Below, in pieces: positions 1 through 64,000 of a DNA stretch of 64,000 nt. The stretch lies in assembly GCA_016648135.1 (NCBI GenBank), contig JADDOH010010113.1, forward strand, positions 35,963 through 99,962, read 5' to 3'. The position numbers and the translations under genes were made by a program. Numbering within the stretch: the stretch's first letter is position 1; every line of letters starts with the position of its first letter. The notes under the pieces were generated by a model. That model was not told the origin of the DNA, made no database searches, and saw only the letters and a program-made list of their open reading frames with translations. The stretch comes from Agrypnia vestita. Its lineage: Eukaryota; Arthropoda; Insecta; Trichoptera; Phryganeidae.

Positions 1-640
1 CTTCGCGCCTCATCCTGCTCAAAAACAGCGTAAACCAACGTCGTGAATTCTCTGACTTTGGAAGGATTTTCATGCCTGAATGCTGTAAAACCTTGATAGA
101 AACGTTAACTTCTATTTCGTCCTCTGTAAGAAAGACAGGGCCAGAATAAATATAAAAATCATTCACTCATATGGAATAGCTGGGATATTATAAATATGTT
201 ACTAACACTCTAACATTTGTCCAAAGTAAATGTTGCAAGATGCAGAATCGTGGGACGCCATTCTGAAAAGGCATAATGAGATTGCACAATAATTTGTAAC
301 ATCGCTGACTATGCCCGCAAAGGAGGCTAATGTCGTCATCAATTCGTACCAAAAGAGTACATGATTCTTCAAACACCGGCCTAAAAGAAAGGCGCCTCAA
401 GACAACACACATCATCAGAAACTCGTACCAAAAGAGTACGGCCTTCTCAATTATAAGCCTAAAAGAAGGGCGTCACAGGATCACATCTCGTAAAGAAGAG
501 ATAGAGTCTCGGGATGCAGTAAGTTCCGGAGGAACAAGGGGGGCCGTTTAGTCACTTAGGAAGTCGGCCACCGGGTTTAGGCGGGCGCGGGGCCTCTACC
601 CCTCTCAGCAGAGATGCTGAGGGTTTAAAAAACCAAAATT
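1..640. other. unassigned region with a short degenerate duplication and a GC-rich hairpin
   Basis: No gene is recognised here. Between about 335 and 470 two ~80-bp segments resemble each other: each has CGTACCAAAAGAGTAC followed by a CCTAAAAGAA..GGCG motif. At 560-625 the sequence becomes GC-rich and ends in a strong hairpin (CTCAGCA, loop GAGA, TGCTGAG). Such a GC-rich hairpin can mark the 3' end of a non-LTR retrotransposon, but no coding remnant supports that. Small reading frames here look like chance. Confidence 0.3.
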
Positions 641-1799
641 TAGCATTCAAAGAAACTATTATTTCATATAAACTCACGGGCTGTTGTAGAATCCTTTCGA
701 ACAAACCATCCCCGAGACCTTATCTACTTATTTATAAAGAAGTTTCGCTTCAAAAATGTCTTATTTCGTAGATAGAAAATATATGTATTATTTTCCCATG
801 GAATTAATATGAACAGGTTCATGCACGTCTAGAACGAAACCATTCAAGGTAAGAATTTGCTAATACAAAGTGTTTATAATTATTAATTTCAGTGTTATTT
901 AATATGTGTGAATTTTTCCCTTTGCGCCGTTCGAACGATTTTACTGGTTTGTCTCAAATCGAAAATGTTTTATTTCTAATACACGAATTCTTTCTAGTGT
1001 ATGTATTTTATTGTAACATAAATGTATAGATTATTAGGTTCGTTAGATGTTTTTATTACGTAATATTATGCAATTGTTTCCACACTGCTCCTATAAAAGA
1101 ATTTGAAGTTATTACGATACACAACGGGGTCCTTCATCCATTAGACGAATCATGTGCCAATTCAACGACGTATTACGAATAGTATATATTGTATTTATCG
1201 AGATTTAGTCGCATTTATTATTCCTAGTGAGGTTTTTAGTATTGGTTCCAGGCGCCATTATGAGGCGGAAATAGTTCATATTCATAGCCCGACTGCAATA
1301 GGTATTTTTGTCGCGTAAGAGGTAGCACTTTTAGAAATATAACTATGTTTTATGTTTCGTCCCTGACGGACAGGATGGTATAGCTGTGGCTATTTAGGTA
1401 ATATACTTAGTAAATGCAAAGGGCATTAGGTATTTTCAATATAGTATGCGAACCCAAGATGTTAGAAATATTTTTAGTTAATATTTTTAGTTAATATTGC
1501 ATTCAAAAGCGCAATTTTCACAGAATAATTATTTCCAGTTAATAATATATATTTTAGTTAAATGTATAGTTAGCACAGGCAGAGTATTAATATTGTATAG
1601 AATACATTATTTATAATATTTCAAGAAGGTATAATATTTTATTCCGCGATCCTTTTATAGTTACAGCGTATCTGTCGACCTCAGCCGTTGCCACCCGCGC
1701 CATACAACTATTTTCGCTAACATCATACGGCAAAATGACTTTATTCATTGCAATGAAATTTATATTATTTAATATTATTTTCCATGACGTATTTTGACG
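641..1799. other. AT-rich stretch without recognised features
   Basis: No gene, RNA gene or repeat boundary could be supported. The sequence is AT-rich with only short chance reading frames. Confidence 0.5.
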
Positions 1800-2290
1800 G
1801 GTCACCCCATGGGATTCATCACATTGTTAGCCGCGGCCAGGAGTTGGCAAATTAATTGAATATAATAGCTAAAACTAAATATCAACTCGCGACGAGTAAG
1901 CATCGACATTTTAAATAAATTATTAATACAAAATTCATCGTTAATACGTTAGAAAGACCCCTCTATCTAGCTGGATCACCACAGTGCTTACCGTGACCAG
2001 GAGAACGATTTATATTGAAATACAATAAAATGCTTTATAATAATAATTGAACATCATTTCGACATTAAATACAGTCCGCTCGATTTGATTAGGATGCCCC
2101 CCATCTACCTGGATCATCACAGTGGTTGTCCGCGACCAGGAGATCGAAATGAAAAATATAAAATTTAAATTCAACTCGCGTCAACTATTTTACGACTGTA
2201 TAATATTTTTCATATAACAGAAAACATCTCTAGAAAATACCGTCATTTGACGAGGACCCCTCTATCTACTATCTAGCTGGATCATCACAC
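1800..2290. repeat. degenerate tandem array, unit about 140-160 bp
   Basis: Four related blocks begin near 1800, 1955, 2095 and 2256. Each has a version of GACCCCTCTATCTAGCTGGATCA(C/T)CACA followed, in the first three, by a CCGYGRCCAGGAG block and then AT-rich sequence. Spacing is 155, 140 and 161 bp. The fourth unit is cut short just after the GGATCATCACA motif. Divergence between units suggests an old satellite-like array. Confidence 0.6.
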
Positions 2291-2392
2291 ACTTTTTAAT
2301 GTAAATTGCTACTTTAGTAGAAATATATATACCGCAAAAATCTGTTCATCGAAAAATATAGTTCTGAATTCAAATCCCAATGTTACTATATG

Positions 2393-2623
2393 TCGACCAC
2401 AATCAAAAGACCACCTAGCTTTGTCCGGTAAGAAGAAAGGCGGGGGGAAGTTGTCTGGCAAGCCCTATTACAAGCCTCAATATGATATTCCAAATAAACA
2501 TTTATTTTTTAGTTTAAAAAAGGTTACTTACTTACTAGAAAAACTTTTTTTGTGTTAATTTTTTGCATCGTAACAACACACATATTTTTTGCATACAATC
2601 TTTTGAATGCGGTCTAGCTATAT
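2393..2623 (+). repeat. dispersed repeat RX-B, copy 1 of 3
   Basis: Runs from GTCGACCACAATCAAAAGACC to GAATGCGGTCTAGCTATA. The other copies are at 26945-27160 and 33765-34005, both in opposite orientation. Shared landmarks are the CTAGCTTTGTCCG block, a GGC(A/G)GG stretch, CAAGCC..TATTACAAGCCTCAATATGATATTCC and TGCATCGTAACAACACACAT. No transposase motif is visible; probably a non-autonomous element or one end of a larger one. Confidence 0.65.
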
Positions 2624-2639
2624 ATATTTTTTCGTTAAT

Positions 2640-4230
2640 AAGAGTTTTTCTTTATAGATTAGTATATCTAGAAAAAAAATTGTAATAATTATAAAATAAA
2701 ATAATAAAAAATACTTATCTTTATTTATTATAAACTTGTCTAATATATTTTTAAATATATTTTGGAAGAACAAAAATAATATATTTTATACGTATTCGTA
2801 CATAAACTACTCTGCTGCAAGAATTTTATTAAAATTCACGCCTGTATCACAAATATTTTCATTCGCTTTATCTCACGTTTTGCATTTTTTTTTAATTCTG
2901 AGAGCGAACACTTCTTGGTATCTCGAACGTGTAATTGCACACTCGGTACTATTATGTGACTCAAGTAGGCAGGCTAATAAGGGTGGATGCTGATGTGACC
3001 ACGCAGGGGAAACTGGTAAGGGTAGAAGTAGAATCTAATTAGAGGAAAATCTGATTTTTTTTGTTTAAAATTGCTGTCAGATTCCGATGCACATAGAATG
3101 CTACGATAATAGCGATACTTCCATATTTTGTTCCAGGTAAAACAAAATGCCTTCTTGTTTGATCCCGACCTCCCACCATGTTTCGCGATAGATATTTCGG
3201 CCTTTCACTTTGGTATTTAAGGTTCTCTCTAATTAATACCGAGCTAGTAATTGGAATTTTAATTATTTCTGTGAACAAAGGGCCAAAAGCACCGAGTTAT
3301 GGGGAAATTATAACAGCTAGGCTGAAACTTTTCATTTCACTGAATTACGATTTTAGAATCCAATCTAACAAATTATCGTCAAGGGTTGAACAGGAAGTAA
3401 TAATTATGTAAAATCGCTTTGAAGATAAACTTGTAAACAGTTTGAAGTTCTTCTTATCGCGGTTTAATTGTTTATACCGACTTACAATTTAGTTTAGTCA
3501 TATTCCAATATATAGTCATTTGTATATGACTACATTACATTATAAGATACACATTTAATATGACTACACTACATTTTGTTACTATTTAATGTATGACTAC
3601 ATATTAAGTAATCACACAAAAACGTGTTGCAATGGAATTCAAGCTGTCTCATATGACACATTGCTTTCATTTTATAGTCTGCCTACATTTGGTAACCGCA
3701 TTGTTGGCTTCTGTTTGAATAATTTTACTCCTTATATACAATGTTGAAATGTATAATCTCTAATATACAGTTTTTTGTTTGTGTTTTATTTCTTACGTGC
3801 AATATATAAATTTTATTTCTAATATGTAGTCTTGCTAATGTCTAAACTTAAAAAAAAACTGTACAGGTAGTTGCTTCAGAACAGACATTGTCTAGTGAAG
3901 CAACTACCTTCATTTATATGTATAAATAATTTTAAACGAAATAAATAAATAAAAAATATATATATATAGTCATATATTATTAAATAGTATTATTCTTCTT
4001 CTTCTAGATGTGGTGTAGTCGTGATAAGAGTACCTGTAGCATGCAATCAGTACTTTTAAACAAGCTCTTCTATACTTAGACTTGAATTTTGAAATTAACT
4101 GATATGACACACAATACAATATTAATTAATTTATTAATGGATCCTCCATACGAGTCTCATATCGCGAGAGTCTACATTAGAATTAACTGAATTGTTCTAA
4201 ATGAAACCACAACCACTCTAAATGTTGAGA
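2640..4230. other. AT-rich stretch; one perfect 14-bp hairpin
   Basis: No gene is recognised. Short imperfect repeats of TATGACTACA(T/C) occur at 3525-3610. A perfect 14-bp stem (AGGTAGTTGCTTCA at 3865-3878, its complement at 3896-3909) encloses a 17-base loop that itself holds GACAttGTC. A short (TA)n run lies at about 3957-3968, and a TTCTTCTTCTTCT run at about 3991 resembles LINE tails elsewhere in the window, on the minus strand. Confidence 0.4.
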
Positions 4231-4257
4231 AATCAGTCAATCATTCTCTACTATGTA

Positions 4258-4300
4258 GGTATATAAGAGATGACGGGCAGCTAAGCAGTTCAGAGTTTTG
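4258..4300 (+). promoter_or_regulatory. candidate TATA plus initiator core promoter
   Basis: TATATAAGAG starts at 4260 or so, and an arthropod-type initiator (GCAGTTCAGAG) follows about 28-33 bp from the first T, the usual spacing. Downstream sequence (to about 4375) is less AT-rich and ends at AAAG/GTACAT, which could be a splice donor. It may be a host 5' exon or the R start of an old LTR; no LTR partner or coding exon was found, so this stays tentative. Confidence 0.35.
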
Positions 4301-4559
4301 TTGACAAGCGATAAGTGAACGGCGCGGTTATCAACCAGCTAAATAATTTACGAGAGCGCCTACTGAGCATCGAAAGGTACATATGTGTTGAAGTTTAGTG
4401 AAATTCATAGATAAACGTGAGAATCTAACGGGTGTCCGGAAATAAGTGCAGCCACAAGGCGAGGATAAAGTGTCCCATAGACGAGTAATTAGAATGAATT
4501 ACAAAATTGGTGTGAATTAATGAATGGATCTCCAGTTAAATTTGTGTCGAGTGAATTGA

Positions 4560-5290
4560 GTTAAAAATATCTCAACACTACAATTAACATTTGTTTAGTG
4601 TTCGTTAATCTACTTTTATTAACCAAGACAATGTTTATTTCTTGTATTAATGAAACTATTTCTTGAATAAAAATAATATAATACGAAAGATGACAAAACA
4701 GCAGGTATATCATAAGACAATAAATACCTGTATTTACAATTAATACACAGGTATTACAAAATAAGAATAAAGTGGACAAACTACATAAGCCCGAGACATG
4801 ACCGAAGCGTCGCCGCTCGTTGCTTTAAATATGGCCCAGGATTGAAGAGTGGAAGTAAGTCATTTGCGCTGTAGAAGCACAGGAAAATACCACGATACTC
4901 AATCGCAAGCCTGTGGTGATTGGGATTTACGGCGAGCTTTGGCCATAATCCGGTCATGATTTCAGCCAATCAGAGCCCAAGAACGAACAACCCGCCGTGC
5001 TGACTCCCACACATTCCTTCAGCGATCGTCATACTGTACGCACTGTAATATTCCTGTTAGTCATTTCACATTGTAAAGATTTTAAAATAATTTGCATCAC
5101 CTTACAGAGAACATTACTAAACCACCCTGTACTGCCCTGTCTTGTTTTATTGGCTTTTCCGCACACATCGCTACATCGCACACTGAAAGCGGAAGAATTC
5201 TTCCAGTCGGATTTCTTCACACAAATACCACTATATATAAAACTTTCAAAAATTTAATAATGTGTTGATGTTCTAACGGCGGAATCGGTG
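4560..5290. other. unassigned moderately GC-rich stretch
   Basis: From about 4780 to 5220 the sequence is less AT-rich than its surroundings and holds a CCAAT-type box (CAGCCAATCAGAGC near 4965). Short frames exist on both strands but none resembles a known protein. It could be an old retroelement or a host regulatory segment. Confidence 0.25.
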
Positions 5291-5299
5291 AACGATGTT

Positions 5300-5415
5300 T
5301 GTATAAAGTGATCACTTTAGCCAGCTCACACAGGCCATAAGCCCTGGGCTACTCTATAAAGCCTCCCATAGTTTCCCATATAAATAGTTTCGTCTCTAAG
5401 ATTTCTATAATTTAA
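5300..5415 (+). repeat. dispersed repeat RX-A fragment
   Basis: Contains GTATAAAGTGATCACTTTAG, then CATAAGCCCTG, then CATATAAATAGTTTCGTCTC. The same order occurs at 14884-15000, and inverted at 19385-19530, 24170-24245 (part) and 61752-61890. The family is marked by the perfect palindrome AAGTGATCACTT. Confidence 0.6.
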
Positions 5416-5945
5416 CTGAATCGAAATATACTTAAATCTAGTTTCCGAAAAATATTTTTACAACTCATTTATAAGTTTTACTTTGTAACGTGGCTTTTCA
5501 GATTTTATTATGAAATAAAGTCAATTTATCTAGAAATACAGAATGAACTCCGTCGTCCTAAATACGTAAACTAATGTCTAAAGACTTTTTTCTTCAAAGA
5601 GAAAAAACACCTTTTCACAAAATTTCGTTCATGTACTTAATGGGATGGATAAAAGAAAGAGTACGGGCAAAATACAAATTTGGCTTCTATGCGCAAAGGT
5701 TTTACCGATGAAATAACAACATTTTTGAAAAGGTGTAGGAATTGCAGGAAATTTATGTCGATCTGTCGTACGGTGTGCAGTGAGAGGGTCGCTATTAACC
5801 ATCATTTAAATCTCTAATACTTTCACAAGTACACTAGACTCTTGATTATCCGGTGTCCCTATTAAACGGGTTGCAGATTATCTATAATTATATGATTAAC
5901 CGTTGTATAACAATTAGCACTTTTTTTAATAATCTTTCGATTTAA
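5416..5945. other. AT-rich stretch without recognised features
   Basis: No gene or repeat end could be supported. Confidence 0.4.
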
Positions 5946-5989
5946 CTGTAATTTCGGATATTTTATACGCACCGTATGTATTACCGAGA

Positions 5990-6043
5990 AGCGAATCTCG
6001 ACGTTTCGTTGGATACTTATCCAACGTCATCAGGAGGACGACC
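5990..6043 (-). ncRNA. hammerhead-ribozyme-like motif, PLE subfamily A
   Basis: Read on the minus strand: CUGAUGA (6033-6027), one extra C, a stem-loop with perfect GTTGGATA/TATCCAAC arms, GAAA (6007-6004), a one-pair helix III (C-G), then GUC (6002-6000). CTC before the core pairs with GAG after GUC to start helix I. All core bases match the hammerhead consensus except the extra base before stem II. Predicted cut follows GUC. Helix III is minimal, so cleavage might need a dimer or flanking contacts. Confidence 0.6.
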
Positions 6044-6231
6044 TTTAACCGCGGAGGTGGAGGTTGGACTGATTAGGTGCTGCTTTCTAGGGCGTAAATT
6101 GTATGCACTTTGTTGTGGAGTGTTCTCTTTTTCTACGATAGAGGTCGCCAGTGTGCAATATGTACTAGTTACGTCAGCAAAGTTAGTTAAAGCAGCACCT
6201 AATCAGTCCGACCTCCACCTCCACGGGTAAA

Positions 6232-6290
6232 GGTCGTCCTCCTGATGACGTTGGATAAGTTTCCAACGAAACGTCGAGATTCGCTTCTCG
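6232..6290 (+). ncRNA. hammerhead-ribozyme-like motif, PLE subfamily A, inverted partner
   Basis: Same design on the plus strand: CUGAUGA at 6242-6248, extra C, stem GTTGGA/TCCAAC, GAAA at 6268-6271, C, GUC at 6273-6275, and CTC/GAG helix I. It faces away from the copy at 5990-6043, so either transcript direction through the foldback contains one sense motif. One arm base differs (TTTCC against TATCC) while the core is unchanged. Confidence 0.6.
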
Positions 6291-6395
6291 GTAATACATA
6301 CGGTGCGTATAAAATATCCGAAATTAAGGTTAAATATGTCTAACGACCGTAATAACAACCTTAACTCTTTAATCTGTCGATCATAACATTGTTAT

Positions 6396-6739
6396 TAATT
6401 TACTATTAAGTGATCTGGTTTCTGAATTTCAACTATAATGAATTTCATGCAGATATTACCTGTTGCAGAATCTATGAGAAATGGCTTAACAGTATCACGC
6501 AATCGTTCACCGCAATTTACTATTAAGTGATCTGGTTTCTGAATTTCAACTATAATGAATTTCATGCAGATATTACCTGTTGCAGAATCTATGAGAAATG
6601 GCTTAACAGTATCACGCAATCGTTCACCGCAATTTACTATTAAGTGATCTGGTTTCTGAATTTCAACTATAATGAATTTCATGCAGATATTACCTGTTGC
6701 AGAATCTATGAGAAATGGCTTAACAGTATCACGCAATCG
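6396..6739 (-). repeat. three perfect 117-bp tandem units, open in one frame
   Basis: TACTATTAAGTGATCTGG recurs at 6401, 6518 and 6635, a period of exactly 117 bp. The units look identical base for base, apart from the last being cut about 6-8 bp short. Because 117 is divisible by 3, the minus strand reads through as repeating 39-residue blocks beginning MRDTVKPFLIDSATGN. No known protein is recognised. Perfect identity implies a very recent expansion or an assembly effect; the open frame may be a by-product. Confidence 0.8.
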
Positions 6740-6744
6740 TCAAG

Positions 6745-7595
6745 TTTTTGAGTTAAATTAGCGAGTAATGAAATGCGTTTTCCTATTTTCCAAAAGTTAG
6801 AAATTTACGAAAATCACTACCACGCTTTGTAAATGTCCAATCCTTAATCATTAGAGAAAATCTTATTATTTTATGTCTTACCGTTTGACATTGATTTAAG
6901 TAGGAAAAACACGGGTCCATAGGACACGCAACAGTGGATATAAAGGTTAATCTATACTTTAAACCTAACAAATTGATATGATTAATAAATAAAACACACA
7001 AAGTATAAATATTTTTTTCTTTGTTTTATCCTTAACACTCATTCGTCAAGCTGTTGATTTTTTATTGCATGGAGCGCGATATCGTAGATTCTGGCATATA
7101 CCAAATAACTCAGGGAATCGACGATGATTTTTGTTAAATGATTGGATTTTAAAATCATCATGTTAACTTGAAGGTTTGAAGTAATTTATTTGTTGATATT
7201 TTGTGTCGAAAAATTTTTTTTTATAAAATTTGACGTAGTTTAGCAAAAAGGGTCCAATCCACCCAAAGCCACTTTAGAGTGATTGACGTTTGAAGTTTAT
7301 ACGATATTTCTTCACTAGTTGTACACCCGTGAAAAATCACGGTATTTTGATGGGCGTGTCACTTGAACCATTGCGTGTTACACTCTGATTATCTAAAGTT
7401 TTAATTCCAGCAAGTTACGAATTTACGGACCGACAGACAGACAATGAAATTATTAAATTGAGATTGGTATTTGTTTTAAAATGAAGTAATGTATGATTTT
7501 GTGATTATGAAAATATTAATTTGTGATTATGAAAATATGGGTTTTTGTATAGAATATGAATACTTTTTAAATTGTTAATAGTACAGTTTTTGAAA
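6745..7595. other. AT-rich stretch with one SINE-tail fragment
   Basis: No gene is recognised. At about 7417-7462 the sequence TTACGAATTTACGGACCGACAGACAGACAATGAAATTATTAAA resembles, in shorter words, the 3' part of the SINE-like family at 37410-37650 (ACGGAC, then CAGACAGACAA, then GAAATTATTA). Confidence 0.4.
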
Positions 7596-7659
7596 GGTTA
7601 TGAGTATCGAGAATCCGATTGTTAAATTAGAAAATATCTATATATATTTTGCTTATATA

Positions 7660-7794
7660 TATCATTGCTTAGATATGGGAGAAAAATGTCTGAGCACATT
7701 TATAAACATAAGAAAAGCATTCGACAGCATCTTTCAACTAAAACTAAAAGAAATTGGGATCAAGTGTAAAGTTTTGTCATTGTTATCAATATAA
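7660..7794 (+). pseudogene. non-LTR reverse transcriptase fragment
   Basis: The translation contains STFINIRKAFDSI followed by LKEIGIKCKVLSLL. The F-x-D/N-x-x-K-A-F-D pattern is motif A of LINE reverse transcriptases, where the catalytic aspartate sits; the first aspartate is an asparagine here. Only about 40 codons remain and there are no domains either side, so this is a relic. Confidence 0.5.
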
Positions 7795-7971
7795 ACGAAA
7801 GGAATTTTATCTTCATTGTATGCTGTAATTTTATCTTCATTTATTATGTATGTGAATTTTATATACTGAGAATGTTAAAAAGTCAGTACATTAAAGAATG
7901 AATGTCAGGTACGTAAATAATCGTATACATTTCAGAAAATAAGAAAAATCAAAAATTTATCTTGCAAAATA

Positions 7972-9255
7972 TTAGGTCCTTACACATGAAATTGGCGTTT
8001 AGTATGGGAGGAACACAAAGCCGATTTTTTATTATTATAATATATTTATTTAATCAAAGTATATACCATTGCTATCTATGTACTTTTGCCATCTCATAGG
8101 TAGTTCATCGATCCCTTTACTAAAAAAACCATTCGGACGGGAATCAATAAAATCTTTGAAGGCGGTTTGGACTGCCCCATCGGAGTTGAATTTTTTCCTT
8201 TGCAAGAAGTTATCCAAATTTCGAAAAAAATGGTAATCTGTTAGGGCAAGGTCCGGAGAGTACGGTGGATGTCTTAGACATTCCAATTGAAGCTCCTCTA
8301 ATTTGGTAGCCGTCTGTTGTGCAGTGTGTGGTCTAGCGTTATCATGAAGCAGCAGTGGCCTAGAGCGATTAACCAGCCTCGGTTGTTTAGCAGCTAGCTT
8401 TTCCATCATGGTTTGCAGTTGCTGACAATAGACATCTGCCGTAATCGTCTGGCCAGATTTAAGAAAGCTGTAGTGAACGACACCAGCACTAGTCCACCAA
8501 ACGCTCACAAGTAACTTTTTTGGAGTCAATTTTCGCTTGGGGCATGGTTTGGCTGGTTCGGCAGGGTTCAGCCATTGCGATGAGCGCTTCCGATTATCGT
8601 ACAGGATCCACTTTTCATCACAGGTAATGATTCGATTTAAAATCCCTTCATTATTGTGCCGGTTGAGTAATGCAACGCAGCAGTCAACGCGCGTTTGTTG
8701 ATTTGCTTCACTCAATTCGTGAGGTACCCACCTTTCAAGCTTTTTCACCTTACCAATTTGCTTCAAGTGGATTAAAACAGTTTTATCACTAACACCGCAG
8801 CCTGCAGCTAACTCGGATGTGGTTTGCGATGGATCCGCTTCCATAATAGCCTTCAATTCTTCATTATCAACTTTGGTCTCCGGCCGTCCACGGGGCTTGT
8901 TCTGCAGGTCGAAATTTCCAGAACGAAAACGTTGGAACCAAAAACGCACTGTGTTTTCTTTTGCGGCACCGTCGCCATACACATCATTAATCCTTCGAGC
9001 CGTTTCTGCAGCACTGGTGCCACGGTGGAACTCGTACTCGTAAATAACGCGATATTTCAAGTTTTTCATTTTGTAAACTGAGTGACGCAAAGAAAAAATC
9101 AATTGAGGAAAAAACAAATGAATTATAATTTTCAAAACACAAATACATGAGTAAATAGCTGTATAAATTTGGATTTGGAATTCCTAACCAAAGAAGATAT
9201 TTGAGATCAAATTTGCCAGTACGGCAAAACGCCAATTTCATATGTAAGGACCTAA
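7972..9255 (-). mobile_element. mariner element, cecropia-like, nearly intact
   Basis: A 1284-bp element with terminal inverted repeats starting TTAGGTCCTTACA(C/T)ATGAA at both ends, flanked by TA on each side (7970-7971 and 9256-9257). The size and TA duplication are standard for mariner. It encodes one uninterrupted transposase on the minus strand. A second copy lies at 39843-41141 in the opposite orientation. Confidence 0.93.
8050..9069 (-). CDS. mariner transposase, full length
   Basis: A 339-residue DDD transposase that would excise and reinsert its element at TA sites in the nucleus. Start chosen at MKNLKYRV (9069), which begins the helix-turn-helix domain; an in-frame ATG 22 codons upstream adds an unrelated leader. 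Residues 1-110 hold two helix-turn-helix segments with GRP at 61-63. The family motif WVPHEL is at 114-119. Catalytic residues are D151 (ITCDEKW), D243 (LHDNARPH) and D278 (TDYHFF), giving the D,D34D spacing of mariner. The conserved SPDLAPTD reads SPDLALTD here (P to L at 276), the only obvious departure. Length is close to the usual ~345. Activity is plausible but unproven. Confidence 0.92.
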   Translation of the reverse strand: MKNLKYRVIYEYEFHRGTSAAETARRINDVYGDGAAKENTVRFWFQRFRSGNFDLQNKPRGRPETKVDNEELKAIMEADPSQTTSELAAGCGVSDKTVLIHLKQIGKVKKLERWVPHELSEANQQTRVDCCVALLNRHNNEGILNRIITCDEKWILYDNRKRSSQWLNPAEPAKPCPKRKLTPKKLLVSVWWTSAGVVHYSFLKSGQTITADVYCQQLQTMMEKLAAKQPRLVNRSRPLLLHDNARPHTAQQTATKLEELQLECLRHPPYSPDLALTDYHFFRNLDNFLQRKKFNSDGAVQTAFKDFIDSRPNGFFSKGIDELPMRWQKYIDSNGIYFD

Positions 9256-9257
9256 TA

Positions 9258-10500
9258 TAATGATATTAATATCTGAATAATACGATAATAATTGTAACAG
9301 GAATATTACGAGGTACATAATTTCCCTCGATTTGTTTCGTATAAATTCTATTTATTACAGCTTATTTTAAAGAAAAGATTGTAGACTACCGGGTATCATT
9401 ATTGTTATAATTTATTAAATCTATTTGCTAAATAAAAATAAAAATTACATTTTTTTTAAACATCAGGTGGTTCAGAATTCATACCAAATGCACAGAAAAT
9501 ATTAATATCAATAATTCAGCTGAGCATATAATGTAATTTGTCTTTATATTCGGGTGTCACCTTTAGTAATATACAAAGTAAGAGACTTGTGAATATAAAG
9601 GTAATAAATTAACGTTTTAATTCAATTCAATTAAAATTTAGTAAATTCATAAAGAAACGTATGTCAACTAACAATCTAAAAGTGAAAACCTGTCGTACAA
9701 CGTATAAACAGGAATCAATCGGCATCCATTGAAACCTAAAATATAATGTGATGAATAACACATTATATTTTACGTTTTCTTGTTAGCGAGTAAAATATTT
9801 TTAATGAACGATTTAGCAGCAATTTTACAGTGTACAGGGGGGCCTGTACCTTTCAAGAAACATCAAAATATATAATTATGTAAAAGTTCAACCCATAGCT
9901 TCATTCGAAACGGAGCCATTATCATTTCATTTTTCAGTTCTTGTTCTCCAAATTTCTGCAGAAACCCTCGAACTCCCATTTCGAACAACATAAAAGAATC
10001 GACATCACAAAGAAAAAGGCAGAAAGAAAACAAAGGCACGAAAATACATTGAAATAAATGAAAAACAATAGGTTAAGAAATGCTGATTTTTTGATGGATG
10101 ATTTAACAAAAAAAGCTCAGAACTCATTACGGTCGGCGGCGGAAAACCTATAAAAACCTCCGTCACCTCAAAACAATGGAAGCCTATCCGTATGTTTAGA
10201 CACCCTTACCTAAACACACGTACCTTTCGTCGTGTTTGGAATTCTAAACAACGCTAGGGATTTTTAGCCTTTATAGCGCTTACCTAAGCACATTCTATTA
10301 ATTATAATAGAATTTGAGAAAACATTGTTTTTGTTCCTTACTAATACGGGTTGTTAATTTACAACACATACAATTCGCTGCAACTTCAATAAATTTAATT
10401 TATTTATTTTTGTTAGTAGATACATAAATAATTGAAAACTTTGTGTAATGCGATTGTGTGACATAATACCTTCTATATCCTTATAACTCTTTATCCTTCT
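9258..10500. other. AT-rich stretch without recognised features
   Basis: No gene or repeat boundary could be supported. A small near-palindrome, GTACAGGGGGGCCTGTAC, lies at about 9834. Short frames look like chance. Confidence 0.4.
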
Positions 10501-10521
10501 ATATTCTTATTACCTTTCTTT

Positions 10522-10830
10522 TAACTCGTAGCGTCTACGGTTTATTGTCTGCCGGAAAACTTTGGATCGATTTTTAACCATTTTTCCGTGATTCAATTGA
10601 GCTGAAACTTTGCAGGCAGACTCGTGGTGACGATAAAAATGATCTATCAAATTTTCGATTAAAAAATTTAATAATTATAGTATAATTTTGGATTTTTCGA
10701 AATTTTAATGGTTTTTTTCAAATTGGAATCAATATGATGACCCCGGCGCATGCAGTGGGCATGAAACCTGATTCAATAAGAAAGGGAGTATAATGAAAAC
10801 TTGGTTATGGGTTAGTTTTTTTATCTTAAA
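10522..10830 (+). repeat. dispersed repeat RX-C, copy 1 of 3
   Basis: Begins TTAACTCGTAGCGTCT, continues AAACTTTGGATCGATTTTT, GAGCTGAAACTTTGCAGGCA and ends AAGGGAGTATAATGAAAACTTGG. Copies occur at 38777-39306 (longer, with extra middle sequence) and, inverted, at 58796-59110. No coding motif is visible. Probably a non-autonomous element. Confidence 0.7.
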
Positions 10831-10894
10831 ATAAGAATATATAGAATAAATTATTTTTGATTAAATAATTATTTCGATGTAGTATAAAAAATTA

Positions 10895-11150
10895 TAAAAT
10901 ATACTACCTGTAACCGTAAAAAATGACGGAACATTGGTTCGCATCTTCGCTGAGCCCAAGTATATATTTATAGCATCTTTTTTGCGATCTACGGAGAGGC
11001 GGCTGTAGCAACATGCGTTAATTAGCCAGTTCGGGTTTAATAGCCCAGGGTTCAAGCCCCATCTATGGCCGTTTTTTAAACCGTGAATTCGAACGAAATT
11101 ACGGACGTTACACGAACAGAAAATGAAATTATTATGTTTGATTAAGAGTG
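10895..11150 (+). repeat. SINE-like repeat S2, copy 1
   Basis: Shares an ordered set of landmarks with 37410-37650 and, inverted, 63560-63770: GTAACC..CAAAAATGA, a TATATATTTATAGCAT segment, a B-box-like GGTTCAAGCCCC, AATTCGAACGAAATTACGGA, and GAAATTATTATGTTTGATTA at the end. The GGTTCAAGCCCC block resembles a tRNA-type polymerase III box. Whether this is a true SINE or the 3' part of a LINE is not settled. Confidence 0.55.
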
Positions 11151-11159
11151 TATACGGGT

Positions 11160-11940
11160 ACGGGCCAGTTCTTCAGTGAATAAACGTTTTTTGTTTTTAA
11201 AAAATCAAGAAGATTAACTTTACACTCCATTTTAAACTTTGCATTTGTAACATGACAGCTCCATTCTTTGATACGTTTAATTAAAGTATCTTACATAAAA
11301 TCGTCAGCATATTTTTCTCTGAGGTAGACAGAGAGGATAAAATACCACCCTTTTGTTTTAATTTGCCTCTCTTGACCTGGTAGGTACATCTCATGCCAGC
11401 TGGTACATCTTATGTAAGCTCACCGATTACTGCAACTTCAAACAGGACCATATTCCAGGGTCATGTTTAATTTACCATGCCTGATGTTTCGTAGGTAACT
11501 TTTGTTCTTGATGTCTCCAAAATTTCATATTTAATAATTAATACACTTACTAAAAATCTAGACCTGTTTTCGTTATCTTTTCAAGAAGGATATATGTTTA
11601 TAATTTAGCCTTGAAATTCGTTCAAATTTTGTTGGCAATACTATAAGTAGAATTCGTATCATTTATTCTTCACTTTTTGTATATGTATTTCCCAAACAAA
11701 CATCAAAAAAATTGAAAAACATTAATAAGCGTAAATATTATTTTAAATAAATTACTCAGGATCTTTTCTCAGATAAAGCTCATTTTGACTGCGACTCTAA
11801 TAGTGCAATAGATATTTGATTTTAATGATTATTTAACTAAATAGTTACGAATAATCAGTTACCAATCATATTTACAGTTCGGTTTTACACATCTCAAAAT
11901 CAGTCTCAATCACAATCTTATTAATATTATTAATATTTAA
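11160..11940. other. stretch without recognised features
   Basis: No gene or repeat end could be supported. Confidence 0.4.
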
Positions 11941-11943
11941 AGC

Positions 11944-12123
11944 ATTTTTTTTTAAATAGAGATGCGAACACGGAATACGTGTCACATCAATATTCTTACT
12001 ATTTTCAAACTAAGCTAAACGCTTGTGTTATGAAAATAGGACTAACTTGCTAGTCTGGGCTGAGATTCGAACCCGTGACCTTTGGATCACGAGGCGAGTG
12101 TCCTAACCACAAGACCAACAAGC
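11944..12123 (-). repeat. tRNA-derived SINE (S1), copy 1
   Basis: On the minus strand the head reads like a tRNA: A box TTGTGGTTAGGACAC (12113-12099) and B box GGTTCGAATCT (12073-12063). A tRNA-unrelated body follows and it ends in an A-run (T-run at about 11944-11953 on the plus strand). Related copies are at 18405-18556 and 54236-54358, both also on the minus strand. Confidence 0.75.
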
Positions 12124-12204
12124 TACTCACTACTACACAAAGCATTAACTTTGTGGTTATACTTATAAACAGAATGTTAGTAAACTTAGTAAAAACCACT
12201 ACCA

Positions 12205-12260
12205 GATTTACGGTCTACCGGTTTCGAGACGTACCCGTCTCTTCGTCAGGACCAACACTA
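12205..12260 (-). ncRNA. hammerhead-ribozyme-like motif, PLE subfamily B
   Basis: Minus strand: GGUC helix I strand (12253-12250), CUGACGA (12249-12243), extra A, stem GAGAC/GTCTC around GGGTAC, GAAA C (12225-12221), loop CG, G, GUA triplet ending at 12216, then GACC (12215-12212). GGUC and GACC pair perfectly. Core bases all fit the consensus; N7 is C. Confidence 0.6.
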
Positions 12261-12383
12261 TACTACTATATTCACAACACCATACACTCCAATCATAGTA
12301 TTGTTAAATATAACAATATTGGTGATAGTTTAACAATACTATGGTTGGGGTGTATAGTGTTGTGAATATAGTAGTGTAGTGTT

Positions 12384-12425
12384 GGTCCTGACGAAGAGAC
12401 GGGTACGTCTCGAAACCGGTAGACC
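12384..12425 (+). ncRNA. hammerhead-ribozyme-like motif, PLE subfamily B, inverted partner
   Basis: Plus strand: GGTC 12384-12387, CUGACGA 12388-12394, extra A, five-pair stem II (GAGAC/GTCTC), GAAA 12412-12415, C, loop CG, GUA 12419-12421, GACC 12422-12425. Helix I (GGTC/GACC) is perfect. The predicted cut follows GUA. It is the cleanest motif in the window because all three helices can be drawn. Confidence 0.65.
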
Positions 12426-12489
12426 GTAAATCTGCTCGTGGTTTTTACTAAGTTTACATACATTCTGTTTATTATCATTAATGACAGAT

Positions 12490-13860
12490 TACTTCATCAC
12501 TAGTCTCAGACGCATATGCAAGCAATGATGAAATTTTTCAAATATATTTAATCTAGTATTAATGTCCATTTTTAACGGAATACGAAGTACATTGTTCTAT
12601 AGGAAGTTTCCACAATAATATACATGACATTTGTGTTTATCCAGAATAGTGACGAGTTAGTTATCAAAGGTATCACTATATACAAAATCATTGTTCATAT
12701 ATCACGTATGATATATCTTCAATAATAAGTGACGCAGGTTTGACAGTGAATTGGGATCTTCCAACGCGGCATTACGTATAAAACGAAGAATTTATAATAT
12801 ATTTTCTTTTTGGAATAGCCGATGAATCGGTATACATTTCAGTTATCATCAAAGGTAAATTCTTCGAGTATATAAGTGCACTATGGTTTCAGTGATTAAA
12901 ATGAAAAAAAAAATCAATCATGTAATTTAGACGATATATCTACAGCAATATTATAATTTCAGTAGTGATAAGCTGTATTTCTTAAACAGTTCATTGAACC
13001 AATTAGTGTGCTTCCTAAAAATGAAATATACATAAAATTAAGCAAATTTTTCTCGACAAATTGGTGTTTTTATTACACTATTTCTATAAAATGGTTTAAA
13101 AATTAAGTGAAGTAAATAATAATAATAATAACAATAATAATAAAGTTAACAATGGTAGTAAATCCAGATACAAGAATTACTATTAGTCAGTACTCATACG
13201 CAATGAATAAGTCAAACAAAATTATTCTCAGAATTATTATTATATTTCTCAATTTCATGTATCTTCATATGCTTGAAAAACTATAATCAATACATCTCTA
13301 TTGTATTAAAAAATACATAAAACATATATAAATAATCATTTTATCTAAATATTATGAATAATATAAATAACTGAAAATTTGTATTACTCACTACTCCACA
13401 CGTAATGAATAACACAAACAATGTATTTCTCAAAATTAAGATAGTTTTCCATATTCCTCAATCTCATTTTTCTTTATATATATGAAACACTTTTTTTTAA
13501 ATACATAAAACGAATATTATAAATCCAATAATATAACAACTAGCGTATTATTCTCACAAAATATATTAAATTAATATACACAAACACAAGAGATAAATAA
13601 ATCAATTAACAATAAGAGTCAAATTGTCCGATTTTAAAGTTGTTTTATTTCTCCCCATGTAACCCCTATTCTTCCATCCCTTCCCTAGCTAATTTTCTGT
13701 CTCTATATCAATTTAATTTCTTCCTTTTTTCTATGAAAATATCGATAATTAGGATAGTTTATATATATTATCCTTAAGATAGTTTATGTAGTTAATTTAT
13801 CTTTAAGTCCTTACTTTTTTTCTTTGACATCGCCTTATCCCCATATTTTAATTGGCTATC
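12490..13860. other. AT-rich stretch with an (AAT)n microsatellite
   Basis: No gene is recognised. A TAATAATAATAATAACAATAA run lies at about 13117-13143. Two loosely similar AT-rich segments (ATTACTATTAGTCAGTACTCATACGC near 13170 and ATTACTCACTACTCCACACG near 13383) hint at an old duplication, described here in parts only. Confidence 0.35.
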
Positions 13861-13921
13861 ATTGGACAGCACTCAGGAACCGCTCTCTGTCCTGCGTTGT
13901 GCACCTGGAGTCACTGGTAGT

Positions 13922-14149
13922 TCAATAGTTCTTCGCAAAGTCTCTCCATTTACCTCCTTCACGTTTTCCTACAGCTTTTTTTCCCTTGGCACTGACGAGA
14001 AAATCTGTTAAGGCAGTCTTTCCTTTCCCGAGCGAAGGATACGTCCGACCTAATTTGGACGAGATTTTTCTATCTGAAGTAGGAGTGGGCTCCTCCGAAG
14101 ATCCTCTCTGATAAAATCGTTCATAATTCAATCGCTTAACATCGCCCAC
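13922..14149 (-). CDS. small basic reading frame, unrecognised
   Basis: A 75-codon frame with more regular composition than its surroundings (flanking sequence is also less AT-rich, 13860-14160). The product is lysine-rich, for example KISSKLGRTYPSLGKGK, and ends KWRDFAKNY. It lacks a known domain, a membrane segment or a signal peptide. The sequence after the stop continues GC-rich and could encode DREWFLSAVQ in another frame, which is reminiscent of the end of a retroelement protein. It could be a relic of a LINE or a small host exon; function is not assigned. Confidence 0.25.
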   Translation of the reverse strand: MGDVKRLNYERFYQRGSSEEPTPTSDRKISSKLGRTYPSLGKGKTALTDFLVSAKGKKAVGKREGGKWRDFAKNY

Positions 14150-14159
14150 CCTACGTTAT

Positions 14160-14700
14160 TTCCACGTGTCCACAATATACAAATGATGAATTTTACTCCC
14201 TTAACCAAATAATCTAATTGTATTAGATCTATATGAATATGAAAAGATAATTGCGCTTTCATCCATTATGCGATGTTAACCTTCCTTCATTAGGGTTGTT
14301 GCGAGCACCGCCGCTGTACAAAGCTATCGCACAAACTGTTTTATTAAAATCCCGACCTCATTCACTTAAGCGCTGAGCGGTTTATTAAACTGAGTGAAAA
14401 CTTAATTGTAGGTATTAGATCGCCTTACCTGGGAAGGTGAACAGAGAATCACAGAGCGAAAGGCCAAGGGGACTAAGTTGTTTTGCCAACATGTTGTCAA
14501 ATTCAAAGGAAATTATACTTGTAAATTAGTTCATATATTATGAACTCGTGCTCATTTTGTGCATGTAAGTTTCGCAGATTAAAAAGCAATCTCAAAATAT
14601 ATTATGCTGACAATTTAAAAAAGTGGTACTTTATTTCGTTTTTTGGTTGAAAAGGATTAATTTATATTTTTAGGTTAAGTGATTGATTAAGATTTAATAA
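14160..14700. other. stretch without recognised features
   Basis: No gene or repeat boundary could be supported. Confidence 0.35.
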
Positions 14701-14711
14701 TTAAGAAAAAT

Positions 14712-15005
14712 TATAGATGACTCACAAAGACGAATTTATTTATATGGAAAAGCGTGTCTTGGTTGTGCGTCCACAGGTCGTTAAAACACGTCATAATACC
14801 CCAGAAGACATAAAACAGAAGATTCTGAGTGGCCGTGAAAACCTAAGAACATTCTTGGATATGATGTTATCTTTGCATTGTATAAAGTGATCACTTAAAC
14901 TAGCTAATACAGATCGTAAGCCCTGTGGTCTCCCAATAAAGACTTTCATACATGTTTCCGCATATAAATAGCTTCGCCTCCACGAAACATCTATAATTTA
15001 TCTTA
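14712..15005 (+). repeat. RX-A pieces with an embedded PLE-D terminal fragment
   Basis: 14712-14780 (ACTCACAAAGACGAATTTAT) and 14884-15005 (ATAAAGTGATCACTTAAACT through ATAAATAGCTTCGCC) belong to family RX-A. Between them, 14795-14865 (CCCAGAAGACATAAAACAGA, then AAGATTCTGAGTGGCCGTGA) matches the end of PLE subfamily D at 16999-17060 and 62665-62720. The mosaic suggests insertion of a PLE end into an RX-A copy. Confidence 0.5.
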
Positions 15006-15009
15006 ATTA

Positions 15010-15740
15010 ATAACGATTATCTCTCTGTAGACAAAATCCAGAAATTGTATTTTCAGAACATACAAATGAATATATTGTATTTATGTTGGTTTTATTGTCA
15101 GGTATTAAAGTAAGGATGGATGAGTAACTGGGGGAGGGATGATAAATGGGAAGGGGGAGGTAATGATATTTGGTAAATTGTAACATATTTAATATACGAC
15201 CGTAGGTAAGATTCTTCTTCTAGGTATTCATTATAGTTTAATTATTATTTATGGAATTCTCAACTTCTTTAGCTACTAAGTAACCTGATCGTTTTTTTTT
15301 ATCAACATGGAGGATCTATTCTTAATGTAACTCATACTATCTTATTTGAAGTATTATTAATATTATTTATTAGCTCACAATGTAATATGTTTTTTTTTTA
15401 TAAAATATTTAAATTTTCATTGCATTCAATATAAAACATACAATTCTCTAAAACCGTAGGCAAGGATATCTTGTAATCTTAATTATAATTGATTATAATG
15501 CAGAAAGTTTATGCGAAGTGGCAAAACTCTGGAATGGCGGAATTTTTAGGTCAACGTGACAATTTTGAGCTCACTGCAACATTCCCATAGTTAAAAGAAG
15601 AAGCTTTTAAATATCCAATTATTATTCAAAATATAGTGCGATATACGATATACCATATTGGCTTCACATTTTTCAAAAAAATAGATAAGAAAATAATTGT
15701 GTTTTTAAATAACTTGAAGATAATAAAACAAAAATACTAA
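15010..15740. other. AT-rich stretch without recognised features
   Basis: No supported feature; possibly further 5' relics of the LINE at 15748, but no reverse transcriptase motif could be read. Confidence 0.35.
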
Positions 15741-15747
15741 AAATTCT

Positions 15748-16098
15748 GATGATGATCTGAAATACCTGACACCAACTGAAATTGTATACCGTATAACACA
15801 ACAATTAAACATTGAAAGCATTACAAAAATCAAAACACTTAAAATCATTCACAAACTTGCAATTGCTGAAATACAAGACGAAGACATAAAATTACCCAAA
15901 ATACACGAAAAACACCAACACAACACTAGAACGGCTCAAAAATATCACATAACACACGCCAAAACAAAAACAGGACAATCGCGACTAATTTAGAACGGAT
16001 TAAAACTATACAACAACCTACCACAACAGACCAAACAACTGACTACTGACAAATTCAAAACAGATGTGAAAAAAATGCTAAAATTCGCCCAATTATAA
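15748..16098 (+). pseudogene. C-terminal end of a non-LTR (CR1/L2-type) retrotransposon ORF2
   Basis: One frame reads about 115 codons with a single internal stop, from DDDLKYLTPTEIVYRITQQL to LKFAQL and a stop. The pattern KHQHNTRTAQKYHITHAKT, then GLKLYNNLPQQTK, then DKFKTDVKKML matches the tail that follows the reverse transcriptase domain in CR1/L2-like LINEs (R-H-x-T-R, G-x-x-L-Y-N-x-L-P, F-K). The stop in the middle (TAG, about 15991) and missing RT domain make it a 5'-truncated pseudogene. The 3' UTR is short and ends near the A-rich run at 16195-16207. Confidence 0.6.
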
Positions 16099-16099
16099 A

Positions 16100-16950
16100 A
16101 AATGATTTTGTATCTAAATTATATTATTATTATATTCCTATATCATGTAAAAAAATGTTATCCATAAACCTTTTCAGGTTTCGAGTATATTTTAAATAAA
16201 AAAAATTAAAACTACGGTTTCAAAACCGGTTGGTGTTACAAGAATATAATGCTTCAAGTGATTTATTTTGAATTTAATTTTCAATGAATGACCACAAAAT
16301 AATAGCCGTTTACAATAGTATGAAATGAATAATCGCTACAAGCAAAGCTGAGGAAAACTTGTGTGAAGAGCAGCTTAGCGTACAATGGACTGCAGTACGA
16401 TAATAATACACACAAGAGACTCTTGGAGGCGTAGGTGGTTTGTTTAACCATTAAACCCAATCCTAGAGCAAGAGATTCAATACGAAGGCAAAAAATTAAG
16501 TATAACTAATAGAATTAATATTTTTTTCAATAATAGCAATATTAATATTGCCAATATTAATATTGCCAAACATTGAAGAAAAATCGTATTTATAAATAAT
16601 CTTCTAATTCAAAAGTCTAAAAAAATCCAAAATTCTATTCAACTTTCATACTAAAAATAAAATAAAATAAAAAATATATATTAAATTATATTAAAAAAAT
16701 TAAAAAATGGAAATGAAAACCAATTACGATTTTTCTATAGATACTCGTATTATTTTAGAATTATATTAAATTATATAAATTAAATTATATAAAATTATAA
16801 TAAATTACCTAATTATTTTAACATCATAATTAATTCGTATGTTATGCAAGTATAAAAATTTAGAAAGAGAAACGAGAGCAAAACCGTAAGTAATTTTCGC
16901 ATTTTTAGATTATTTTAATGGTGATTAAAATAATCTAAAATAATCTAATA
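16100..16950. other. AT-rich stretch without recognised features
   Basis: Contains the LINE 3' UTR up to about 16207; beyond that only AT-rich sequence with repeated TTAAATTATAT words. Confidence 0.35.
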
Positions 16951-16998
16951 GCCGTGTATATGTAACCTCTCTGGCCAGAGAGGTTACATATACACGGC
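16951..16998. repeat. perfect 48-bp palindrome in a PLE subfamily D end
   Basis: 24-bp arms meet without a spacer at TGGCCA: GCCGTGTATATGTAACCTCT is followed by CTGG, then the exact complement. The right arm continues into PLE-D sequence. In the PLE-D copy at 62748-62796 the predicted hammerhead cut is GUU^GGCCAGAGAGG, so both arms start at that cut site and share GGCC at the centre. Confidence 0.85.
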
Positions 16999-17065
16999 AG
17001 AATATCCCAGAAAACTATACACAGAAGATTCTGAATGGCCGTGAATACCTAAGGACATTTCTAAA
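16973..17065 (+). mobile_element. Penelope-like element (subfamily D) terminal fragment
   Basis: GGCCAGAGAGGTTACATATA, then CACGGCAGAATATCCCAGAA, then AACTATACACAGAAGATTCT, then GGCCGTGAATACCTAAGGAC. The same order is inverted at 62665-62755. It starts at the expected ribozyme cut point and runs to the element end. No protein sequence remains. Confidence 0.6.
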
Positions 17066-17069
17066 ATAC

Positions 17070-17780
17070 TGTAAGACTTGAGTCATTAATCATTAATCTA
17101 GATACTATAATCTCTGATTTCAACAAACGGTTGATGACTGAAAGTTTTGCCACTTTGATCTGGTCTTCGATCCGTTCATAACATATTAATATTCATTTAA
17201 ATATTTGATAGAATGTAAAGAGTTTTGGGCTAGCAATAAATAACTAATAAGTAGACACCAAACCGTATGAGAGACATGGGTTGAACCGGCACAAATTCAA
17301 GCAAATTTTGAAAAACATTTTACATCAATGCCAAAGTTTCCTAAGTAAAGCGAGCTCGAACAAGTTCCCCTTTCACGGGCTCAGCCAGTTTATTGTATGG
17401 AACTATGGTCACGCCGGCCTTTAGTCCCGCGTTGGAGAATCATAAATTATGTATTCCATTCTGCCGAAAATGTATTAGATATTTTCTGGACCAACTGATC
17501 CCAGCTCATGTAAAGATTGTTAAAGAAAATACCAGGAATATTTTATACCCTGTTAAGCTTGATTCTACTACCGGTAGCTGCCTCAGTTGATGCCCAGAAA
17601 TTTATGCTCTGAAACAGTGATTTTATTAAAACTAAACAATGCGTAAACACTAATTGAAAATTGTTCACTAGTAGAAAAATAATTCTAAAATGGACCCAAC
17701 ATATGATTAAAATGAGTAAAAATCAATACAAAGCAAGGCTGTAAAATTTTCCAGGTCGAATTAAATACAAAAAAAGAATA
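17070..17780. other. stretch without recognised features
   Basis: 17350-17590 is slightly less AT-rich and has a 65-codon frame with no recognisable domain. Nothing else could be supported. Confidence 0.3.
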
Positions 17781-17784
17781 TAAA

Positions 17785-18125
17785 GATCATCATCATCATC
17801 GTCATCTCCTTATCCTGGTCAAACCAGTCTACACACATTCCTGTTGCTTCTCCCAGTTTATTCTGGGGCGACCCACCGGCCGTATTCTTTCCGGGATTGC
17901 CAGACTAGAGGACCATATTTTTCTTTGCGCAGTACGCAGCATTTCTTCGTTTGATATATATCATTAGTTTCCCCGACTTCTTCATCTTCATATATCTTCA
18001 TTGAGAATATAGTTAATCCAGGAAATCTCTACGCATACGTCAGTACAGCCAGATCTCAAATGCCTCCAGCTTTTTAATTGTATTTCTTATAGTGTCCAGA
18101 CATCAACTCTACAGAATAGCACGGT
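17785..18125 (-). pseudogene. C-terminal end of a non-LTR retrotransposon ORF2 (endonuclease-RT type)
   Basis: On the minus strand, disrupted frames give KKLEAFEIWLY, RMRRDFLD, NEEMLRTAQRKIW and RIRPVGRPRINWEKQQECV. The order LEAFE-WxYRRMLxISW ... GRPR is the usual end of insect 'endonuclease-reverse transcriptase' LINE proteins. Several stops and frame changes are present. The 3' end at the left is a (GAT)n run (CATCATCATCATCGTCATC on the plus strand, 17788), as expected for a LINE that ends in a microsatellite. Confidence 0.6.
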
Positions 18126-18404
18126 TAAGACAATTTAACATTATTCACATAGAATGGCATTTTATTGTTCTCCAGTGGGTATTCAGAATTATATCTCTGT
18201 TGCAAAAGAAAATCTTTATTTTCATAAAAGTGCTCCATTCGTATTTTTTTATGTCTGGATTCACATGTTTATGTTAGTCCACCAGCCTGCAGGTCTTAAG
18301 ACAGCAACAAAGGTATTTCATATTTTCTACTCTTTTGACACCAATGCTATCGATTTACAAGCTAATATTTTCAACGTTTTGCCTACTGATTTTTACATAA
18401 ACGT

Positions 18405-18556
18405 ACACGTAATACATGTCTCATCAATATTATGACTATTTTCAAACTTAGCTGAATGTTTGTGCTAAAAAAATAGTACTTGCTTGTCTGGAATGAGGCT
18501 CGAGCCCATGACCATTTTATTATAAGGCAAGTGCCTTAACCACCAGATCAACAAGC
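18405..18556 (-). repeat. tRNA-derived SINE (S1), copy 2
   Basis: Matches the copy at 11944-12123: ACACGTAATACATGTCTCAT, TATTATGACTATTTTCAAAC and the tRNA-like head (GGCTCGAGCCC as the B box, complement of GTGCCTTAACCACCAGATC as the A box region). Divergent, so probably old. Confidence 0.65.
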
Positions 18557-18639
18557 ATGACTTGCAGTAATTATATGACTTTTATTTTATACAGCTTATT
18601 AAATAAAAAAATGGCCAATTATTTATTGAAGATATGGAC

Positions 18640-18865
18640 AAAATCATTATCACACTACAATCTTTTTCTTCTTCTTTTTTCTCAGCCTTCATGTCTTCGC
18701 TGTTGGATATAGCATATCTTTGTTATTTGCTAGTTGTAGCTATTTCTTGCCTCCCCCCCCCCATCCCACAGCGACTATATCGTCGGTCCATCTCTTTTGA
18801 GGTCTTCCGACGCCTCTTTTATTTTCCAAAAGTCTCCATTTCAGAACTATGGGAGTCCATCACAC
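18640..18865 (-). pseudogene. C-terminal end of a second non-LTR retrotransposon ORF2
   Basis: Minus-strand frame reads KRGVGRPQKRWTDDIVAVGW, the GRPxKRWxDDI motif found near the end of insect LINE ORF2 proteins. A C(9)-run at 18761-18769 interrupts the frame; after it another frame gives LQLANNKDM, matching the expected W-x-Q-x-A-x-(N/D)-R segment. A (GAA)n-like 3' tail follows at the left (CTTCTTCTTTTTTC on the plus strand). 5' truncated. Confidence 0.55.
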
Positions 18866-18869
18866 TATA

Positions 18870-19384
18870 TCCGATGAGAGTATTAAGCATCTAATGCATA
18901 TATTTAAATAAATAAAATGGATTTGATGTTTCGCGAACAAAGTCGCATTTTCTACCGATATCTAGAATATTCAAAAATGTCCGGAATGTTGAAAAATCCT
19001 CGATTAATATGTGCAGTACCTTTTGTTTCTAGCATATCACGATAAAATCTATTACTAGGACATGTATGTATAATAATATCCACAAAATCTGTTATATTGT
19101 ATATATTTAAATCCACTAACAAAATGTATGCGTCACGAGGAGTATTAATTTGAGATTTCTATTTCCTCGTAAATTTTAAACGGATTATTTTGTCCTTTGT
19201 CCATTTGTATTCCAGCAGGTGTCCGGTGAATACCACAAAATTGGGGAGACGTCCCAGCATATTGGGTCCGCCCGGCGGGAGGATGATAGTTTTCGTAATC
19301 CCGGCTAAGTCCGGCGGCCTCAACAGAGGCTTACTTGTCTCCTCGCATTTCGGGAAAAGATGGAAAGTATTGATAACGACACTT
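18870..19384. other. stretch with one GC-rich block
   Basis: 18870-19185 shows nothing. 19200-19345 is GC-rich (GTCCGCCCGGCGGGAGGATG) and has an open frame of 80 codons without a recognised domain; composition suggests foreign or retroelement origin. Confidence 0.3.
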
Positions 19385-19740
19385 TATGTTAATGTATATT
19401 ATAGATATCTCACAGAGACGAAACTGTATTAATTATGGGAAAGTAGGTATAGAAGTCATTTGGGTGTACATAGGACTTATGACCTATCTTTTTATGGTTG
19501 GCTTAAGTGATCACTTTACACAATTGTAACATTCGCCATTTCCACCCATGATAGAATATACCATGCTTATTCATTTTTTGGAAGTTGTATATATGTTCAA
19601 ATTGCGTGGGAAGCTTTCATATATGAGTTGTAAGCGCCTTTTCCATGCGGCCTGTACAAAGCCATTTTCATTCCCCTAAATCCCCACAGATGTCGCTAAT
19701 GAGAAAATCTACATTGATTTTTTACGGAATTTTTTGAGAG
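19385..19740 (-). repeat. dispersed repeat RX-A, long copy 1
   Basis: Nearly identical to 61752-62038 for about 285 bp: TATCTCACAGAGACGAAACT, GGCTTAAGTGATCACTTTAC, CATTTCCACCCATGATAGAA, GGCCTGTACAAAGCCAT. After GCCAT this copy continues TTTCATTCCC..CAGATGTCGCTA, which in the other copy resumes only at about 62601. This copy therefore shows the uninterrupted element. Confidence 0.75.
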
Positions 19741-20179
19741 CAATATACTTTATTGTGTGTAATGAAATTCATCCGAATACTTGCATTACACTAGGATACG
19801 CCAGGAAATATTATTTCCAATTTTCCAATAGATTTGAACAAACTCAAAATATTCTGAACCAATTTTAATCTCATCTCCTTTGACCAATTCAATTTGGGAA
19901 GAACGTTAATTCTTCTTCCAAGAGAATTAGCGTGCTGACTGATACAAATAGATCGTCGCAGATGCGCGGGTTTGATGGCCAGGACACGCGGGATTTTTGA
20001 GACTCGCTCAGTCTGGTCACATTTCTGTATCAAGAGATGGACAACGAGCGGTAATGCCTTTAGGGTGATAACGCATGCTTTGTCTATTGCATTATTTTAC
20101 CCATCTATTACAGGATCGTATGCGAAATGGACAGGAAAAAAAAAAAAAATATATATATATATATTTTTTTTTACATGTA
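19741..20179. other. stretch without recognised features; short A/T microsatellite
   Basis: Includes AGATTTGAACAAACTCAAAA at about 19827, shared with 62090, so the RX-A relationship may extend here. An A-run followed by (TA)n and a T-run lies at 20132-20171. Confidence 0.35.
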
Positions 20180-20717
20180 CAGGGTTATTTGGAAAACATT
20201 AATAACCTCGCAGGACTATATTCCTGCCTTGATTATGAGTCGAAAATGTTCAAGCTATCATGACCTAATATCAATAGTTATGGAGATATGAGACATCAAA
20301 GTTTGCAATTTTTTTTCAATATTTCTGTCTTATTTTTTGTAAAACGCTGGACTATCATTACAGTAACACATAACGATTACGAAAAATTCATTCGTTTCAA
20401 TACAAGTTAAATAAAATGATAAAAACCCTGAAAAATTCCAATTGGAATGTTTTCCAATTGGAATTCGATGTTTTTTACTTTTTTATTTGACTTGTATTAA
20501 AGGGAATGAATATTTCGTATTCGATATAAGTTACTGTAATGATAGTCCAACGTTTTACAAAAAATAAGTCAGAAATATTGAAAAAAAAATGCAAACTTTG
20601 ATGTCGCATATCTCTTAAACTATTGATATTAGGCCATAATAGCTTGAACATTTTCGACTCACAATCAAGACAGGAATACAGCCCTGCGAGGTTATTAATG
20701 TTTTACAAATAACCCTG
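20180..20717. mobile_element. foldback element FB1, copy 1 (TA-flanked)
   Basis: A 538-bp element whose halves are long inverted copies: CAGGGTTATTTGGAAAACAT, TAATAACCTCGCAGGACTAT and so on up to a centre with CCAATTGGAA repeats. Flanked by TA on both sides (20178-20179 and 20718-20719), the duplication made by Tc1/mariner-type transposases. It has no coding capacity. Other copies: 31016-31534, part of one at 58551-58741, and 59209-59699. Confidence 0.85.
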
Positions 20718-20719
20718 TA

Positions 20720-21048
20720 TACATAATGCATAAAAGGTTATATGCAAATCTGAATACAGTTAGATAATGTTCTGCGCTATTATATATTTACTACACATTT
20801 AACCTATCAAAGTCGGATTATTAAGTGATTAATGCCACGGCTCGTTGAATGGTACATTTCATAATATATACACTACTCGTTATACACAGTTTACATAGCA
20901 AAACATGATTTATTCTCACGTTATAATAACAAGGGATAAGTCACACTTAAGGGGAACAGGGGTGGAATCAGGTATTTATGCGCCGAGAGTATTAGAAAAA
21001 TACGTAATACAGGAAACTGGCGATGTATAAGTCTATGTAGGAAGATAA
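20720..21048. other. AT-rich stretch without recognised features
   Basis: No gene or repeat boundary could be supported. Confidence 0.4.
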
Positions 21049-21547
21049 TCAATATATATATGTAAAGAAACCCGTGTTTCCTTATCCGCCAAGTTTTCTC
21101 CACAACCAGCCACCACCACCCACCGGTGGTTACGGTGGTGGATAGCCCTTGGTGTCACATCGAAAATATGCGAGTTTGGTGGGGGTGGCTGTGCGTGGGT
21201 GGGAGTGGGTGACGAAAATGTGCTTTCCAGCACATTGTTTTGTTGTGGGAAGGCCGCAAATGCTTCAGATTGTTTCAAAATAGGCGCGCCGGTGAGTCTA
21301 GAAGGTTCCGGAAAAACCTGCTCTAGAAAGTTCTGAAAGGAGAAGGTTATAGAAAATTCCCGAAAGTTCTATAATGTTCTAAACTGAGTGGCGGAATGTG
21401 TCGGTGTTTCTAGAAGGTTCCTGTAAATTCAATAAATTTCTTGAAAGTTCTGGAAGGAGAATGTTCTAGAAGGTTCGCGAAAGTTCTATGACGATCCAAA
21501 CAGTGTGCTAAAAATCAACGCGTGCGAAGCCGCGCGGGCACAGCTAG
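21049..21547 (+). mobile_element. non-autonomous Helitron H1, copy 1, with heat-shock-element-like arrays
   Basis: Starts A^TCAATATATAT and ends with a GC-rich hairpin (GCGTGCGAAGCCGCGC) followed by ACAGCTAG^T, fitting the Helitron rule of TC at the 5' end, CTRR at the 3' end and insertion between A and T. No Rep/helicase gene is present. Between 21300 and 21490 it carries many alternating GAA/TTC units spaced by two bases. The second copy is at 54359-54814. Confidence 0.8.
21301..21486. promoter_or_regulatory. cluster of heat-shock-element-like sites
   Basis: Perfect nGAAnnTTCn runs: GAA GG TTC CG GAA at 21301-21313; GAA AA TTC CC GAA AG TTC at 21352-21369; TTC TA GAA GG TTC at 21408-21420; GAA AG TTC TG GAA at 21443-21455; TTC TA GAA GG TTC GC GAA AG TTC in parts at 21464-21486. 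Heat-shock factor binds as a trimer to three or more such units. The sites are also largely kept in the second Helitron copy. Confidence 0.7.
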
Positions 21548-21599
21548 TGGTACCTATAATGCATTCTGAGTGATGGGATTAAATAAGTAACAGAGTTTT

Positions 21600-21755
21600 A
21601 GTTAAATTAGTATAAAACACTACCACATTTTAGGTATACCGGTTTCGAGATGTACCCGTCTCCTCGTCAGGACCAACACTACACTACTAAAGTCACAACA
21701 CTTTACACCCCAACCATAGTATTGTTAACTTTTCACATGCGTGTTAATCTTGTCA
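21600..21755 (-). mobile_element. Penelope-like element (subfamily B) terminal fragment with damaged hammerhead-like motif
   Basis: Matches the left arm at 12185-12310 (CACTACCA, ACCGGTTTCGAGA, GTACCCGTCTC, GTCAGGACCAACACTA, CCATAGTATTGTTAAC). On the minus strand (21670-21637) it reads CUGACGA, G, GAGAC/ATCTC, GAAAC, CG, GUA, with one mismatch in stem II and helix I reduced (GGTC against TACC). Probably inactive. Confidence 0.6.
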
Positions 21756-21844
21756 AGGACAAGTATTCACTAACTAGCCTACATAACGATCAGGAATCTA
21801 CGAGGGATGGATAATGTGAGGGGGCGGGGTCTAAATATTAAATT

Positions 21845-22190
21845 TAATATTAATAATAAATAAGTAACCTTAGGAGAGTAGACAGAGTAACAGCACTGGA
21901 CCGATTGAGAAGTACTGATGTACCTAAGAGAGACCCTCGAAATGGAACCGCTACTTCTACACATGGAATCGAGGTGTCAGTGGAGGTGGCTTGGACATCT
22001 CTTGCAAGTGCCAGAGGAGCCATTAGCAAGTCGTATCTTATTGGCAACCCTGGAGAGCCCTAGCCTGTGCTGGGATAAACAGCAAAATATTGTGTGAAGA
22101 TAGATTGGGTCTTATTAAACAACCAGTACGACAGGGGAAGATGAAAGCGCCTTGTAGAATAAGGGGACGAAGATGATGATGGAAGTATTC
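21845..22190 (+). pseudogene. LINE ORF2 C-terminal fragment
   Basis: A frame at about 21960-22060 reads ESRCQWRWLGHLLQVPEEP, then LASRILLATLESP. R-W-x-G-H-x-x-R/Q-x-P-E-E followed by RILLATxxG is the late part of an insect LINE ORF2; the same sequence type occurs at 41935-42225. The 3' end near 22170 has GATGATGATGG, a microsatellite tail. Frames change several times. Confidence 0.55.
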
Positions 22191-22299
22191 AACGCACCAA
22201 CTCTTTGAATAAATAAATTAGAAGCAAAAACAGATCCTGTGTCTTCGAGAACTTTTCAACGATACGTTTATTAGTAGAATCGCATCGCTGTTTATTTTA

Positions 22300-22525
22300 A
22301 ATAAATAATAATAACTTTGTTATACACCACTTATATTTATTAAAAATCCAACCAGGTATCGCTACTACCGTAGCTTCTTCAGGGATCTTAACTGTCTAAA
22401 TATACAAAAGTTATGCGCTTATATACTAGTGTGAAAGGTGGAAGGACGGAGTGCCAATAGTGGGGGTAGGCGGTGGGATTATACAGGGAACATTATTATT
22501 AAGAGGGAACATATTTAAGAGTGGA
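22300..22525 (-). mobile_element. Penelope-like element (subfamily E) terminal repeat
   Basis: On the minus strand it carries a hammerhead-like core and then AATAAATATAAGTGGTGTAT, AACAAAG, much like the end of subfamily C (AATAAAGTGGTGTTAAAC at 62483). The upstream part, 22400-22525, is unique. No protein sequence was recognised. Confidence 0.5.
22345..22387 (-). ncRNA. hammerhead-ribozyme-like motif, PLE subfamily E, one core change
   Basis: Minus strand: GATCC helix I (22387-22383), CUGAAGA (22382-22376), extra A, perfect stem GCTAC/GTAGC, GATA in place of GAAA (22360 on), C, loop CTG, GUU, then GGATT. Helix I GATCC/GGATT is five pairs including a G-U. The A-to-U change inside GAAA is expected to abolish cutting. 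Confidence 0.5.
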
Positions 22526-22529
22526 CTAT

Positions 22530-23099
22530 AAGACAAATTTATTTGATTATTAATTATTTTATGATTTAAATTAATCGCTTATCTTATCTCTAATGCCTCT
22601 AAATTATGTTGTCTATTACCAATTCCGTTTTTATGGATAATACTAACTCCTGTGCTATTATTAAACGTGTGGTCTTCTTCAATTAAATTTATTATTTATT
22701 TCTTTTGAAAAAAAACTGAAAAACTTTTCATACACCAGAAAACACTTCCAATTCTACGGCCCAACCTGGGCCCAGCCTGGGATTGCTCCCTCTTCATCCA
22801 CCCCTAGTGATATGGTTGCGAGAAACCGCACAAACCTCCATGGGCGTGGAAGAAGCCACACGAAATGAAATGTGATTTTGCAAGACACGCGGAAGAGAAC
22901 ATTTGCAAGCGAAACAATGGTTACGTAACCGGGGATGTCACCGGGACACTGTGGCACAGCAAACAGAACGCTCACCGCAAAAACTCTATTGACCATTGTC
23001 AATAGAGAATTTCGACAGAAATTAAGTATTCTCTTAACCGCCCGATGGCGCCTAACTGTTTAAACAAAGGCGACATCTGTATAGCAAACTGGTTCGATG
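22530..23099. other. stretch with one GC-richer block
   Basis: 22750-23000 is GC-richer and has an 82-codon minus-strand frame (begins MTMVNRVFAVSVLFAVPQCP, hydrophobic near its start) with no recognised family. It is more likely a retroelement relic than a gene. Otherwise nothing could be supported. Confidence 0.25.
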
Positions 23100-23102
23100 T
23101 AA

Positions 23103-23838
23103 AGCCATGTATTCGCTAGGGGACAAATTGTCCCTTAACAGCACGCGCGGCATAGAGTCTACGTGACGTTGCAACGTCGTGCACTGTTCCGCGACAACGC
23201 GCACAACATAGCGCGGCATTTCTACGTGCCGTGGCAACGTTGCCATGCGCACGGTACCCGAGCGAGCTCACTGCAACATTACGCGGAGCGTCGGTACCAC
23301 GTGGTATGTTTACAAGTGAATACGCGTGCGCTGTATCTGTCAAGAAGACAGTGTGGGGAAACGAAATTGTTCTTGAACTCATCGAGCTGTATCGATCGAA
23401 GATCGCATAGAATGTCCGTCCTTCTTTCTCTTTGCAGTAAATAATTTCGCATTCTCCTCTTACGTTTCGATAAACTCATTACGCAGATGTCATCATAACC
23501 TCATAGGGCGACATTTCCGCGACGTATGGAAAACAATAATTATTTGCAAAAAAGAACCTTGTTTTTAATAATATTCAATTTACTACACTAAAACCTCGTT
23601 AATTTGAAATTGCGACCCAAAAAAACATTTCGAATTGCGCGGAACCCCGTTTTCGCCAAATGAGATACGGCAGCTGTCAACATAAACTCATCGGGTGACA
23701 TTTCCGCGACAAGATATGCGAGTCCCGGTATGTACACGTCAAATGACCGCGTCAATGTCCCCGAAACATGAGCGTAGATGTTGATGCGACATGCCGAGCG
23801 GAATGTTTCGCGATTTGTCCCCTAGTGAATACATGGCT
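23103..23838 (-). mobile_element. Harbinger-type MITE HB1, copy 1
   Basis: 736 bp with terminal inverted repeats AGCCATGTATTC(A/G)CTAGGGG continuing into ACAAAT, flanked by TAA at 23100-23102 and 23839-23841. A 3-bp TWA duplication is typical of PIF/Harbinger. Copies 2 and 3 are at 45977-46713 and 59801-60546, in the opposite orientation. Long reading frames inside are not kept between copies and look incidental. A pogo-like AACCTCGTTAATTTGAAAT stretch lies inside. Confidence 0.85.
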
Positions 23839-23841
23839 TAA

Positions 23842-24165
23842 ATATTGGTGAGCGCTGGAAGACTGAAACTGACAACTCGAGACGCGTTCTCAGTGGGCGT
23901 GAGAAGGTTACTTCACCGACCGTCGCGAAGCCAACAATAAAGTAAATAAGCCAATAATTATAATGGTCTAATTTTGCAGCGAACTTTAATGGCCTGTGTG
24001 AAATTTTCTACGGCCTGAGAGGCGAACCGGTGGGACGCTTCAGAATGGCGCAGGCGGGACAATTATTCTGGTTTAGTGCTTAACGTTCGTATTTTGAGTT
24101 TGTTTTTCCAGAATTTTTCAGAACGCAGTACCTACTACTGTCCCAGGGACATCATTAATCAATGC
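23842..24165. other. stretch without recognised features
   Basis: Moderately GC-rich around 23870-24070; no domain or repeat was recognised. Confidence 0.3.
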
Positions 24166-24167
24166 AT

Positions 24168-24275
24168 ATTTTAGTTGTCTCACAAAGACGAAGTTATATT
24201 TTTATGGGGAAGTAGGTATGGAAGGCTGGGTGTTCATAGGGCTTACAACATATATATATATATATATATATATAG
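24168..24275 (-). repeat. RX-A fragment followed by a (TA)n microsatellite
   Basis: TCTCACAAAGACGAAGTTAT and GGGGAAGTAGGTATGGAAG match RX-A at 19410-19450. A (TA)n run of about 28 bases follows at 24246-24273. Confidence 0.6.
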
Positions 24276-24715
24276 AAGAAGATTATTTTCTAGGAAAACC
24301 CTCGTATTGTATCACTTGGATCTCGACTTCTGGAGGGAACGGGTGTGCTTGCCATCAATTCAAAACAGAACTCGAAATACAAGGCACAAACATTGGGTAC
24401 AATATAACAGTCTTTCTCAAGACTACAATACGCAGGATTTCCTAGAAAATAATCCTTCAGCTTTTACCCGAGCAAATCTTAATATTAATCGTTTCCTTAA
24501 ATGAATGAAAAATATGTTTAATAATATATATACTTTATTTGCAGTTTAGCAAAGAATATTCCATTGTTCGGAAATCGACTAGCGAGAAGACGTCAAAGCT
24601 TCGTTGGACATTCTCGTAATCAGTCGATTACTTCCCGAATAAAAATGAAATAATATAAATAGGTGAATTAATAATTCCAAGAGAAACATATAACTATCAA
24701 ATATTGACGACTTGT
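24276..24715. other. stretch without recognised features
   Basis: A 109-codon frame covers part of it but starts inside the microsatellite and shows no domain. Nothing else could be supported. Confidence 0.3.
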
Positions 24716-24721
24716 TAAGTC

Positions 24722-24793
24722 GCTGGGATAGTGAAATTGGTAACACGCTGTGCGCGAAACACAGAGGTCCGTGGTTCGAATCCAGGTTCCAGA
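24722..24793 (+). tRNA. tRNA-Ser(CGA)-like pseudogene or SINE head
   Basis: Seventy-two bases fold as a tRNA. The A box is TAGTGAAATTGGTAACACG and the B box GGTTCGAATCC, a perfect match. The anticodon stem CTGTG/CACAG is perfect with loop CGCGAAA, so the nominal anticodon is CGA. Flaws: position 33 is G instead of T, the T stem has a G-G mismatch, the first acceptor pair is G-A, and a serine tRNA should have a long variable arm. It is therefore a tRNA-like pseudogene, perhaps the head of a SINE with an AT-rich body. Confidence 0.6.
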
Positions 24794-24859
24794 ATTTAAT
24801 TTTTCAGTTTTATTATTTGATTTTTGTGTATTTCTCTTTATTTCATTTATTTATTTCGT

Positions 24860-25110
24860 ATTTGTGATGTTCTTGCGTGCGTAGGCAATATAACTCGGCC
24901 TACGCACTTGGGAATAATCGGGTTCTTCTAGTAATACGCGTTACGTAGGTAACAACATTTATTGGAGACACTACTTTATAATACAATATGTACAACTGAT
25001 TCGGACCCCGGTGAATCTCGTTCTGCCCGGTGCGGCGCAACAGCACGGGCGCCATCTACGCGTCTCGCTCGCACGCTTGCCTCTCACTCATCCAAGCGTC
25101 CGCACGTTCG
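24860..25110. other. GC-richer block of unknown origin
   Basis: Contains TGCGTAGGCAATATAACTCG and a matching CGGCCTACGCA in inverted form, then a CG-rich part at 25000-25100. It resembles the end of an LTR or LINE 5' UTR but no diagnostic motif was found. Confidence 0.25.
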
Positions 25111-25114
25111 TCAC

Positions 25115-25214
25115 AGTATTAAATATATATCTATATATAATATAATATATATATATATATATATACATATATATATTAACGTATACATATATGTATATAT
25201 ATGTATACGTTAAT
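25115..25214. repeat. (TA)n/(TATATG)n microsatellite with inverted halves
   Basis: About 80 bases of TA-rich simple repeat, ending in AACGTATACATATATG and its complement CATATATGTATACGTT (25177-25212), which makes a perfect inverted repeat. Confidence 0.7.
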
Positions 25215-25665
25215 CTTTCCAAGCGGGTGTCATACAGCCATTCGGGCATTATGTGGCTAAGACGCTTGTGTGGAAAATCTTTGAACGATAGAGTGAGTAA
25301 TGAACAAATTAGAAGTGAATGCAACGCTGACTGTAGTGTGCTAGATAGAATAAAGAAAGGAGTGCTGAGATGGTTTGGTCATGTGGAACGTATGAACGAG
25401 GAAACGATGGTAAATAAAATGTATGAGGCGAGTGTTGGAGGCAACAGGAATAGAGGGCGTCCGCGAAAGACCTGGCACGCTCAGGTACTACAAGTATTTG
25501 AGGATGGCCCTGTTAAAAGCCGCAACAACCGTAGAACGTGTACGAGAAGATGTATGAATGTGGCTGAAACAAAAGTGGTGTGCCAGGATAGAAGAGTGTG
25601 GCGTTCAATCCTCTCTGCTTGCCCCTGCGGGGAAACGGCGTGATGGTTAGTTAGTTAGTTAATAT
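25215..25665 (+). pseudogene. LINE family L-A, 3' end of ORF2, best open copy
   Basis: An open frame to the stop at 25641 encodes about 140 residues. It includes RRLCGKSLNDRVSNEQIRSE, then LRWFGHVERMNEETMVNKMY, then GGNRNRGRPRKTWHAQV, then RRVWRSILSACPCGETA at the end. This is the C-terminal region after the reverse transcriptase of an insect LINE. A 3' tail of (TTAG)n (GGTTAGTTAGTTAGTTAA) follows the stop, as LINEs with microsatellite tails show. Other copies: 34676-35330, 56136-56880 and 27215-27530, all minus strand. 5' truncated, so non-functional. Confidence 0.75.
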
Positions 25666-25669
25666 TTTT

Positions 25670-26150
25670 TTGTAGCTTCTGTTCGTTCTCTCAAAAAAAG
25701 CAAAAAACCAAATGGGCTTTATCTCGATACAATGGATGGTCTAAAAACTACAACAGATGTAAAAATAATAATCTAGCCATCGACATCTTATATTTTAGTG
25801 AATGTCTAAATAAAGTCGAGACGTGTATCGTGCCTAGGCTAAGTACTTACCTACCATTTGGAAAATTAAAGCATAAATTAAAATAAAACAACTCAAAACC
25901 GCTTAAATAAATGTTTTGTTTAATGTGTCGATGCTTAAATTTAGACTTTTACAACAGACATTATACAAGTACCTATCTATGCCTTAGGTTACATTTCATT
26001 CACATAACTAACAAAAGTAGTAGGCCGAGAATAGAAATAAAGGCTTTTCCCGCAGAACCTAATTAGAAGAAAAAGAAACAACTGTTGGGGTAAAATGTAC
26101 TGGAGTAGACGTCTGAAGCTAAAGCAAAGAAGAAATTGCTACAAACTTAA
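25670..26150. other. stretch without recognised features
   Basis: No gene or repeat boundary could be supported. Confidence 0.35.
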
Positions 26151-26154
26151 GGCA

Positions 26155-26575
26155 CTGATTAGTGGCACGTGAGCATGCGCAGTATTGACGTTCTTTAGCC
26201 CTTGCTGGCGTGTGTGTACGCACGTTGATAGTAATAAGCATGCTCATTAGTGGCATGCTCAAAAATCAACCGCCGGTTGATTTATGAACATGCTTATGTC
26301 ATTCGCGGCTGGTATCGATTATCAATGCGATCTTCTCAGTCCGCGACAGATGAAACAAATATGGCGCATTGGGGAGATGACAAAACATTAATTTTCGCGA
26401 CTTATTATAGGAATCACGAATGTCTGTGGAATACTCAGTTACCGCTATAGCACGAAATAATGCTTATGAAACTTTATTAAAATGATTGATTCAAATCTTA
26501 CAATAAAAATTATAAAAACAAAAATCAAAAATGTGCGGATGGAATTTATACTATTTTGATTTATTGGTTTTACGG
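26155..26575 (+). mobile_element. MADF-encoding DNA element relic M1, copy 1
   Basis: Shares GATTAGTGGCA, TGTGTGTACGCAC, AAGCATGCTCATTAGTGGCA and AAATCAACCGCCGGTTGATT with the element at 29962-30509 (opposite orientation). A frame encodes DDKTLIFATYYRNHECLWNT, a MADF-type DNA-binding domain start; stops follow. MADF/Myb-SANT proteins are companions of transposases in some DNA transposons. The right end is not clear. Confidence 0.6.
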
Positions 26576-26579
26576 AAAT

Positions 26580-26940
26580 ACTGTCCGGACCTCTGCCACT
26601 ACCAAGTTTACTTCCGAATGTATAGTAAATAATTATTTCCTATTCTGTATTGTTGCATATTAAATTGGTTAAATCCGGTTCACTGTAGTTCGACGGACAT
26701 TGAATTTACAATCCTTGAAAAAATAATCTAAGCTGCAATGTATCAGTACCTGCATTATTCGATTGTAAGAGAACGAGTTCTGATCCCAAAATCAATTTGA
26801 ATGACACAAAGACACCTGTTGCAGATGAACTATTTCAGTGATGACAGCATCAAGGTTACCTTTGAGCCAAGGTCCATCTAAATGCACTTGGGCTCATCAA
26901 TCGACCCATAGTAATGTGATCGATGTGTCACTATAGCTAG
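26580..26940. other. stretch without recognised features
   Basis: No gene or repeat boundary could be supported. Confidence 0.35.
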
Positions 26941-26944
26941 GCTG

Positions 26945-27160
26945 CAGTCAAAAGAATGTGTGTTGTTACGATGCAAAAATAGAACACAAAAGAAGTATTT
27001 CTAGCAAGTAAGTAACCTTTTTTAAACTCAAAAGTATATATTTATTTGGAATATCATATTGAGGCTTGTAATACGGGCTTGCAAGGCGGCTTTCCCCCGC
27101 TTTCTTCTTAACGGACAAAGCTAGGGAATGGTCTTTTGATTGCGGTCGACCTATAGTCTT
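26945..27160 (-). repeat. dispersed repeat RX-B, copy 2
   Basis: Inverted relative to 2393-2623. Contains TCAAAAGAATGTGTGTTGTT, GAATATCATATTGAGGCTTG and AATGGTCTTTTGATTGCGGT, then CGACC. The minus strand keeps an open frame with the segment ASPYYKPQYDIPNKY, also present in copy 3 and, with a shift, copy 1. Confidence 0.7.
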
Positions 27161-27214
27161 GTAACACAAGCTATATTCAATTTTAGTTATTGAAAACTGT
27201 ATAAGAATAATTTA

Positions 27215-27530
27215 TGTGTGGATTTTCTGGTTTATTTCCGTTGTTTCCTCAGGGTTAGTCAGAGAGGCTGCTTCTGACGCCATACTCTTATGTCTTGGCA
27301 CACCGCTTTCGTCTCTTCTTTTCCATACATCTTCTCAAGAGCGCTCTTCAGTTTTGGCTAAGTTTTGTAGTATGGTCGTCCTTCAATATTTGATTTATCT
27401 CGCCTCGTATATTTTCTTTAATGTCCTCTACCCGCTCATATGTTCCACATGACCAAATCCAAATTTTCTTCATTGCAGCTCCTGCGCTACAGCCAGGATT
27501 ATATCTGCTCCACATTTGTTTCTTCTTCAC
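27215..27530 (-). pseudogene. LINE family L-A, degraded 3' end
   Basis: Minus-strand frames give FGFGHVEHMSG, INQILKDDHTTKLSQN and RRCMEKKRRKRCAKT, which line up with RWFGHVERMNE, INQILEDGPVRSLNN and RRCMNVDEAKVVCQD of the L-A copies. Frame changes and stops throughout. Confidence 0.55.
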
Positions 27531-27569
27531 TCTTTGTTGAGATGAAAATGCATTTTGCTTGGTATTGCA

Positions 27570-27965
27570 TCTCTTGACGCATGCTCATTACTAGCAATGT
27601 GCGTACACACATGCTAATTAGCAATAGCTCAAGAAGCTCAATACTACCTTTAGTGAATCTATCGGCTCGGCAGGAGTCCGCAGCAATCAGTCTGCTGTCT
27701 GCCGGCCGAGCACCGGACACCTGTAATGCGACACACGTCATGATGCAACCGTTGCACACGCTGAATGCAAAGAGGGTATACAATACAAGAGTGCATTTGG
27801 CACCGAAATATTGATGACGATATAGAGCCGATTTCGTGCCAACAGGCGCACCCCGGGTGATATCACGACGCGACCGGGTCACATTCCTGGGCATCCATCA
27901 TCGCTCGCGCTGGCGGACCTGCGTATGTCGTTTCATCCCTGGGGAGGTGTCTCGTGCACCGATCT
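27570..27965. other. M1 end fragment and GC-rich block
   Basis: 27575-27625 (GCATGCTCATTACTAGCAAT, then GTGCGTACACACATGCTAAT) matches the right end of M1 at 30455-30500. 27655-27960 is GC-rich (CTGTCTGCCGGCCGAGCACC) without a recognised domain on either strand; it could be a non-coding part of a retroelement. Confidence 0.35.
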
Positions 27966-27969
27966 CGTT

Positions 27970-28500
27970 TTTGAAGATAACGCTGACGATTGATAAATAC
28001 ACCATCATAAAATAATCATGGAGCACTACGAAGAGGAAAAGGAACCAGTTGGCCTCAATGCCTTTTCATTTCTACTTTGAGCTGTTCCATGATTTTTTTC
28101 TGATACCTAGTCTCACTACTAAGTTTACTTTAAGTCTTGTTGTGTTCATATAGTATCATTATTTTCTATAAATATTTTATTCTTTATAAACTGTGACTAT
28201 AACTAAATATGTATGCTAAGTACTTATGCAAGAAAATGAAAAAGAAACGTGCCGAGAAGCTGTATAAGGCTTGGCACGATCTGTAATAAGAAAAATATGT
28301 ATAAATTTAAATATATAAATAAAAAAATAAAAAATATATATACATAAGGAATATTGTAATAAAACCAATATATATTATAGATGTGTCACCGGTTTTTATA
28401 GATTCAGAATATTTTGTATATATTTTAGCAATTAAAAACTATCTGTAACCCGTCAAAAATGATGGTACTTTTACATGTCGGTTCCTAAAGAATAAACGTT
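27970..28500. other. stretch with a SINE-like fragment
   Basis: 28430-28500 (TCTGTAACCCGTCAAAAATG, then AAGAATAAACG) resembles parts of the S2 family. Nothing else could be supported. Confidence 0.3.
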
Positions 28501-28508
28501 CATTTATT

Positions 28509-28545
28509 TAAGAAAAAAAAATATATATATATATATATATACTAT
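28509..28545. repeat. (TA)n microsatellite
   Basis: An A-run followed by (TA)n, about 35 bases. S2-type 3' sequence (GAAGTTACGGACAACACGAA) follows at 28550-28620. Confidence 0.7.
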
Positions 28546-28828
28546 AAAGAAGTTACGGACAACACGAAGTTACGTCGGACAGATTCACACGGACAACCAC
28601 ACTTCACACGAATTAAACTTAGCGCCATTCTTTAAATCACACTACTTCGTAATATATTTACGAGGATTACGAAGCTTTCCCAGCCGCTTGACTTCTAATA
28701 GCTACGTATACATTTTTGATGAATTTAATGCCCGAAACCTTCGGAAGATTCTGTTTTTGAGTGGGTGCTGTTTTTAATTGCATGGATTGATACAAAAATT
28801 CGGAAAACAAGCATTCCTGCCTCCTTTA

Positions 28829-29544
28829 GCGCTTGTTCAGACACAGCGGGAACCGTTCAGTTTTAGAATCGTGTTTCAAAACACGCGATTTGTGTCGTCT
28901 GTTCACACAGCCGCGGTTAATAAGCGATTTGTGCGCGCGAAAATAAACGTCAGTTTGACAGTTCTGGTGCCGTTCTCCATCTTTGAATATCAGAGATATA
29001 TCCGCTCATTACTTTGTTAACGACGGCCGTGTTCCATGGCAAGACACATAAATATCATTCTGTCAGTTCGTTTCTGGTGAATAAATACCTACTTCTCTAA
29101 AATACTCCTTTTTTCCACCACTTCCAAATATCTCCACCAACTCCTGCCAAGCTTGTTTCTTGGCATATTTGAGTAATCCTCACACTATTACAGGTCTTTT
29201 CTCCCATATTACAGGTCTTTTCTCTACTTCATCAATAAAAAATTCAGTGTCAAAGCGATCCATAACCATAGAAAAGAGAATATAATCCACGCGTGCTCCT
29301 GTTTTGACATGGAACCGTGCGGTGCCCGCAACGCGACTGAACGCTCTCGTAAGGCCCCATAGTAATAGGATCGTGCGGGCGCCGTGCGGGTCTATTTTCT
29401 AGCGGTTGGGTTGCGGGCACCGCGGCGGTTGACTAACCGCACGGTTGTGTCTGAACGATCACATACAAACCTAGGTAAATGAGACCCGCACGGATCTCAT
29501 GCGATTCTGAAACGGCACGGTTCCCGCTGTGTCTGAACAAGCGC
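28829..29544 (-). mobile_element. Harbinger-type element HB2 with a MADF exon relic
   Basis: 716 bp with terminal inverted repeats GCGCTTGTTCAGACACAGCG continuing GGAACCG, flanked by TTA on both sides (28826-28828 and 29545-29547). The TWA duplication points to PIF/Harbinger. It has no transposase but keeps a MADF-type segment on the minus strand. Confidence 0.85.
29090..29269 (-). pseudogene. MADF-domain coding relic inside HB2
   Basis: Starts MVMDRFDTEFFIDEVEKRPV (ATG at 29269), continues IWEKRPVIV, a stop, then AKKQAWQELVEIFGSGGKKE. F-I-x-E-V-x-x-R-P-x-I-W and K-x-x-A-W-x-x-L/I are hallmarks of MADF DNA-binding domains (about 80-90 residues). A short duplication (ACAGGTCTTTTCTCCCATATT, given in part, then the same ACAGGTCTTTTCTC again, 29190-29225) breaks the frame. 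The family often acts beside Harbinger transposases; here it is inactive. Confidence 0.6.
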
Positions 29545-29609
29545 TTAAACACAGCTTGATGCAATTGTATTCTCAGCATCTTCAATGACCTGTTTATTAT
29601 GTTCTATTT

Positions 29610-29891
29610 TTGAGTGAGGACTTCAAGGTACCGCCGGTCACGATGTGCAAAGTGGCGCAGGCCACCGAACCACCCACGCTCTACTTACGTACGCCGCCTG
29701 GAGCCTTCGTCTGTCGCGAGTGTCACACGGAGGATAATCGTCAAGCCGTCACTGCTGAGTTATGTCATCGCCCAGCATCCCACGTATCTGGGATAAGTCC
29801 TATGACGCTATTAACACTTGGTAATGACCCGCATTCGCAGACATTTATCTGCTACAGTGGCCAGTATATCGTAAAAATTACGAATCACTAA
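29610..29891 (+). CDS. GC-rich open frame, unrecognised
   Basis: A 93-codon frame in a block that is clearly GC-richer than the surroundings. The product has PPGAFVCRECHTEDN, with a C-x-x-C pair, but no second pair, and no family is recognised. A second overlapping frame is as long, so coding status is uncertain. It could be a retroelement fragment or a captured exon. Confidence 0.25.
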   Translation: MSEDFKVPPVTMCKVAQATEPPTLYLRTPPGAFVCRECHTEDNRQAVTAELCHRPASHVSGISPMTLLTLGNDPHSQTFICYSGQYIVKITNH

Positions 29892-29961
29892 AGATCGCAA
29901 ATAAGTTGGTCAAAGTAGAATCAGAGTGTGGAATGAAGTCACAGGTTGAATATGCTTAAAG

Positions 29962-30509
29962 TACAGATACACATGCTTATTTTGAGCATGCTCAAAACTA
30001 GCATGCGCTAACAACTGTACACTTGCTCATTATTAGGATGCTTATTTTTATAAATCAAAATAGGTAGTTCCTGAGTTTCCATCCGCACATTTTTGATTTT
30101 AGTTTTTATAATTTTTGTTGTAAGATTTGAATCATTCATGTCTTTTAATAAAGTTTCATATGCATTATTTATTGCTGTATTATTTTTATATAGCGATGAC
30201 CGAGTATTCCACTTATTATAATAAGTCACGAAAATCAATGTTTTGTCATATCCCCCACGCGCCATATTTGTTTCATCTGCCGCGGACTGAGAAGATCGCA
30301 TCGATAATCGACACTAGCCGCGAACGACATTAGCATGCTCATAAGCGAGCCTGTTCACACATGCTCAAAAGATACCCCTTCTCGTGGTGAATGACATTAG
30401 CATGCTCATAAATCAACCGGCGGTTGATTTTTGAGCATGCCACTAATGAGCATGCCCATTACTAGCAATGTGCGTACACACATGCCACTAATTAGCAAGT
30501 GTATCTGTA
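29962..30509 (-). mobile_element. MADF-encoding DNA element relic M1, copy 2, both ends present
   Basis: 548 bp from TACAGATACACATGCT to AGCAAGTGTATCTGTA, so the ends are inverted repeats and TA flanks lie at each boundary. Subterminal regions repeat GCATGCTCA in both orientations many times, likely protein-binding sites, and contain the palindrome CAACCGGCGGTTG. The inside encodes a MADF relic. Confidence 0.75.
30008..30301 (-). pseudogene. MADF-domain protein relic in M1
   Basis: A 97-codon frame. KTLIFVTYYNKWNTRSSLYK, then NNAYETLLKDMNDSNLTTK, then IIKTKIKNVRMETQELPILI follow the MADF/Myb-SANT pattern (three helices with spaced W/Y and a K-x-K-I-K-N-x-R segment). In copy 1 the first helix reads YRNHECLWNT, so this copy lost about four codons there. 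The frame lacks the rest of a protein, so it is probably a deletion derivative. Confidence 0.55.
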
Positions 30510-30514
30510 AATCT

Positions 30515-31013
30515 TCTACTACTTTAACTACATTTAACCTTGTAAAATGAATTTAAAGACTATGCGTAATCCGATTAGACAATGCATAAAGGTGCATGTG
30601 TAGATGGTCTAAACACACTCAAAATGCAAAATGAGTAATCCCGCCATTACGTAAACATTTCTATCGATCGTATTTCTCTCTGTAAGGGTACCTACGTCTA
30701 AAAATCACTCTCTGGTATCACAACGCGATGTTCGATGAATTTAAAACTGTTTTTATTTGATTCGAGAATCACGTCTCGGGTTTAAAAAATGTTTTTTAAA
30801 ACAATCCAACGTTTGTCACAAAGGAGATTACGTAATGGAGACAATTTGTGACGAAATTATTCGCGGATTTGGAGTCTCGGTGAAAATCTGGGATTATGTG
30901 AGGTCACGGATTTCGGTGCTCTCGGGCGCCTGTAACATTTTAACCCTTACCGTGACAGGTATACCCAATGATATAATAAACGGCTAAATCCAAGTTCATG
31001 GTCCCGTCGCATA
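30515..31013. other. stretch without recognised features
   Basis: A 76-codon frame at 30757-30987 shows no domain. Nothing else could be supported. Confidence 0.3.
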
Positions 31014-31015
31014 TA

Positions 31016-31534
31016 CAGGGTTATTTGTAAAACATTAATAACCTCGCAGGACTATATTCCTGCATTAATTATGAGTCGAAAATGTTCAAGCTATTATGAC
31101 CTAATGTCAATAGTTAAGGAGATATTCGACTTCAAAGTTTGTATTTTTTTTTTCAATATATCTGACTTATTTTTTGTAAAAGGTAGAACTATCATTACAG
31201 TAACTTATATCGAATACGAAAAATTAATTCTCTTTAATACAAATCAAATAAAAAAATAAAAACCTTCGAATTCCAATTGGAAAACATTCCAATTGGAATT
31301 TTTTCAGGGTTTTTATCATTTTATTTAACTTGTATTGAAACCAATGAATTTACTGTAATGATAGTTCTACGTTTTACAAAAAATAAGTCAGATATATTGA
31401 AAAAAAATGCAAACTTTGAAGTCGAATATCTCCTTAACTATTGAATTAGGTCATAATAGCTTGAACGTTTTCGACTCATAATTAATACAGGAATATAGTC
31501 CTGCGAGGTTATTAATGTTTTCCAAATAACCCTG
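31016..31534. mobile_element. foldback element FB1, copy 2 (TA-flanked)
   Basis: 519 bp, same ends as 20180-20717 (CAGGGTTATTTG ... CAAATAACCCTG) with TA flanks at 31014-31015 and 31535-31536. Long inverted halves meet near CCAATTGGAA words at about 31275. Confidence 0.85.
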
Positions 31535-31539
31535 TATAA

Positions 31540-32290
31540 TAAAAATGAGTATTACACTATATTAATGAATGTGTTAATAACAGAGTGAAAGATAATTTGT
31601 GATTAAATAATACGTATTAAATGAGATATTACATTTAAAAGTTTCGAAAAATGTACCATATATTTTGACATTTCATATGCAATAAATATCTGATGAAAAA
31701 TTTGTAAATCATAGACAATGTATAAGTTGACATGACAAATTTAGATTTTTTATAGACGAAAGAAATATGATGAATGGCTATTTCTTTTATATACCCCTTT
31801 CCATGGTTATTAAAGTAATGACTGACATTCAAAATGTATGGTGAAATTTTCAAAAGTTTAAAGTGTAATATCTTATTTAATACTTATTATTTACGCGTTA
31901 ATTATCTTTCGTTTTGTAATCAGGACATTCAAGTATATAGTGAAATACTCATTTTCATTGTATATACAATGGGACCATGATCTTAAATTATGCCTAATAA
32001 ACTGCAGATACGTCTTACACTTAAGCCTTACTTATATTCGTTATCGAACGGACCTCATTTGTGATCGGACACGATGCTACGCCGAAAAAAAAGGCCCGGA
32101 GAAAAAGGAACAGTGTATCGTACGCTATCGTAAGAATGAGTGTGTTATTTTAGTCACCGTGACTTCAAATTACCTGATTTTTACGTGATTACTTGATTAT
32201 GTGATTTGTTGTCTCTTTCAATTCAATATTTGCTTCGTATGAAAGTCGACTAGTGTGGGAATAACGTGTCTATAATATAATACGTCAATG
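31540..32290. other. AT-rich stretch without recognised features
   Basis: No gene or repeat boundary could be supported. Confidence 0.4.
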
Positions 32291-32296
32291 GATATA

Positions 32297-32434
32297 CCTC
32301 TTTCAATTTAAGAAAGACAATCGAATTAGTATGCGTAAGCCGCGCGTATGATGCGTATGGTTTCGTTGTGTTGAGGTTTACGGATGTACGGTTACACATA
32401 CTAATTTGTTTGTCTTCCTCAAATGGAAAGAGGT
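32297..32434. mobile_element. short MITE K1, copy 1
   Basis: About 138 bp with inverted ends CCTCTTTCAATTTAAGAAAG (continuing ACAATCGAATTAGTATG) and the complement at the right. Other copies: 36571-36707, with partial copies at 36795-36857, 36925-36993 and 52838-52972. Confidence 0.75.
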
Positions 32435-32439
32435 TTACC

Positions 32440-32950
32440 CGCGAGGTTTACTGCTTAAGATCCCGTTAGAAAAAATGCTTTTACGAGCCCAAATGACTCA
32501 AAAAGCCAATTTCGTTCTTTTTCTTTGCATTTAGAATGAAACAGGGATAATTATTTAAAAAAAAATATACGATACGTTAAATATTTGAAGGCGGTGGGGT
32601 TTACTTAGTGAAAATACATTTTAACGATTATGAATAAAACAATATTTTTGTTTTTCAAATATAATGTTTTCTTTGTGATGTGATTCGTTAATCATGTTTA
32701 TTTTTTTAATAGTTAATGCAGCCACTCGAGTTCATATATTTATCCAACCGGTTTGGAAAACAATAGTTACTTTTGTCAGGGTGATAAAAAACTAATAAAA
32801 ATTTATCATGTTTTCTTACACAATACAATAATATTTTTTTAAATAAATATTGATGTTGAAACTGGCGGCTTCGCGGTTAAATATAGCTGGTTACTTATTT
32901 CTAACGATTCAAAGTTTTTTGCGAACTTATTACGAGAATTAAATATAAGT
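32440..32950. other. AT-rich stretch without recognised features
   Basis: No gene or repeat boundary could be supported. Confidence 0.35.
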
Positions 32951-32954
32951 CAAC

Positions 32955-33090
32955 GAGCATTTGAGATATTTAAATAATCATGGTATTTCAGAATTGCCGA
33001 ATCATTTAATGGAAAATGATTACGCGTGGATTAAAAAAATTAGGTTTATATATTCAATATGTTGATGATTTGGTACTAAATTGGATATAA
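32955..33090 (+). pseudogene. Penelope-like GIY-YIG endonuclease fragment
   Basis: One frame reads EHLRYLNNHGISELPNHLME then NDYAW, matching EHLRCLNNHGFSEFSNHLLE in the longer relic at 45205-45514. This is the middle part of the PLE-associated GIY-YIG nuclease. The catalytic GIY and YIG strands are missing and the frame is soon lost. Confidence 0.5.
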
Positions 33091-33099
33091 TAGTTTTAA

Positions 33100-33760
33100 A
33101 TATTTACGTATGTCGATGGTCCCTACGTTAACTAAGAATTTACAAAAAAGCCACTTTCAAAGGATAAATGGTTGAAATTCGAATTTACATACAAAATGAG
33201 CGTATTTGTCCACTTTTATTAAGTCAGTTTTTTTTATATAAAAAAGAATAAATTTTTTTTTAAATTTTCTATTGCGGTGGAGAGATTTTCTTACGTATCG
33301 GAGCGCCAATATATGTTTAATATGTAATTAGTTCATTATCATTATCATCATCATCATCATCTTCATCATCTTCTTCTCTTGTCTTAGTCGGCGGCCCAAA
33401 GACTCGATAGTTTTATTATTCTTTTAACTGTGAAATTAATACAACATGATCCCTTTCTGTCTTACAAGGAATGGTATATTTATCGCAGCTGGGTTATTCT
33501 TTTTTTATTTTCTTGTTTGGTACAAAATCCCAACAGTAATAAACAACTCTGTCACAACATAAATGTATTTTATACTATTTATTAAATACAATTAAAACCT
33601 CATTTCTTTAAAGTTTCTAAAACTTTCAAGATCGCATTATTATGAGAAGGTATCATCAAACCTATATTATTAAACAAAACAAAAATTAACATATTTAAAT
33701 ACCACTACGTCACGAAAATGAAAAGGGACGGTGTAACTACAAAAAAGCGAATGACACAGC
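33100..33760. other. AT-rich stretch with a LINE tail
   Basis: 33335-33370 is a (TCA)n run followed by GTCTTAGTCGGCGGCCCAAA; on the minus strand this looks like a LINE 3' end with a (GAT)n tail. The rest shows nothing. Confidence 0.35.
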
Positions 33761-33764
33761 TACA

Positions 33765-34005
33765 GCTAGACCGCATTCAAAAGAATGTGCCCGAAAAATA
33801 TGTGTGCTGTTACGACGCAAAAAATGAACACAAAATAAGTTTTTCTAGTAAGTAAACTAACCTTTTTTAAACTAAAAAATATATATTTATTTGGAATATC
33901 ATATTGAGGCTTGCAATACGGGCTTGCCAGGCAAATTTCCCCCGCTTTCCACTTACCGGACAAAGCTAGGGAATGGTCTTTTGATTGTGGTCGACCTATA
34001 ACACG
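33765..34005 (-). repeat. dispersed repeat RX-B, copy 3
   Basis: Inverted relative to copy 1. CTAGACCGCATTCAAAAGAA, CATATTGAGGCTTGCAATAC, AATGGTCTTTTGATTGTGGT, CGACCTATA. It keeps a minus-strand frame with LASPYCKPQYDIPNKYIFF. Confidence 0.7.
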
Positions 34006-34009
34006 CAGC

Positions 34010-34400
34010 GTTTCTCTCTAACATTGGATTAAATTTAAAAATAATTATGTTTAGCAGCATTCGATTTACAAATTTTTACAATTTTTTTGGCAGCGGGTAA
34101 AACATGAATTTTGTTTTGCACGAAAATTTTCCAACTTGGCTCGGAAGATCTGCGTTATGCATGGCAATGCAAGGGTTAAACCGAATCTTGATGGCATTTG
34201 TCTGACCGCTGTGCAACAGTGAAATAAGCTGCATCTCGGGTTGCGTCATCTGCCATTTGCAGAAGACGAAGAGAGCCGTTGCCGAGGATGAAGCAAGCGA
34301 AACATTAAAGATTCTTCTGGATGTATTAACACGTTAACTCTTATTTATGTGTTTACTTGAATTCTACAAGCGAGAGACGTTTTGCTAATGACGCTCAAAA
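34010..34400. other. stretch with a possible degraded PLE end
   Basis: 34262-34312 contains GAGGATGAAGCAAGCGAAAC, reminiscent of a PLE terminal repeat, but stem II is too short to call a hammerhead. Nothing else is supported. Confidence 0.25.
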
Positions 34401-34659
34401 AAATTAGTGTAGCACCGAATGTGGTTCGGCCGAATATCGAATTCTGCCGATATTCGGTTTAAATGTGTGCCGAAGCCGAAATTCGGTTAAACTTCGCGCG
34501 CTTTTGCCCGATGAACGGGTCAGATCGCCATCACGAAAATACGAGTAATTGTTTATTTACTCTGTTTTTTTAAACTAATTAAGCGACACAACGTAGTTCT
34601 GGATAGTTGTTATTTCTTATTTTTCTTATTTTATTTTTATTCTTATTTACTTTATTTCT

Positions 34660-35330
34660 TATTTCTTAACTAACTAACTAATTAACTTACCATCACTTAA
34701 CTCACCATAAAATAAAATAACAATCAGGCTCATGTTTTGCACATCATAATGGAAAAACTTACTTACCATCACGCCGTTTCCCCGTGGGGGTAGGCAGAGA
34801 GGATAGAGCGCCATACTCTTCTGTCCTGACATACAACTTTTGCTTCGTCTACATTCATACATCTTCGCACGCAAGCTCGACGGTTGTTCAGGCTTCTAAC
34901 AGGACCGTCTTCCAGTATCTGGTTAATCTGGTCATGCCACGTCTTCCGTGGTCGCCCTCTCTTTCTGGCGCCGTCAACACTTGCATCATATATCTTTCTT
35001 ACCATTCTTTCCTCATTCATTCGCTCAACATGCCCAAACCACCTGAGCGACCCTATTTTTATTCTATGTATTATGCTACGATCAGCTTTACATTCATTCC
35101 TAATATCTTCATTCTTTACTAGAGTAAAGATATATGATAGATCATACATGGATTTACCACCCATACGTCTAAGGGACCTCATCTCCACTGCATTCAATCT
35201 ACTTTCGTTCCTCTTCTGCCAGCTCCAGGCTTCACTTCCATACATTAGTGTCGGTACCAGAACTCCATTATGTACCGCTAGTTTTGCCTCGGTAGACATA
35301 TTTCTATTAGAAATTATTGCATTCAATTAT
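34660..35330 (-). pseudogene. LINE family L-A, 3' end of ORF2 inside the hAT element
   Basis: Frame 35326-34769 reads NAIISNRNMSTEAKLAVHNG, VLVPTLMYGSEAWSWQKRNE, then RWFGHVERMNEERMVRKIYD and GARKRGRPRKTWHDQINQIL, ending SAYPHGETA. YGSEAW and RWFGHVERM are conserved after the reverse transcriptase of insect LINEs. The 3' tail GTGATGGTAAGTAAGT follows the stop. A second tail piece, GTGATGGTAAGTTAATTAG then TTAG repeats, lies at 34665-34697, so two LINE insertions may be stacked. 5' truncated. Confidence 0.75.
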
Positions 35331-35848
35331 TTCTTATTTACTTTATAAACTTTTTACTCTAAATTACTTTACTTTATTTTTCTTTTATACTTCTAATTAC
35401 GTAACCATAAAATTAAATATTTAAATGGAGTCTCAATGAATGGAATGGCTACTTACCTCAGAACAGGTATTTTTATGTACCTAGCGAGGTAGGTAACGAT
35501 AAAGGCCTGCATACAAAAAATTGTATATTGTATTTGTTGCTATCTTATTCATAAACTCTGTAAATATTCTTAACATTAATTATGTTTTGATGCGAGCTGT
35601 TATAAAAGTTATTGAGCTAATAAACCCCGATTTATCGGCACTGAAACTGAAAAACTGAATATTATACATTAAAATTGATTATTTTATTTTATTAAAGTAT
35701 ATATACTGTTGATACTTTATGTGGTTTCTTTTCCAGAGAATAAAAAACGTGATCCATTCACACGTTACCAATTTACTTATAAATCAACATTTTGTCTAGA
35801 TTTCATTTTAAATTAAATTTCTTTATACTTTTTTATTTCTTATTTAAA

Positions 35849-36061
35849 TCCTACTTTAATATTTACAAATGTGAAAGTTTAGACGCTTGGATGGACGTTT
35901 GTTACTCATTCACGCCAGAACATCTAAACGGATCTGGATGAAATTTGGCACAGAGATAGATTACTGTCTGAAAAAGCACAAAAAATCCTTTTTATCCCAG
36001 TAATAGGTTTCTGTAGGATGAAATCAAAGTCTACGCGAACGAAGTCGCTGGAAAAAGCTAG
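35849..36061 (+). mobile_element. small non-autonomous Helitron H3
   Basis: 213 bp from A^TCCTACTTTAATATT to GAACGAAGTCGCTGGAAAAA then GCTAG^T. The 5' TCCTACTTTAATATT..AAATGTGAAAGTTT and 3' hairpin plus CTAG end match a Helitron type common in lepidopterans. It sits inside the hAT element. Confidence 0.8.
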
Positions 36062-36209
36062 TTGATTAAATAGCTACCGAAGTTCTGTAGATTTAAACGA
36101 AGTTCGGCAGGTTTAAACGAAATTCGGCCGAAGACGAAGTTGGGTAAAAGTTGCCGAAGTTCGGCTACACCGAATATGAAACGAATTTCGGTGCACCTCT
36201 AAAAAAGAT

Positions 36210-36565
36210 TCAATAAGCTCCGAGTGTGAGTTTTGACAAGATGGCCAAATGAAGATCTTTTATTTTATGGACCACAGAGCAGCTTAGGAGCGAAGAAGCT
36301 CTCAGTGAGGATCGGCTTATACGAATATACATAACATTAGTGGCGTAATATGCTAATTCAACCGATCGATTAATTACACAACAGAAGCCGGCAATCGCCA
36401 GATTTACGTTATATTATTTTATCTTCTTCTTCTTCTGCTTCACATGTATAATCGTTTTATGTAATATGCATACATATATGGCGAACCAGGTCTTGCATAT
36501 AGAGAAAAACCTGACTGCGCTGAAATAAGGTAAGTATTATTATTATCATCAGTTTGTTGTTTTAA
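36210..36565. other. stretch without recognised features
   Basis: A CTTCTTCTTCTTCTGCTTC run at 36423 may be a LINE tail on the minus strand. Nothing else is supported. Confidence 0.3.
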
Positions 36566-36570
36566 TATAG

Positions 36571-37080
36571 GCCTATTTCCATTTAAGAAAGACAATCGAA
36601 TTAGTATGTGTAAGTCATGCGTACATTATTTCATTGTGATGGTGTTTACGTCGTATGCACGGCTCACACATACTAATTCGATTGTCTTTCTTTTATAGAA
36701 AGAGGTCTAATAATAATAATTCAATGTCTTTATAGAAGTTAACATACATTATAACAAAAAGTATATATAGCAATATTTGAACTTCGTCGCTTGAAGCGTC
36801 GTATGCGCGGCTCGCACATACTAATTCTATAGTCTTTCTTATACAGAAAGAGGTCTGCGTATTTATGTAATTCAATATTTTTATAGAAGTATACATATAC
36901 GGGTATAAACACCAACACAGCGAAACAACGTGCGTCGTATGCACGGCTCACACATACTAATTAGATTGTCTTTCTTGTACAGAAAGAGGTCTACCTATTT
37001 ATGTAATTCAATGTCCTTACAGTCCAGCAATGCATACATACATTATAACAAAAAGTATATAGTAATATTTGAAGAAAACC
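36571..37080. repeat. cluster of MITE K1 copies with a tandem duplication
   Basis: One full K1 (36571-36707) is followed by two right-end partial copies (36795-36857 and 36925-36993), each with CACATACTAATT and GTCTTTCTT..AGAAAGAGGTC. Segments after the K1 ends also repeat: ATTCAATGTC(T/C)TTA and ATTATAACAAAAAGTATATA occur near 36720-36765 and 37007-37060. This suggests local tandem duplication through K1. Confidence 0.65.
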
Positions 37081-37089
37081 CCAATAGAG

Positions 37090-37405
37090 TATCTGCTCTT
37101 CTAAACACAGGAGGTCCTGGGTTTGTCCCCCAAAGTAGGTAGTGTTTGAATCCGATCAATTCGATTTCGTGCACTTTTATCGCGGCTCGATCTTTATGTG
37201 CATCTTTCAAGAGGAACTCTCGCTTACGGCGGCCAGCTCTCAGGACCAATATACCAATCCTAAAGGAACACTATTTAAGCAAGTCTACCTTATATTGATT
37301 AAGCGTTAAAAAACGTTTCTTTACCGTGACGACGTATGATGTCATGTATTTAGAGCTAATTTTTGCTTTACAACATTGTAAAAGTGCTTTTTTTTCAATT
37401 TTATT
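37090..37405. other. stretch without recognised features
   Basis: No gene or repeat boundary could be supported. Confidence 0.35.
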
Positions 37406-37409
37406 ATTC

Positions 37410-37650
37410 AAACTAGCCGTAACCCAACAAAAATAATGCTAAGCCGTAGTATATATTTATAATATATTTTTGACGCTCCGTTCGGTTCGGGCTTGCTGGC
37501 CCGGGATTCAAGCCCCATCTCCAGCCGTTGAATTTCGTTTTTTTAGCCGTGACTTCGAACGAAATTACGGACTTTACGAAGTTACGGGGACAGACAGACA
37601 GACAGACAGACAGACGGACAGACAACGAAATTATTATGCTTGATTACAGA
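37410..37650 (+). repeat. SINE-like repeat S2, copy 2
   Basis: GCCGTAACCCAACAAAAATA, GGGATTCAAGCCCCATCTCC, TTCGAACGAAATTACGGACT, an (ACAG)n run of about 30 bases at 37592-37622, and GAAATTATTATGCTTGATTA. The (ACAG)n run is expanded here compared with 10895-11150 and 63560-63770. Confidence 0.6.
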
Positions 37651-37659
37651 CGAGATGTT

Positions 37660-38770
37660 TTTTACAAAATTATTTATCTTAATGTACCCAAAGCATTTTA
37701 ACAAAAAAGTATTTCAAAACATAAAATATAAAACATTTTGACAGAAATCATTCAATCTTTGCTTCATTTTTTCCACAAGAAATAAATCGCCTGGCACACT
37801 AAAGCATGTGTCACCTTTTCGAAAGCCAACAATAAAGTAAGCTTTCAATATTGCTACCAATGTTAAGATGCGTCAGATACGATTGCGCCAATACAGCAAC
37901 AAAATATAACAGTTGTATTTATACATACGGCAAGCGAAATACGAAAATTCCGCACGTTTTTTAACCAAACTTCGCACTCCACTCTCCCTTCTTTCGTGTC
38001 TTGCCGAGATATCGTCATCAGACGATCGGCGTTACAGTATCTGACGGTGCCCGTCACCGCCGCGTCATCTCTATTATTTTAGGAAGGTGGCCAATTGAAA
38101 CCAAACGGTCAATTAAAGATTCGACACAGATGCCGCCAGGATGCTCGCTGCCAAGAAAGACCAGGTGCGGAGATGGATAAGGATCCACAGAAGATGTTAA
38201 TTAGATAATAAATCACGTGACTATAACGTAAGTCTGGCGGTCGCTGGCTCCTATTCTGTCTGATATTGAATACTACTTTCACGAATACGAATATCAAGCC
38301 TACTGTTCGGTGAATACGAATACGAATAAGTCAACAAAACAATAAATAATACACCACCATTCTTTTATTACTAAGAGATTTAATAATTAAAATTTACCAC
38401 CGGCAAATTTTTGTTCAAAAAACACAACATTTTTTATCCGTTTGTACATACCCAGCGGTCGAAAATAAATATCACTTTTTCACGCTTACGAGAGGTCATG
38501 TTATTAGGTTTAATTTGAAATTATTTTATAAGAGTTAACACTTTTACACACAACGGAAATAAAATGGAACGAACAATACGTATTAAAAAAAAAAATGTAC
38601 ACGAAGTGAGCACCTAACCTTATTAATAACCCAACGAAACTAGATGAAAGAACTCTTGTTATGCTGCGAAACAAGTAACAATAGACAACTTGAGAACTCA
38701 ACAAATCCATTCATTCAATGTTAGGGGAATTTGAATTGCGTTCAGTTATAAATAGTTTGTTTTTAATTAC
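37660..38770. other. stretch without recognised features
   Basis: 38000-38240 is a little GC-richer; TCGTCATCAGACGATCGGCG near 37992 is a short self-complementary segment. No protein family was recognised. Confidence 0.3.
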
Positions 38771-38776
38771 TCCCTT

Positions 38777-39306
38777 TTTTTAACTCGTAGCGTCTCGTTG
38801 GTTGGTTGGTTGCTTGTCTGACGAAAAAACTTTGGATCGATTTTTTCCCGTGATCCAATCGAGCTGAAACTTTGCAAGCAGACTCGTGGCTACGATCAAG
38901 AAGATGTATCAAATTTTCGTTAAAAAAATTAATAATTATAGAATAATTTTGGATTTTTAGAAATTTTAATGGTTTTTTCAAATTGGAATCATTACAAAAG
39001 TTTGATTACTACCAACGGCGGCCTGATAACGTCACGGAATATTTAAAATTTGAATTACTCCGTCGGTAGGTATAATAGGTACTTCACTACGAATTTCAAA
39101 AATTTTTGACAATTGGTTCACAGATGACAGCATACTTCGGTTTTTTGGGAAGAAATCAAATAATAAAGAGATATTTTTAGAGATTTTTGACATAGATATT
39201 TGTCTAGACATGTTTCATTTTCAGTCAATCAATTGTTTAATTACATGATGGTAAACTTAATTTACAAAGAAAGGGAGTAAAATAAAAACTTTGTTTTTAT
39301 GGGTTA
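38777..39306 (+). repeat. dispersed repeat RX-C, long copy
   Basis: Begins TTTAACTCGTAGCGTCTCG, has GAGCTGAAACTTTGCAAGCA and GCAGACTCGTGGC, and ends AAAGGGAGTAAAATAAAAAC. Between about 38990 and 39270 it has middle sequence absent from 10522-10830, so this may be the fuller element. Confidence 0.65.
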
Positions 39307-39309
39307 ATT

Positions 39310-39840
39310 TTTATTCGTGATGATATTCGGCGAATACGAATATTCGGTAAATATCTACTAGTCGGCGAATACGATTCGTATTCGTTGCATCACTGTATAT
39401 TAGTATGTAGATCTCTCAATAAAATTCGGCTCAGAGTTTCATGTAAAATTTTTGCAATAATGTTTTTTGCGTCGCTAAGCCCACCGGTATGCTAATTACA
39501 CAGGCCGGTTGGAATAAAATGTATATTTGCGAATATTAATGACTTTCTTGTACATGTATGATAATAATAATAATGAATAAATTGCATGCATAATGACGCC
39601 GACTAGCGGTAAAAAAATTAAAAAGATTCACCAACAGGTGGACTTAAACACCGCGCGAAGCAGCAGATGTTCGGCAAACTAGGAAATTAGAAAAATAAAA
39701 ACTACGGATGATATCATTTTTAAGTCTAATACATATAGTAGTAAATCGTGTGTAATAAGCATGAAACAATAAAAAAAGATTACGACGGCGCAAATGAAGG
39801 ATATTAATTTAAAAAAAAAAACAGAAAGAATATCGAGATA
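39310..39840. other. stretch without recognised features
   Basis: Contains repeated (T)CGGCGAATACGA(AT) words at 39320-39390, perhaps an old hAT end. Nothing else is supported. Confidence 0.3.
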
Positions 39841-39842
39841 TA

Positions 39843-41141
39843 TTAGGTCCTTACATATGAAATTGGCGTTTTGCCGTACTGGCAAATTTGATCTCAAATA
39901 TCTTCTCTTTGGTTAGGAATTCCAAATCCAAATTTATACAGCTATTTACTCATGTATTTGTGTTTTGAAAATTATAATTCATTTGTTTTTTCCTCAATTG
40001 TTTTTTCTTTGCGTCACTCAGTTTACAAAATGAAAAACTTGAAATATCGCGTTATTTACGAGTACGAGTTCCACCGTGGCACCAGTGCTGTAGAAACGGC
40101 TCGAAGGATTAATGATGTGTATGGCGACGGTGCCGCAAAAGAAAACACAGTGCGTTTTTGGTTCCAACGTTTTCGTTCTGGAAATTTCGACCTGCAGAAC
40201 AAGCCCCGTGGACGGCCGGAGACCAAAGTTGATAATGAAGAATTGAAGGCTATTGTGGAAGCGGATCCATCGCAAAACACATCCGAGTTAGCTGCAGGCT
40301 GCGGTGTTAGTGATAAAACTGTTTTAATCCACTTGAAGCAAATTGGTAAGGTGAAAAAGCTTGAAAGGTGGGTATATCACGAATTGAGTGAAGCAAATCA
40401 ACAAACGCGCGTTGACTGCTGCGTTGCATTACTCAACCGGCACAATAATGAAGGGATTTTAAATCGAATCATTACCTGTGATGAAAAGTGGATCCTGTAC
40501 GGTAATCGGAAGCGCTCATCGCAATGGCTGAACCCTGCCGAACCAGCCAAACCATGCCCCAAGCAAAAATTGACTCCAAAAAAGTTACTTGTGAGCGTTT
40601 GGTGGACTAGTGCTGGTGTCGTTCACTACAGCTTTCTTAAATCTGGCCAGACGATTACGGCAGATGTCTATTGTCAGCAACTGCGAACCATGATGGAAAA
40701 GCTAGCTGCTAAACAACCGAGGCTGGTTAATAATTAGGCTGGTTAAGCTCTAGGCCACTGCTGCTTCATGATAACGCTAGACCACACACTGTACAACAGA
40801 AGGCTACCAAATTAGAGGAGCTTCAATTGGAATGTCTAAGACATCCACCGTACTCTCCGGACCTTGCCCCAACAGATTACCATTTTTTTCGAAATTTGGA
40901 TAACTTCTTGCAAAGGAAAAAATTCAACTCCAATGGGGCAGTCCAAATCGCCTTCAAAGATTTTATTGATTCCCGTCCGAATGTGTTTTTTAGTAAAGGG
41001 ATCGATGAACTACCTATGAGATGGCAAAAGTGCATAGATAGCAATGGTACATACTTTGATTAAATAAATATATTATAATAAAAAAAAATCGGCTTTATGT
41101 TCCTCCCATACTAAACGCCAATTTCATATGTAAGGACCTAA
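39843..41141 (+). mobile_element. mariner element, second copy, disrupted
   Basis: 1299 bp with the same inverted ends as 7972-9255 (TTAGGTCCTTACATATGAAA) and TA on each side (39841-39842, 41142-41143). Very close in sequence to copy 1. Confidence 0.92.
40030..41063 (+). pseudogene. mariner transposase, broken by a small duplication
   Basis: Same protein as the one at 8050-9069. The frame is open from MKNLKYRV at 40030 to a stop at 40735-40737, just after RLVNN, then resumes in another frame from about 40750 to 41063. The break is a local duplication: AGGCTGGTTAA occurs twice with TAATT between, adding about 14 bases. D151 is upstream of the break; HDNARPH and TDYHFF downstream. WVPHEL is changed to WVYHEL, while SPDLAPTD is normal. 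It cannot make a full transposase. Confidence 0.9.
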
Positions 41142-41144
41142 TAT

Positions 41145-41265
41145 TTAAATTTAATATTAAAAATAAAAAGTTACACGTCACCAATACGCGTATTATGTCA
41201 TGCCCGTTAAGCCGTTTTTCTACATCGTTGTTCTAATCTTATCTACACAAGTAACAGCTTTCTCA
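41145..41265. other. short spacer
   Basis: Nothing recognised. Confidence 0.3.
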
Positions 41266-41267
41266 TT

Positions 41268-41790
41268 CAGGGTGTCTCACAGCTAGTAGAAAAACTTTAC
41301 AAATGAATTCCCGCCTTGATAATGAGTCAAAAATGTTTAAGCAATATAATATCAATAGTTATGAAGATGTGCAATATTAAAAATTGTATTTTTTTCGCAA
41401 AAATCGAAAATAGAATTTTTAACGAGGATATGATTTTATTTGAATTTTATAAAACTAATGAATTTTTCGTAATCGATATAAGTTACGGTATTAATAATTC
41501 AACTTTTTTCAAATAATAAGTCAGAAATATTTTTAAAAAATGCGAATTTTGTTATTACATATCTCCATAACAATTGATATTGGATCACGATTGGTTGCAC
41601 ATTTTCGACTCATTATCAAGGCAGGAATCTACTTGTAAAGTTTTTGCTACTAGCTATGTGACAACCTGTATATGCAAGGTTTGACTGAGCTAGTCCACAA
41701 TACTTTACAGGTAGATTCGTACCTTAATTCTGAGTAAATGTTCTAACATTAATAGATTATTTTAAGATATCGTAGTATGCAGGGGGGGAA
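41268..41790. mobile_element. foldback element FB2 (related to FB1), with a partial second copy
   Basis: 41268-41669: CAGGGTGTCTCACAGCTAGT at left, GCTACTAGCTATGTGACAAC then CTG at right, inverted halves with AATGAGTC(A/G)AAAATGT and ATATCAATAGTTATG as in FB1. Ends differ from FB1, so a related family. 41700-41770 (GAGCTAGTCCACAATACTTT, ACAGGTAGATTCGTACC) looks like part of one more copy. No coding capacity. Confidence 0.7.
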
Positions 41791-41934
41791 CATACTTTCA
41801 TAGTCCCCTGGCTCCATTAGAGAAGGAGTTTAGTTCAACTCTGTACAATTGTATATTATACGGCTGGAAAGATTTTTTTTCTAATTTACACAAGTGACAT
41901 GGTATCAAAATTTTAAAAAGACGCTCAACATAGT

Positions 41935-42230
41935 CACACTGATGGACAGAGATGAGAAGGGCCGACATAAAACACACACTCGACATAGTACTCCTACTCC
42001 TACATATAGAAAAATCACAATCGAGGTGGCTTGGACACGTGATAAGAATGCCAGAAGAATGAACACCGACAAGAATCCTCCTGGCAACTCCGCAAGGAAG
42101 ACGGCTGGTGGGTCGCCCCAGATTAAGCTGACTCATGCAGAAGCAGCGCAAGACATGGGAACATGGAAACACCTTGTCGGGTATTGGATCTCCGACCCTA
42201 CTAGGATAAGGGAATGAAGAAGAATATACT
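41935..42230 (+). pseudogene. LINE ORF2 C-terminal fragment
   Basis: Reads QSRWLGHVIRMPEE, a stop, then TPTRILLATPQGRRLVGRPR; then in another frame THAEAAQDMGTW. Same type as 21845-22190: RWLGHVxRMPEE-RILLATPxGRRxVGRP. The 3' end has GGGAATGAAGAAGAATA at 42210. Degenerate. Confidence 0.6.
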
Positions 42231-42334
42231 CATTTATTTATTTATTTATTTAATGTTTATGGAAGACCAACAGCACAAAAAAAAGCATAGAAAACATTGA
42301 TACAATATAGATGGCCAATTACAGGTCTCCACAT

Positions 42335-42719
42335 TTAGAAATATTTCAGTAATGATAAATATTTATGATATACTAAGGCATATTAATTATATAGAAAGAA
42401 AGAATAAAAAATTTAAACACACAGAAATATGTCAGTAATGATAAATATTTATGATATACTAAGGCATATCAATTATATAGAAAGAAAGAATAAAAAATTT
42501 AAACAAACAGAAATATGTCAGTAATGATAAACATTTATGATATACTAAGGCATATTAATTATATAGAAAGAAAGAATAAAAAATTTAAACAAACAGAAAT
42601 ATGTCAGTAATGATAAATATTTATGATATACTAAGGTATATTAATTATATAGAAAGAAAGAATAAAAAATTTAAACAAACAGAAATATGTCAGTAATGAT
42701 AAATATTTATGATATACTA
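42335..42719. repeat. 86-bp tandem repeat, about 4.5 units
   Basis: ACAGAAATATGTCAGTAATG recurs at 42421, 42507, 42593 and 42679, with a first, more divergent unit at 42335. Period is exactly 86 bp; units differ by one or two bases. Each holds AAATATTTATGATATACTAA and TATATAGAAAGAAAGAATAA. AT-rich minisatellite. Confidence 0.9.
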
Positions 42720-42724
42720 CTCAT

Positions 42725-44600
42725 ATATGTATACTCAACTTATTCGAGGTAATTTCTGGTTTGTGGTGAGAAATTAAAAAATATTACTGAGATCAAGCTC
42801 ACACGAGTATTGCCATACTGTATTACGAGCCGAAAATTAAGAGAATTCTAAAAACACTCAGCCGAAATTCTCACGAAAATGCTACGTGTGATTCTAGTCG
42901 TTATCAAATTCAATCGATGTATAAAAATAAATTGCATTCGTGACACTCCGTTGTGATATCGTCATATCAAATATTTAACCGTCACGATAAAGATGATGTA
43001 ATTTTTTTAAATGGGATTGATAAAGAAACGACTTCTGTTGAACGGTCGAAAAAAATCAATTTCGATGTTTCCGATAAGACGAATATTCACTGCAAATGCA
43101 TATTTCGGCGTTTTTTTACGAAAATGTGGATTTTTATTATTAATTTATATCAGAATGTATATGATAGATCGCACTTTTTTAGGGAGATAACTTAGATAGA
43201 ACCTTTGTTCTCATATAAAAGTAATAAACTGAACATTATTTATACAATAATTAAGAAAATATTAACATTCATCGACAGGCCGCGGCCAAAAAATCATTTT
43301 TAGACTTGTAGGGCAAACAGAGGTTTGGTTAATTTTTGTATGTAGGCACAATATGTTTTTTTATACGTGTAAAGTTTGCTTAATTATCTAGAATCCATAG
43401 TAAGAAAATTAAGAAATATTCAATATTAATACAGTTATAATGTTTTAAATTTGCAAGAAATTTTTACGTTTTTTTATGATTTTCAAATGCTCTTTTTCAT
43501 ATAAAGAGATGATTTTAAACAATATGTTGTATTTACTCCTGCACTTTGAGACTTCAAGCGTAATTTCAAAGTTTGTTTTTTTATTAAAATGTAAAAATGT
43601 AAAAATAAAAAAAAGAGATTTTATGGAAAATATAACATCTAAATTTACAGGAAACATGATTTTGGAAGGGATAGATACATAAAATGTAGAATTCAGTACA
43701 TTTTAAATTAGTAATCCTCGGTGACTATTTTTCATCAAAATATTTTTTTAACTTAATAGATATTACTGACTGCTTTTATACTCCACATATAGTGTATTAT
43801 TCGCTTAATTCTCTATGTATATATTTTTTTTACATAAGTATTTCTTTTATACAATTTGTGTTGTTATTTTTATTGTTTTCTTCTGTACTTTTTCTTAATA
43901 GTATGTAAACTGTAAGAAGGTCTCTTTGTTTTTTATTATTTTTTTAATGGTGCTATACACACCTAAAAATAATTTAATTTACTGGTAAAAAAATACCAGG
44001 AACTACATTGATCTAGCGTCATATTATCATAACTACGCGTACATGTCTTTTGACACCTTACAATATTTCAAAAATGTAATAATATAAAACAATATATTAT
44101 GTTTTGCGGACACGACAGTCCTGTTATTAATGTACCATAATAAACACCATGATTGATGGTCCCGGCGTGGTTTATTTTCTAAAAGTTTAAATACCACAAG
44201 AGGCCCTCAGCGGGCCGTGTTGAACTGTGAGAATGCGAAAAAAAATGTTGCTACCCACGACTGATCAAACACGTTGTATTCCGTAGTGTTGGAATAGATA
44301 GCACCAAAATAATTCTAACAACAACCTCCCAACAGGCCCAACACAGACAGAAGACAGATGTTGTTAATTTGTTACATAAAATGACATCTGTACTGGTTTA
44401 TGGGAATGAAATTGTTTTCGACTGCAGGTGGCGGTAATAAAAATACAACTCACATACGAAAAAAGGTGCGCAAGTCAAACGTATTTTTTTATAACGGGTT
44501 TCTTTTTATATATATATATATATATTGATTGATTATACCTATCTTCCCTTTTTACTCCAGGAGTTTTCGAATATCAACGTATTTGTTCTATCTTTTTGGA
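42725..44600. other. AT-rich stretch without recognised features; (TA)n microsatellite
   Basis: A (TA)n run lies at 44506-44525. Several frames of 60-80 codons exist but none shows a domain; they follow AT-rich composition. Confidence 0.4.
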
Positions 44601-44779
44601 CAAAATGTCACCTACTCCGTTATCATTGTAGGTCATGCAGTAGCGTGTGCAATCGATGTAATCGGTCACCAACACCGCCAACCAGAATTCTGTCAGAACA
44701 AAGTCAATATTTGTGGCCGAGCCTTGTCGTTGTGGCGTTAAAATTATTTCAATACGAAATATACTTCTTTTGGTTCGTG

Positions 44780-44905
44780 TCTTCTGGGGTATTGCGCCGT
44801 GTTTTTATGACCTTTCTGGCCAATATTTAAGACCGCATTGCAGGACCCATCATCAGGGATCATGTGTCGAACAAGTAGATTCTGAGCGGCCGTGAAAACC
44901 ATTGC
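44780..44905 (-). mobile_element. Penelope-like element (subfamily D), degraded end
   Basis: GTATTGCGCCGTGTTTTTAT, GACCTTTCTGGCCAATATTT, GCAGGACCCATCATCAGGGA match 62725-62795. The minus-strand CUGAUGA and most of stem II survive but GAAAC is lost, so no ribozyme is expected. It then continues GATTCTGAGCGGCCGTGAAA, the outer end in opposite orientation. Confidence 0.55.
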
Positions 44906-45135
44906 GTTGAGTAATGGATATACAATACAGAATTAATTGATAAAATATTAATTAATAAATTAAATTAAAACATAACTAACCAATTTTTATACAATTCACA
45001 GATAAACACAAATAATAATAACGATAATTGGCGAAGAATTCTATATATTAATACATTTTCGAATCAAATTTTTCAAAATATCTACAAAAAAGTATTAGAC
45101 CTGCATTTTATACAAATAATAATATAGAGAAACTC
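44906..45135. other. AT-rich stretch without recognised features
   Basis: Nothing could be supported. Confidence 0.3.
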
Positions 45136-45139
45136 CTCG

Positions 45140-45514
45140 AAAATTCAAAAGATAAAGGTAAAATATTTAACAATTCAGGTGTTTATAAACTGTTGGGTAC
45201 AGCGTTTATATTGGAAAAACCGGTCGCAATTTCAATGTAAGAGTTAGAGAGCATTTAAGATGTCTGAATAATCATGGTTTTTCTGAATTTTCAAATCATT
45301 TATTAGAAAATGATCACGGTTTTGATACAAATTTAGGACTTTCTATTTTAGACATAAATTGCTTTGGTCTGAAATTGAATAATTTAGAATCATTAGAAAT
45401 TAGTAAAGCATGTAATGGTAAACAAAATATTATTAATAATCAATTAAATTTAACTACTAGCCCAAATCTAAAATTTTTTCCAATAATTGCGAGTAATCAA
45501 GAACTTCAGAAATA
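45140..45514 (+). pseudogene. Penelope-like GIY-YIG endonuclease, longest relic
   Basis: DKGKIFNNSGVYKLLG in one frame (GVY in place of GIY) and, after a frameshift near 45200, VYIGKTGRNFNVRVREHLRC in another. The YIG strand and the R-x-x-x-H helix of a GIY-YIG nuclease are visible. It continues LNNHGFSEFSNHLLENDHGF, then LGLSILDINCFGLKLNNLES and runs to a stop at 45512. This is the nuclease that PLEs carry behind their reverse transcriptase to nick target DNA. Besides the frameshift, a short gap removes the C-x-x-C region after GVYKL. The reverse transcriptase is not found upstream. Confidence 0.65.
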
Positions 45515-45973
45515 ATATTTTAAAATAATTTTTCAAATAATTCAGAAAAACAAAAGACATTCTTCATTTTGATGTTTTGACAGTTATGCAACACCCTGGC
45601 GATGGAAAGGTTTTTGCGAAACATGTAGGTGTAATTAATCAAATAAAATAAGTAGATACATACAAATAATACAATCAATATTTTTTTTAAATGTCTATCT
45701 ATGATGTTGCTGAATCAACTGAAAAAAAAATATTAATAAAAAGAAAACACATTGAATAATCAACTTATTTTCTGGGCCAATTCATCATTAATCAGTTTTG
45801 AAATTTTCGACTTATTGTGATCAAAAGACCGAGGAATTCCTCCTTAGTCACTTGTTCCCTCCTCGGATCCAGTAAAGCGATCGGACGTGATCAAGAAGAG
45901 GCATCTTCTTCATCATATCGAGGAGCTCAGATCAGATCCCAGGCAGGGATCAAACGCGACGCATGTTAAGCAC
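45515..45973. other. stretch without recognised features
   Basis: Nothing could be supported. Confidence 0.3.
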
Positions 45974-45976
45974 TTA

Positions 45977-46713
45977 AGCCATGTATTCACTAGGGGACAA
46001 ATCGCGAAACATTCCGCTCGACATGTCGCATCAACATCTACGCTCATGTTTCGGGGACAATGACGCGATCATTTGACGTGTACACACCGGGACTCGCATA
46101 TCTTGTCGCGGAAATGAGGTTATGGATGACAGCTGCGGTATCTCATTTGGCGAAAACGGGGTTCCGCGCAATTCGAAATGTTTTTTTGGGTCGCAATTTC
46201 AAATTAACGAGGTTTTACTGTAGTAAATTGAATATTATTAAAAACAAGGTCCTTTTTGCAAATAATTATTGTTTTCCACGTCACGGAAATGTGGCCCTAG
46301 GAGGTTATGATGTCAACTGCGTATCTGTTTATATTAATGAGTTTATCGAAACGTAAGAGGAGAATGCGAAATTCTTTACTGCAAAGAAAAAGAAGGACGG
46401 ACATTCTATGCGATCTTCGATCGATACAGCTCGATGAGTTCAAGAACAATTTCATTTCCCCACACTGTCATCTTGACAGATACAGCGCATGCGTATTCAC
46501 TTGTAAACATACCACGTGGTACTGACGCTCCGCGGAATGTTGCAGTGAGTACGCTCGGGTACCGTGCGCATGGCAACGTTGCCACGGCACGTAGAAATGC
46601 CGCGCTATGTTGTGCGCGAGGTCGCGGAACAGTGCACGACGTTGCAACGTCACGTAGACTCTATGCCGCGTGTGCTGTTGAGGGACAATTTGTCCCCTAA
46701 TGAATACATGGCT
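45977..46713 (+). mobile_element. Harbinger-type MITE HB1, copy 2
   Basis: 737 bp, same ends as 23103-23838, flanked by TTA (45974-45976 and 46714-46716). Shares TCATTTGACGTGTACACACC, TCGAAATGTTTTTTTGGGTC and the GC-rich right half with copies 1 and 3. Confidence 0.85.
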
Positions 46714-46719
46714 TTAGTC

Positions 46720-46983
46720 AAATATATTATTAGCCGTTTCTGTAGTTTGTTCAAAAAAAATTAAAGTGGGTACACAAAATGCGCAAACAGACGTTTGATC
46801 TCGAACAATACGACGAATGAATGAATTCCGATGCCATGTATGTGTGCTTACTTCAATGTCGCTAATATGAATGCAGATATTTGTAGTTAATTAAACACTT
46901 CATTCATAATATGTGTTCTCGTGTATCCGGAATCCAGAGATCGACCGGTTAATTGATGAAGCGTGTGCAGACTATGTAGGTAT
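46720..46983. other. stretch without recognised features
   Basis: Nothing could be supported. Confidence 0.3.
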
Positions 46984-46991
46984 GTACCTAC

Positions 46992-47828
46992 CAGTGGCGC
47001 GCTGTGGTTATAAACTTAGGTCACGCTGTGACCGACTATATACATATATCAAAAAAATATATATACGCATATACCTATAAAGGTATATACATTTTTTGAA
47101 TTTTTTAACTGTATATAATGAACTATTTTGAGTAGCTTTAATCCACAAAAATAACCTGCACTATAAAATAAATATTGTAAACAAGATTTTCTAAATAAAT
47201 AAATATTTTACATAGGTATAGGTAATACGGCAAAAAATTTCAATATATTTCGAAGACGATTTATACATAATTAAATCGGGAACAATACTAATTTCAGATA
47301 TACGTTTCTTTTCACAAAAATAAATCAAACATTTTATGATACCATTATATGTTATGATATGACAGATAGACAGATGGTATTTACATTCACCATAGAAAAG
47401 ACAAATAGAATTAACACCGAAAGTTTTGGGTGGAATTTGTAAAAAATAACATTTCTGCAAAGACGTCCGCGTAGTTCTCACCTGGCGTAGGACCTTTCGA
47501 AGAAGCGCGCTAAATTTACTTGTCTGTTACACAAAACTCGCAGCATTAAAAATACACGTTTTTTTTCTCGACTTGACTATATCTATGGAACAAATTTGTT
47601 GGGCGAGAACCGACATGTAGTTAGGTACAGAAAAGTCGGAAATAAATTTTAAATCGTAAAAAAACAGATACGTCACGTTAAACAAAAACGTCAGAAATAA
47701 AACTTCTAGCCGTAGGACGAATAACGGCTACAATTTTAAATCAACTCAAAGATTATTTAATTAATATTTGTTTCCCAGAATCTTTACTAATGCACGGCTT
47801 TTTTGCTCGTATGCGCTGCACGCCACTG
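46992..47828. mobile_element. non-autonomous hAT-type element
   Basis: 837 bp with ends CAGTGGCGCGCTGTGG and GCTGCACGCCACTG (inverted) and 8-bp flanks GTACCTAC / GTACCTAT that match at 7 of 8 positions. CAGTGGCG ends and an 8-bp duplication suit hAT. No transposase is present. Confidence 0.7.
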
Positions 47829-47839
47829 GTACCTATATA

Positions 47840-48210
47840 TGTATGAGTATGCGTACCGCGCAATCATACGTGATAAAAAACGTTGAGGAATTTATTGAAA
47901 ATATAATAAAATTGCAAACAAATTCATCGCAAGGAAAATAATATGTTCGAATGAAAGAGGAAGCGATAAGAATTGGCGAATCTGTAAAAAATGGTACATT
48001 CTTTATGCAAAAAAGTTATTCGTTATTACAAAAATACCACTGCGATACGATGCGACCAGGCATAGCAGCGAAATTCTATGTGTCAGTAGGTACTTGCCTA
48101 ACATATTTTTATCCATGGTTAATGTAGTTTGGAACTAAAAATATGAAATAGACGTAAATAGATATAAATTAATTATAAATAGCAAGATAGCTCACACATA
48201 AAATAAAAAC
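47840..48210. other. AT-rich stretch without recognised features
   Basis: Nothing could be supported. Confidence 0.3.
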
Positions 48211-48212
48211 AC

Positions 48213-48672
48213 TTGTTTAAGTTTTATCTTTTTAATTTTGTGAGAAGCGTTTCTCATGAGGGCATTGTCAATCAAAATATTTCACATTGAAAAATTTGTA
48301 TTCATATTGAAAGTAATTTTTTTAGATTTAATTAAAGTTTTTCGTCTTTTTGTAGGTTACGAAAAACCTAAGTAATTAAGTAAAGAGTTAAAGTTATTAT
48401 TAAGGTCGTTGGGCATATTTACGTGTTAAACAAAATTGATATTTTATACGAACCGTATATATTTCACTGAGAAGCAAATCTAGGCGTTTCGCTGGACGAG
48501 ACTTCATTAATAAAATATCCTTCTATTTTACACATTAATTCTTAAAATTTATTTTCAATACTTTTTATATAAATACAAGTCGTTGAATGTAAAATATTTA
48601 GATTGATAATGCCCTCATAAGGCGGCACGCGTCTAGAAAATTAAAAAGGTAGAACTGAAAAAACAAGTAGTT
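48213..48672. mobile_element. foldback element FB3 enclosing a PLE-A fragment
   Basis: Arms 48213-48285 and 48590-48672 are inverted copies (ACTTGTTTAAGTTTTATCTT / its counterpart, and ATGAGGGCATTGTCAATCAA). Between them 48450-48505 (GATATTTTATACGAACCGTA, TTTCACTGAGAAGCAAATCT, AGGCGTTTCGCTGGA) is a PLE subfamily A terminal repeat truncated inside stem II of its hammerhead-like motif. Confidence 0.6.
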
Positions 48673-48679
48673 TTTTTTG

Positions 48680-49350
48680 ATTTCCATATGTGTGATTATG
48701 GAGTTTTATAAAAACAATAAAAAAGCAAGATAGCTATTTAAAACGATTTGATCCTGAACACCCGCATTTTTTAAATCGGGATTTTTTTTTTTTTTCAATT
48801 TTCCTGTACTAATATTTTAGCCATCTTTAAATGTTATTCCGTCTATAAAAAAATTTAACTTTGAAATTAGATATGTACTAACACAACTCAACGCCCACAC
48901 GACAATATAGCGGGTGAGATACTCAAAACTATTAAAAAATTAATTAAAAAGCTAGAACCGGTGTGTAAGCGATATTTCACACACGAAGTTATAATTACAT
49001 ATATCAAAGAAGAAGAAGAAAGTGAACTTGATGACTGGGAAAACATCGCAAAGGAAAACCAATTATATCATTTTTAAACAATGATATGAGTTGACCTACT
49101 CGCATTATATCTTTACCTCAGATAAAATATTTTATCTCCCTCTGATAATCCAGACTATAGCGGTCATAAATCTTACTAATAGTATTATTGACCAATAGGG
49201 TCAAGATTCTAGATACCATCGGCCCCATTTCTGAAAGGTAGATAGAAATTATTATATTATCTTTATCATTTCAAAAAGTGTATGCATGTAGCATAAAAAT
49301 TTACAAAGACTAACTAAACCCGTTCTTTAGGAAAAGTTCCTCCTCTCGCG
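48680..49350. other. AT-rich stretch without recognised features
   Basis: Nothing could be supported. Confidence 0.35.
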
Positions 49351-49359
49351 TATGCTTAA

Positions 49360-50254
49360 GGGGCGGGTAAGGTTTTTAACTTTTTTTTGCATTTTTTAAA
49401 TGAATGTATAACACCGCAAGAATATTGTGTCAAAATTTCAAGTCAATCGGAGCAAAATTGACGAAATTATGAACATTTGAGCGATACTCAGAATGATTTT
49501 CTATACCTGCTCGGGCAGCTAAGAGACGCGCTCACCTGAGGGCTACCGGACGTGCTATTGTATTAGAAGAGTTTTGCGTAGACAATGACAAAAAGATGCT
49601 GATGATGAAAGCTCTTTACTGTGTGAACATGGCATCGACGATTATGTGTAAGTATAAAATAAGTGTTGAGTTTTATTTTGAATTTTACAGTGTGGAAAAC
49701 TTTAAAGCGTTTTCCCCACATCTCACGTTTTCAAAGTCGGTGTCCATCATAACTTCAAAACTACTGCACCGATCCTTTTGAAATTTTGAACACTATTTCT
49801 GTACGTAATTTACGAGGTAACGCTGGAGACTTTTTTTCAAATTTGTTAGTAATTTATATTTTTTAATAAAAAATTAGCCGATTTTTTTTGCAAAAATATC
49901 GCGTTTTTCCCTTCAAAGTGTTCCAAAAAAATGAAAAATTGAAATTTCAAAAAACCCTCCCAGCGTTACCTAGGGAAACTTATTATCTAACGAATGAACT
50001 TAGATTTTTTGATTTCAAATGATCCAGCACCAAGTTATGAGGGACACCGCAATTCTACTTTTTTCCGAGACACGTCCGAATAATTGCTGCCATTGCCGTA
50101 TTTTTTAATATTTCTTCTTGAAAATTTTACACAATATACTTTAAATGTCATACTTTAATGTACCATTGGTTTTAATAAAGAGATTTTAACTGTGTCGTCA
50201 CAAAAAATTCACAAAAACATTCCTTTTTTTGTACGAATTAACCTTACCCCCCCC
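49360..50254. mobile_element. TTAA-flanked element (piggyBac-like target)
   Basis: 895 bp, GGGGCGGGTAAGGTT at left and AACCTTACCCCCCCC at right, flanked by TTAA (49356-49359 and 50255-50258). TTAA duplication is the piggyBac signature. No transposase catalytic motifs were found; a 61-codon frame at 49596 has no domain. It is probably a non-autonomous element. Confidence 0.7.
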
Positions 50255-50259
50255 TTAAG

Positions 50260-50496
50260 ACATGTTTATACCGCAGTTAAAGTATTCATGCTTGCGTAAT
50301 TAAATCCCCTAGTCAACAGTACGTATTTTTTACAATAGACGTTGTTTTTTTTTTAAATTCCGTTCCTTTTAAGTAAAAACTTATACTTGCAATAAAGCAG
50401 GACTCGTTTACTGCGAGTACTACTTTTAAGAGGATTTATTTGAACCTTTTTATAATTGCTTTAAAATCTAGAAGCCCGGAATAATTCTATGGTTTG
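50260..50496. other. stretch without recognised features
   Basis: Nothing could be supported. Confidence 0.3.
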
Positions 50497-52223
50497 AGTT
50501 TTTGATGTGTAACAACTTTCCTCTCGTTTTCCCGCAATCTGTGGCTGTGATTTTGTGAAAAAGGACGGAAATGCGTAACAGGAAATAAGACGCCGGGGAA
50601 GCGCGCGCAATTTCATTTAACCAACGAGCGCGCGCGATGGGGAAAAATCATCGTTTATAAACAAATCAATGTCCAGCAAGAGCCATCGCAGCGAAGACGC
50701 CCACTTCCAACAGCCGATGCTTCTGATTTTGTATATATGCTTCGCGTCTCGTGTCAAGCATGTGGATGATGTAACTTTGATATATTTTGGCTTATTTTTT
50801 CAAAACTATCCAATAAATAATTTTTTTTACATTAATGTAAACAATAACTACCCTTAATGATTTACATTCTGAAATTGTATGTAATTCATGTGATTATTTT
50901 TAAATATTTACTCAACGTTTTCATACAATATGTGTGGCGGCACACTACCGCCATCTATGAAAATAAATAAAAACATATAATTGACCAAACACATTTCTTA
51001 ACAAAAATGCGTGTGTAGATATACGGTACCTACCTAGTGCGGCAAAAACCAATAATAAATAAATGCACATACATTTTCTTTACTTGTGTTTATTAATTAA
51101 TAAATATATAGCTATTAGCTTTTTTAAATTTTGATGTTAATTTCCGTCACTGCCCAATTAATATTTTTAATTGTGAGATGTCAAATCTTACACAAAATAT
51201 GCGACTCTCTGTTAGGCTCGCTCGTTTTTTTGGGATATCCTGTCGTGTTTCTGCAACTTTTCTGACCGACGAATCCTATCGCAGGGTCCATCATTAGTGC
51301 TGATGTGTATTGATTGAACACTACAACACCTTCATATTATTCAGGGGCGTATGTGAAGAATATGAAGTGAACACCGCGTAGAACTACAGTAGATCGAAGC
51401 TAGGACATCGTGGTCCTGGCTATTAGCCCAACAAAATAAGTTAAGGGCAACAAAAAGTCGAGCGAGCCTTACAGTAGTCGCATATGATGTGTAACATTTG
51501 ACATCTCACTATTAAATATATCAATTGAGCTACAACAGAAATTAACATCAAAATTTAAAAAAGCTAATACTTATTCATTTATTAATTAGTAAATACAAGT
51601 AAATAAAATGTATGTACATTAATTTATTAATATACATACATATAATTGTTATTGTAATTTTGTTGAATTTATTTATTATTTAATTGTATTATTATTGAAA
51701 TTATTTATTATTAAATTTTGACGGACTAGGTGTGTACCATGTATCTACACACGCATTTTTATTTAGAAACGTGTTTATGAATTATATGTTTTTATTTATT
51801 TTCACAGATGGCGGTAGGGTGCCGAACTTTATACGAATGTAATTATTTTAAAATATTTTATTTTTACGAATAAAATATTTTAAAATAATTACATAAATTT
51901 GAGAATGTAAATCATTAAAGGTAGTTATTGTTTAAATTTAAAAAATAAGTATTTATTGGATAGTTTCCAAGATATAAGCCAAAATATATCAAAGTTACAA
52001 CATACACACGCTTGACACCAGCCACGTAACATATATACAAAATCAGAAGCGTTGGCTGTTGAAAGTGTGCGTCTTCGCTGTGATGGCACTTGCTGGACGA
52101 TGATTTTTTCCATCGCGCGTGCTTCGCTTCCCTGGCGTCTAATTCCTGTTACGCATTTCCGTCCATTTTCGCGAAATCACTACCAAGATTGCGGAAAAGC
52201 GAAAGATATTACACATCAAAAAT
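50497..52223. repeat. 1.7-kb imperfect inverted repeat around a PLE-D fragment
   Basis: Left arm about 50497-51225 and right arm about 51468-52223 are inverted relatives. The outer ends read TTTTTGATGTGTAACA and TTACACATCAAAAA; inside are GATGATTTTTTCC-type, GCTTCTGATTTTGTATAT and GTAGATAC-type blocks on both sides. Arms differ by substitutions and indels. The centre, 51230-51320, is a degraded PLE-D end (GGGATATCCTGTCGTG, CGCAGGGTCCATCATTAGTG). It could be a large foldback transposon or an inverted duplication; no flanking duplication was seen. Confidence 0.7.
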
Positions 52224-52229
52224 TGGCGA

Positions 52230-52835
52230 AGTACCCCATCTGGCTGCAAAATGATAATGGACCAACAGCCAAAAACGCAACAATGGGCGACGTGCATCAT
52301 CGTGGTGTTGACATGACGCCACGACGAGGTCAGGAGCCGGGTGATGTCAGCCAGGTGGCGCACCCGGCACTGACCTAAGTCTGGCGTCAGGTCTGGTGAC
52401 CACCTCGGGTAATCGGCCAATAAATCCCGGTAATCCGTATGGTAATTCGAGCCGGCTGCAGGCTCAGTTCGGCCATTACGTCACCGTCTTTGATTAACTG
52501 CCGCGGTGGAACGCCGAGCTGATGGAGAGCTGGCGATTAACCTTCGTCAGTAACATCGCGCCTGAACGTGGATATTGCTCAATCGAGTTTTCGCCAGAGG
52601 TGAACGCTTATGATTCATCGGATGTGCACCGGCCAAGCGGTCTTGGATGTTGCGTTAGGTTAAATTGATTGTTGGGTGCGCGGAGTTAATTTGTGGGCGG
52701 TGGACGCCGACCCCAGGGTGTGATTCGCTCCGGCCTCACCTCGACAGAAGATCACAGCCACGGACGGCGCCAAAGTTCGACAACGGGTTTGCTGTGATGG
52801 TCTTTGGTAACCAGGTTTTCTACACAGCTCTTATA
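52230..52835. other. GC-rich block of unknown origin
   Basis: About 600 bp clearly GC-richer than everything near it, with CCGCGGTGGAACGCC and GGACGCCGACCCCAGGGTG segments. Frames of up to 108 codons exist on both strands with no recognised domain. It may be a LINE 5' region, an LTR, or transferred DNA. No bacterial gene was recognised. Confidence 0.3.
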
Positions 52836-52837
52836 TA

Positions 52838-52972
52838 CGAATAGTGTAAGCCGTACGTAAAAGGCACAGTGTTACGTTGTGTTGGTGTTTACGGCTATCA
52901 ACACCAACACGTAGAAACAATGTACCTCGTATGCACGGCTTACACATACTAATTCGATTGTCTTTCTTAACT
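52838..52972. mobile_element. short MITE K1, partial copy
   Basis: GTGTAAGCCGTACG at left and CACGGCTTACACATACTAAT then TCGATTGTCTTTCTT at right. The outer left end is missing. Confidence 0.6.
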
Positions 52973-52979
52973 CCTGTGT

Positions 52980-54220
52980 GTCGGTGATGTAACGTAGGTC
53001 TACATGTCATAGAAAATATGAAATATCTACCTTATTTACGAAAACTAAAACGTCACATTTTTTGTAATCATCGAATACACCGACTAAATTCACACCACAA
53101 TGACTAAATTAAACTGTTACCAATGTACAGATTTTTTAATTAAAAAATATTTATTCATTTCTCTCGTATTTTCGGCCAGTGTATAAAAGAGAGCAGAATA
53201 TTGCAAATCGCGGATAAATCGAGCAAGTAAGAGCACGACACTACCACACATTTCAGGTAGGACAGAGATGGTGGTTGCTTGGGTTTCAGTGAAAGCGAAA
53301 ACAATATCGAAAGAGTATAGTAGAGTCGCGTAACACTTGTTAGACACAGACGGACTGAGTTAACCTGGCGACCGCGTCGTTGAATTCAGTTTGTAATGAT
53401 ACATCAGCGCGAGCGCATTTTATGATAATTTACTAAAATAATGCAAATATGTATGTTTACCTTACATTATCATATAAAGGGACCTTTAAAAAGTTTTATC
53501 TGTATCGTATGCATGTATATTTTACCACATATTAAAAACTATGCCGATTTTTAATCAGGTAACGCTGTGTTACACCACCGTTCCCGAAGATATTTTTTAG
53601 CACAGTCTTTTAAGAGTTAAATGGAAAGAGGTCCAATCAGCATTGATTGGCTTGGGCTATTATTATAAAACTATCGAACTGTGCCAGGCGGGATTCAGTT
53701 AAGAGGTTAGGAGGTAGCAGAAGGGAAGATAAGAAGAAACATTGTTTGCGCGGGTCTTAACAATACGTAATGATGTACAAATGTGATGTACATATTTGGT
53801 CAGCATACACACACTCCCACACACTTCAGTCTACACTGAAGCGCGAAAAGGAAACGCATTTAAAATATAATTTTTATTTAATGTTTGTACTGCACACATA
53901 ATATGAGTTATATATTACCAACTACTATAGTTTCGAGAGGAGCACATTCTCTCACCATCAGGTATAGTTAACAACTAACTTAAATACAAAATTTATCAAT
54001 CTATTCGGTTAGGGCAGTGAGCCGCGCGGCGGTGAAGAAGTATTTTTAGTCATTAACAGAAACAGTTGTAGGATCGGAGAAGTGGATTAAAATATGATCA
54101 AATTGTTCGTGATCCATCCTTTATGAGGAAACGAGTCGATTAGTTTTAATTTGTGACTTTTGAATAGAAAATTCGAAAAAGTTATTATTTTTAGGAAAAT
54201 ATTGTGTAACAAACTATTTT
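52980..54220. other. stretch without recognised features
   Basis: TTAAATGGAAAGAGGTCCAAT at about 53618 is a lone K1 end. Nothing else could be supported. Confidence 0.35.
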
Positions 54221-54235
54221 TTTATATTTAAAAAA

Positions 54236-54358
54236 AAATAGAGATTCGAACACGGAATACGTAGCACATCAATATTGTTACTAACTTGCTGATGTCCTGG
54301 AGTAGGGCTCGAACCACCGGCCACCAGATTACTAGGCGAGTGTCATGACCTCCACATG
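54236..54358 (-). repeat. tRNA-derived SINE (S1), copy 3, truncated
   Basis: AGAGATTCGAACACGGAATA, CGTAGCACATCAATATTGTT and the B-box region GGGCTCGAACCACCGG match 11950-12080. The middle segment (TATTTTCAAAC..) is deleted, and the 5' head stops where the Helitron begins. Confidence 0.65.
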
Positions 54359-54814
54359 TCAATATATATTTATATATAAAAAGAAACCCGTGTTTCCCAA
54401 CCCGCCAAGTTTTCTCCACAACCAGCCAGCGAGTTTGGTGGGGGTGGCTGTGTGTGCGTGGGAGCGGGTGGCGAAAATGTGCTTTCTAGCACATTGTTTT
54501 GTTACGGGAAGGCCGCGAATTCTTCAGATTGTTTCAAAATAGGCGCGCCGACTGTGTCGGTGAGTCTAGAAGGTTCCGAAAAAAACTGCTCTAGAAAGCT
54601 CTGGAAGGAGAAGGTACTAGAAAATTCCAGAAAGTTCTATAAGGTTTTAACTGAATGGCGGAATGTGTCGATGTGTCTAGAAGGTTCCTGTACATTCGAT
54701 AAATTTCTTGAAAGTTCTGGAAAGAGAATGTTCTAGAAGGTTTGCGAAAGTTCTATGACGATCCAAACAGTGTACTAAAAATATACGCGTGCAAAGCCGC
54801 GCGGGCACAGCTAT
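54359..54814 (+). mobile_element. non-autonomous Helitron H1, copy 2
   Basis: TCAATATATATTTATA at left; GCGTGCAAAGCCGCGC then GGGCACAGCTAT at right, so the terminal CTAG has become CTAT. Lacks the CACCACCACC segment present in copy 1. The heat-shock-like units are mostly kept: GAA AA TTC CA GAA AG TTC and GAA AG TTC TG GAA are perfect, and the last cluster has one change. Confidence 0.75.
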
Positions 54815-54909
54815 TATTTTAACACAAATTTCGTAAATTGTAAAGAACAATTTGCGCGTGTCACAGTTTGTTCACGATACTCATTATTATCGAGTGAAAG
54901 TATTACAGA

Positions 54910-55380
54910 CTAGCTGGTCGTACCCGGCGTTGCACGGGTTAAGGATTAAGTAAAAAATAAGTTTGTGAGGGAAAACAAAGGGTCCGCTGTTCTCTAAATA
55001 ATAATGTTTCCATCTAATGTTAACAAAAGTTATTGTTACATAACTGTAATACTTAGATATATGGTATCGCAGACCTTTTTGTAGATATTAATATCCTCTA
55101 TAAAACTGTAGTGCATTACTTTGCTCAATTGGCAATAATTTCCGCAGCGTACGCAATAAAAGGTTACTTTTTTCGTACTTTTTTCACACGTTGGGTTACA
55201 TTATCGAAGTTTTCATACGGATCCCTAACATTTTTGAAAATATTCTATAGCCTATGTTCATCAGGGATAATGTAGTATTCTGAATGTGAAAGAATTTTTC
55301 AAATCGGTCCAGCAGTTTCGGAGCCTATTCAATTCAAACACACAATCAAATCTTTCCTCTTTATAATATTATAGTATAGA
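54910..55380 (-). mobile_element. non-autonomous Helitron H2, both ends intact
   Basis: On the minus strand it starts A^TCTATACTATAATATTAT (55380) and ends with a hairpin (CCCGTGCAACGCCGGG), then TACGACCAGCTAG^T (54910). Insertion lies between A and T. 471 bp, no coding sequence. This end pair is typical of lepidopteran Helitrons. Confidence 0.88.
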
Positions 55381-55384
55381 TGAA

Positions 55385-56130
55385 AATTTTCACAATAATT
55401 GTATTTGGAATCATATTTTCAAATAATATTGTAACCTGTATCCGGTAGGGAATCAAATATATTTTATTTTACTCGGTATTTGATTTTCAGCGCTTTACAA
55501 AGTAAACGTACTCAAAGTACGTTATTATCTACTTGTCGTTTGTCACGCGCAGTGTTCATGGAACCGTGAAATGAATAAACGGAAACATTTAGGTGTTCGG
55601 TTTCACTTAGTACAAGGGCCGCCAACAGGTGGTGTGCCTGTAGTGTTTTTTAGAGGTACCTATAGAATTTTAAAATGAAATAAAACCCACCATAAAAATC
55701 GCGGTAATGGGCATGTGGCTTTATTGAAAAAACAATTTTATGCTGTTACTGTTTAAATATGATTTTCGAAATAAATTTACACAATTTGCAACGTTGTGTA
55801 TTCATGATAAAATGGCTAACCAAACGGATAACAAATCAGCTGTCAAATGTCGCTGGAAAATGTGTTGATAATTAGAAAAACAAACATTAAAAAGCACACT
55901 TTATTTAAACTCTAATGGCATAAAATTATTTTTCAATAAATTCAATCGTCACCACGATTTTTTTGTGTTTTATTGCATTTAACAGCTTTATAACAAAAAA
56001 ATTATCCATTATTTCTTTAGGTGTAACAAAACCTATATTATATTAATAATAATTATTTAATCCTAATAATGTAATTAATTTAAACGAATTTTACAAACTG
56101 CTCAGTACCATTTTCTAAGGTGCCTCTCAG
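55385..56130. other. stretch without recognised features
   Basis: Nothing could be supported. Confidence 0.35.
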
Positions 56131-56135
56131 ATTAC

Positions 56136-56880
56136 TTACTTACTTACTTACTTACCATCACGCCGTTTCCCCGAGGGGGTAGGCAGAGAGGATAGAGCGC
56201 CATACTCTTCTGTCCTGACATACAACTTTCGCTTCGTCTACATTCATACATCTTCGCATGCAAGCTCGACGGTTGTTCAGACTTCTAACAGGACCATCTT
56301 CCAGTATCTGGTTAATCTGGTCATGCCACGTCTTCCGTGGTCGCCCTCTTTTTCTGGCGCCGTCAACACTTGCATCATATATCTTTCTTACCATTCTTTC
56401 CTCATTCATTCGCTCAACATGCCCAAACCACCTGAGCGACCCTATTTTTATTCTCTGTATTATGCTACGATCAGCTTTACATTCATTCCTAATATCTCAT
56501 TCTTTTTTTTACTCTATCATACATGGATTTACCACACATACGTCTAAGGGACCTCATCTCCACTGCATTCAATCTACTTTCGTTCCTCTTCTGCCAGCTC
56601 CAGGCTTCACTTCCATACATTAGTGTCGGTACCAGAACTCCATTATGTACCGCCAGTTTTGCCTCGGTAGACATATTTCTATTAGAAATTATTGCATTCA
56701 AAGCACCGTTCACCTATTCCCGGCAGTCACTCTCCTCTCTATATCTTTCTCAACATTCCCTCTTCTATCGAACATACTTCCCAAGTATACAAACTCATCT
56801 ACTTGTTCCAAACATTCATTGCCTACTAGTATTTCACACGTTGTTGTATTTCACTCTCAGATTATCTTTATTTATTATAA
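56136..56880 (-). pseudogene. LINE family L-A, 3' end of ORF2, longest copy
   Basis: Minus-strand pieces in order: VCILGKYVR-type relic of the YLGS segment, VNGALNAIISNRNMSTEAKL, VLVPTLMYGSEAWSWQKRNE, RRMCGKSMYDRV, then after a frameshift at a T-run (about 56505) RNECKADRSII-type sequence, RMNEERMVRKIYDASVDGAR and SAYPLGETA. The tail (GTAA)n follows the stop (ACTTACTTACTTACTTACC on the plus strand, 56137). Very similar to 34676-35330 but extends about 150 bp further 5'. Confidence 0.75.
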
Positions 56881-56889
56881 AATAAGGAA

Positions 56890-58175
56890 AATTGAACTAT
56901 AAACAACCAACAAAATGTAAGCTGAGTATTGATAATGAGCCTGTGGAACTAGTCATGAGCTTCAGATATTTAGGTGTAGAAATCTGTAGCCATGGCGATC
57001 TTTACACCCAAGTCAGAGAAAAAGTTAACAAAGCATCCACCGTCTCAGGGTGTCTCAAGAATTTGATCTGGAAAAACAAAAGTATGCATATTGAAAGCAA
57101 GATCGAAATATACAAGACATGCGTGCGACCTGTTATGACATACGGCACAATTCTGAAAATAACAATGTCTGGATCTTTAAGATCTTTATCCCAACACTTA
57201 ATAGACGATAATGAAAATTAAAAATGTCCAGAGCGGATTTTGTAATTCTACGGCTCAAATACACTGTATTAAAAGATGATATAAGAAAGATTGTTTCTCA
57301 CAATCGTATTAATTTCTTCATCCACAGCGTCCAGATGAAATATCATGGCTAAACTTGTCATGGCCGCGTTCGGCGTTACCGCGTATTCAAATCTTCCCAT
57401 CCTGACATTTGACAGATATGTCTGGATCTTTAAGATCTTTATCCCAACACTTAATAGACGATAATAAAAATAAAAAATAAACGAGACATAGCTTTACGTC
57501 GGTGTTTGTTTCTGTAAGTTTCTACATGAGATAGATATAGAGGGAGGGAGAAAGATGTAAATTGTTATCTGTCAAATGTCAAGATGGGAAGATTTGAATA
57601 CGCGGTAACGCGGTCATGACAAGTTTAGCCATGATATTTCATCTGGACGCTGTGGATGAAGAAATTAATACGTTTGTAAGAAACAATCTTTCTTATATCA
57701 TCTTTTAATACAGTGTATTTTAGCCGTAGAATTACAAAATCCGCTCTGGACATTTTTAATTTTTATTATCGTCTACTAAGTGTTGGGATAGAGATCTTAA
57801 AGATCCAGACATTGTTATTTTCAGAATACGGATGATAAGCTGTGGAGACGCGGGCTGACACTGTCCGCACCAAAGGACTCCTTAGAACAACTGAAATGAA
57901 GGTGCTGAGAGCCATTACTGGAAAAACTCTACGCGACCGTGTCCGGAATGAAGACGTAAGAAAAACTTGCAAAATAGAGGACATTGCACGATGGAGTAGA
58001 TCCAGTTGGAGATTCTGGCGGGATCACGTAGCCAGAATGGATAGTGACAGCGAATGAAATCCCCTCCGGATCGTCTACCGGGAAGACAAAGGAAAGATGG
58101 AGGGATAGCTGGACCTCGTCATCCCAGGAGGCGTAGTTTTCTGTAGCACAGATCAACAGGTCTACTAAAAGAATA
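56890..58175 (+). pseudogene. LINE family L-B, 3' end of ORF2, split by a foldback insertion
   Basis: 56905-57155 reads KCKLSIDNEPVELVMSFRYL, GVEICSHGDLYTQVREKVNK, then KIEIYKTCVRPVMTYG; 57840-58170 continues ETRADTVRTKGLLRTTEMKV, LRAITGKTLRDRVRNEDVRK and WRFWRDHVARMDSDSE. FRYLGxxI, RPVMTYGxETR and RNEDVR are the thumb-to-C-terminus region of insect LINE ORF2. The FB4 element sits exactly between TYG and ETRAD, so the two parts were once joined. Further frameshifts follow; the 3' end has AAGAATAAGAAGAAGAAGAA. Confidence 0.75.
57158..57832. mobile_element. foldback element FB4 inserted in LINE L-B
   Basis: Arms about 57160-57415 and 57560-57832 are inverted copies starting ATTCTGAAAATAACAATGTC. 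The middle holds a third copy of the terminal segment (GTCTGGATCTTTAAGATCTT then TATCCCAACACTTAATAGAC, 57420-57465) followed by unique sequence with GGGAGGGAGAAAG. No coding capacity. Confidence 0.8.
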
Positions 58176-58179
58176 AGAA

Positions 58180-58550
58180 GAAGAAGAACTATAGCGATGA
58201 TAATCTCAAGACGCTCCGTTCGCAGTTTACTGTTCTGTCCATACATTGATAAATAAATTACCAGTATTATTATGCATTCGCATATTAAATTAAAATATAA
58301 ATTACAATTTATGTGCGACATTTGTAATATGTACCTGTAACGACTTAGTCACTTTTAAAGTGAGGTAATCTGTGTTACCGCGTATAAAAATGAAAATGTA
58401 TGCTCACATTTAAAGAGAAGTTTATAGGAGTCACTAACATCAATGGATGTTACCAGTCTGTCGACAATTCAATCGCAAAATATAAAGTAAATCAGAAAAT
58501 GTTGCCATACTATCGACTACTCGAAATTCCAAAGCGAGCAATAATATGTC
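58180..58550. other. stretch without recognised features
   Basis: Nothing could be supported. Confidence 0.3.
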
Positions 58551-58741
58551 TTAGTTACTGTAATTATAGTCCAACGTTGTACAAAAAATAAGTCAGATAT
58601 ATTGAAAAAAAAATGCAAACTTTGATGTCGCATATCTCCATAACTATTGATATTAGGTCATGATAGCTTTAACATTTTCGACTCATAATCAAGGCAGGAA
58701 TATAGTCCTGCGAGGTTATTAATGTTTTCCAAATAACCCTG
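58551..58741. mobile_element. foldback element FB1, right half only
   Basis: TTAGTTACTGTAATTATAGT to CCAAATAACCCTG followed by TA. Equals the right half of 20180-20717, so half an element was lost or never copied. Confidence 0.8.
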
Positions 58742-58795
58742 TATATGTAGATGGAGGAATATGATCGAGAAATTAGAAACACAAGATAATATTAA

Positions 58796-59110
58796 AAAAC
58801 TAACCCATAAAAACCAAGTTTTTATTATACTCCCTTTCCCATTTACTAGTGGAAACAGGTTTGGCGCTTAACCTACGCGTTGGGCTCGAGTCGGACGACT
58901 CTACGAAAGCGAGTTATAAGAAATTTCGAAAAATCCAAAATTATACTATAATTATTAAGTTTTTTTAAACGAAAATTTGTTAAATCATTTTGATCGTCGC
59001 CGCGAGTCTGTCTGCAAAGTTTCAGCTCGATTGGATCACGGGAAAAGGATTAAAAATCGACCCAAAGTTTTTTCGACAGACAAGCAAGCAGACGCTACGA
59101 GTTAAAAGAA
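58796..59110 (-). repeat. dispersed repeat RX-C, copy 3
   Basis: Inverted relative to 10522-10830: AACTAACCCATAAAAACCAA, TATACTCCCTTTC, TCTGCAAAGTTTCAGCTCGA, AGACGCTACGAGTTAAAAG. Confidence 0.7.
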
Positions 59111-59114
59111 AAGA

Positions 59115-59205
59115 ACTAAAAATATATGGGATATTAATAATAATTAAGTACTAACAAGAAAACAAATATAAAAGATAACTATATTTCCAAAAAACATTTT
59201 CAATA
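59115..59205. other. short spacer
   Basis: Nothing recognised. Confidence 0.3.
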
Positions 59206-59208
59206 AAC

Positions 59209-59699
59209 AAGGTTATTTGGGAAACATTAATAACCTCGCAGGACTATATTCCTACCTTGATTATGAGTCGAAAATGTTAAAGCTATTATGACCTAATATC
59301 AATAGTTATGGAGATATGCGACATCAAAGTTTGCATTTATTTTTCATTATTCTAACTTATTTTTTGTAAAATGTTGGACCATCATTGCAGTAACTTATGT
59401 CGAATATGAAAAATGCACTCCCTTTAATACAAGTCAAATAAAATAATAAAAACCTTCTGAAAGGTTATCAATTTTTTTTACTTGTATTGAAACGAATCAA
59501 TTTTTCATATTCGATATAAGTTACTGTAATGATAGTTCAACGTTTTATAAAAAATAAGTCAGAAATATTATTAAAAAATGCAAACTTTGGTATTGCATAA
59601 CTTATAACTATTGATATTAGGTCATTTTCGGCTCACAATAAAAGCGGGAATGTAGTCTTGCGAGTTTATTAATGTACCTTATGTAACTTATAACCCTGT
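59209..59699. mobile_element. foldback element FB1, copy 4, degraded ends
   Basis: AAGGTTATTTGGGAAACATT at left and TTATAACCCTGTT at right; inverted halves with AATATCAATAGTTATGGAGA and GTAATGATAGTTCAACG. The terminal CAGGG at left has been lost and the right end is altered, so flanks cannot be judged. Confidence 0.75.
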
Positions 59700-59800
59700 T
59701 ATAAGTGGTGAAAACGAAGTTCATTTCAATTAATTATATTAATAATGTCACTACGAAATCGTTTTGCTCTTTTTGAAGAAGTAATCAATTATGGTTTTAA

Positions 59801-60546
59801 AGCCATGTATTCACTAGGGGACAAATCGCGAAACATTCCGCTCGACATGTCGCATCAACATCTACGTTCATGTTTCGGGGACAATGACGCGGTCATTTGA
59901 CGTGTACACACCGGGACTCGCATATCTTGTCGCGACAATGTCACCCGATGAGGTTATGATGACAGCTGCAGTATCTCATTTGGCGAAAACGGGGTTCCGC
60001 GCAATTCGAAATGTTTTTTTGGGTCGCAATTTCAAATTAACGAGGTTTTACTGTAGTAAATTGAATATTATTAAAAACAAGGTCCTTTTTGCAAATAATT
60101 ATTGTTTTCCACACGTCGCGGAAATGTCGCCCTATGGTGTTATGATGACAACTGCGTATCTGTTTATGTTAATGAGTTTGTCGAAACGTAAGAGGAGAAA
60201 AAAGCGGAGAATGCGAAATTATTTACTGCAAAGAGAAAGAAGGACGAACATTCTATGCGATCTTCGATCGATGCAGCTCGATGAGTTCAAGAACAATTTC
60301 GTTTCCCCGCACTGTCATCTTGACAAATACAGCGCATGCGTATTCACTTGTAAACATAACACGTGGTACAGACGCTCCGCGTAATGTTGCAGTGAGCTCG
60401 CTCGGGTACCGTGCGCATGGCACGTAGAAATGCCGCGCTATGTTGTACGCGCCGTCGCGGAACAGTGCACGACGTTGCAACGTCACGTAGACTCTATGCC
60501 GCGCGTGCTGTTGAGGGACAATTTGTCCCCTAGTGAATACATGGCT
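59801..60546 (+). mobile_element. Harbinger-type MITE HB1, copy 3
   Basis: 746 bp, flanked by TAA (59798-59800 and 60547-60549). Contains a longer frame (59884-60384) than the other copies but with no known domain. Lacks a short GCAACGTTGCCACG segment present in copies 1 and 2. Confidence 0.85.
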
Positions 60547-60554
60547 TAAAATAT

Positions 60555-60745
60555 AAAGACACCGAATTAACAATACGAACAAATTCTTTCCGCGGCATTT
60601 CTTGGAACTGGAAACGACAATTTATGCATTTTATGCAGAAGTTTGCAAGTCAAGAATACTTGTGTAGTATTTCAGTCACCAAGAACTTATAATAATTATA
60701 TTTTTATGTTATACACGTGCATTTCTTTGTATTTTTTGTTTAATT
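60555..60745. other. AT-rich spacer
   Basis: Nothing recognised. Confidence 0.3.
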
Positions 60746-60749
60746 CTTA

Positions 60750-60838
60750 AGAATACCCTGATGAAGCTTGATCCAAGCAAAACCGGTTGGCATATAACTA
60801 ATAAATAGTGTTTTTTACCAAGTTAACGTGTTTAATTT
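60750..60838 (+). mobile_element. Penelope-like element (subfamily F) end with a mutated hammerhead-like motif
   Basis: CUGAUGA at 60758-60764, extra A, perfect stem GCTTG/CAAGC, then AAAAC where GAAAC is expected, CG, GUU, and GGCATATAACTAATAAATAG then TGTTTTTTACC. The G12-to-A change removes a catalytic base. The downstream part resembles the ends of subfamilies B, C and E. Confidence 0.5.
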
Positions 60839-60987
60839 ATTTAAGGAAGATGCCGTTTCCGAAACAGGTTGAAAAAATACATTTTTATGATAGTAATCTT
60901 CTGATATACTGATGCCAAGAAGTTTCACTTCTTTAACTGTAACTGGTTGCGGATATTTTGTACGAACCGTATGTTTTTCCGAGAAAC

Positions 60988-61036
60988 GATTCTCGACGTT
61001 TCGTCGAATTCTTATTCAACGTCATCGGGAGGACGA
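60988..61036 (-). ncRNA. hammerhead-ribozyme-like motif, PLE subfamily A, at a PLE 3' end
   Basis: Minus strand: CTC, CCGAUGA in place of CUGAUGA (61028-61022), extra C, stem II from GTTGAAT / ATTCGAC with one mismatch, GAAAC (61002-60998), GUC (60997-60995), GAG. One core change (U4 to C) probably weakens or stops cutting. Confidence 0.5.
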
Positions 61037-61152
61037 CCTTTACCCGCGGAGGTAGAGGGCGGACTAATTACTTCTTTCGAGGGCGTAAATTATATTCACG
61101 TTGTTGCGGAGTTTTCACTTCTTCTACAACAGAGGTCGCCAGTGTGCAATAT

Positions 61153-61664
61153 GTACTAGTTACGTCGGCGGACTTTACTGCGCCGTCTCTCAAGGGTATT
61201 TGATAGATTGTAACTGTCATCTCTATTGAAATTGGGATGTTTGTATATTTCAATGGGCTCCCTCACTAATCTGGGTATAAGGTGCGGTTCTGTTGATAAC
61301 ATTTTTGCCTTGTCAAATCTGATGAAGTGACAGAGATTCCCTTTGGATGCATGTTCGCAGATTGCCGATGTATTGGAGTTGTTGTTTTTAATTTCTCCAA
61401 TACGTTCCTTCAATCGTGTAGCGATATTGCGTTTGGTCTGTCTGTGTAGAACGCTCCACCATCGCATGGCACTCTGTATACACCTGGTGACTCGCACGGT
61501 GTGTTATCTTTCACACTACCTAGTTTCACTTCAGTAGTGAGATTGCGCCATTTTAGATTCGCAACTCGATTGTCGCGGTTCTGTTCAACCTGTGGACATT
61601 TATCACCACATAACAATACCATCTTTGCTCTGCATCTGCCACCTTCCATTAGATCGTGTACCAA
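61153..61664 (-). pseudogene. Penelope-like GIY-YIG endonuclease, frameshifted
   Basis: The first frame (61664 down) reads MVHDLMEGGRCRAKMVLLCG, CPQVEQNRDNRVANLKWRNL and GVYRVPCDGGAFYTD. GVY corresponds to the GIY strand. A one-base deletion near 61445 then shifts the frame to QTKRNIATRLKERIGEIKNN, where the YIG strand should have been (YTD-R). It continues SAICEHASKGNLCHFIRFDK, REPIEIYKHPNFNRDDSYNL. The nuclease nicks DNA to start target-primed reverse transcription in PLEs. The H/E pattern of the family is visible (R-x-x-E, EH, RE-x-IEI-x-K). Confidence 0.75.
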
Positions 61665-62039
61665 AAATCTCTCCGTGCCATCCTCATGCCTAATATTTTA
61701 AATTTTCACACGAAGCAAACACATTGTGGCGAGACATAATATCTTTAAATAAAATAACTTTTAGTGTATATTATAGATATCTCACAGAGACGAAACTGTA
61801 TTAATTATGGGAAAGTAGGTATAGAAGTCATTTGGGTGTAACAGGACTTATGACCTGTCTTTTTATGGTTGGCTTAAGTGATCACTTTACACAATTGTAA
61901 CATTCGCCATTTCCACCCATGATAGAATATACCATGCTTATTCATTTTTTGGAAGTTGTATATATGTTCACATTGCGTGAAAAGCTTTCATATATGAGTT
62001 GTAAGCGCCTTTTCCATGCGGCCTGTACAAAGCCATATA

Positions 62040-62600
62040 CACTAATTGATTAATAATGTCTCTGTGACATAAATCCAGCACTGTTCTGAAAGATTTGAAC
62101 AAACTCAAAATATTCTGAAAATAACTTTTTGTTTAACACCACTTTATTGGGTCGGGTGTAGATGTACTTCATAGAAATGATATAGGTATTCGTCTCAATA
62201 ATTTAGAAGCCTTAGAAATAAAAAAAATCTTTAAAAACAAATAAAAAATATTTACTATATAAGCAACTAGATTTATCGCGTAGTCCAATTATAGATATAT
62301 TCCCCTTCCAATTAACTACACCCACCCACACCCACTCTCTTTCACTCAACCCCCACCACAGTTGACGTTTTGTCTCTTTCTTCCCTTAATGCTTTCATAA
62401 TCGTTCGTAATTCTGTTTTTATTTAGTTAATATCTGAACCCTGATGAAGACTCAGTTGAGTCGAAACTAGTTGGTTTTAACTCAATAAAGTGGTGTTAAA
62501 CAAAAAGTTAATCAAATTTCAAATTTTTGGAAATTGTTTAACTCACACAACTTGTTTTGTATGCGAGTTGCATTTTCACTACCGCCATCTGCAGTCCAAA
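62040..62600 (+). mobile_element. Penelope-like element (subfamily C), short insertion with inverted end
   Basis: Left part: inverted terminal piece CTTTTTGTTTAACACCACTT at about 62126. Then a nuclease relic, IGIRLNNLEALEIKKIF at 62185-62240, matching FGLKLNNLESLEISKA in 45360-45420. The right terminal repeat with a hammerhead-like motif and AATAAAGTGGTGTTAAACAA closes it at about 62510. Thus C-terminus, 3' UTR, 3' repeat plus an inverted end piece remain. Confidence 0.6.
62436..62478 (+). ncRNA. hammerhead-ribozyme-like motif, PLE subfamily C
   Basis: GAACC helix I strand (62436-62440), CUGAUGA (62441-62447), extra A, perfect stem GACTC/GAGTC around AGTT, GAAA (62463-62466), C, loop TA, GUU (62470-62472), then GGTTT. 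Helix I GAACC/GGTTT is five pairs with one G-U. All core bases fit apart from the extra A. Confidence 0.62.
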
Positions 62601-62663
62601 GCTTTTTCATTCCCGTAATCCAATACAGATGTCACTATCGATAGTGAGGTATCTATATTTTGG

Positions 62664-62975
62664 TTAAAAATGTCCTTAGGTTTTCACGGCCGTTCAGAAT
62701 CTTCTGTGTATAGTTTTCTGGGATATTCTGCCGTGTATATGCGACCTCTCTGGCCAACGTTTCGGATCCCATTGCAGGGTCCATCATCAGGGCTAATGTG
62801 ATGAGTGAGTTTTGAAGTGTAGGTTAAGTATTGCCTTGCAATACCGTACCGAAGTCAGGGTTTCTCCAAGTTTGTGTTATGTTAAATACTGGATTGCGGT
62901 ACCGTGTCGAAAGCAAGGTGTGGTCTTGATGTAGTGTGTTATACATATCCCAGAAAACTATACACAGAAGATATA
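62664..62975 (-). mobile_element. Penelope-like element (subfamily D), terminal repeat with inverted end piece
   Basis: Plus strand order: TGTCCTTAGGTTTTCACGGC, CTTCTGTGTATAGTTTTCTG, GCCGTGTATATGCGACCTCT, CTGGCCAACGTTTCGGATCC, GCAGGGTCCATCATCAGGGC, unique sequence, then ATATCCCAGAAAACTATACA at 62946-62971, which is the inverted outer segment. Related fragments: 14795, 16973, 44780 and 51230. Confidence 0.65.
62748..62796 (-). ncRNA. hammerhead-ribozyme-like motif, PLE subfamily D
   Basis: Minus strand: AGCC, CUGAUGA (62790-62784), extra U, stem GGACCC/GGGATCC with a bulged base, GAAAC (62763-62759), GUU (62758-62756), GGCC. Helix I GCC/GGC is three pairs. Stem III is a single C-G pair. The predicted cut is GUU^GGCC. 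Confidence 0.55.
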
Positions 62976-62979
62976 TTTT

Positions 62980-63555
62980 GATTGGAGTTTAAAGCAATAT
63001 CCTTAAATGTGTATATGACATTCTTCCGGATTATTAATGTTACTCTAGAAAGTTATTTTATTTAAAGACCTAATATTTTAGTTACACGACTTTCAATCTA
63101 CTCGCATTCTACATCTGACAGTTCTAAGTTTCGCGTAGATAAGTGTTAGGAAGTAATGGCACACCACCTCTTAAGATCACACGCAAGTGCACCATAATAA
63201 TTGAACGTAAATATTCAGATAAGCGCATCTGATATTCTCGAAAAGGTGCAGCCGCTTGTTGCAGAGACCTAATCTTAACTGATAGACCCCGGCACTACGC
63301 AACAATGAAATGTTTTGATTTCCCCGCACAAACACTGCATCGAATAACATTCAACAAGACCCGAGTGTTATTAAGGTCCAACTGAATCAAGTACATTCTA
63401 TTGAACAGCATTAAATGTGAAAACATCCCACATCGAGAGTAATTAATTAGAATCTGTTTTTAGAAACAACACACCTTTATATCTTGTTCTTCTTCTTTCG
63501 TGATCTCCTGGGTCTCGAAAGCCTAAAGTATAACCGAAGTCATAATCATAATCGC
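62980..63555. other. stretch without recognised features
   Basis: A CTTGTTCTTCTTCTTTCGTG run near 63485 may be a LINE tail. Nothing else could be supported. Confidence 0.3.
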
Positions 63556-63559
63556 GTTT

Positions 63560-63775
63560 ACTTGCGTTAATTATGTCAAACATAATAATTTCGTTGTCCG
63601 TCTGTCTGTCCCCTTAACTTCGTGTAACATCCGTAATTTCGTTCGAATTCACTGATAAATGGGGCTTGAACCCCGGCCCACCACGGGCCGTTTCACGCAT
63701 GTTGGCACAGCCAAAACGTGGAACGCCAAAAAGATGCTTTCAATATATACTAGGGCTTAAAAAAGACGCGAAATT
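63560..63775 (-). repeat. SINE-like repeat S2, copy 3
   Basis: Inverted relative to 37410-37650: AAACATAATAATTTCGTTGT, CCGTCTGTCTGTCCCC, TCCGTAATTTCGTTCGAATT, GGGGCTTGAACCCCGGCCC (the B-box-like block is GGTTCAAGCCCC on the minus strand). Confidence 0.6.
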
Positions 63776-63779
63776 GCAG

Positions 63780-64000
63780 CTAGTTTTTGAATAAAGGATA
63801 TATGAATTAAGAGTGACCTCAAACATACCTCAGACTGTCAAACATTACCATTTTCAGTGGACCAATCAAGTGATAGAGACATTGAGATTTATCTATGCTT
63901 CACAGAACAAACTTTTTTCCTGTGCATCAAATCACGACTCTTAATATTTACGACTACAACTTAAATAGAAAAGTTTACGAATCAGATGTTTTTAAATAAA
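63780..64000. other. stretch without recognised features
   Basis: Nothing could be supported up to the window end. Confidence 0.3.

Follow-up and report, generated by a model that had tools for sequence, protein, structure and literature searches.

Predicted minimal hammerhead ribozymes and head-to-head paired insertions of Penelope-like elements in Agrypnia vestita

The window, by which we mean the whole stretch of 64,000 nucleotides that was analysed, holds hammerhead-like motifs at all ten places listed in a preliminary description: CUGANGA followed by one more base, a stem-loop, GAAAC, 0-3 bases and then GUH, where CUGANGA and GAAAC may each depart by one base. Six families can be told apart among the ten sites, in agreement with the earlier claim of several subfamilies sharing one design: 5990, 6232 and 60988 (family 1), 12205, 12384 and 21637 (family 2), 62748 (family 7), and one family each at 22345, 60758 and 62436. 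The sites are real, but the positions first given start a few bases off the core, and a clear copy at 45588-45635 (+) had been overlooked. E values of the sites below are those of R1, a covariance model built from sites elsewhere in the genome only, none of them from the window.

Family 1 forms a head-to-head pair with an untailed left arm at 5940..6178 (-), whose core lies at 6033-6000 (-) with the predicted cut after 6000, and a right arm at 6189..6373 (+), with its core at 6242-6275 (+) and a tail at about 6336-6373; read by eye, 11 bp of the two flanks are alike with one mismatch. Another terminal repeat of this family lies at 60932..61169 (-), with the core at 61028-60995 and U4 changed to C, and upstream of its hammerhead is a frame-broken GIY-YIG endonuclease remnant (-), recognised from its reading frames, with approximate limits 61190..61700. 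A short tailed arm at 48381..48496 (-) is truncated within the hammerhead. The family 2 arms are a left one with a decayed tail at 12165..12308 (-; core 12249-12216) and an untailed right one at 12329..12472 (+; core 12388-12421), both with E 8.5e-12, and a further copy at 21578..21736 (-; core 21670-21637, E 4.3e-7) has a broken stem I. The family 7 hammerhead at 62756..62790 (-), with a bulged stem II and the stem III ACGU (E 0.017), lies in a tailed arm, part of which is 62660..62830 (-), and the untailed inverted partner is at 62945-62972. A palindromic copy of the same family is found at 16951..17064; both its arms start at most 1 nt from the predicted cut (GGCC), and the left arm ends short of the near start site of reverse transcription described below.

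The hammerhead of the 22.3 kb family, at 22350..22382 (-), has GAUAC in place of GAAAC (E 1.7e-5), and immediately upstream of it lies the remnant of a Penelope-like element (PLE) endonuclease C-terminus at 22507..22686 (-), found by tblastn with an open reading frame from a locus elsewhere in the genome, L159 (40% identity, E 5e-6). The overlooked copy belongs to a GGAAA family (stem III ACAUGU, E 4.3e-8) and has an endonuclease remnant upstream at 45076..45479 (+; same search, 49% and 56% identity, E 1e-28). Two further hammerheads are found at 60758..60788 (+; AAAAC, stem III ACCGGU, E 6.6e-11) and 62441..62472 (+; stem III ACUAGU, E 1.2e-8), the latter with an inverted partner arm at 62092-62152. 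The segment 62170-62304 is 67% alike to the 22.5 kb endonuclease remnant. A degenerate hammerhead-like candidate at 32738..32786 (-) is not significant (E 0.23).

The motif is far more frequent than expected by chance. The exact pattern CTGANGAN{8,30}GAAAC has 7 matches in the window, where 100 shuffles averaged 0.62 and never exceeded 3. A descriptor combining the motif with stem II, GUH and stem I, when set strictly, finds 7 window sites and none in 60 dinucleotide shuffles. In the loosest setting it recovers 8 of the 10 sites against a mean of 0.18, and at most 1, per shuffled window; the two that it misses are 21637, where a substitution breaks stem I, and 62748, with its bulged stem II. 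Exactly one extra base follows CUGANGA in 8/8 descriptor sites, though 0-2 were permitted.

A check with Rfam and a custom covariance model, proposed in the preliminary description, gave a divided answer. The Rfam hammerhead models had no window match at gathering score or at E<=10, whereas R1 recovered 6/10 window sites at E<=2e-5 and one more at 0.017, as well as the overlooked site at 45588 (E 4e-8); the three family 1 sites had no R1 match at E<=10. MicroRNA families matching 12204-12433 fell short of their gathering scores; the inverted repeat is most likely what they pick up. An alignment of the window sites made with MAFFT was rejected, as loops of unequal length were misaligned; a second alignment holds 16 equal-length genome sites, leaving out L118, which is without GUH. 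The claimed covariation of the stems is borne out by compensatory changes across families in 37 cells against 16.8 in shuffles. The type I core (CUGANGA ... GAAA ... UH, with stems I, II and III) is present, stem III only as an intermolecular palindrome, and since this holds despite the silence of Rfam we retain the motifs as a predicted minimal hammerhead variant, to which Rfam lends no support.

In the whole genome, the pattern including GUH has 583 matches against 9 for a reversed control. The near-absent helix III that had been suggested can be refined, as stem III is a short palindrome with a self-complementary dinucleotide (CG, AT, TA or GC) in 90/100 listed genome sites, which is what pairing between two RNAs would predict. 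Because helix III is no more than such a palindrome, it is most likely the joining of two RNAs through it that completes the predicted catalytic fold. Judged by their sequence, the motifs are minimal type I hammerheads of PLEs, a kind already known.

The open reading frame of L159 encodes 559 aa without stops, with RVT_1 (3.8e-11) and GIY-YIG (7e-6) in one frame, and the R1 match begins 82 nt downstream of it. From 63 GIY-YIG matches four loci were fetched, and in 4/4 an R1 match lies downstream of the endonuclease, which upholds the proposed location in PLE terminal repeats (pLTRs); the RT domain was sought in L159 only. In the window, the hammerheads at 22.4 and 45.6 kb are each closely preceded by an endonuclease remnant that tblastn with the same reading frame detects, while this search gives no match beside the sites at 60.8 or 62.7 kb. 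Pieces of the remnant beside family 1 had no Pfam match and no protein relatives. Its counterpart at L035 shows GIY-YIG with E 0.008, below the Pfam cut-off, and matches the L159 reading frame with E 2e-5, and no protein relatives of the L035 piece were found. The features of PLEs are thus at hand: RT and GIY-YIG in one reading frame (L159), and inverted pLTRs with an optional tail and a short TSD.

The related insertions that we examined are head-to-head pairs of copies within one target duplication. Exactly one arm is tailed in 88/89 pairs, none in 1 and both in 0, and the starts of reverse transcription lie either 48-60 nt (near) or about 90-100 nt (far) past the predicted cut. The pattern used for family 2 and the query for family 7 select tailed arms, so that only the tail state of the partner is informative there; tails were scored with gaps for all pairs, as an ungapped score missed the true tails of L079 and L080, with the same counts. 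One arm is short of the near start site in 7/89 pairs, among them L036, the tailless pair. At least 8 bases are common to the outer flanks in 17/22, 9/17, 22/29 and 19/21 pairs of four sets, the agreement being weak in the first family 2 set (9/17), compared with 36/462, 26/272, 70/812 and 18/420 for flanks of different loci in the same order. The search found no partner arm at 10/40 family 2 places and 8/30 family 1 loci; 3 of these 8 have a tail-only partner, and among the 10 is L102, with a stub of about a dozen bases seen by eye. As to whether paired arms stem from the same source, raw distance tells nothing (0.069 within and 0.065 between pairs), but shuffled partners were never as close as the real ones (0/5000, with L054 misaligned). 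Over four common variable columns 61/74 pair cells agree, against 37 with shuffled partners (maximum 53 in 3000 shuffles); by column the agreement is 14/15, 17/18, 15/20 and 15/21, the last equal to expectation (14.0). Palindromic joints occur in a few copies, the one at 17.0 kb in the window and L132.

The preliminary description had the ribozyme process the RNA of the elements, and as stated this is unsupported. The arms run across the predicted cut in 45/50 cases in family 1 and 90/104 in family 2, counts that omit 2/52 and 7/111 arms with alignments not reaching the 3' end. We tested the arm 5' ends as marks of the cut and found no sharp pile-up: starts at most 1 nt from the first base past it make up 0/50 in family 1, 3/104 in family 2 and 0/33 in the first batch of family 7. 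With most arms spanning the cut and no such pile-up, the RNA that was copied into DNA was mostly uncut, although a circle that had closed again at the cut would leave the same trace. An alternative is cleavage of the RNA by the ribozyme ahead of insertion, with the cut RNA, or a circle joined at the cut site like that of retrozymes, serving as template. A circle ligated there would also give copies across the cut and explain the start sites just 3' of it, and some arms do begin there: both arms of the 17.0 kb copy, L040 and L102 of family 2 at the first base past the cut, L150 of family 7 at most 1 nt off, and 14/104 family 2 arms, short ones, at 439-461, just past it. Against this, besides the missing pile-up, the 5' ends of family 7 peak about 9 nt before the core and not at the cut (8-11 nt before the core in 7/33 arms), and for PAc, Poseidon of Anolis carolinensis, ribozyme mutants retain the ability to insert in vitro (PMC11167929). 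We regard a cut or circular template as unlikely.

The inverted pairs could also come from self-priming, in which the end of the cDNA folds back and copies itself, as proposed for rotifer Penelope with an antisense template (PMC3846280). The few palindromic joints would fit, and in family 7 the arms start at most 3 nt apart in 8/22 pairs (L132 left out), seven of which coincide with, or adjoin, the shared end some 9 nt ahead of the core, with L144 at -44. In family 1, however, the 5' ends of the arms are more than 20 nt apart in 21/22 pairs, the arms begin at different start sites, as the one-tail rule shows, and both are enclosed by one duplicated flank, so self-priming was already disfavoured and we consider it improbable. 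Still less credit is due to the idea that the motifs lack catalysis and, as relics or chance folds, persist only through the copying of repeats. The cores at 22345, 60758, 60988 and 45588 are mutated and catalysis is a prediction here, but the compensatory changes, the palindromic dinucleotide and the excess of genome matches over the reversed control all speak against it. Type I hammerheads in short elements are widespread among animals (PMC7229834), but non-autonomous retrozymes with tandem units of 150-450 bp are the least probable source, as the loci examined hold tailed head-to-head pairs, with no tandem arrangement noticed there, and the upstream parts encode a PLE endonuclease.

We are thus left with a joint model that we hold to be very probable, namely minimal type I hammerheads in PLE pLTRs, paired insertion primed by two strands, and a mostly uncut template. 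Several PLE families would carry the hammerheads in their terminal repeats, decayed copies included, and the order of an element, as shown piece by piece, is the RT/GIY-YIG reading frame, the pLTR, the hammerhead and two start sites of reverse transcription. Insertion would proceed by target-primed reverse transcription at a single staggered cut, where the 3' ends of the two target strands each prime a separate cDNA. One of these would begin at the near start site and the other at the far. Both cDNAs would extend toward the 5' end of an RNA that is usually intact across the predicted ribozyme cut, commonly halting at different points, and would then be joined head to head, which is the form of the joint product that we observe. 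As the preferred 5' end in family 7 lies about 9 nt before the hammerhead, the ribozyme would there form the extreme 5' leader of the RNA, which probably is the mRNA.

A bolder reading, to which we give somewhat less than even chances, is that every PLE insertion arises jointly from a pair of reverse transcriptions, each on its own target strand, which are obliged to start at two different sites 35-50 nt apart, probably since a single enzyme has its two protomers next to each other on the same RNA, with the template uncut and the family 7 ribozyme at its extreme 5' end. If so, the ribozyme would be a leader switch or a pairing device outside the making of the template, and not the maker of its ends.

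Minimal type I hammerheads of PLEs were reportedly described by Cervera and de la Pena in 2014 and by Lunse, Weinberg and Breaker in 2017, the latter, to go by the title, with dimer action. The motifs here share with the known ones the type I order, the near-absent helix III, the location in pLTRs and thousands of dispersed copies. In twin priming of L1 the second target strand primes a second cDNA, which gives an inverted segment; the second priming of L1 is internal and variable, whereas here both cDNAs start at fixed cognate sites. Among the present motifs with a pairing stem II, most have one extra base after A9, and an extra core base is reported for a viroid hammerhead. In PAc, too, both target strands are cut and extended, the tail lies between the start sites and the hammerhead is just upstream of two internal start sites (PMC11167929), one of which we calculate from that paper to lie 85-92 nt beyond the cut, against about 90-100 nt here. 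The PAc reading frame begins inside the hammerhead (PMC11167929), as it seems to do in family 7. In vitro, the start site of PAc did not differ noticeably from one strand to the other (PMC11167929), whereas the insertions examined here have one of each. Rotifer Penelope likewise has head-to-head inverted pLTRs, a 31-bp tail on one of them and an 8-10 bp TSD, and self-priming was suggested there (PMC3846280), whereas the 5' ends, start sites and duplications seen here fit priming from both strands. PMC7761336 still terms the in vivo role of the PLE ribozyme a mystery, and the later steps of PLE insertion are described as awaiting validation (PMC11167929). The tailed family 2 arm has at least 2,434 genome matches, which turns both questions into counts, of tails per insertion and of 5' ends relative to the cut, and the counts made here favour two-strand priming over self-priming and an uncut over a cut template.

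The hammerhead-like motifs of the window are new members of an already known kind of ribozyme. From direct observation of sequence and pairing, of which element is involved, of the anatomy of pairs, and of tail counts and 5' ends, we add two things: an insertion rule expressed in counts, and a test of what the ribozyme does that uses genomic copies. Our literature search found neither, with the two closest ribozyme papers lying outside the comparison.

Ten sites had been described as carrying the motif, and it is present at all ten when they are printed and inspected. The exact core pattern matches seven times in the window; in 100 shuffles it averaged 0.62 matches and never exceeded 3. A strict descriptor (core with at most one mismatch, at least four pairs in stem II, the predicted cut triplet GUH and at least three pairs in stem I) finds 7 sites and none in 60 dinucleotide shuffles, and its loosest setting 8 sites, where shuffles average 0.18 and never give more than 1. 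Zero to two bases were permitted between CUGANGA and stem II, and a single base is found in all eight descriptor sites. The Rfam hammerhead models, proposed as a check in the preliminary description, gave no match in the window even at E≤10.

A covariance model was built from independent material: 16 sites from elsewhere in the 1.32-Gb genome, aligned gap-free at one fixed length and with no window sequence included (L118, one of the original 17, was excluded because it lacks GUH). Stems I and II are paired in 80.1% of the cells of this alignment against 64.8% when shuffled; shuffling gives 16.8 cells with both-side changes where 37 are seen, and lowers the covariation score from 0.499 to 0.237. 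Each of the three observed values is reached by 0 of 500 shuffles, and slid stem partners pair in 29-51%. These three measures support compensatory change in the stems; two of the five measures computed are unremarkable, namely the pairs having a double change (9, equalled by 67 of 500 shuffles) and the further pair types (18, equalled by 253 of 500). The model recovers seven of the listed sites, six with E≤1.7e-5 at 12208(-), 12380(+), 60750(+), 62433(+), 21629(-) and 22342(-), and one at 62748(-) with E 0.017, as well as a hammerhead that had been overlooked, at 45588(+) (E 4e-8). The three family-1 sites at 5990, 6232 and 60988 escape it; stem II is longer in this family.

The assignment to Penelope-like elements (PLEs) stands. 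The Pfam GIY-YIG model has 63 matches in the genome, and in all four of the places fetched for inspection a hammerhead lies 3' of the endonuclease (16-site model, E 7e-8 to 6e-4). RVT_1 (E 3.8e-11) and GIY-YIG (E 7e-6) both lie in one stop-free ORF of 559 aa, which is followed 82 nt later by the start of a hammerhead match. Matches to this ORF lie directly upstream of the window hammerheads at 45.6 kb (45076-45479, +) and 22.4 kb (22686-22507, -), and the upstream parts of one family-2 and one family-1 arm elsewhere in the genome, L064 and L035, match its C-terminal part (E 2e-14 and 2e-5). Judged by sequence, the hammerhead-bearing elements are therefore PLEs; beside the 60.8 and 62.7 kb sites a search with this ORF found no match. 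In family 7, a frame at 62660-62830 (-) was seen by eye to have its AUG within the hammerhead core and to stay open through cut and tail, so that cleavage would remove the start codon. Decayed family-7 pieces of 76-80% identity lie at 44779-44866, 51226-51307 and 14775-14856, the first two with a hammerhead outline still visible by eye.

Genome-wide, CTGANGA-N14-GAAAC has 1247 matches against 306 for the reversed control, and 583 against 9 when NN-GTH is appended. Among 100 listed of these 583 there are 77 distinct stem II regions, of which one extra base allows at least 4 bp in 32, compared with 5 for no extra base and 3 for two. The dinucleotide between GAAAC and GUH is self-complementary in 90 of the 100 matches listed (CG 43, AT 42, TA 4, GC 1) and in 69 of their 79 distinct combinations, where chance would give about a quarter. 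A two-base loop is unable to self-pair within one molecule, and ACCGGU, ACAUGU and ACUAGU are thus best read as a helix III made by two RNAs; the ACGU of families 1 and 7 may be likewise. The title of Lunse et al. 2017 reportedly claims that PLE hammerheads act as dimers. We infer both catalysis and dimerisation of the predicted hammerheads here. One genomic hammerhead, L124, is best read with stem II GGUUG/CAACC and no extra base, and core forms with and without it may both occur in one genome.

Two head-to-head pairs with outward-pointing ribozymes lie in the window, at 5940-6178/6189-6373 and 12165-12308/12329-12472. In family 1, searched with a query without the tail (the extra stretch between a near and a far reverse-transcription start site), 22 of 30 loci have an inverted partner, and exactly one arm is tailed in 21 of the pairs, none in one (L036) and both in none; 3 of the 8 loci without a partner by that search have an inverted tail-only partner. 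A first set of 30 family-2 loci, 26 once duplicates were removed, gave 17 pairs with one tail in each. The tailed family-2 arm pattern occurs at 2434 places, and of 40 taken in list order, skipping two already sampled, 30 have a partner within the fetched stretch (29 distinct, L082 being L085), none of them tailed. For family 7, 30 of the 39 main places listed outside the window, less one duplicate, gave 23 pairs, and exactly one tail is present in all 21 where both arms are readable; L149 and L157 share a duplication and may be a single locus, and the locus of the window is present a second time as L129. When all 89 pairs are pooled, a single tail is present in 88, no tail in one and two tails in none, only the partner's state being informative in the second family-2 set and family 7, where the main arm was chosen for its tail. 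One untailed arm falls short of the near start site in seven pairs (L028, L036, L042, L069, L075, L101, L107), and the remaining 82 all have one tail. Four loci of other families (L119, L121, L125, L127), for which there is no tail reference, look consistent with this by eye.

The motifs had been proposed to process PLE RNA. If the ribozyme trimmed the template, 5' ends should accumulate at cut+1, and this is disfavoured: in family 1, 45 of 50 arms begin upstream of the cut and 0 of 50 within 1 nt of cut+1, and in family 2 the figures are 90 and 3 of 104, with 14 of 104 beginning between cut+1 and a point 22 nt past it and some ends upstream of about 400 uncertain due to subfamily divergence. 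The listed family-7 copies are 98-100% alike. Of 33 arms from the first 19 loci, 7 have their 5' end 8-11 nt ahead of the core and none has it within 1 nt of the cut; in ten further loci, chosen partly because of that end, the figures are 11 and 1 of 19. The sequence at this preferred end, TCACATT, resembles an initiator, and transcription may start there. Against this pattern stands the window copy at 17.0 kb, whose two arms form a palindrome and both begin within 1 nt of the cut. We conclude that the inserted RNA was mostly uncut when copied. Circular RNA re-ligated at the cut remains a rival template, since a circle closed there would give identical copies running across the cut.

The outer flanks of a pair share a word of at least 8 bases in 17/22 pairs of family 1, 9/17 and 22/29 of the two family-2 sets and 19/21 of family 7, against 36/462, 26/272, 70/812 and 18/420 between different loci; a single duplicated target thus surrounds both arms. 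The 5' ends of paired family-1 arms are more than 20 nt apart in 21 of 22, with joints of 1-5-base overlap (13), abutting (1), 2-17 filler bases (7) or 49 (1); in family 7 they are at most 3 nt apart in 8 of 22 pairs, mostly at one common end. The unequal 5' ends do not fit self-priming, which was proposed for rotifer Penelope (PMC3846280). They do fit a scheme in which both strands are cleaved and extended, as was shown in vitro for PAc, whose tail runs from one start site to the other (PMC11167929); we infer the order of the two primings. Counted from the predicted cut, the near start site lies 60 nt downstream in family 1, 48 nt in family 2 and 56-57 nt in family 7; the far site is at about 90-100 nt, compared with 85-92 nt for one PAc start site as computed from PMC11167929. 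By reading, the near site of families 1 and 2 is at, or 3 nt before, a start codon; the opening dozen or so codons make up the tail. One family-7 joint, in L132, is a long near-perfect palindrome, unlike most others.

Paired family-2 arms agree at 61 of 74 common variable column cells (shuffled mean 37, maximum 53, 3000 shuffles), with agreement at expectation in one of the four columns. Pairs and non-pairs among these arms are not told apart by raw distance on its own, although the raw-distance sum of the real pairs was never matched by shuffled partners. This allows paired arms to come from one RNA, or from two RNAs of one locus.

The sole Rfam match above the gathering score in the window is a tRNA gene or tRNA-derived repeat at 24722-24794 (+). 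Two related ORFs at 25191-25643 (+) and 34769-35326 (-) look to us like non-LTR retrotransposon protein ends; a Pfam search with the former gave no family above cut-off. Two close copies of a transposase ORF, presumably mariner-type, lie at 8050-9135 (-) and 39952-40737 (+). Shortly past the family-1 pair, at 6397-6747, a 117-bp unit is repeated three times in tandem with 95-100% likeness.
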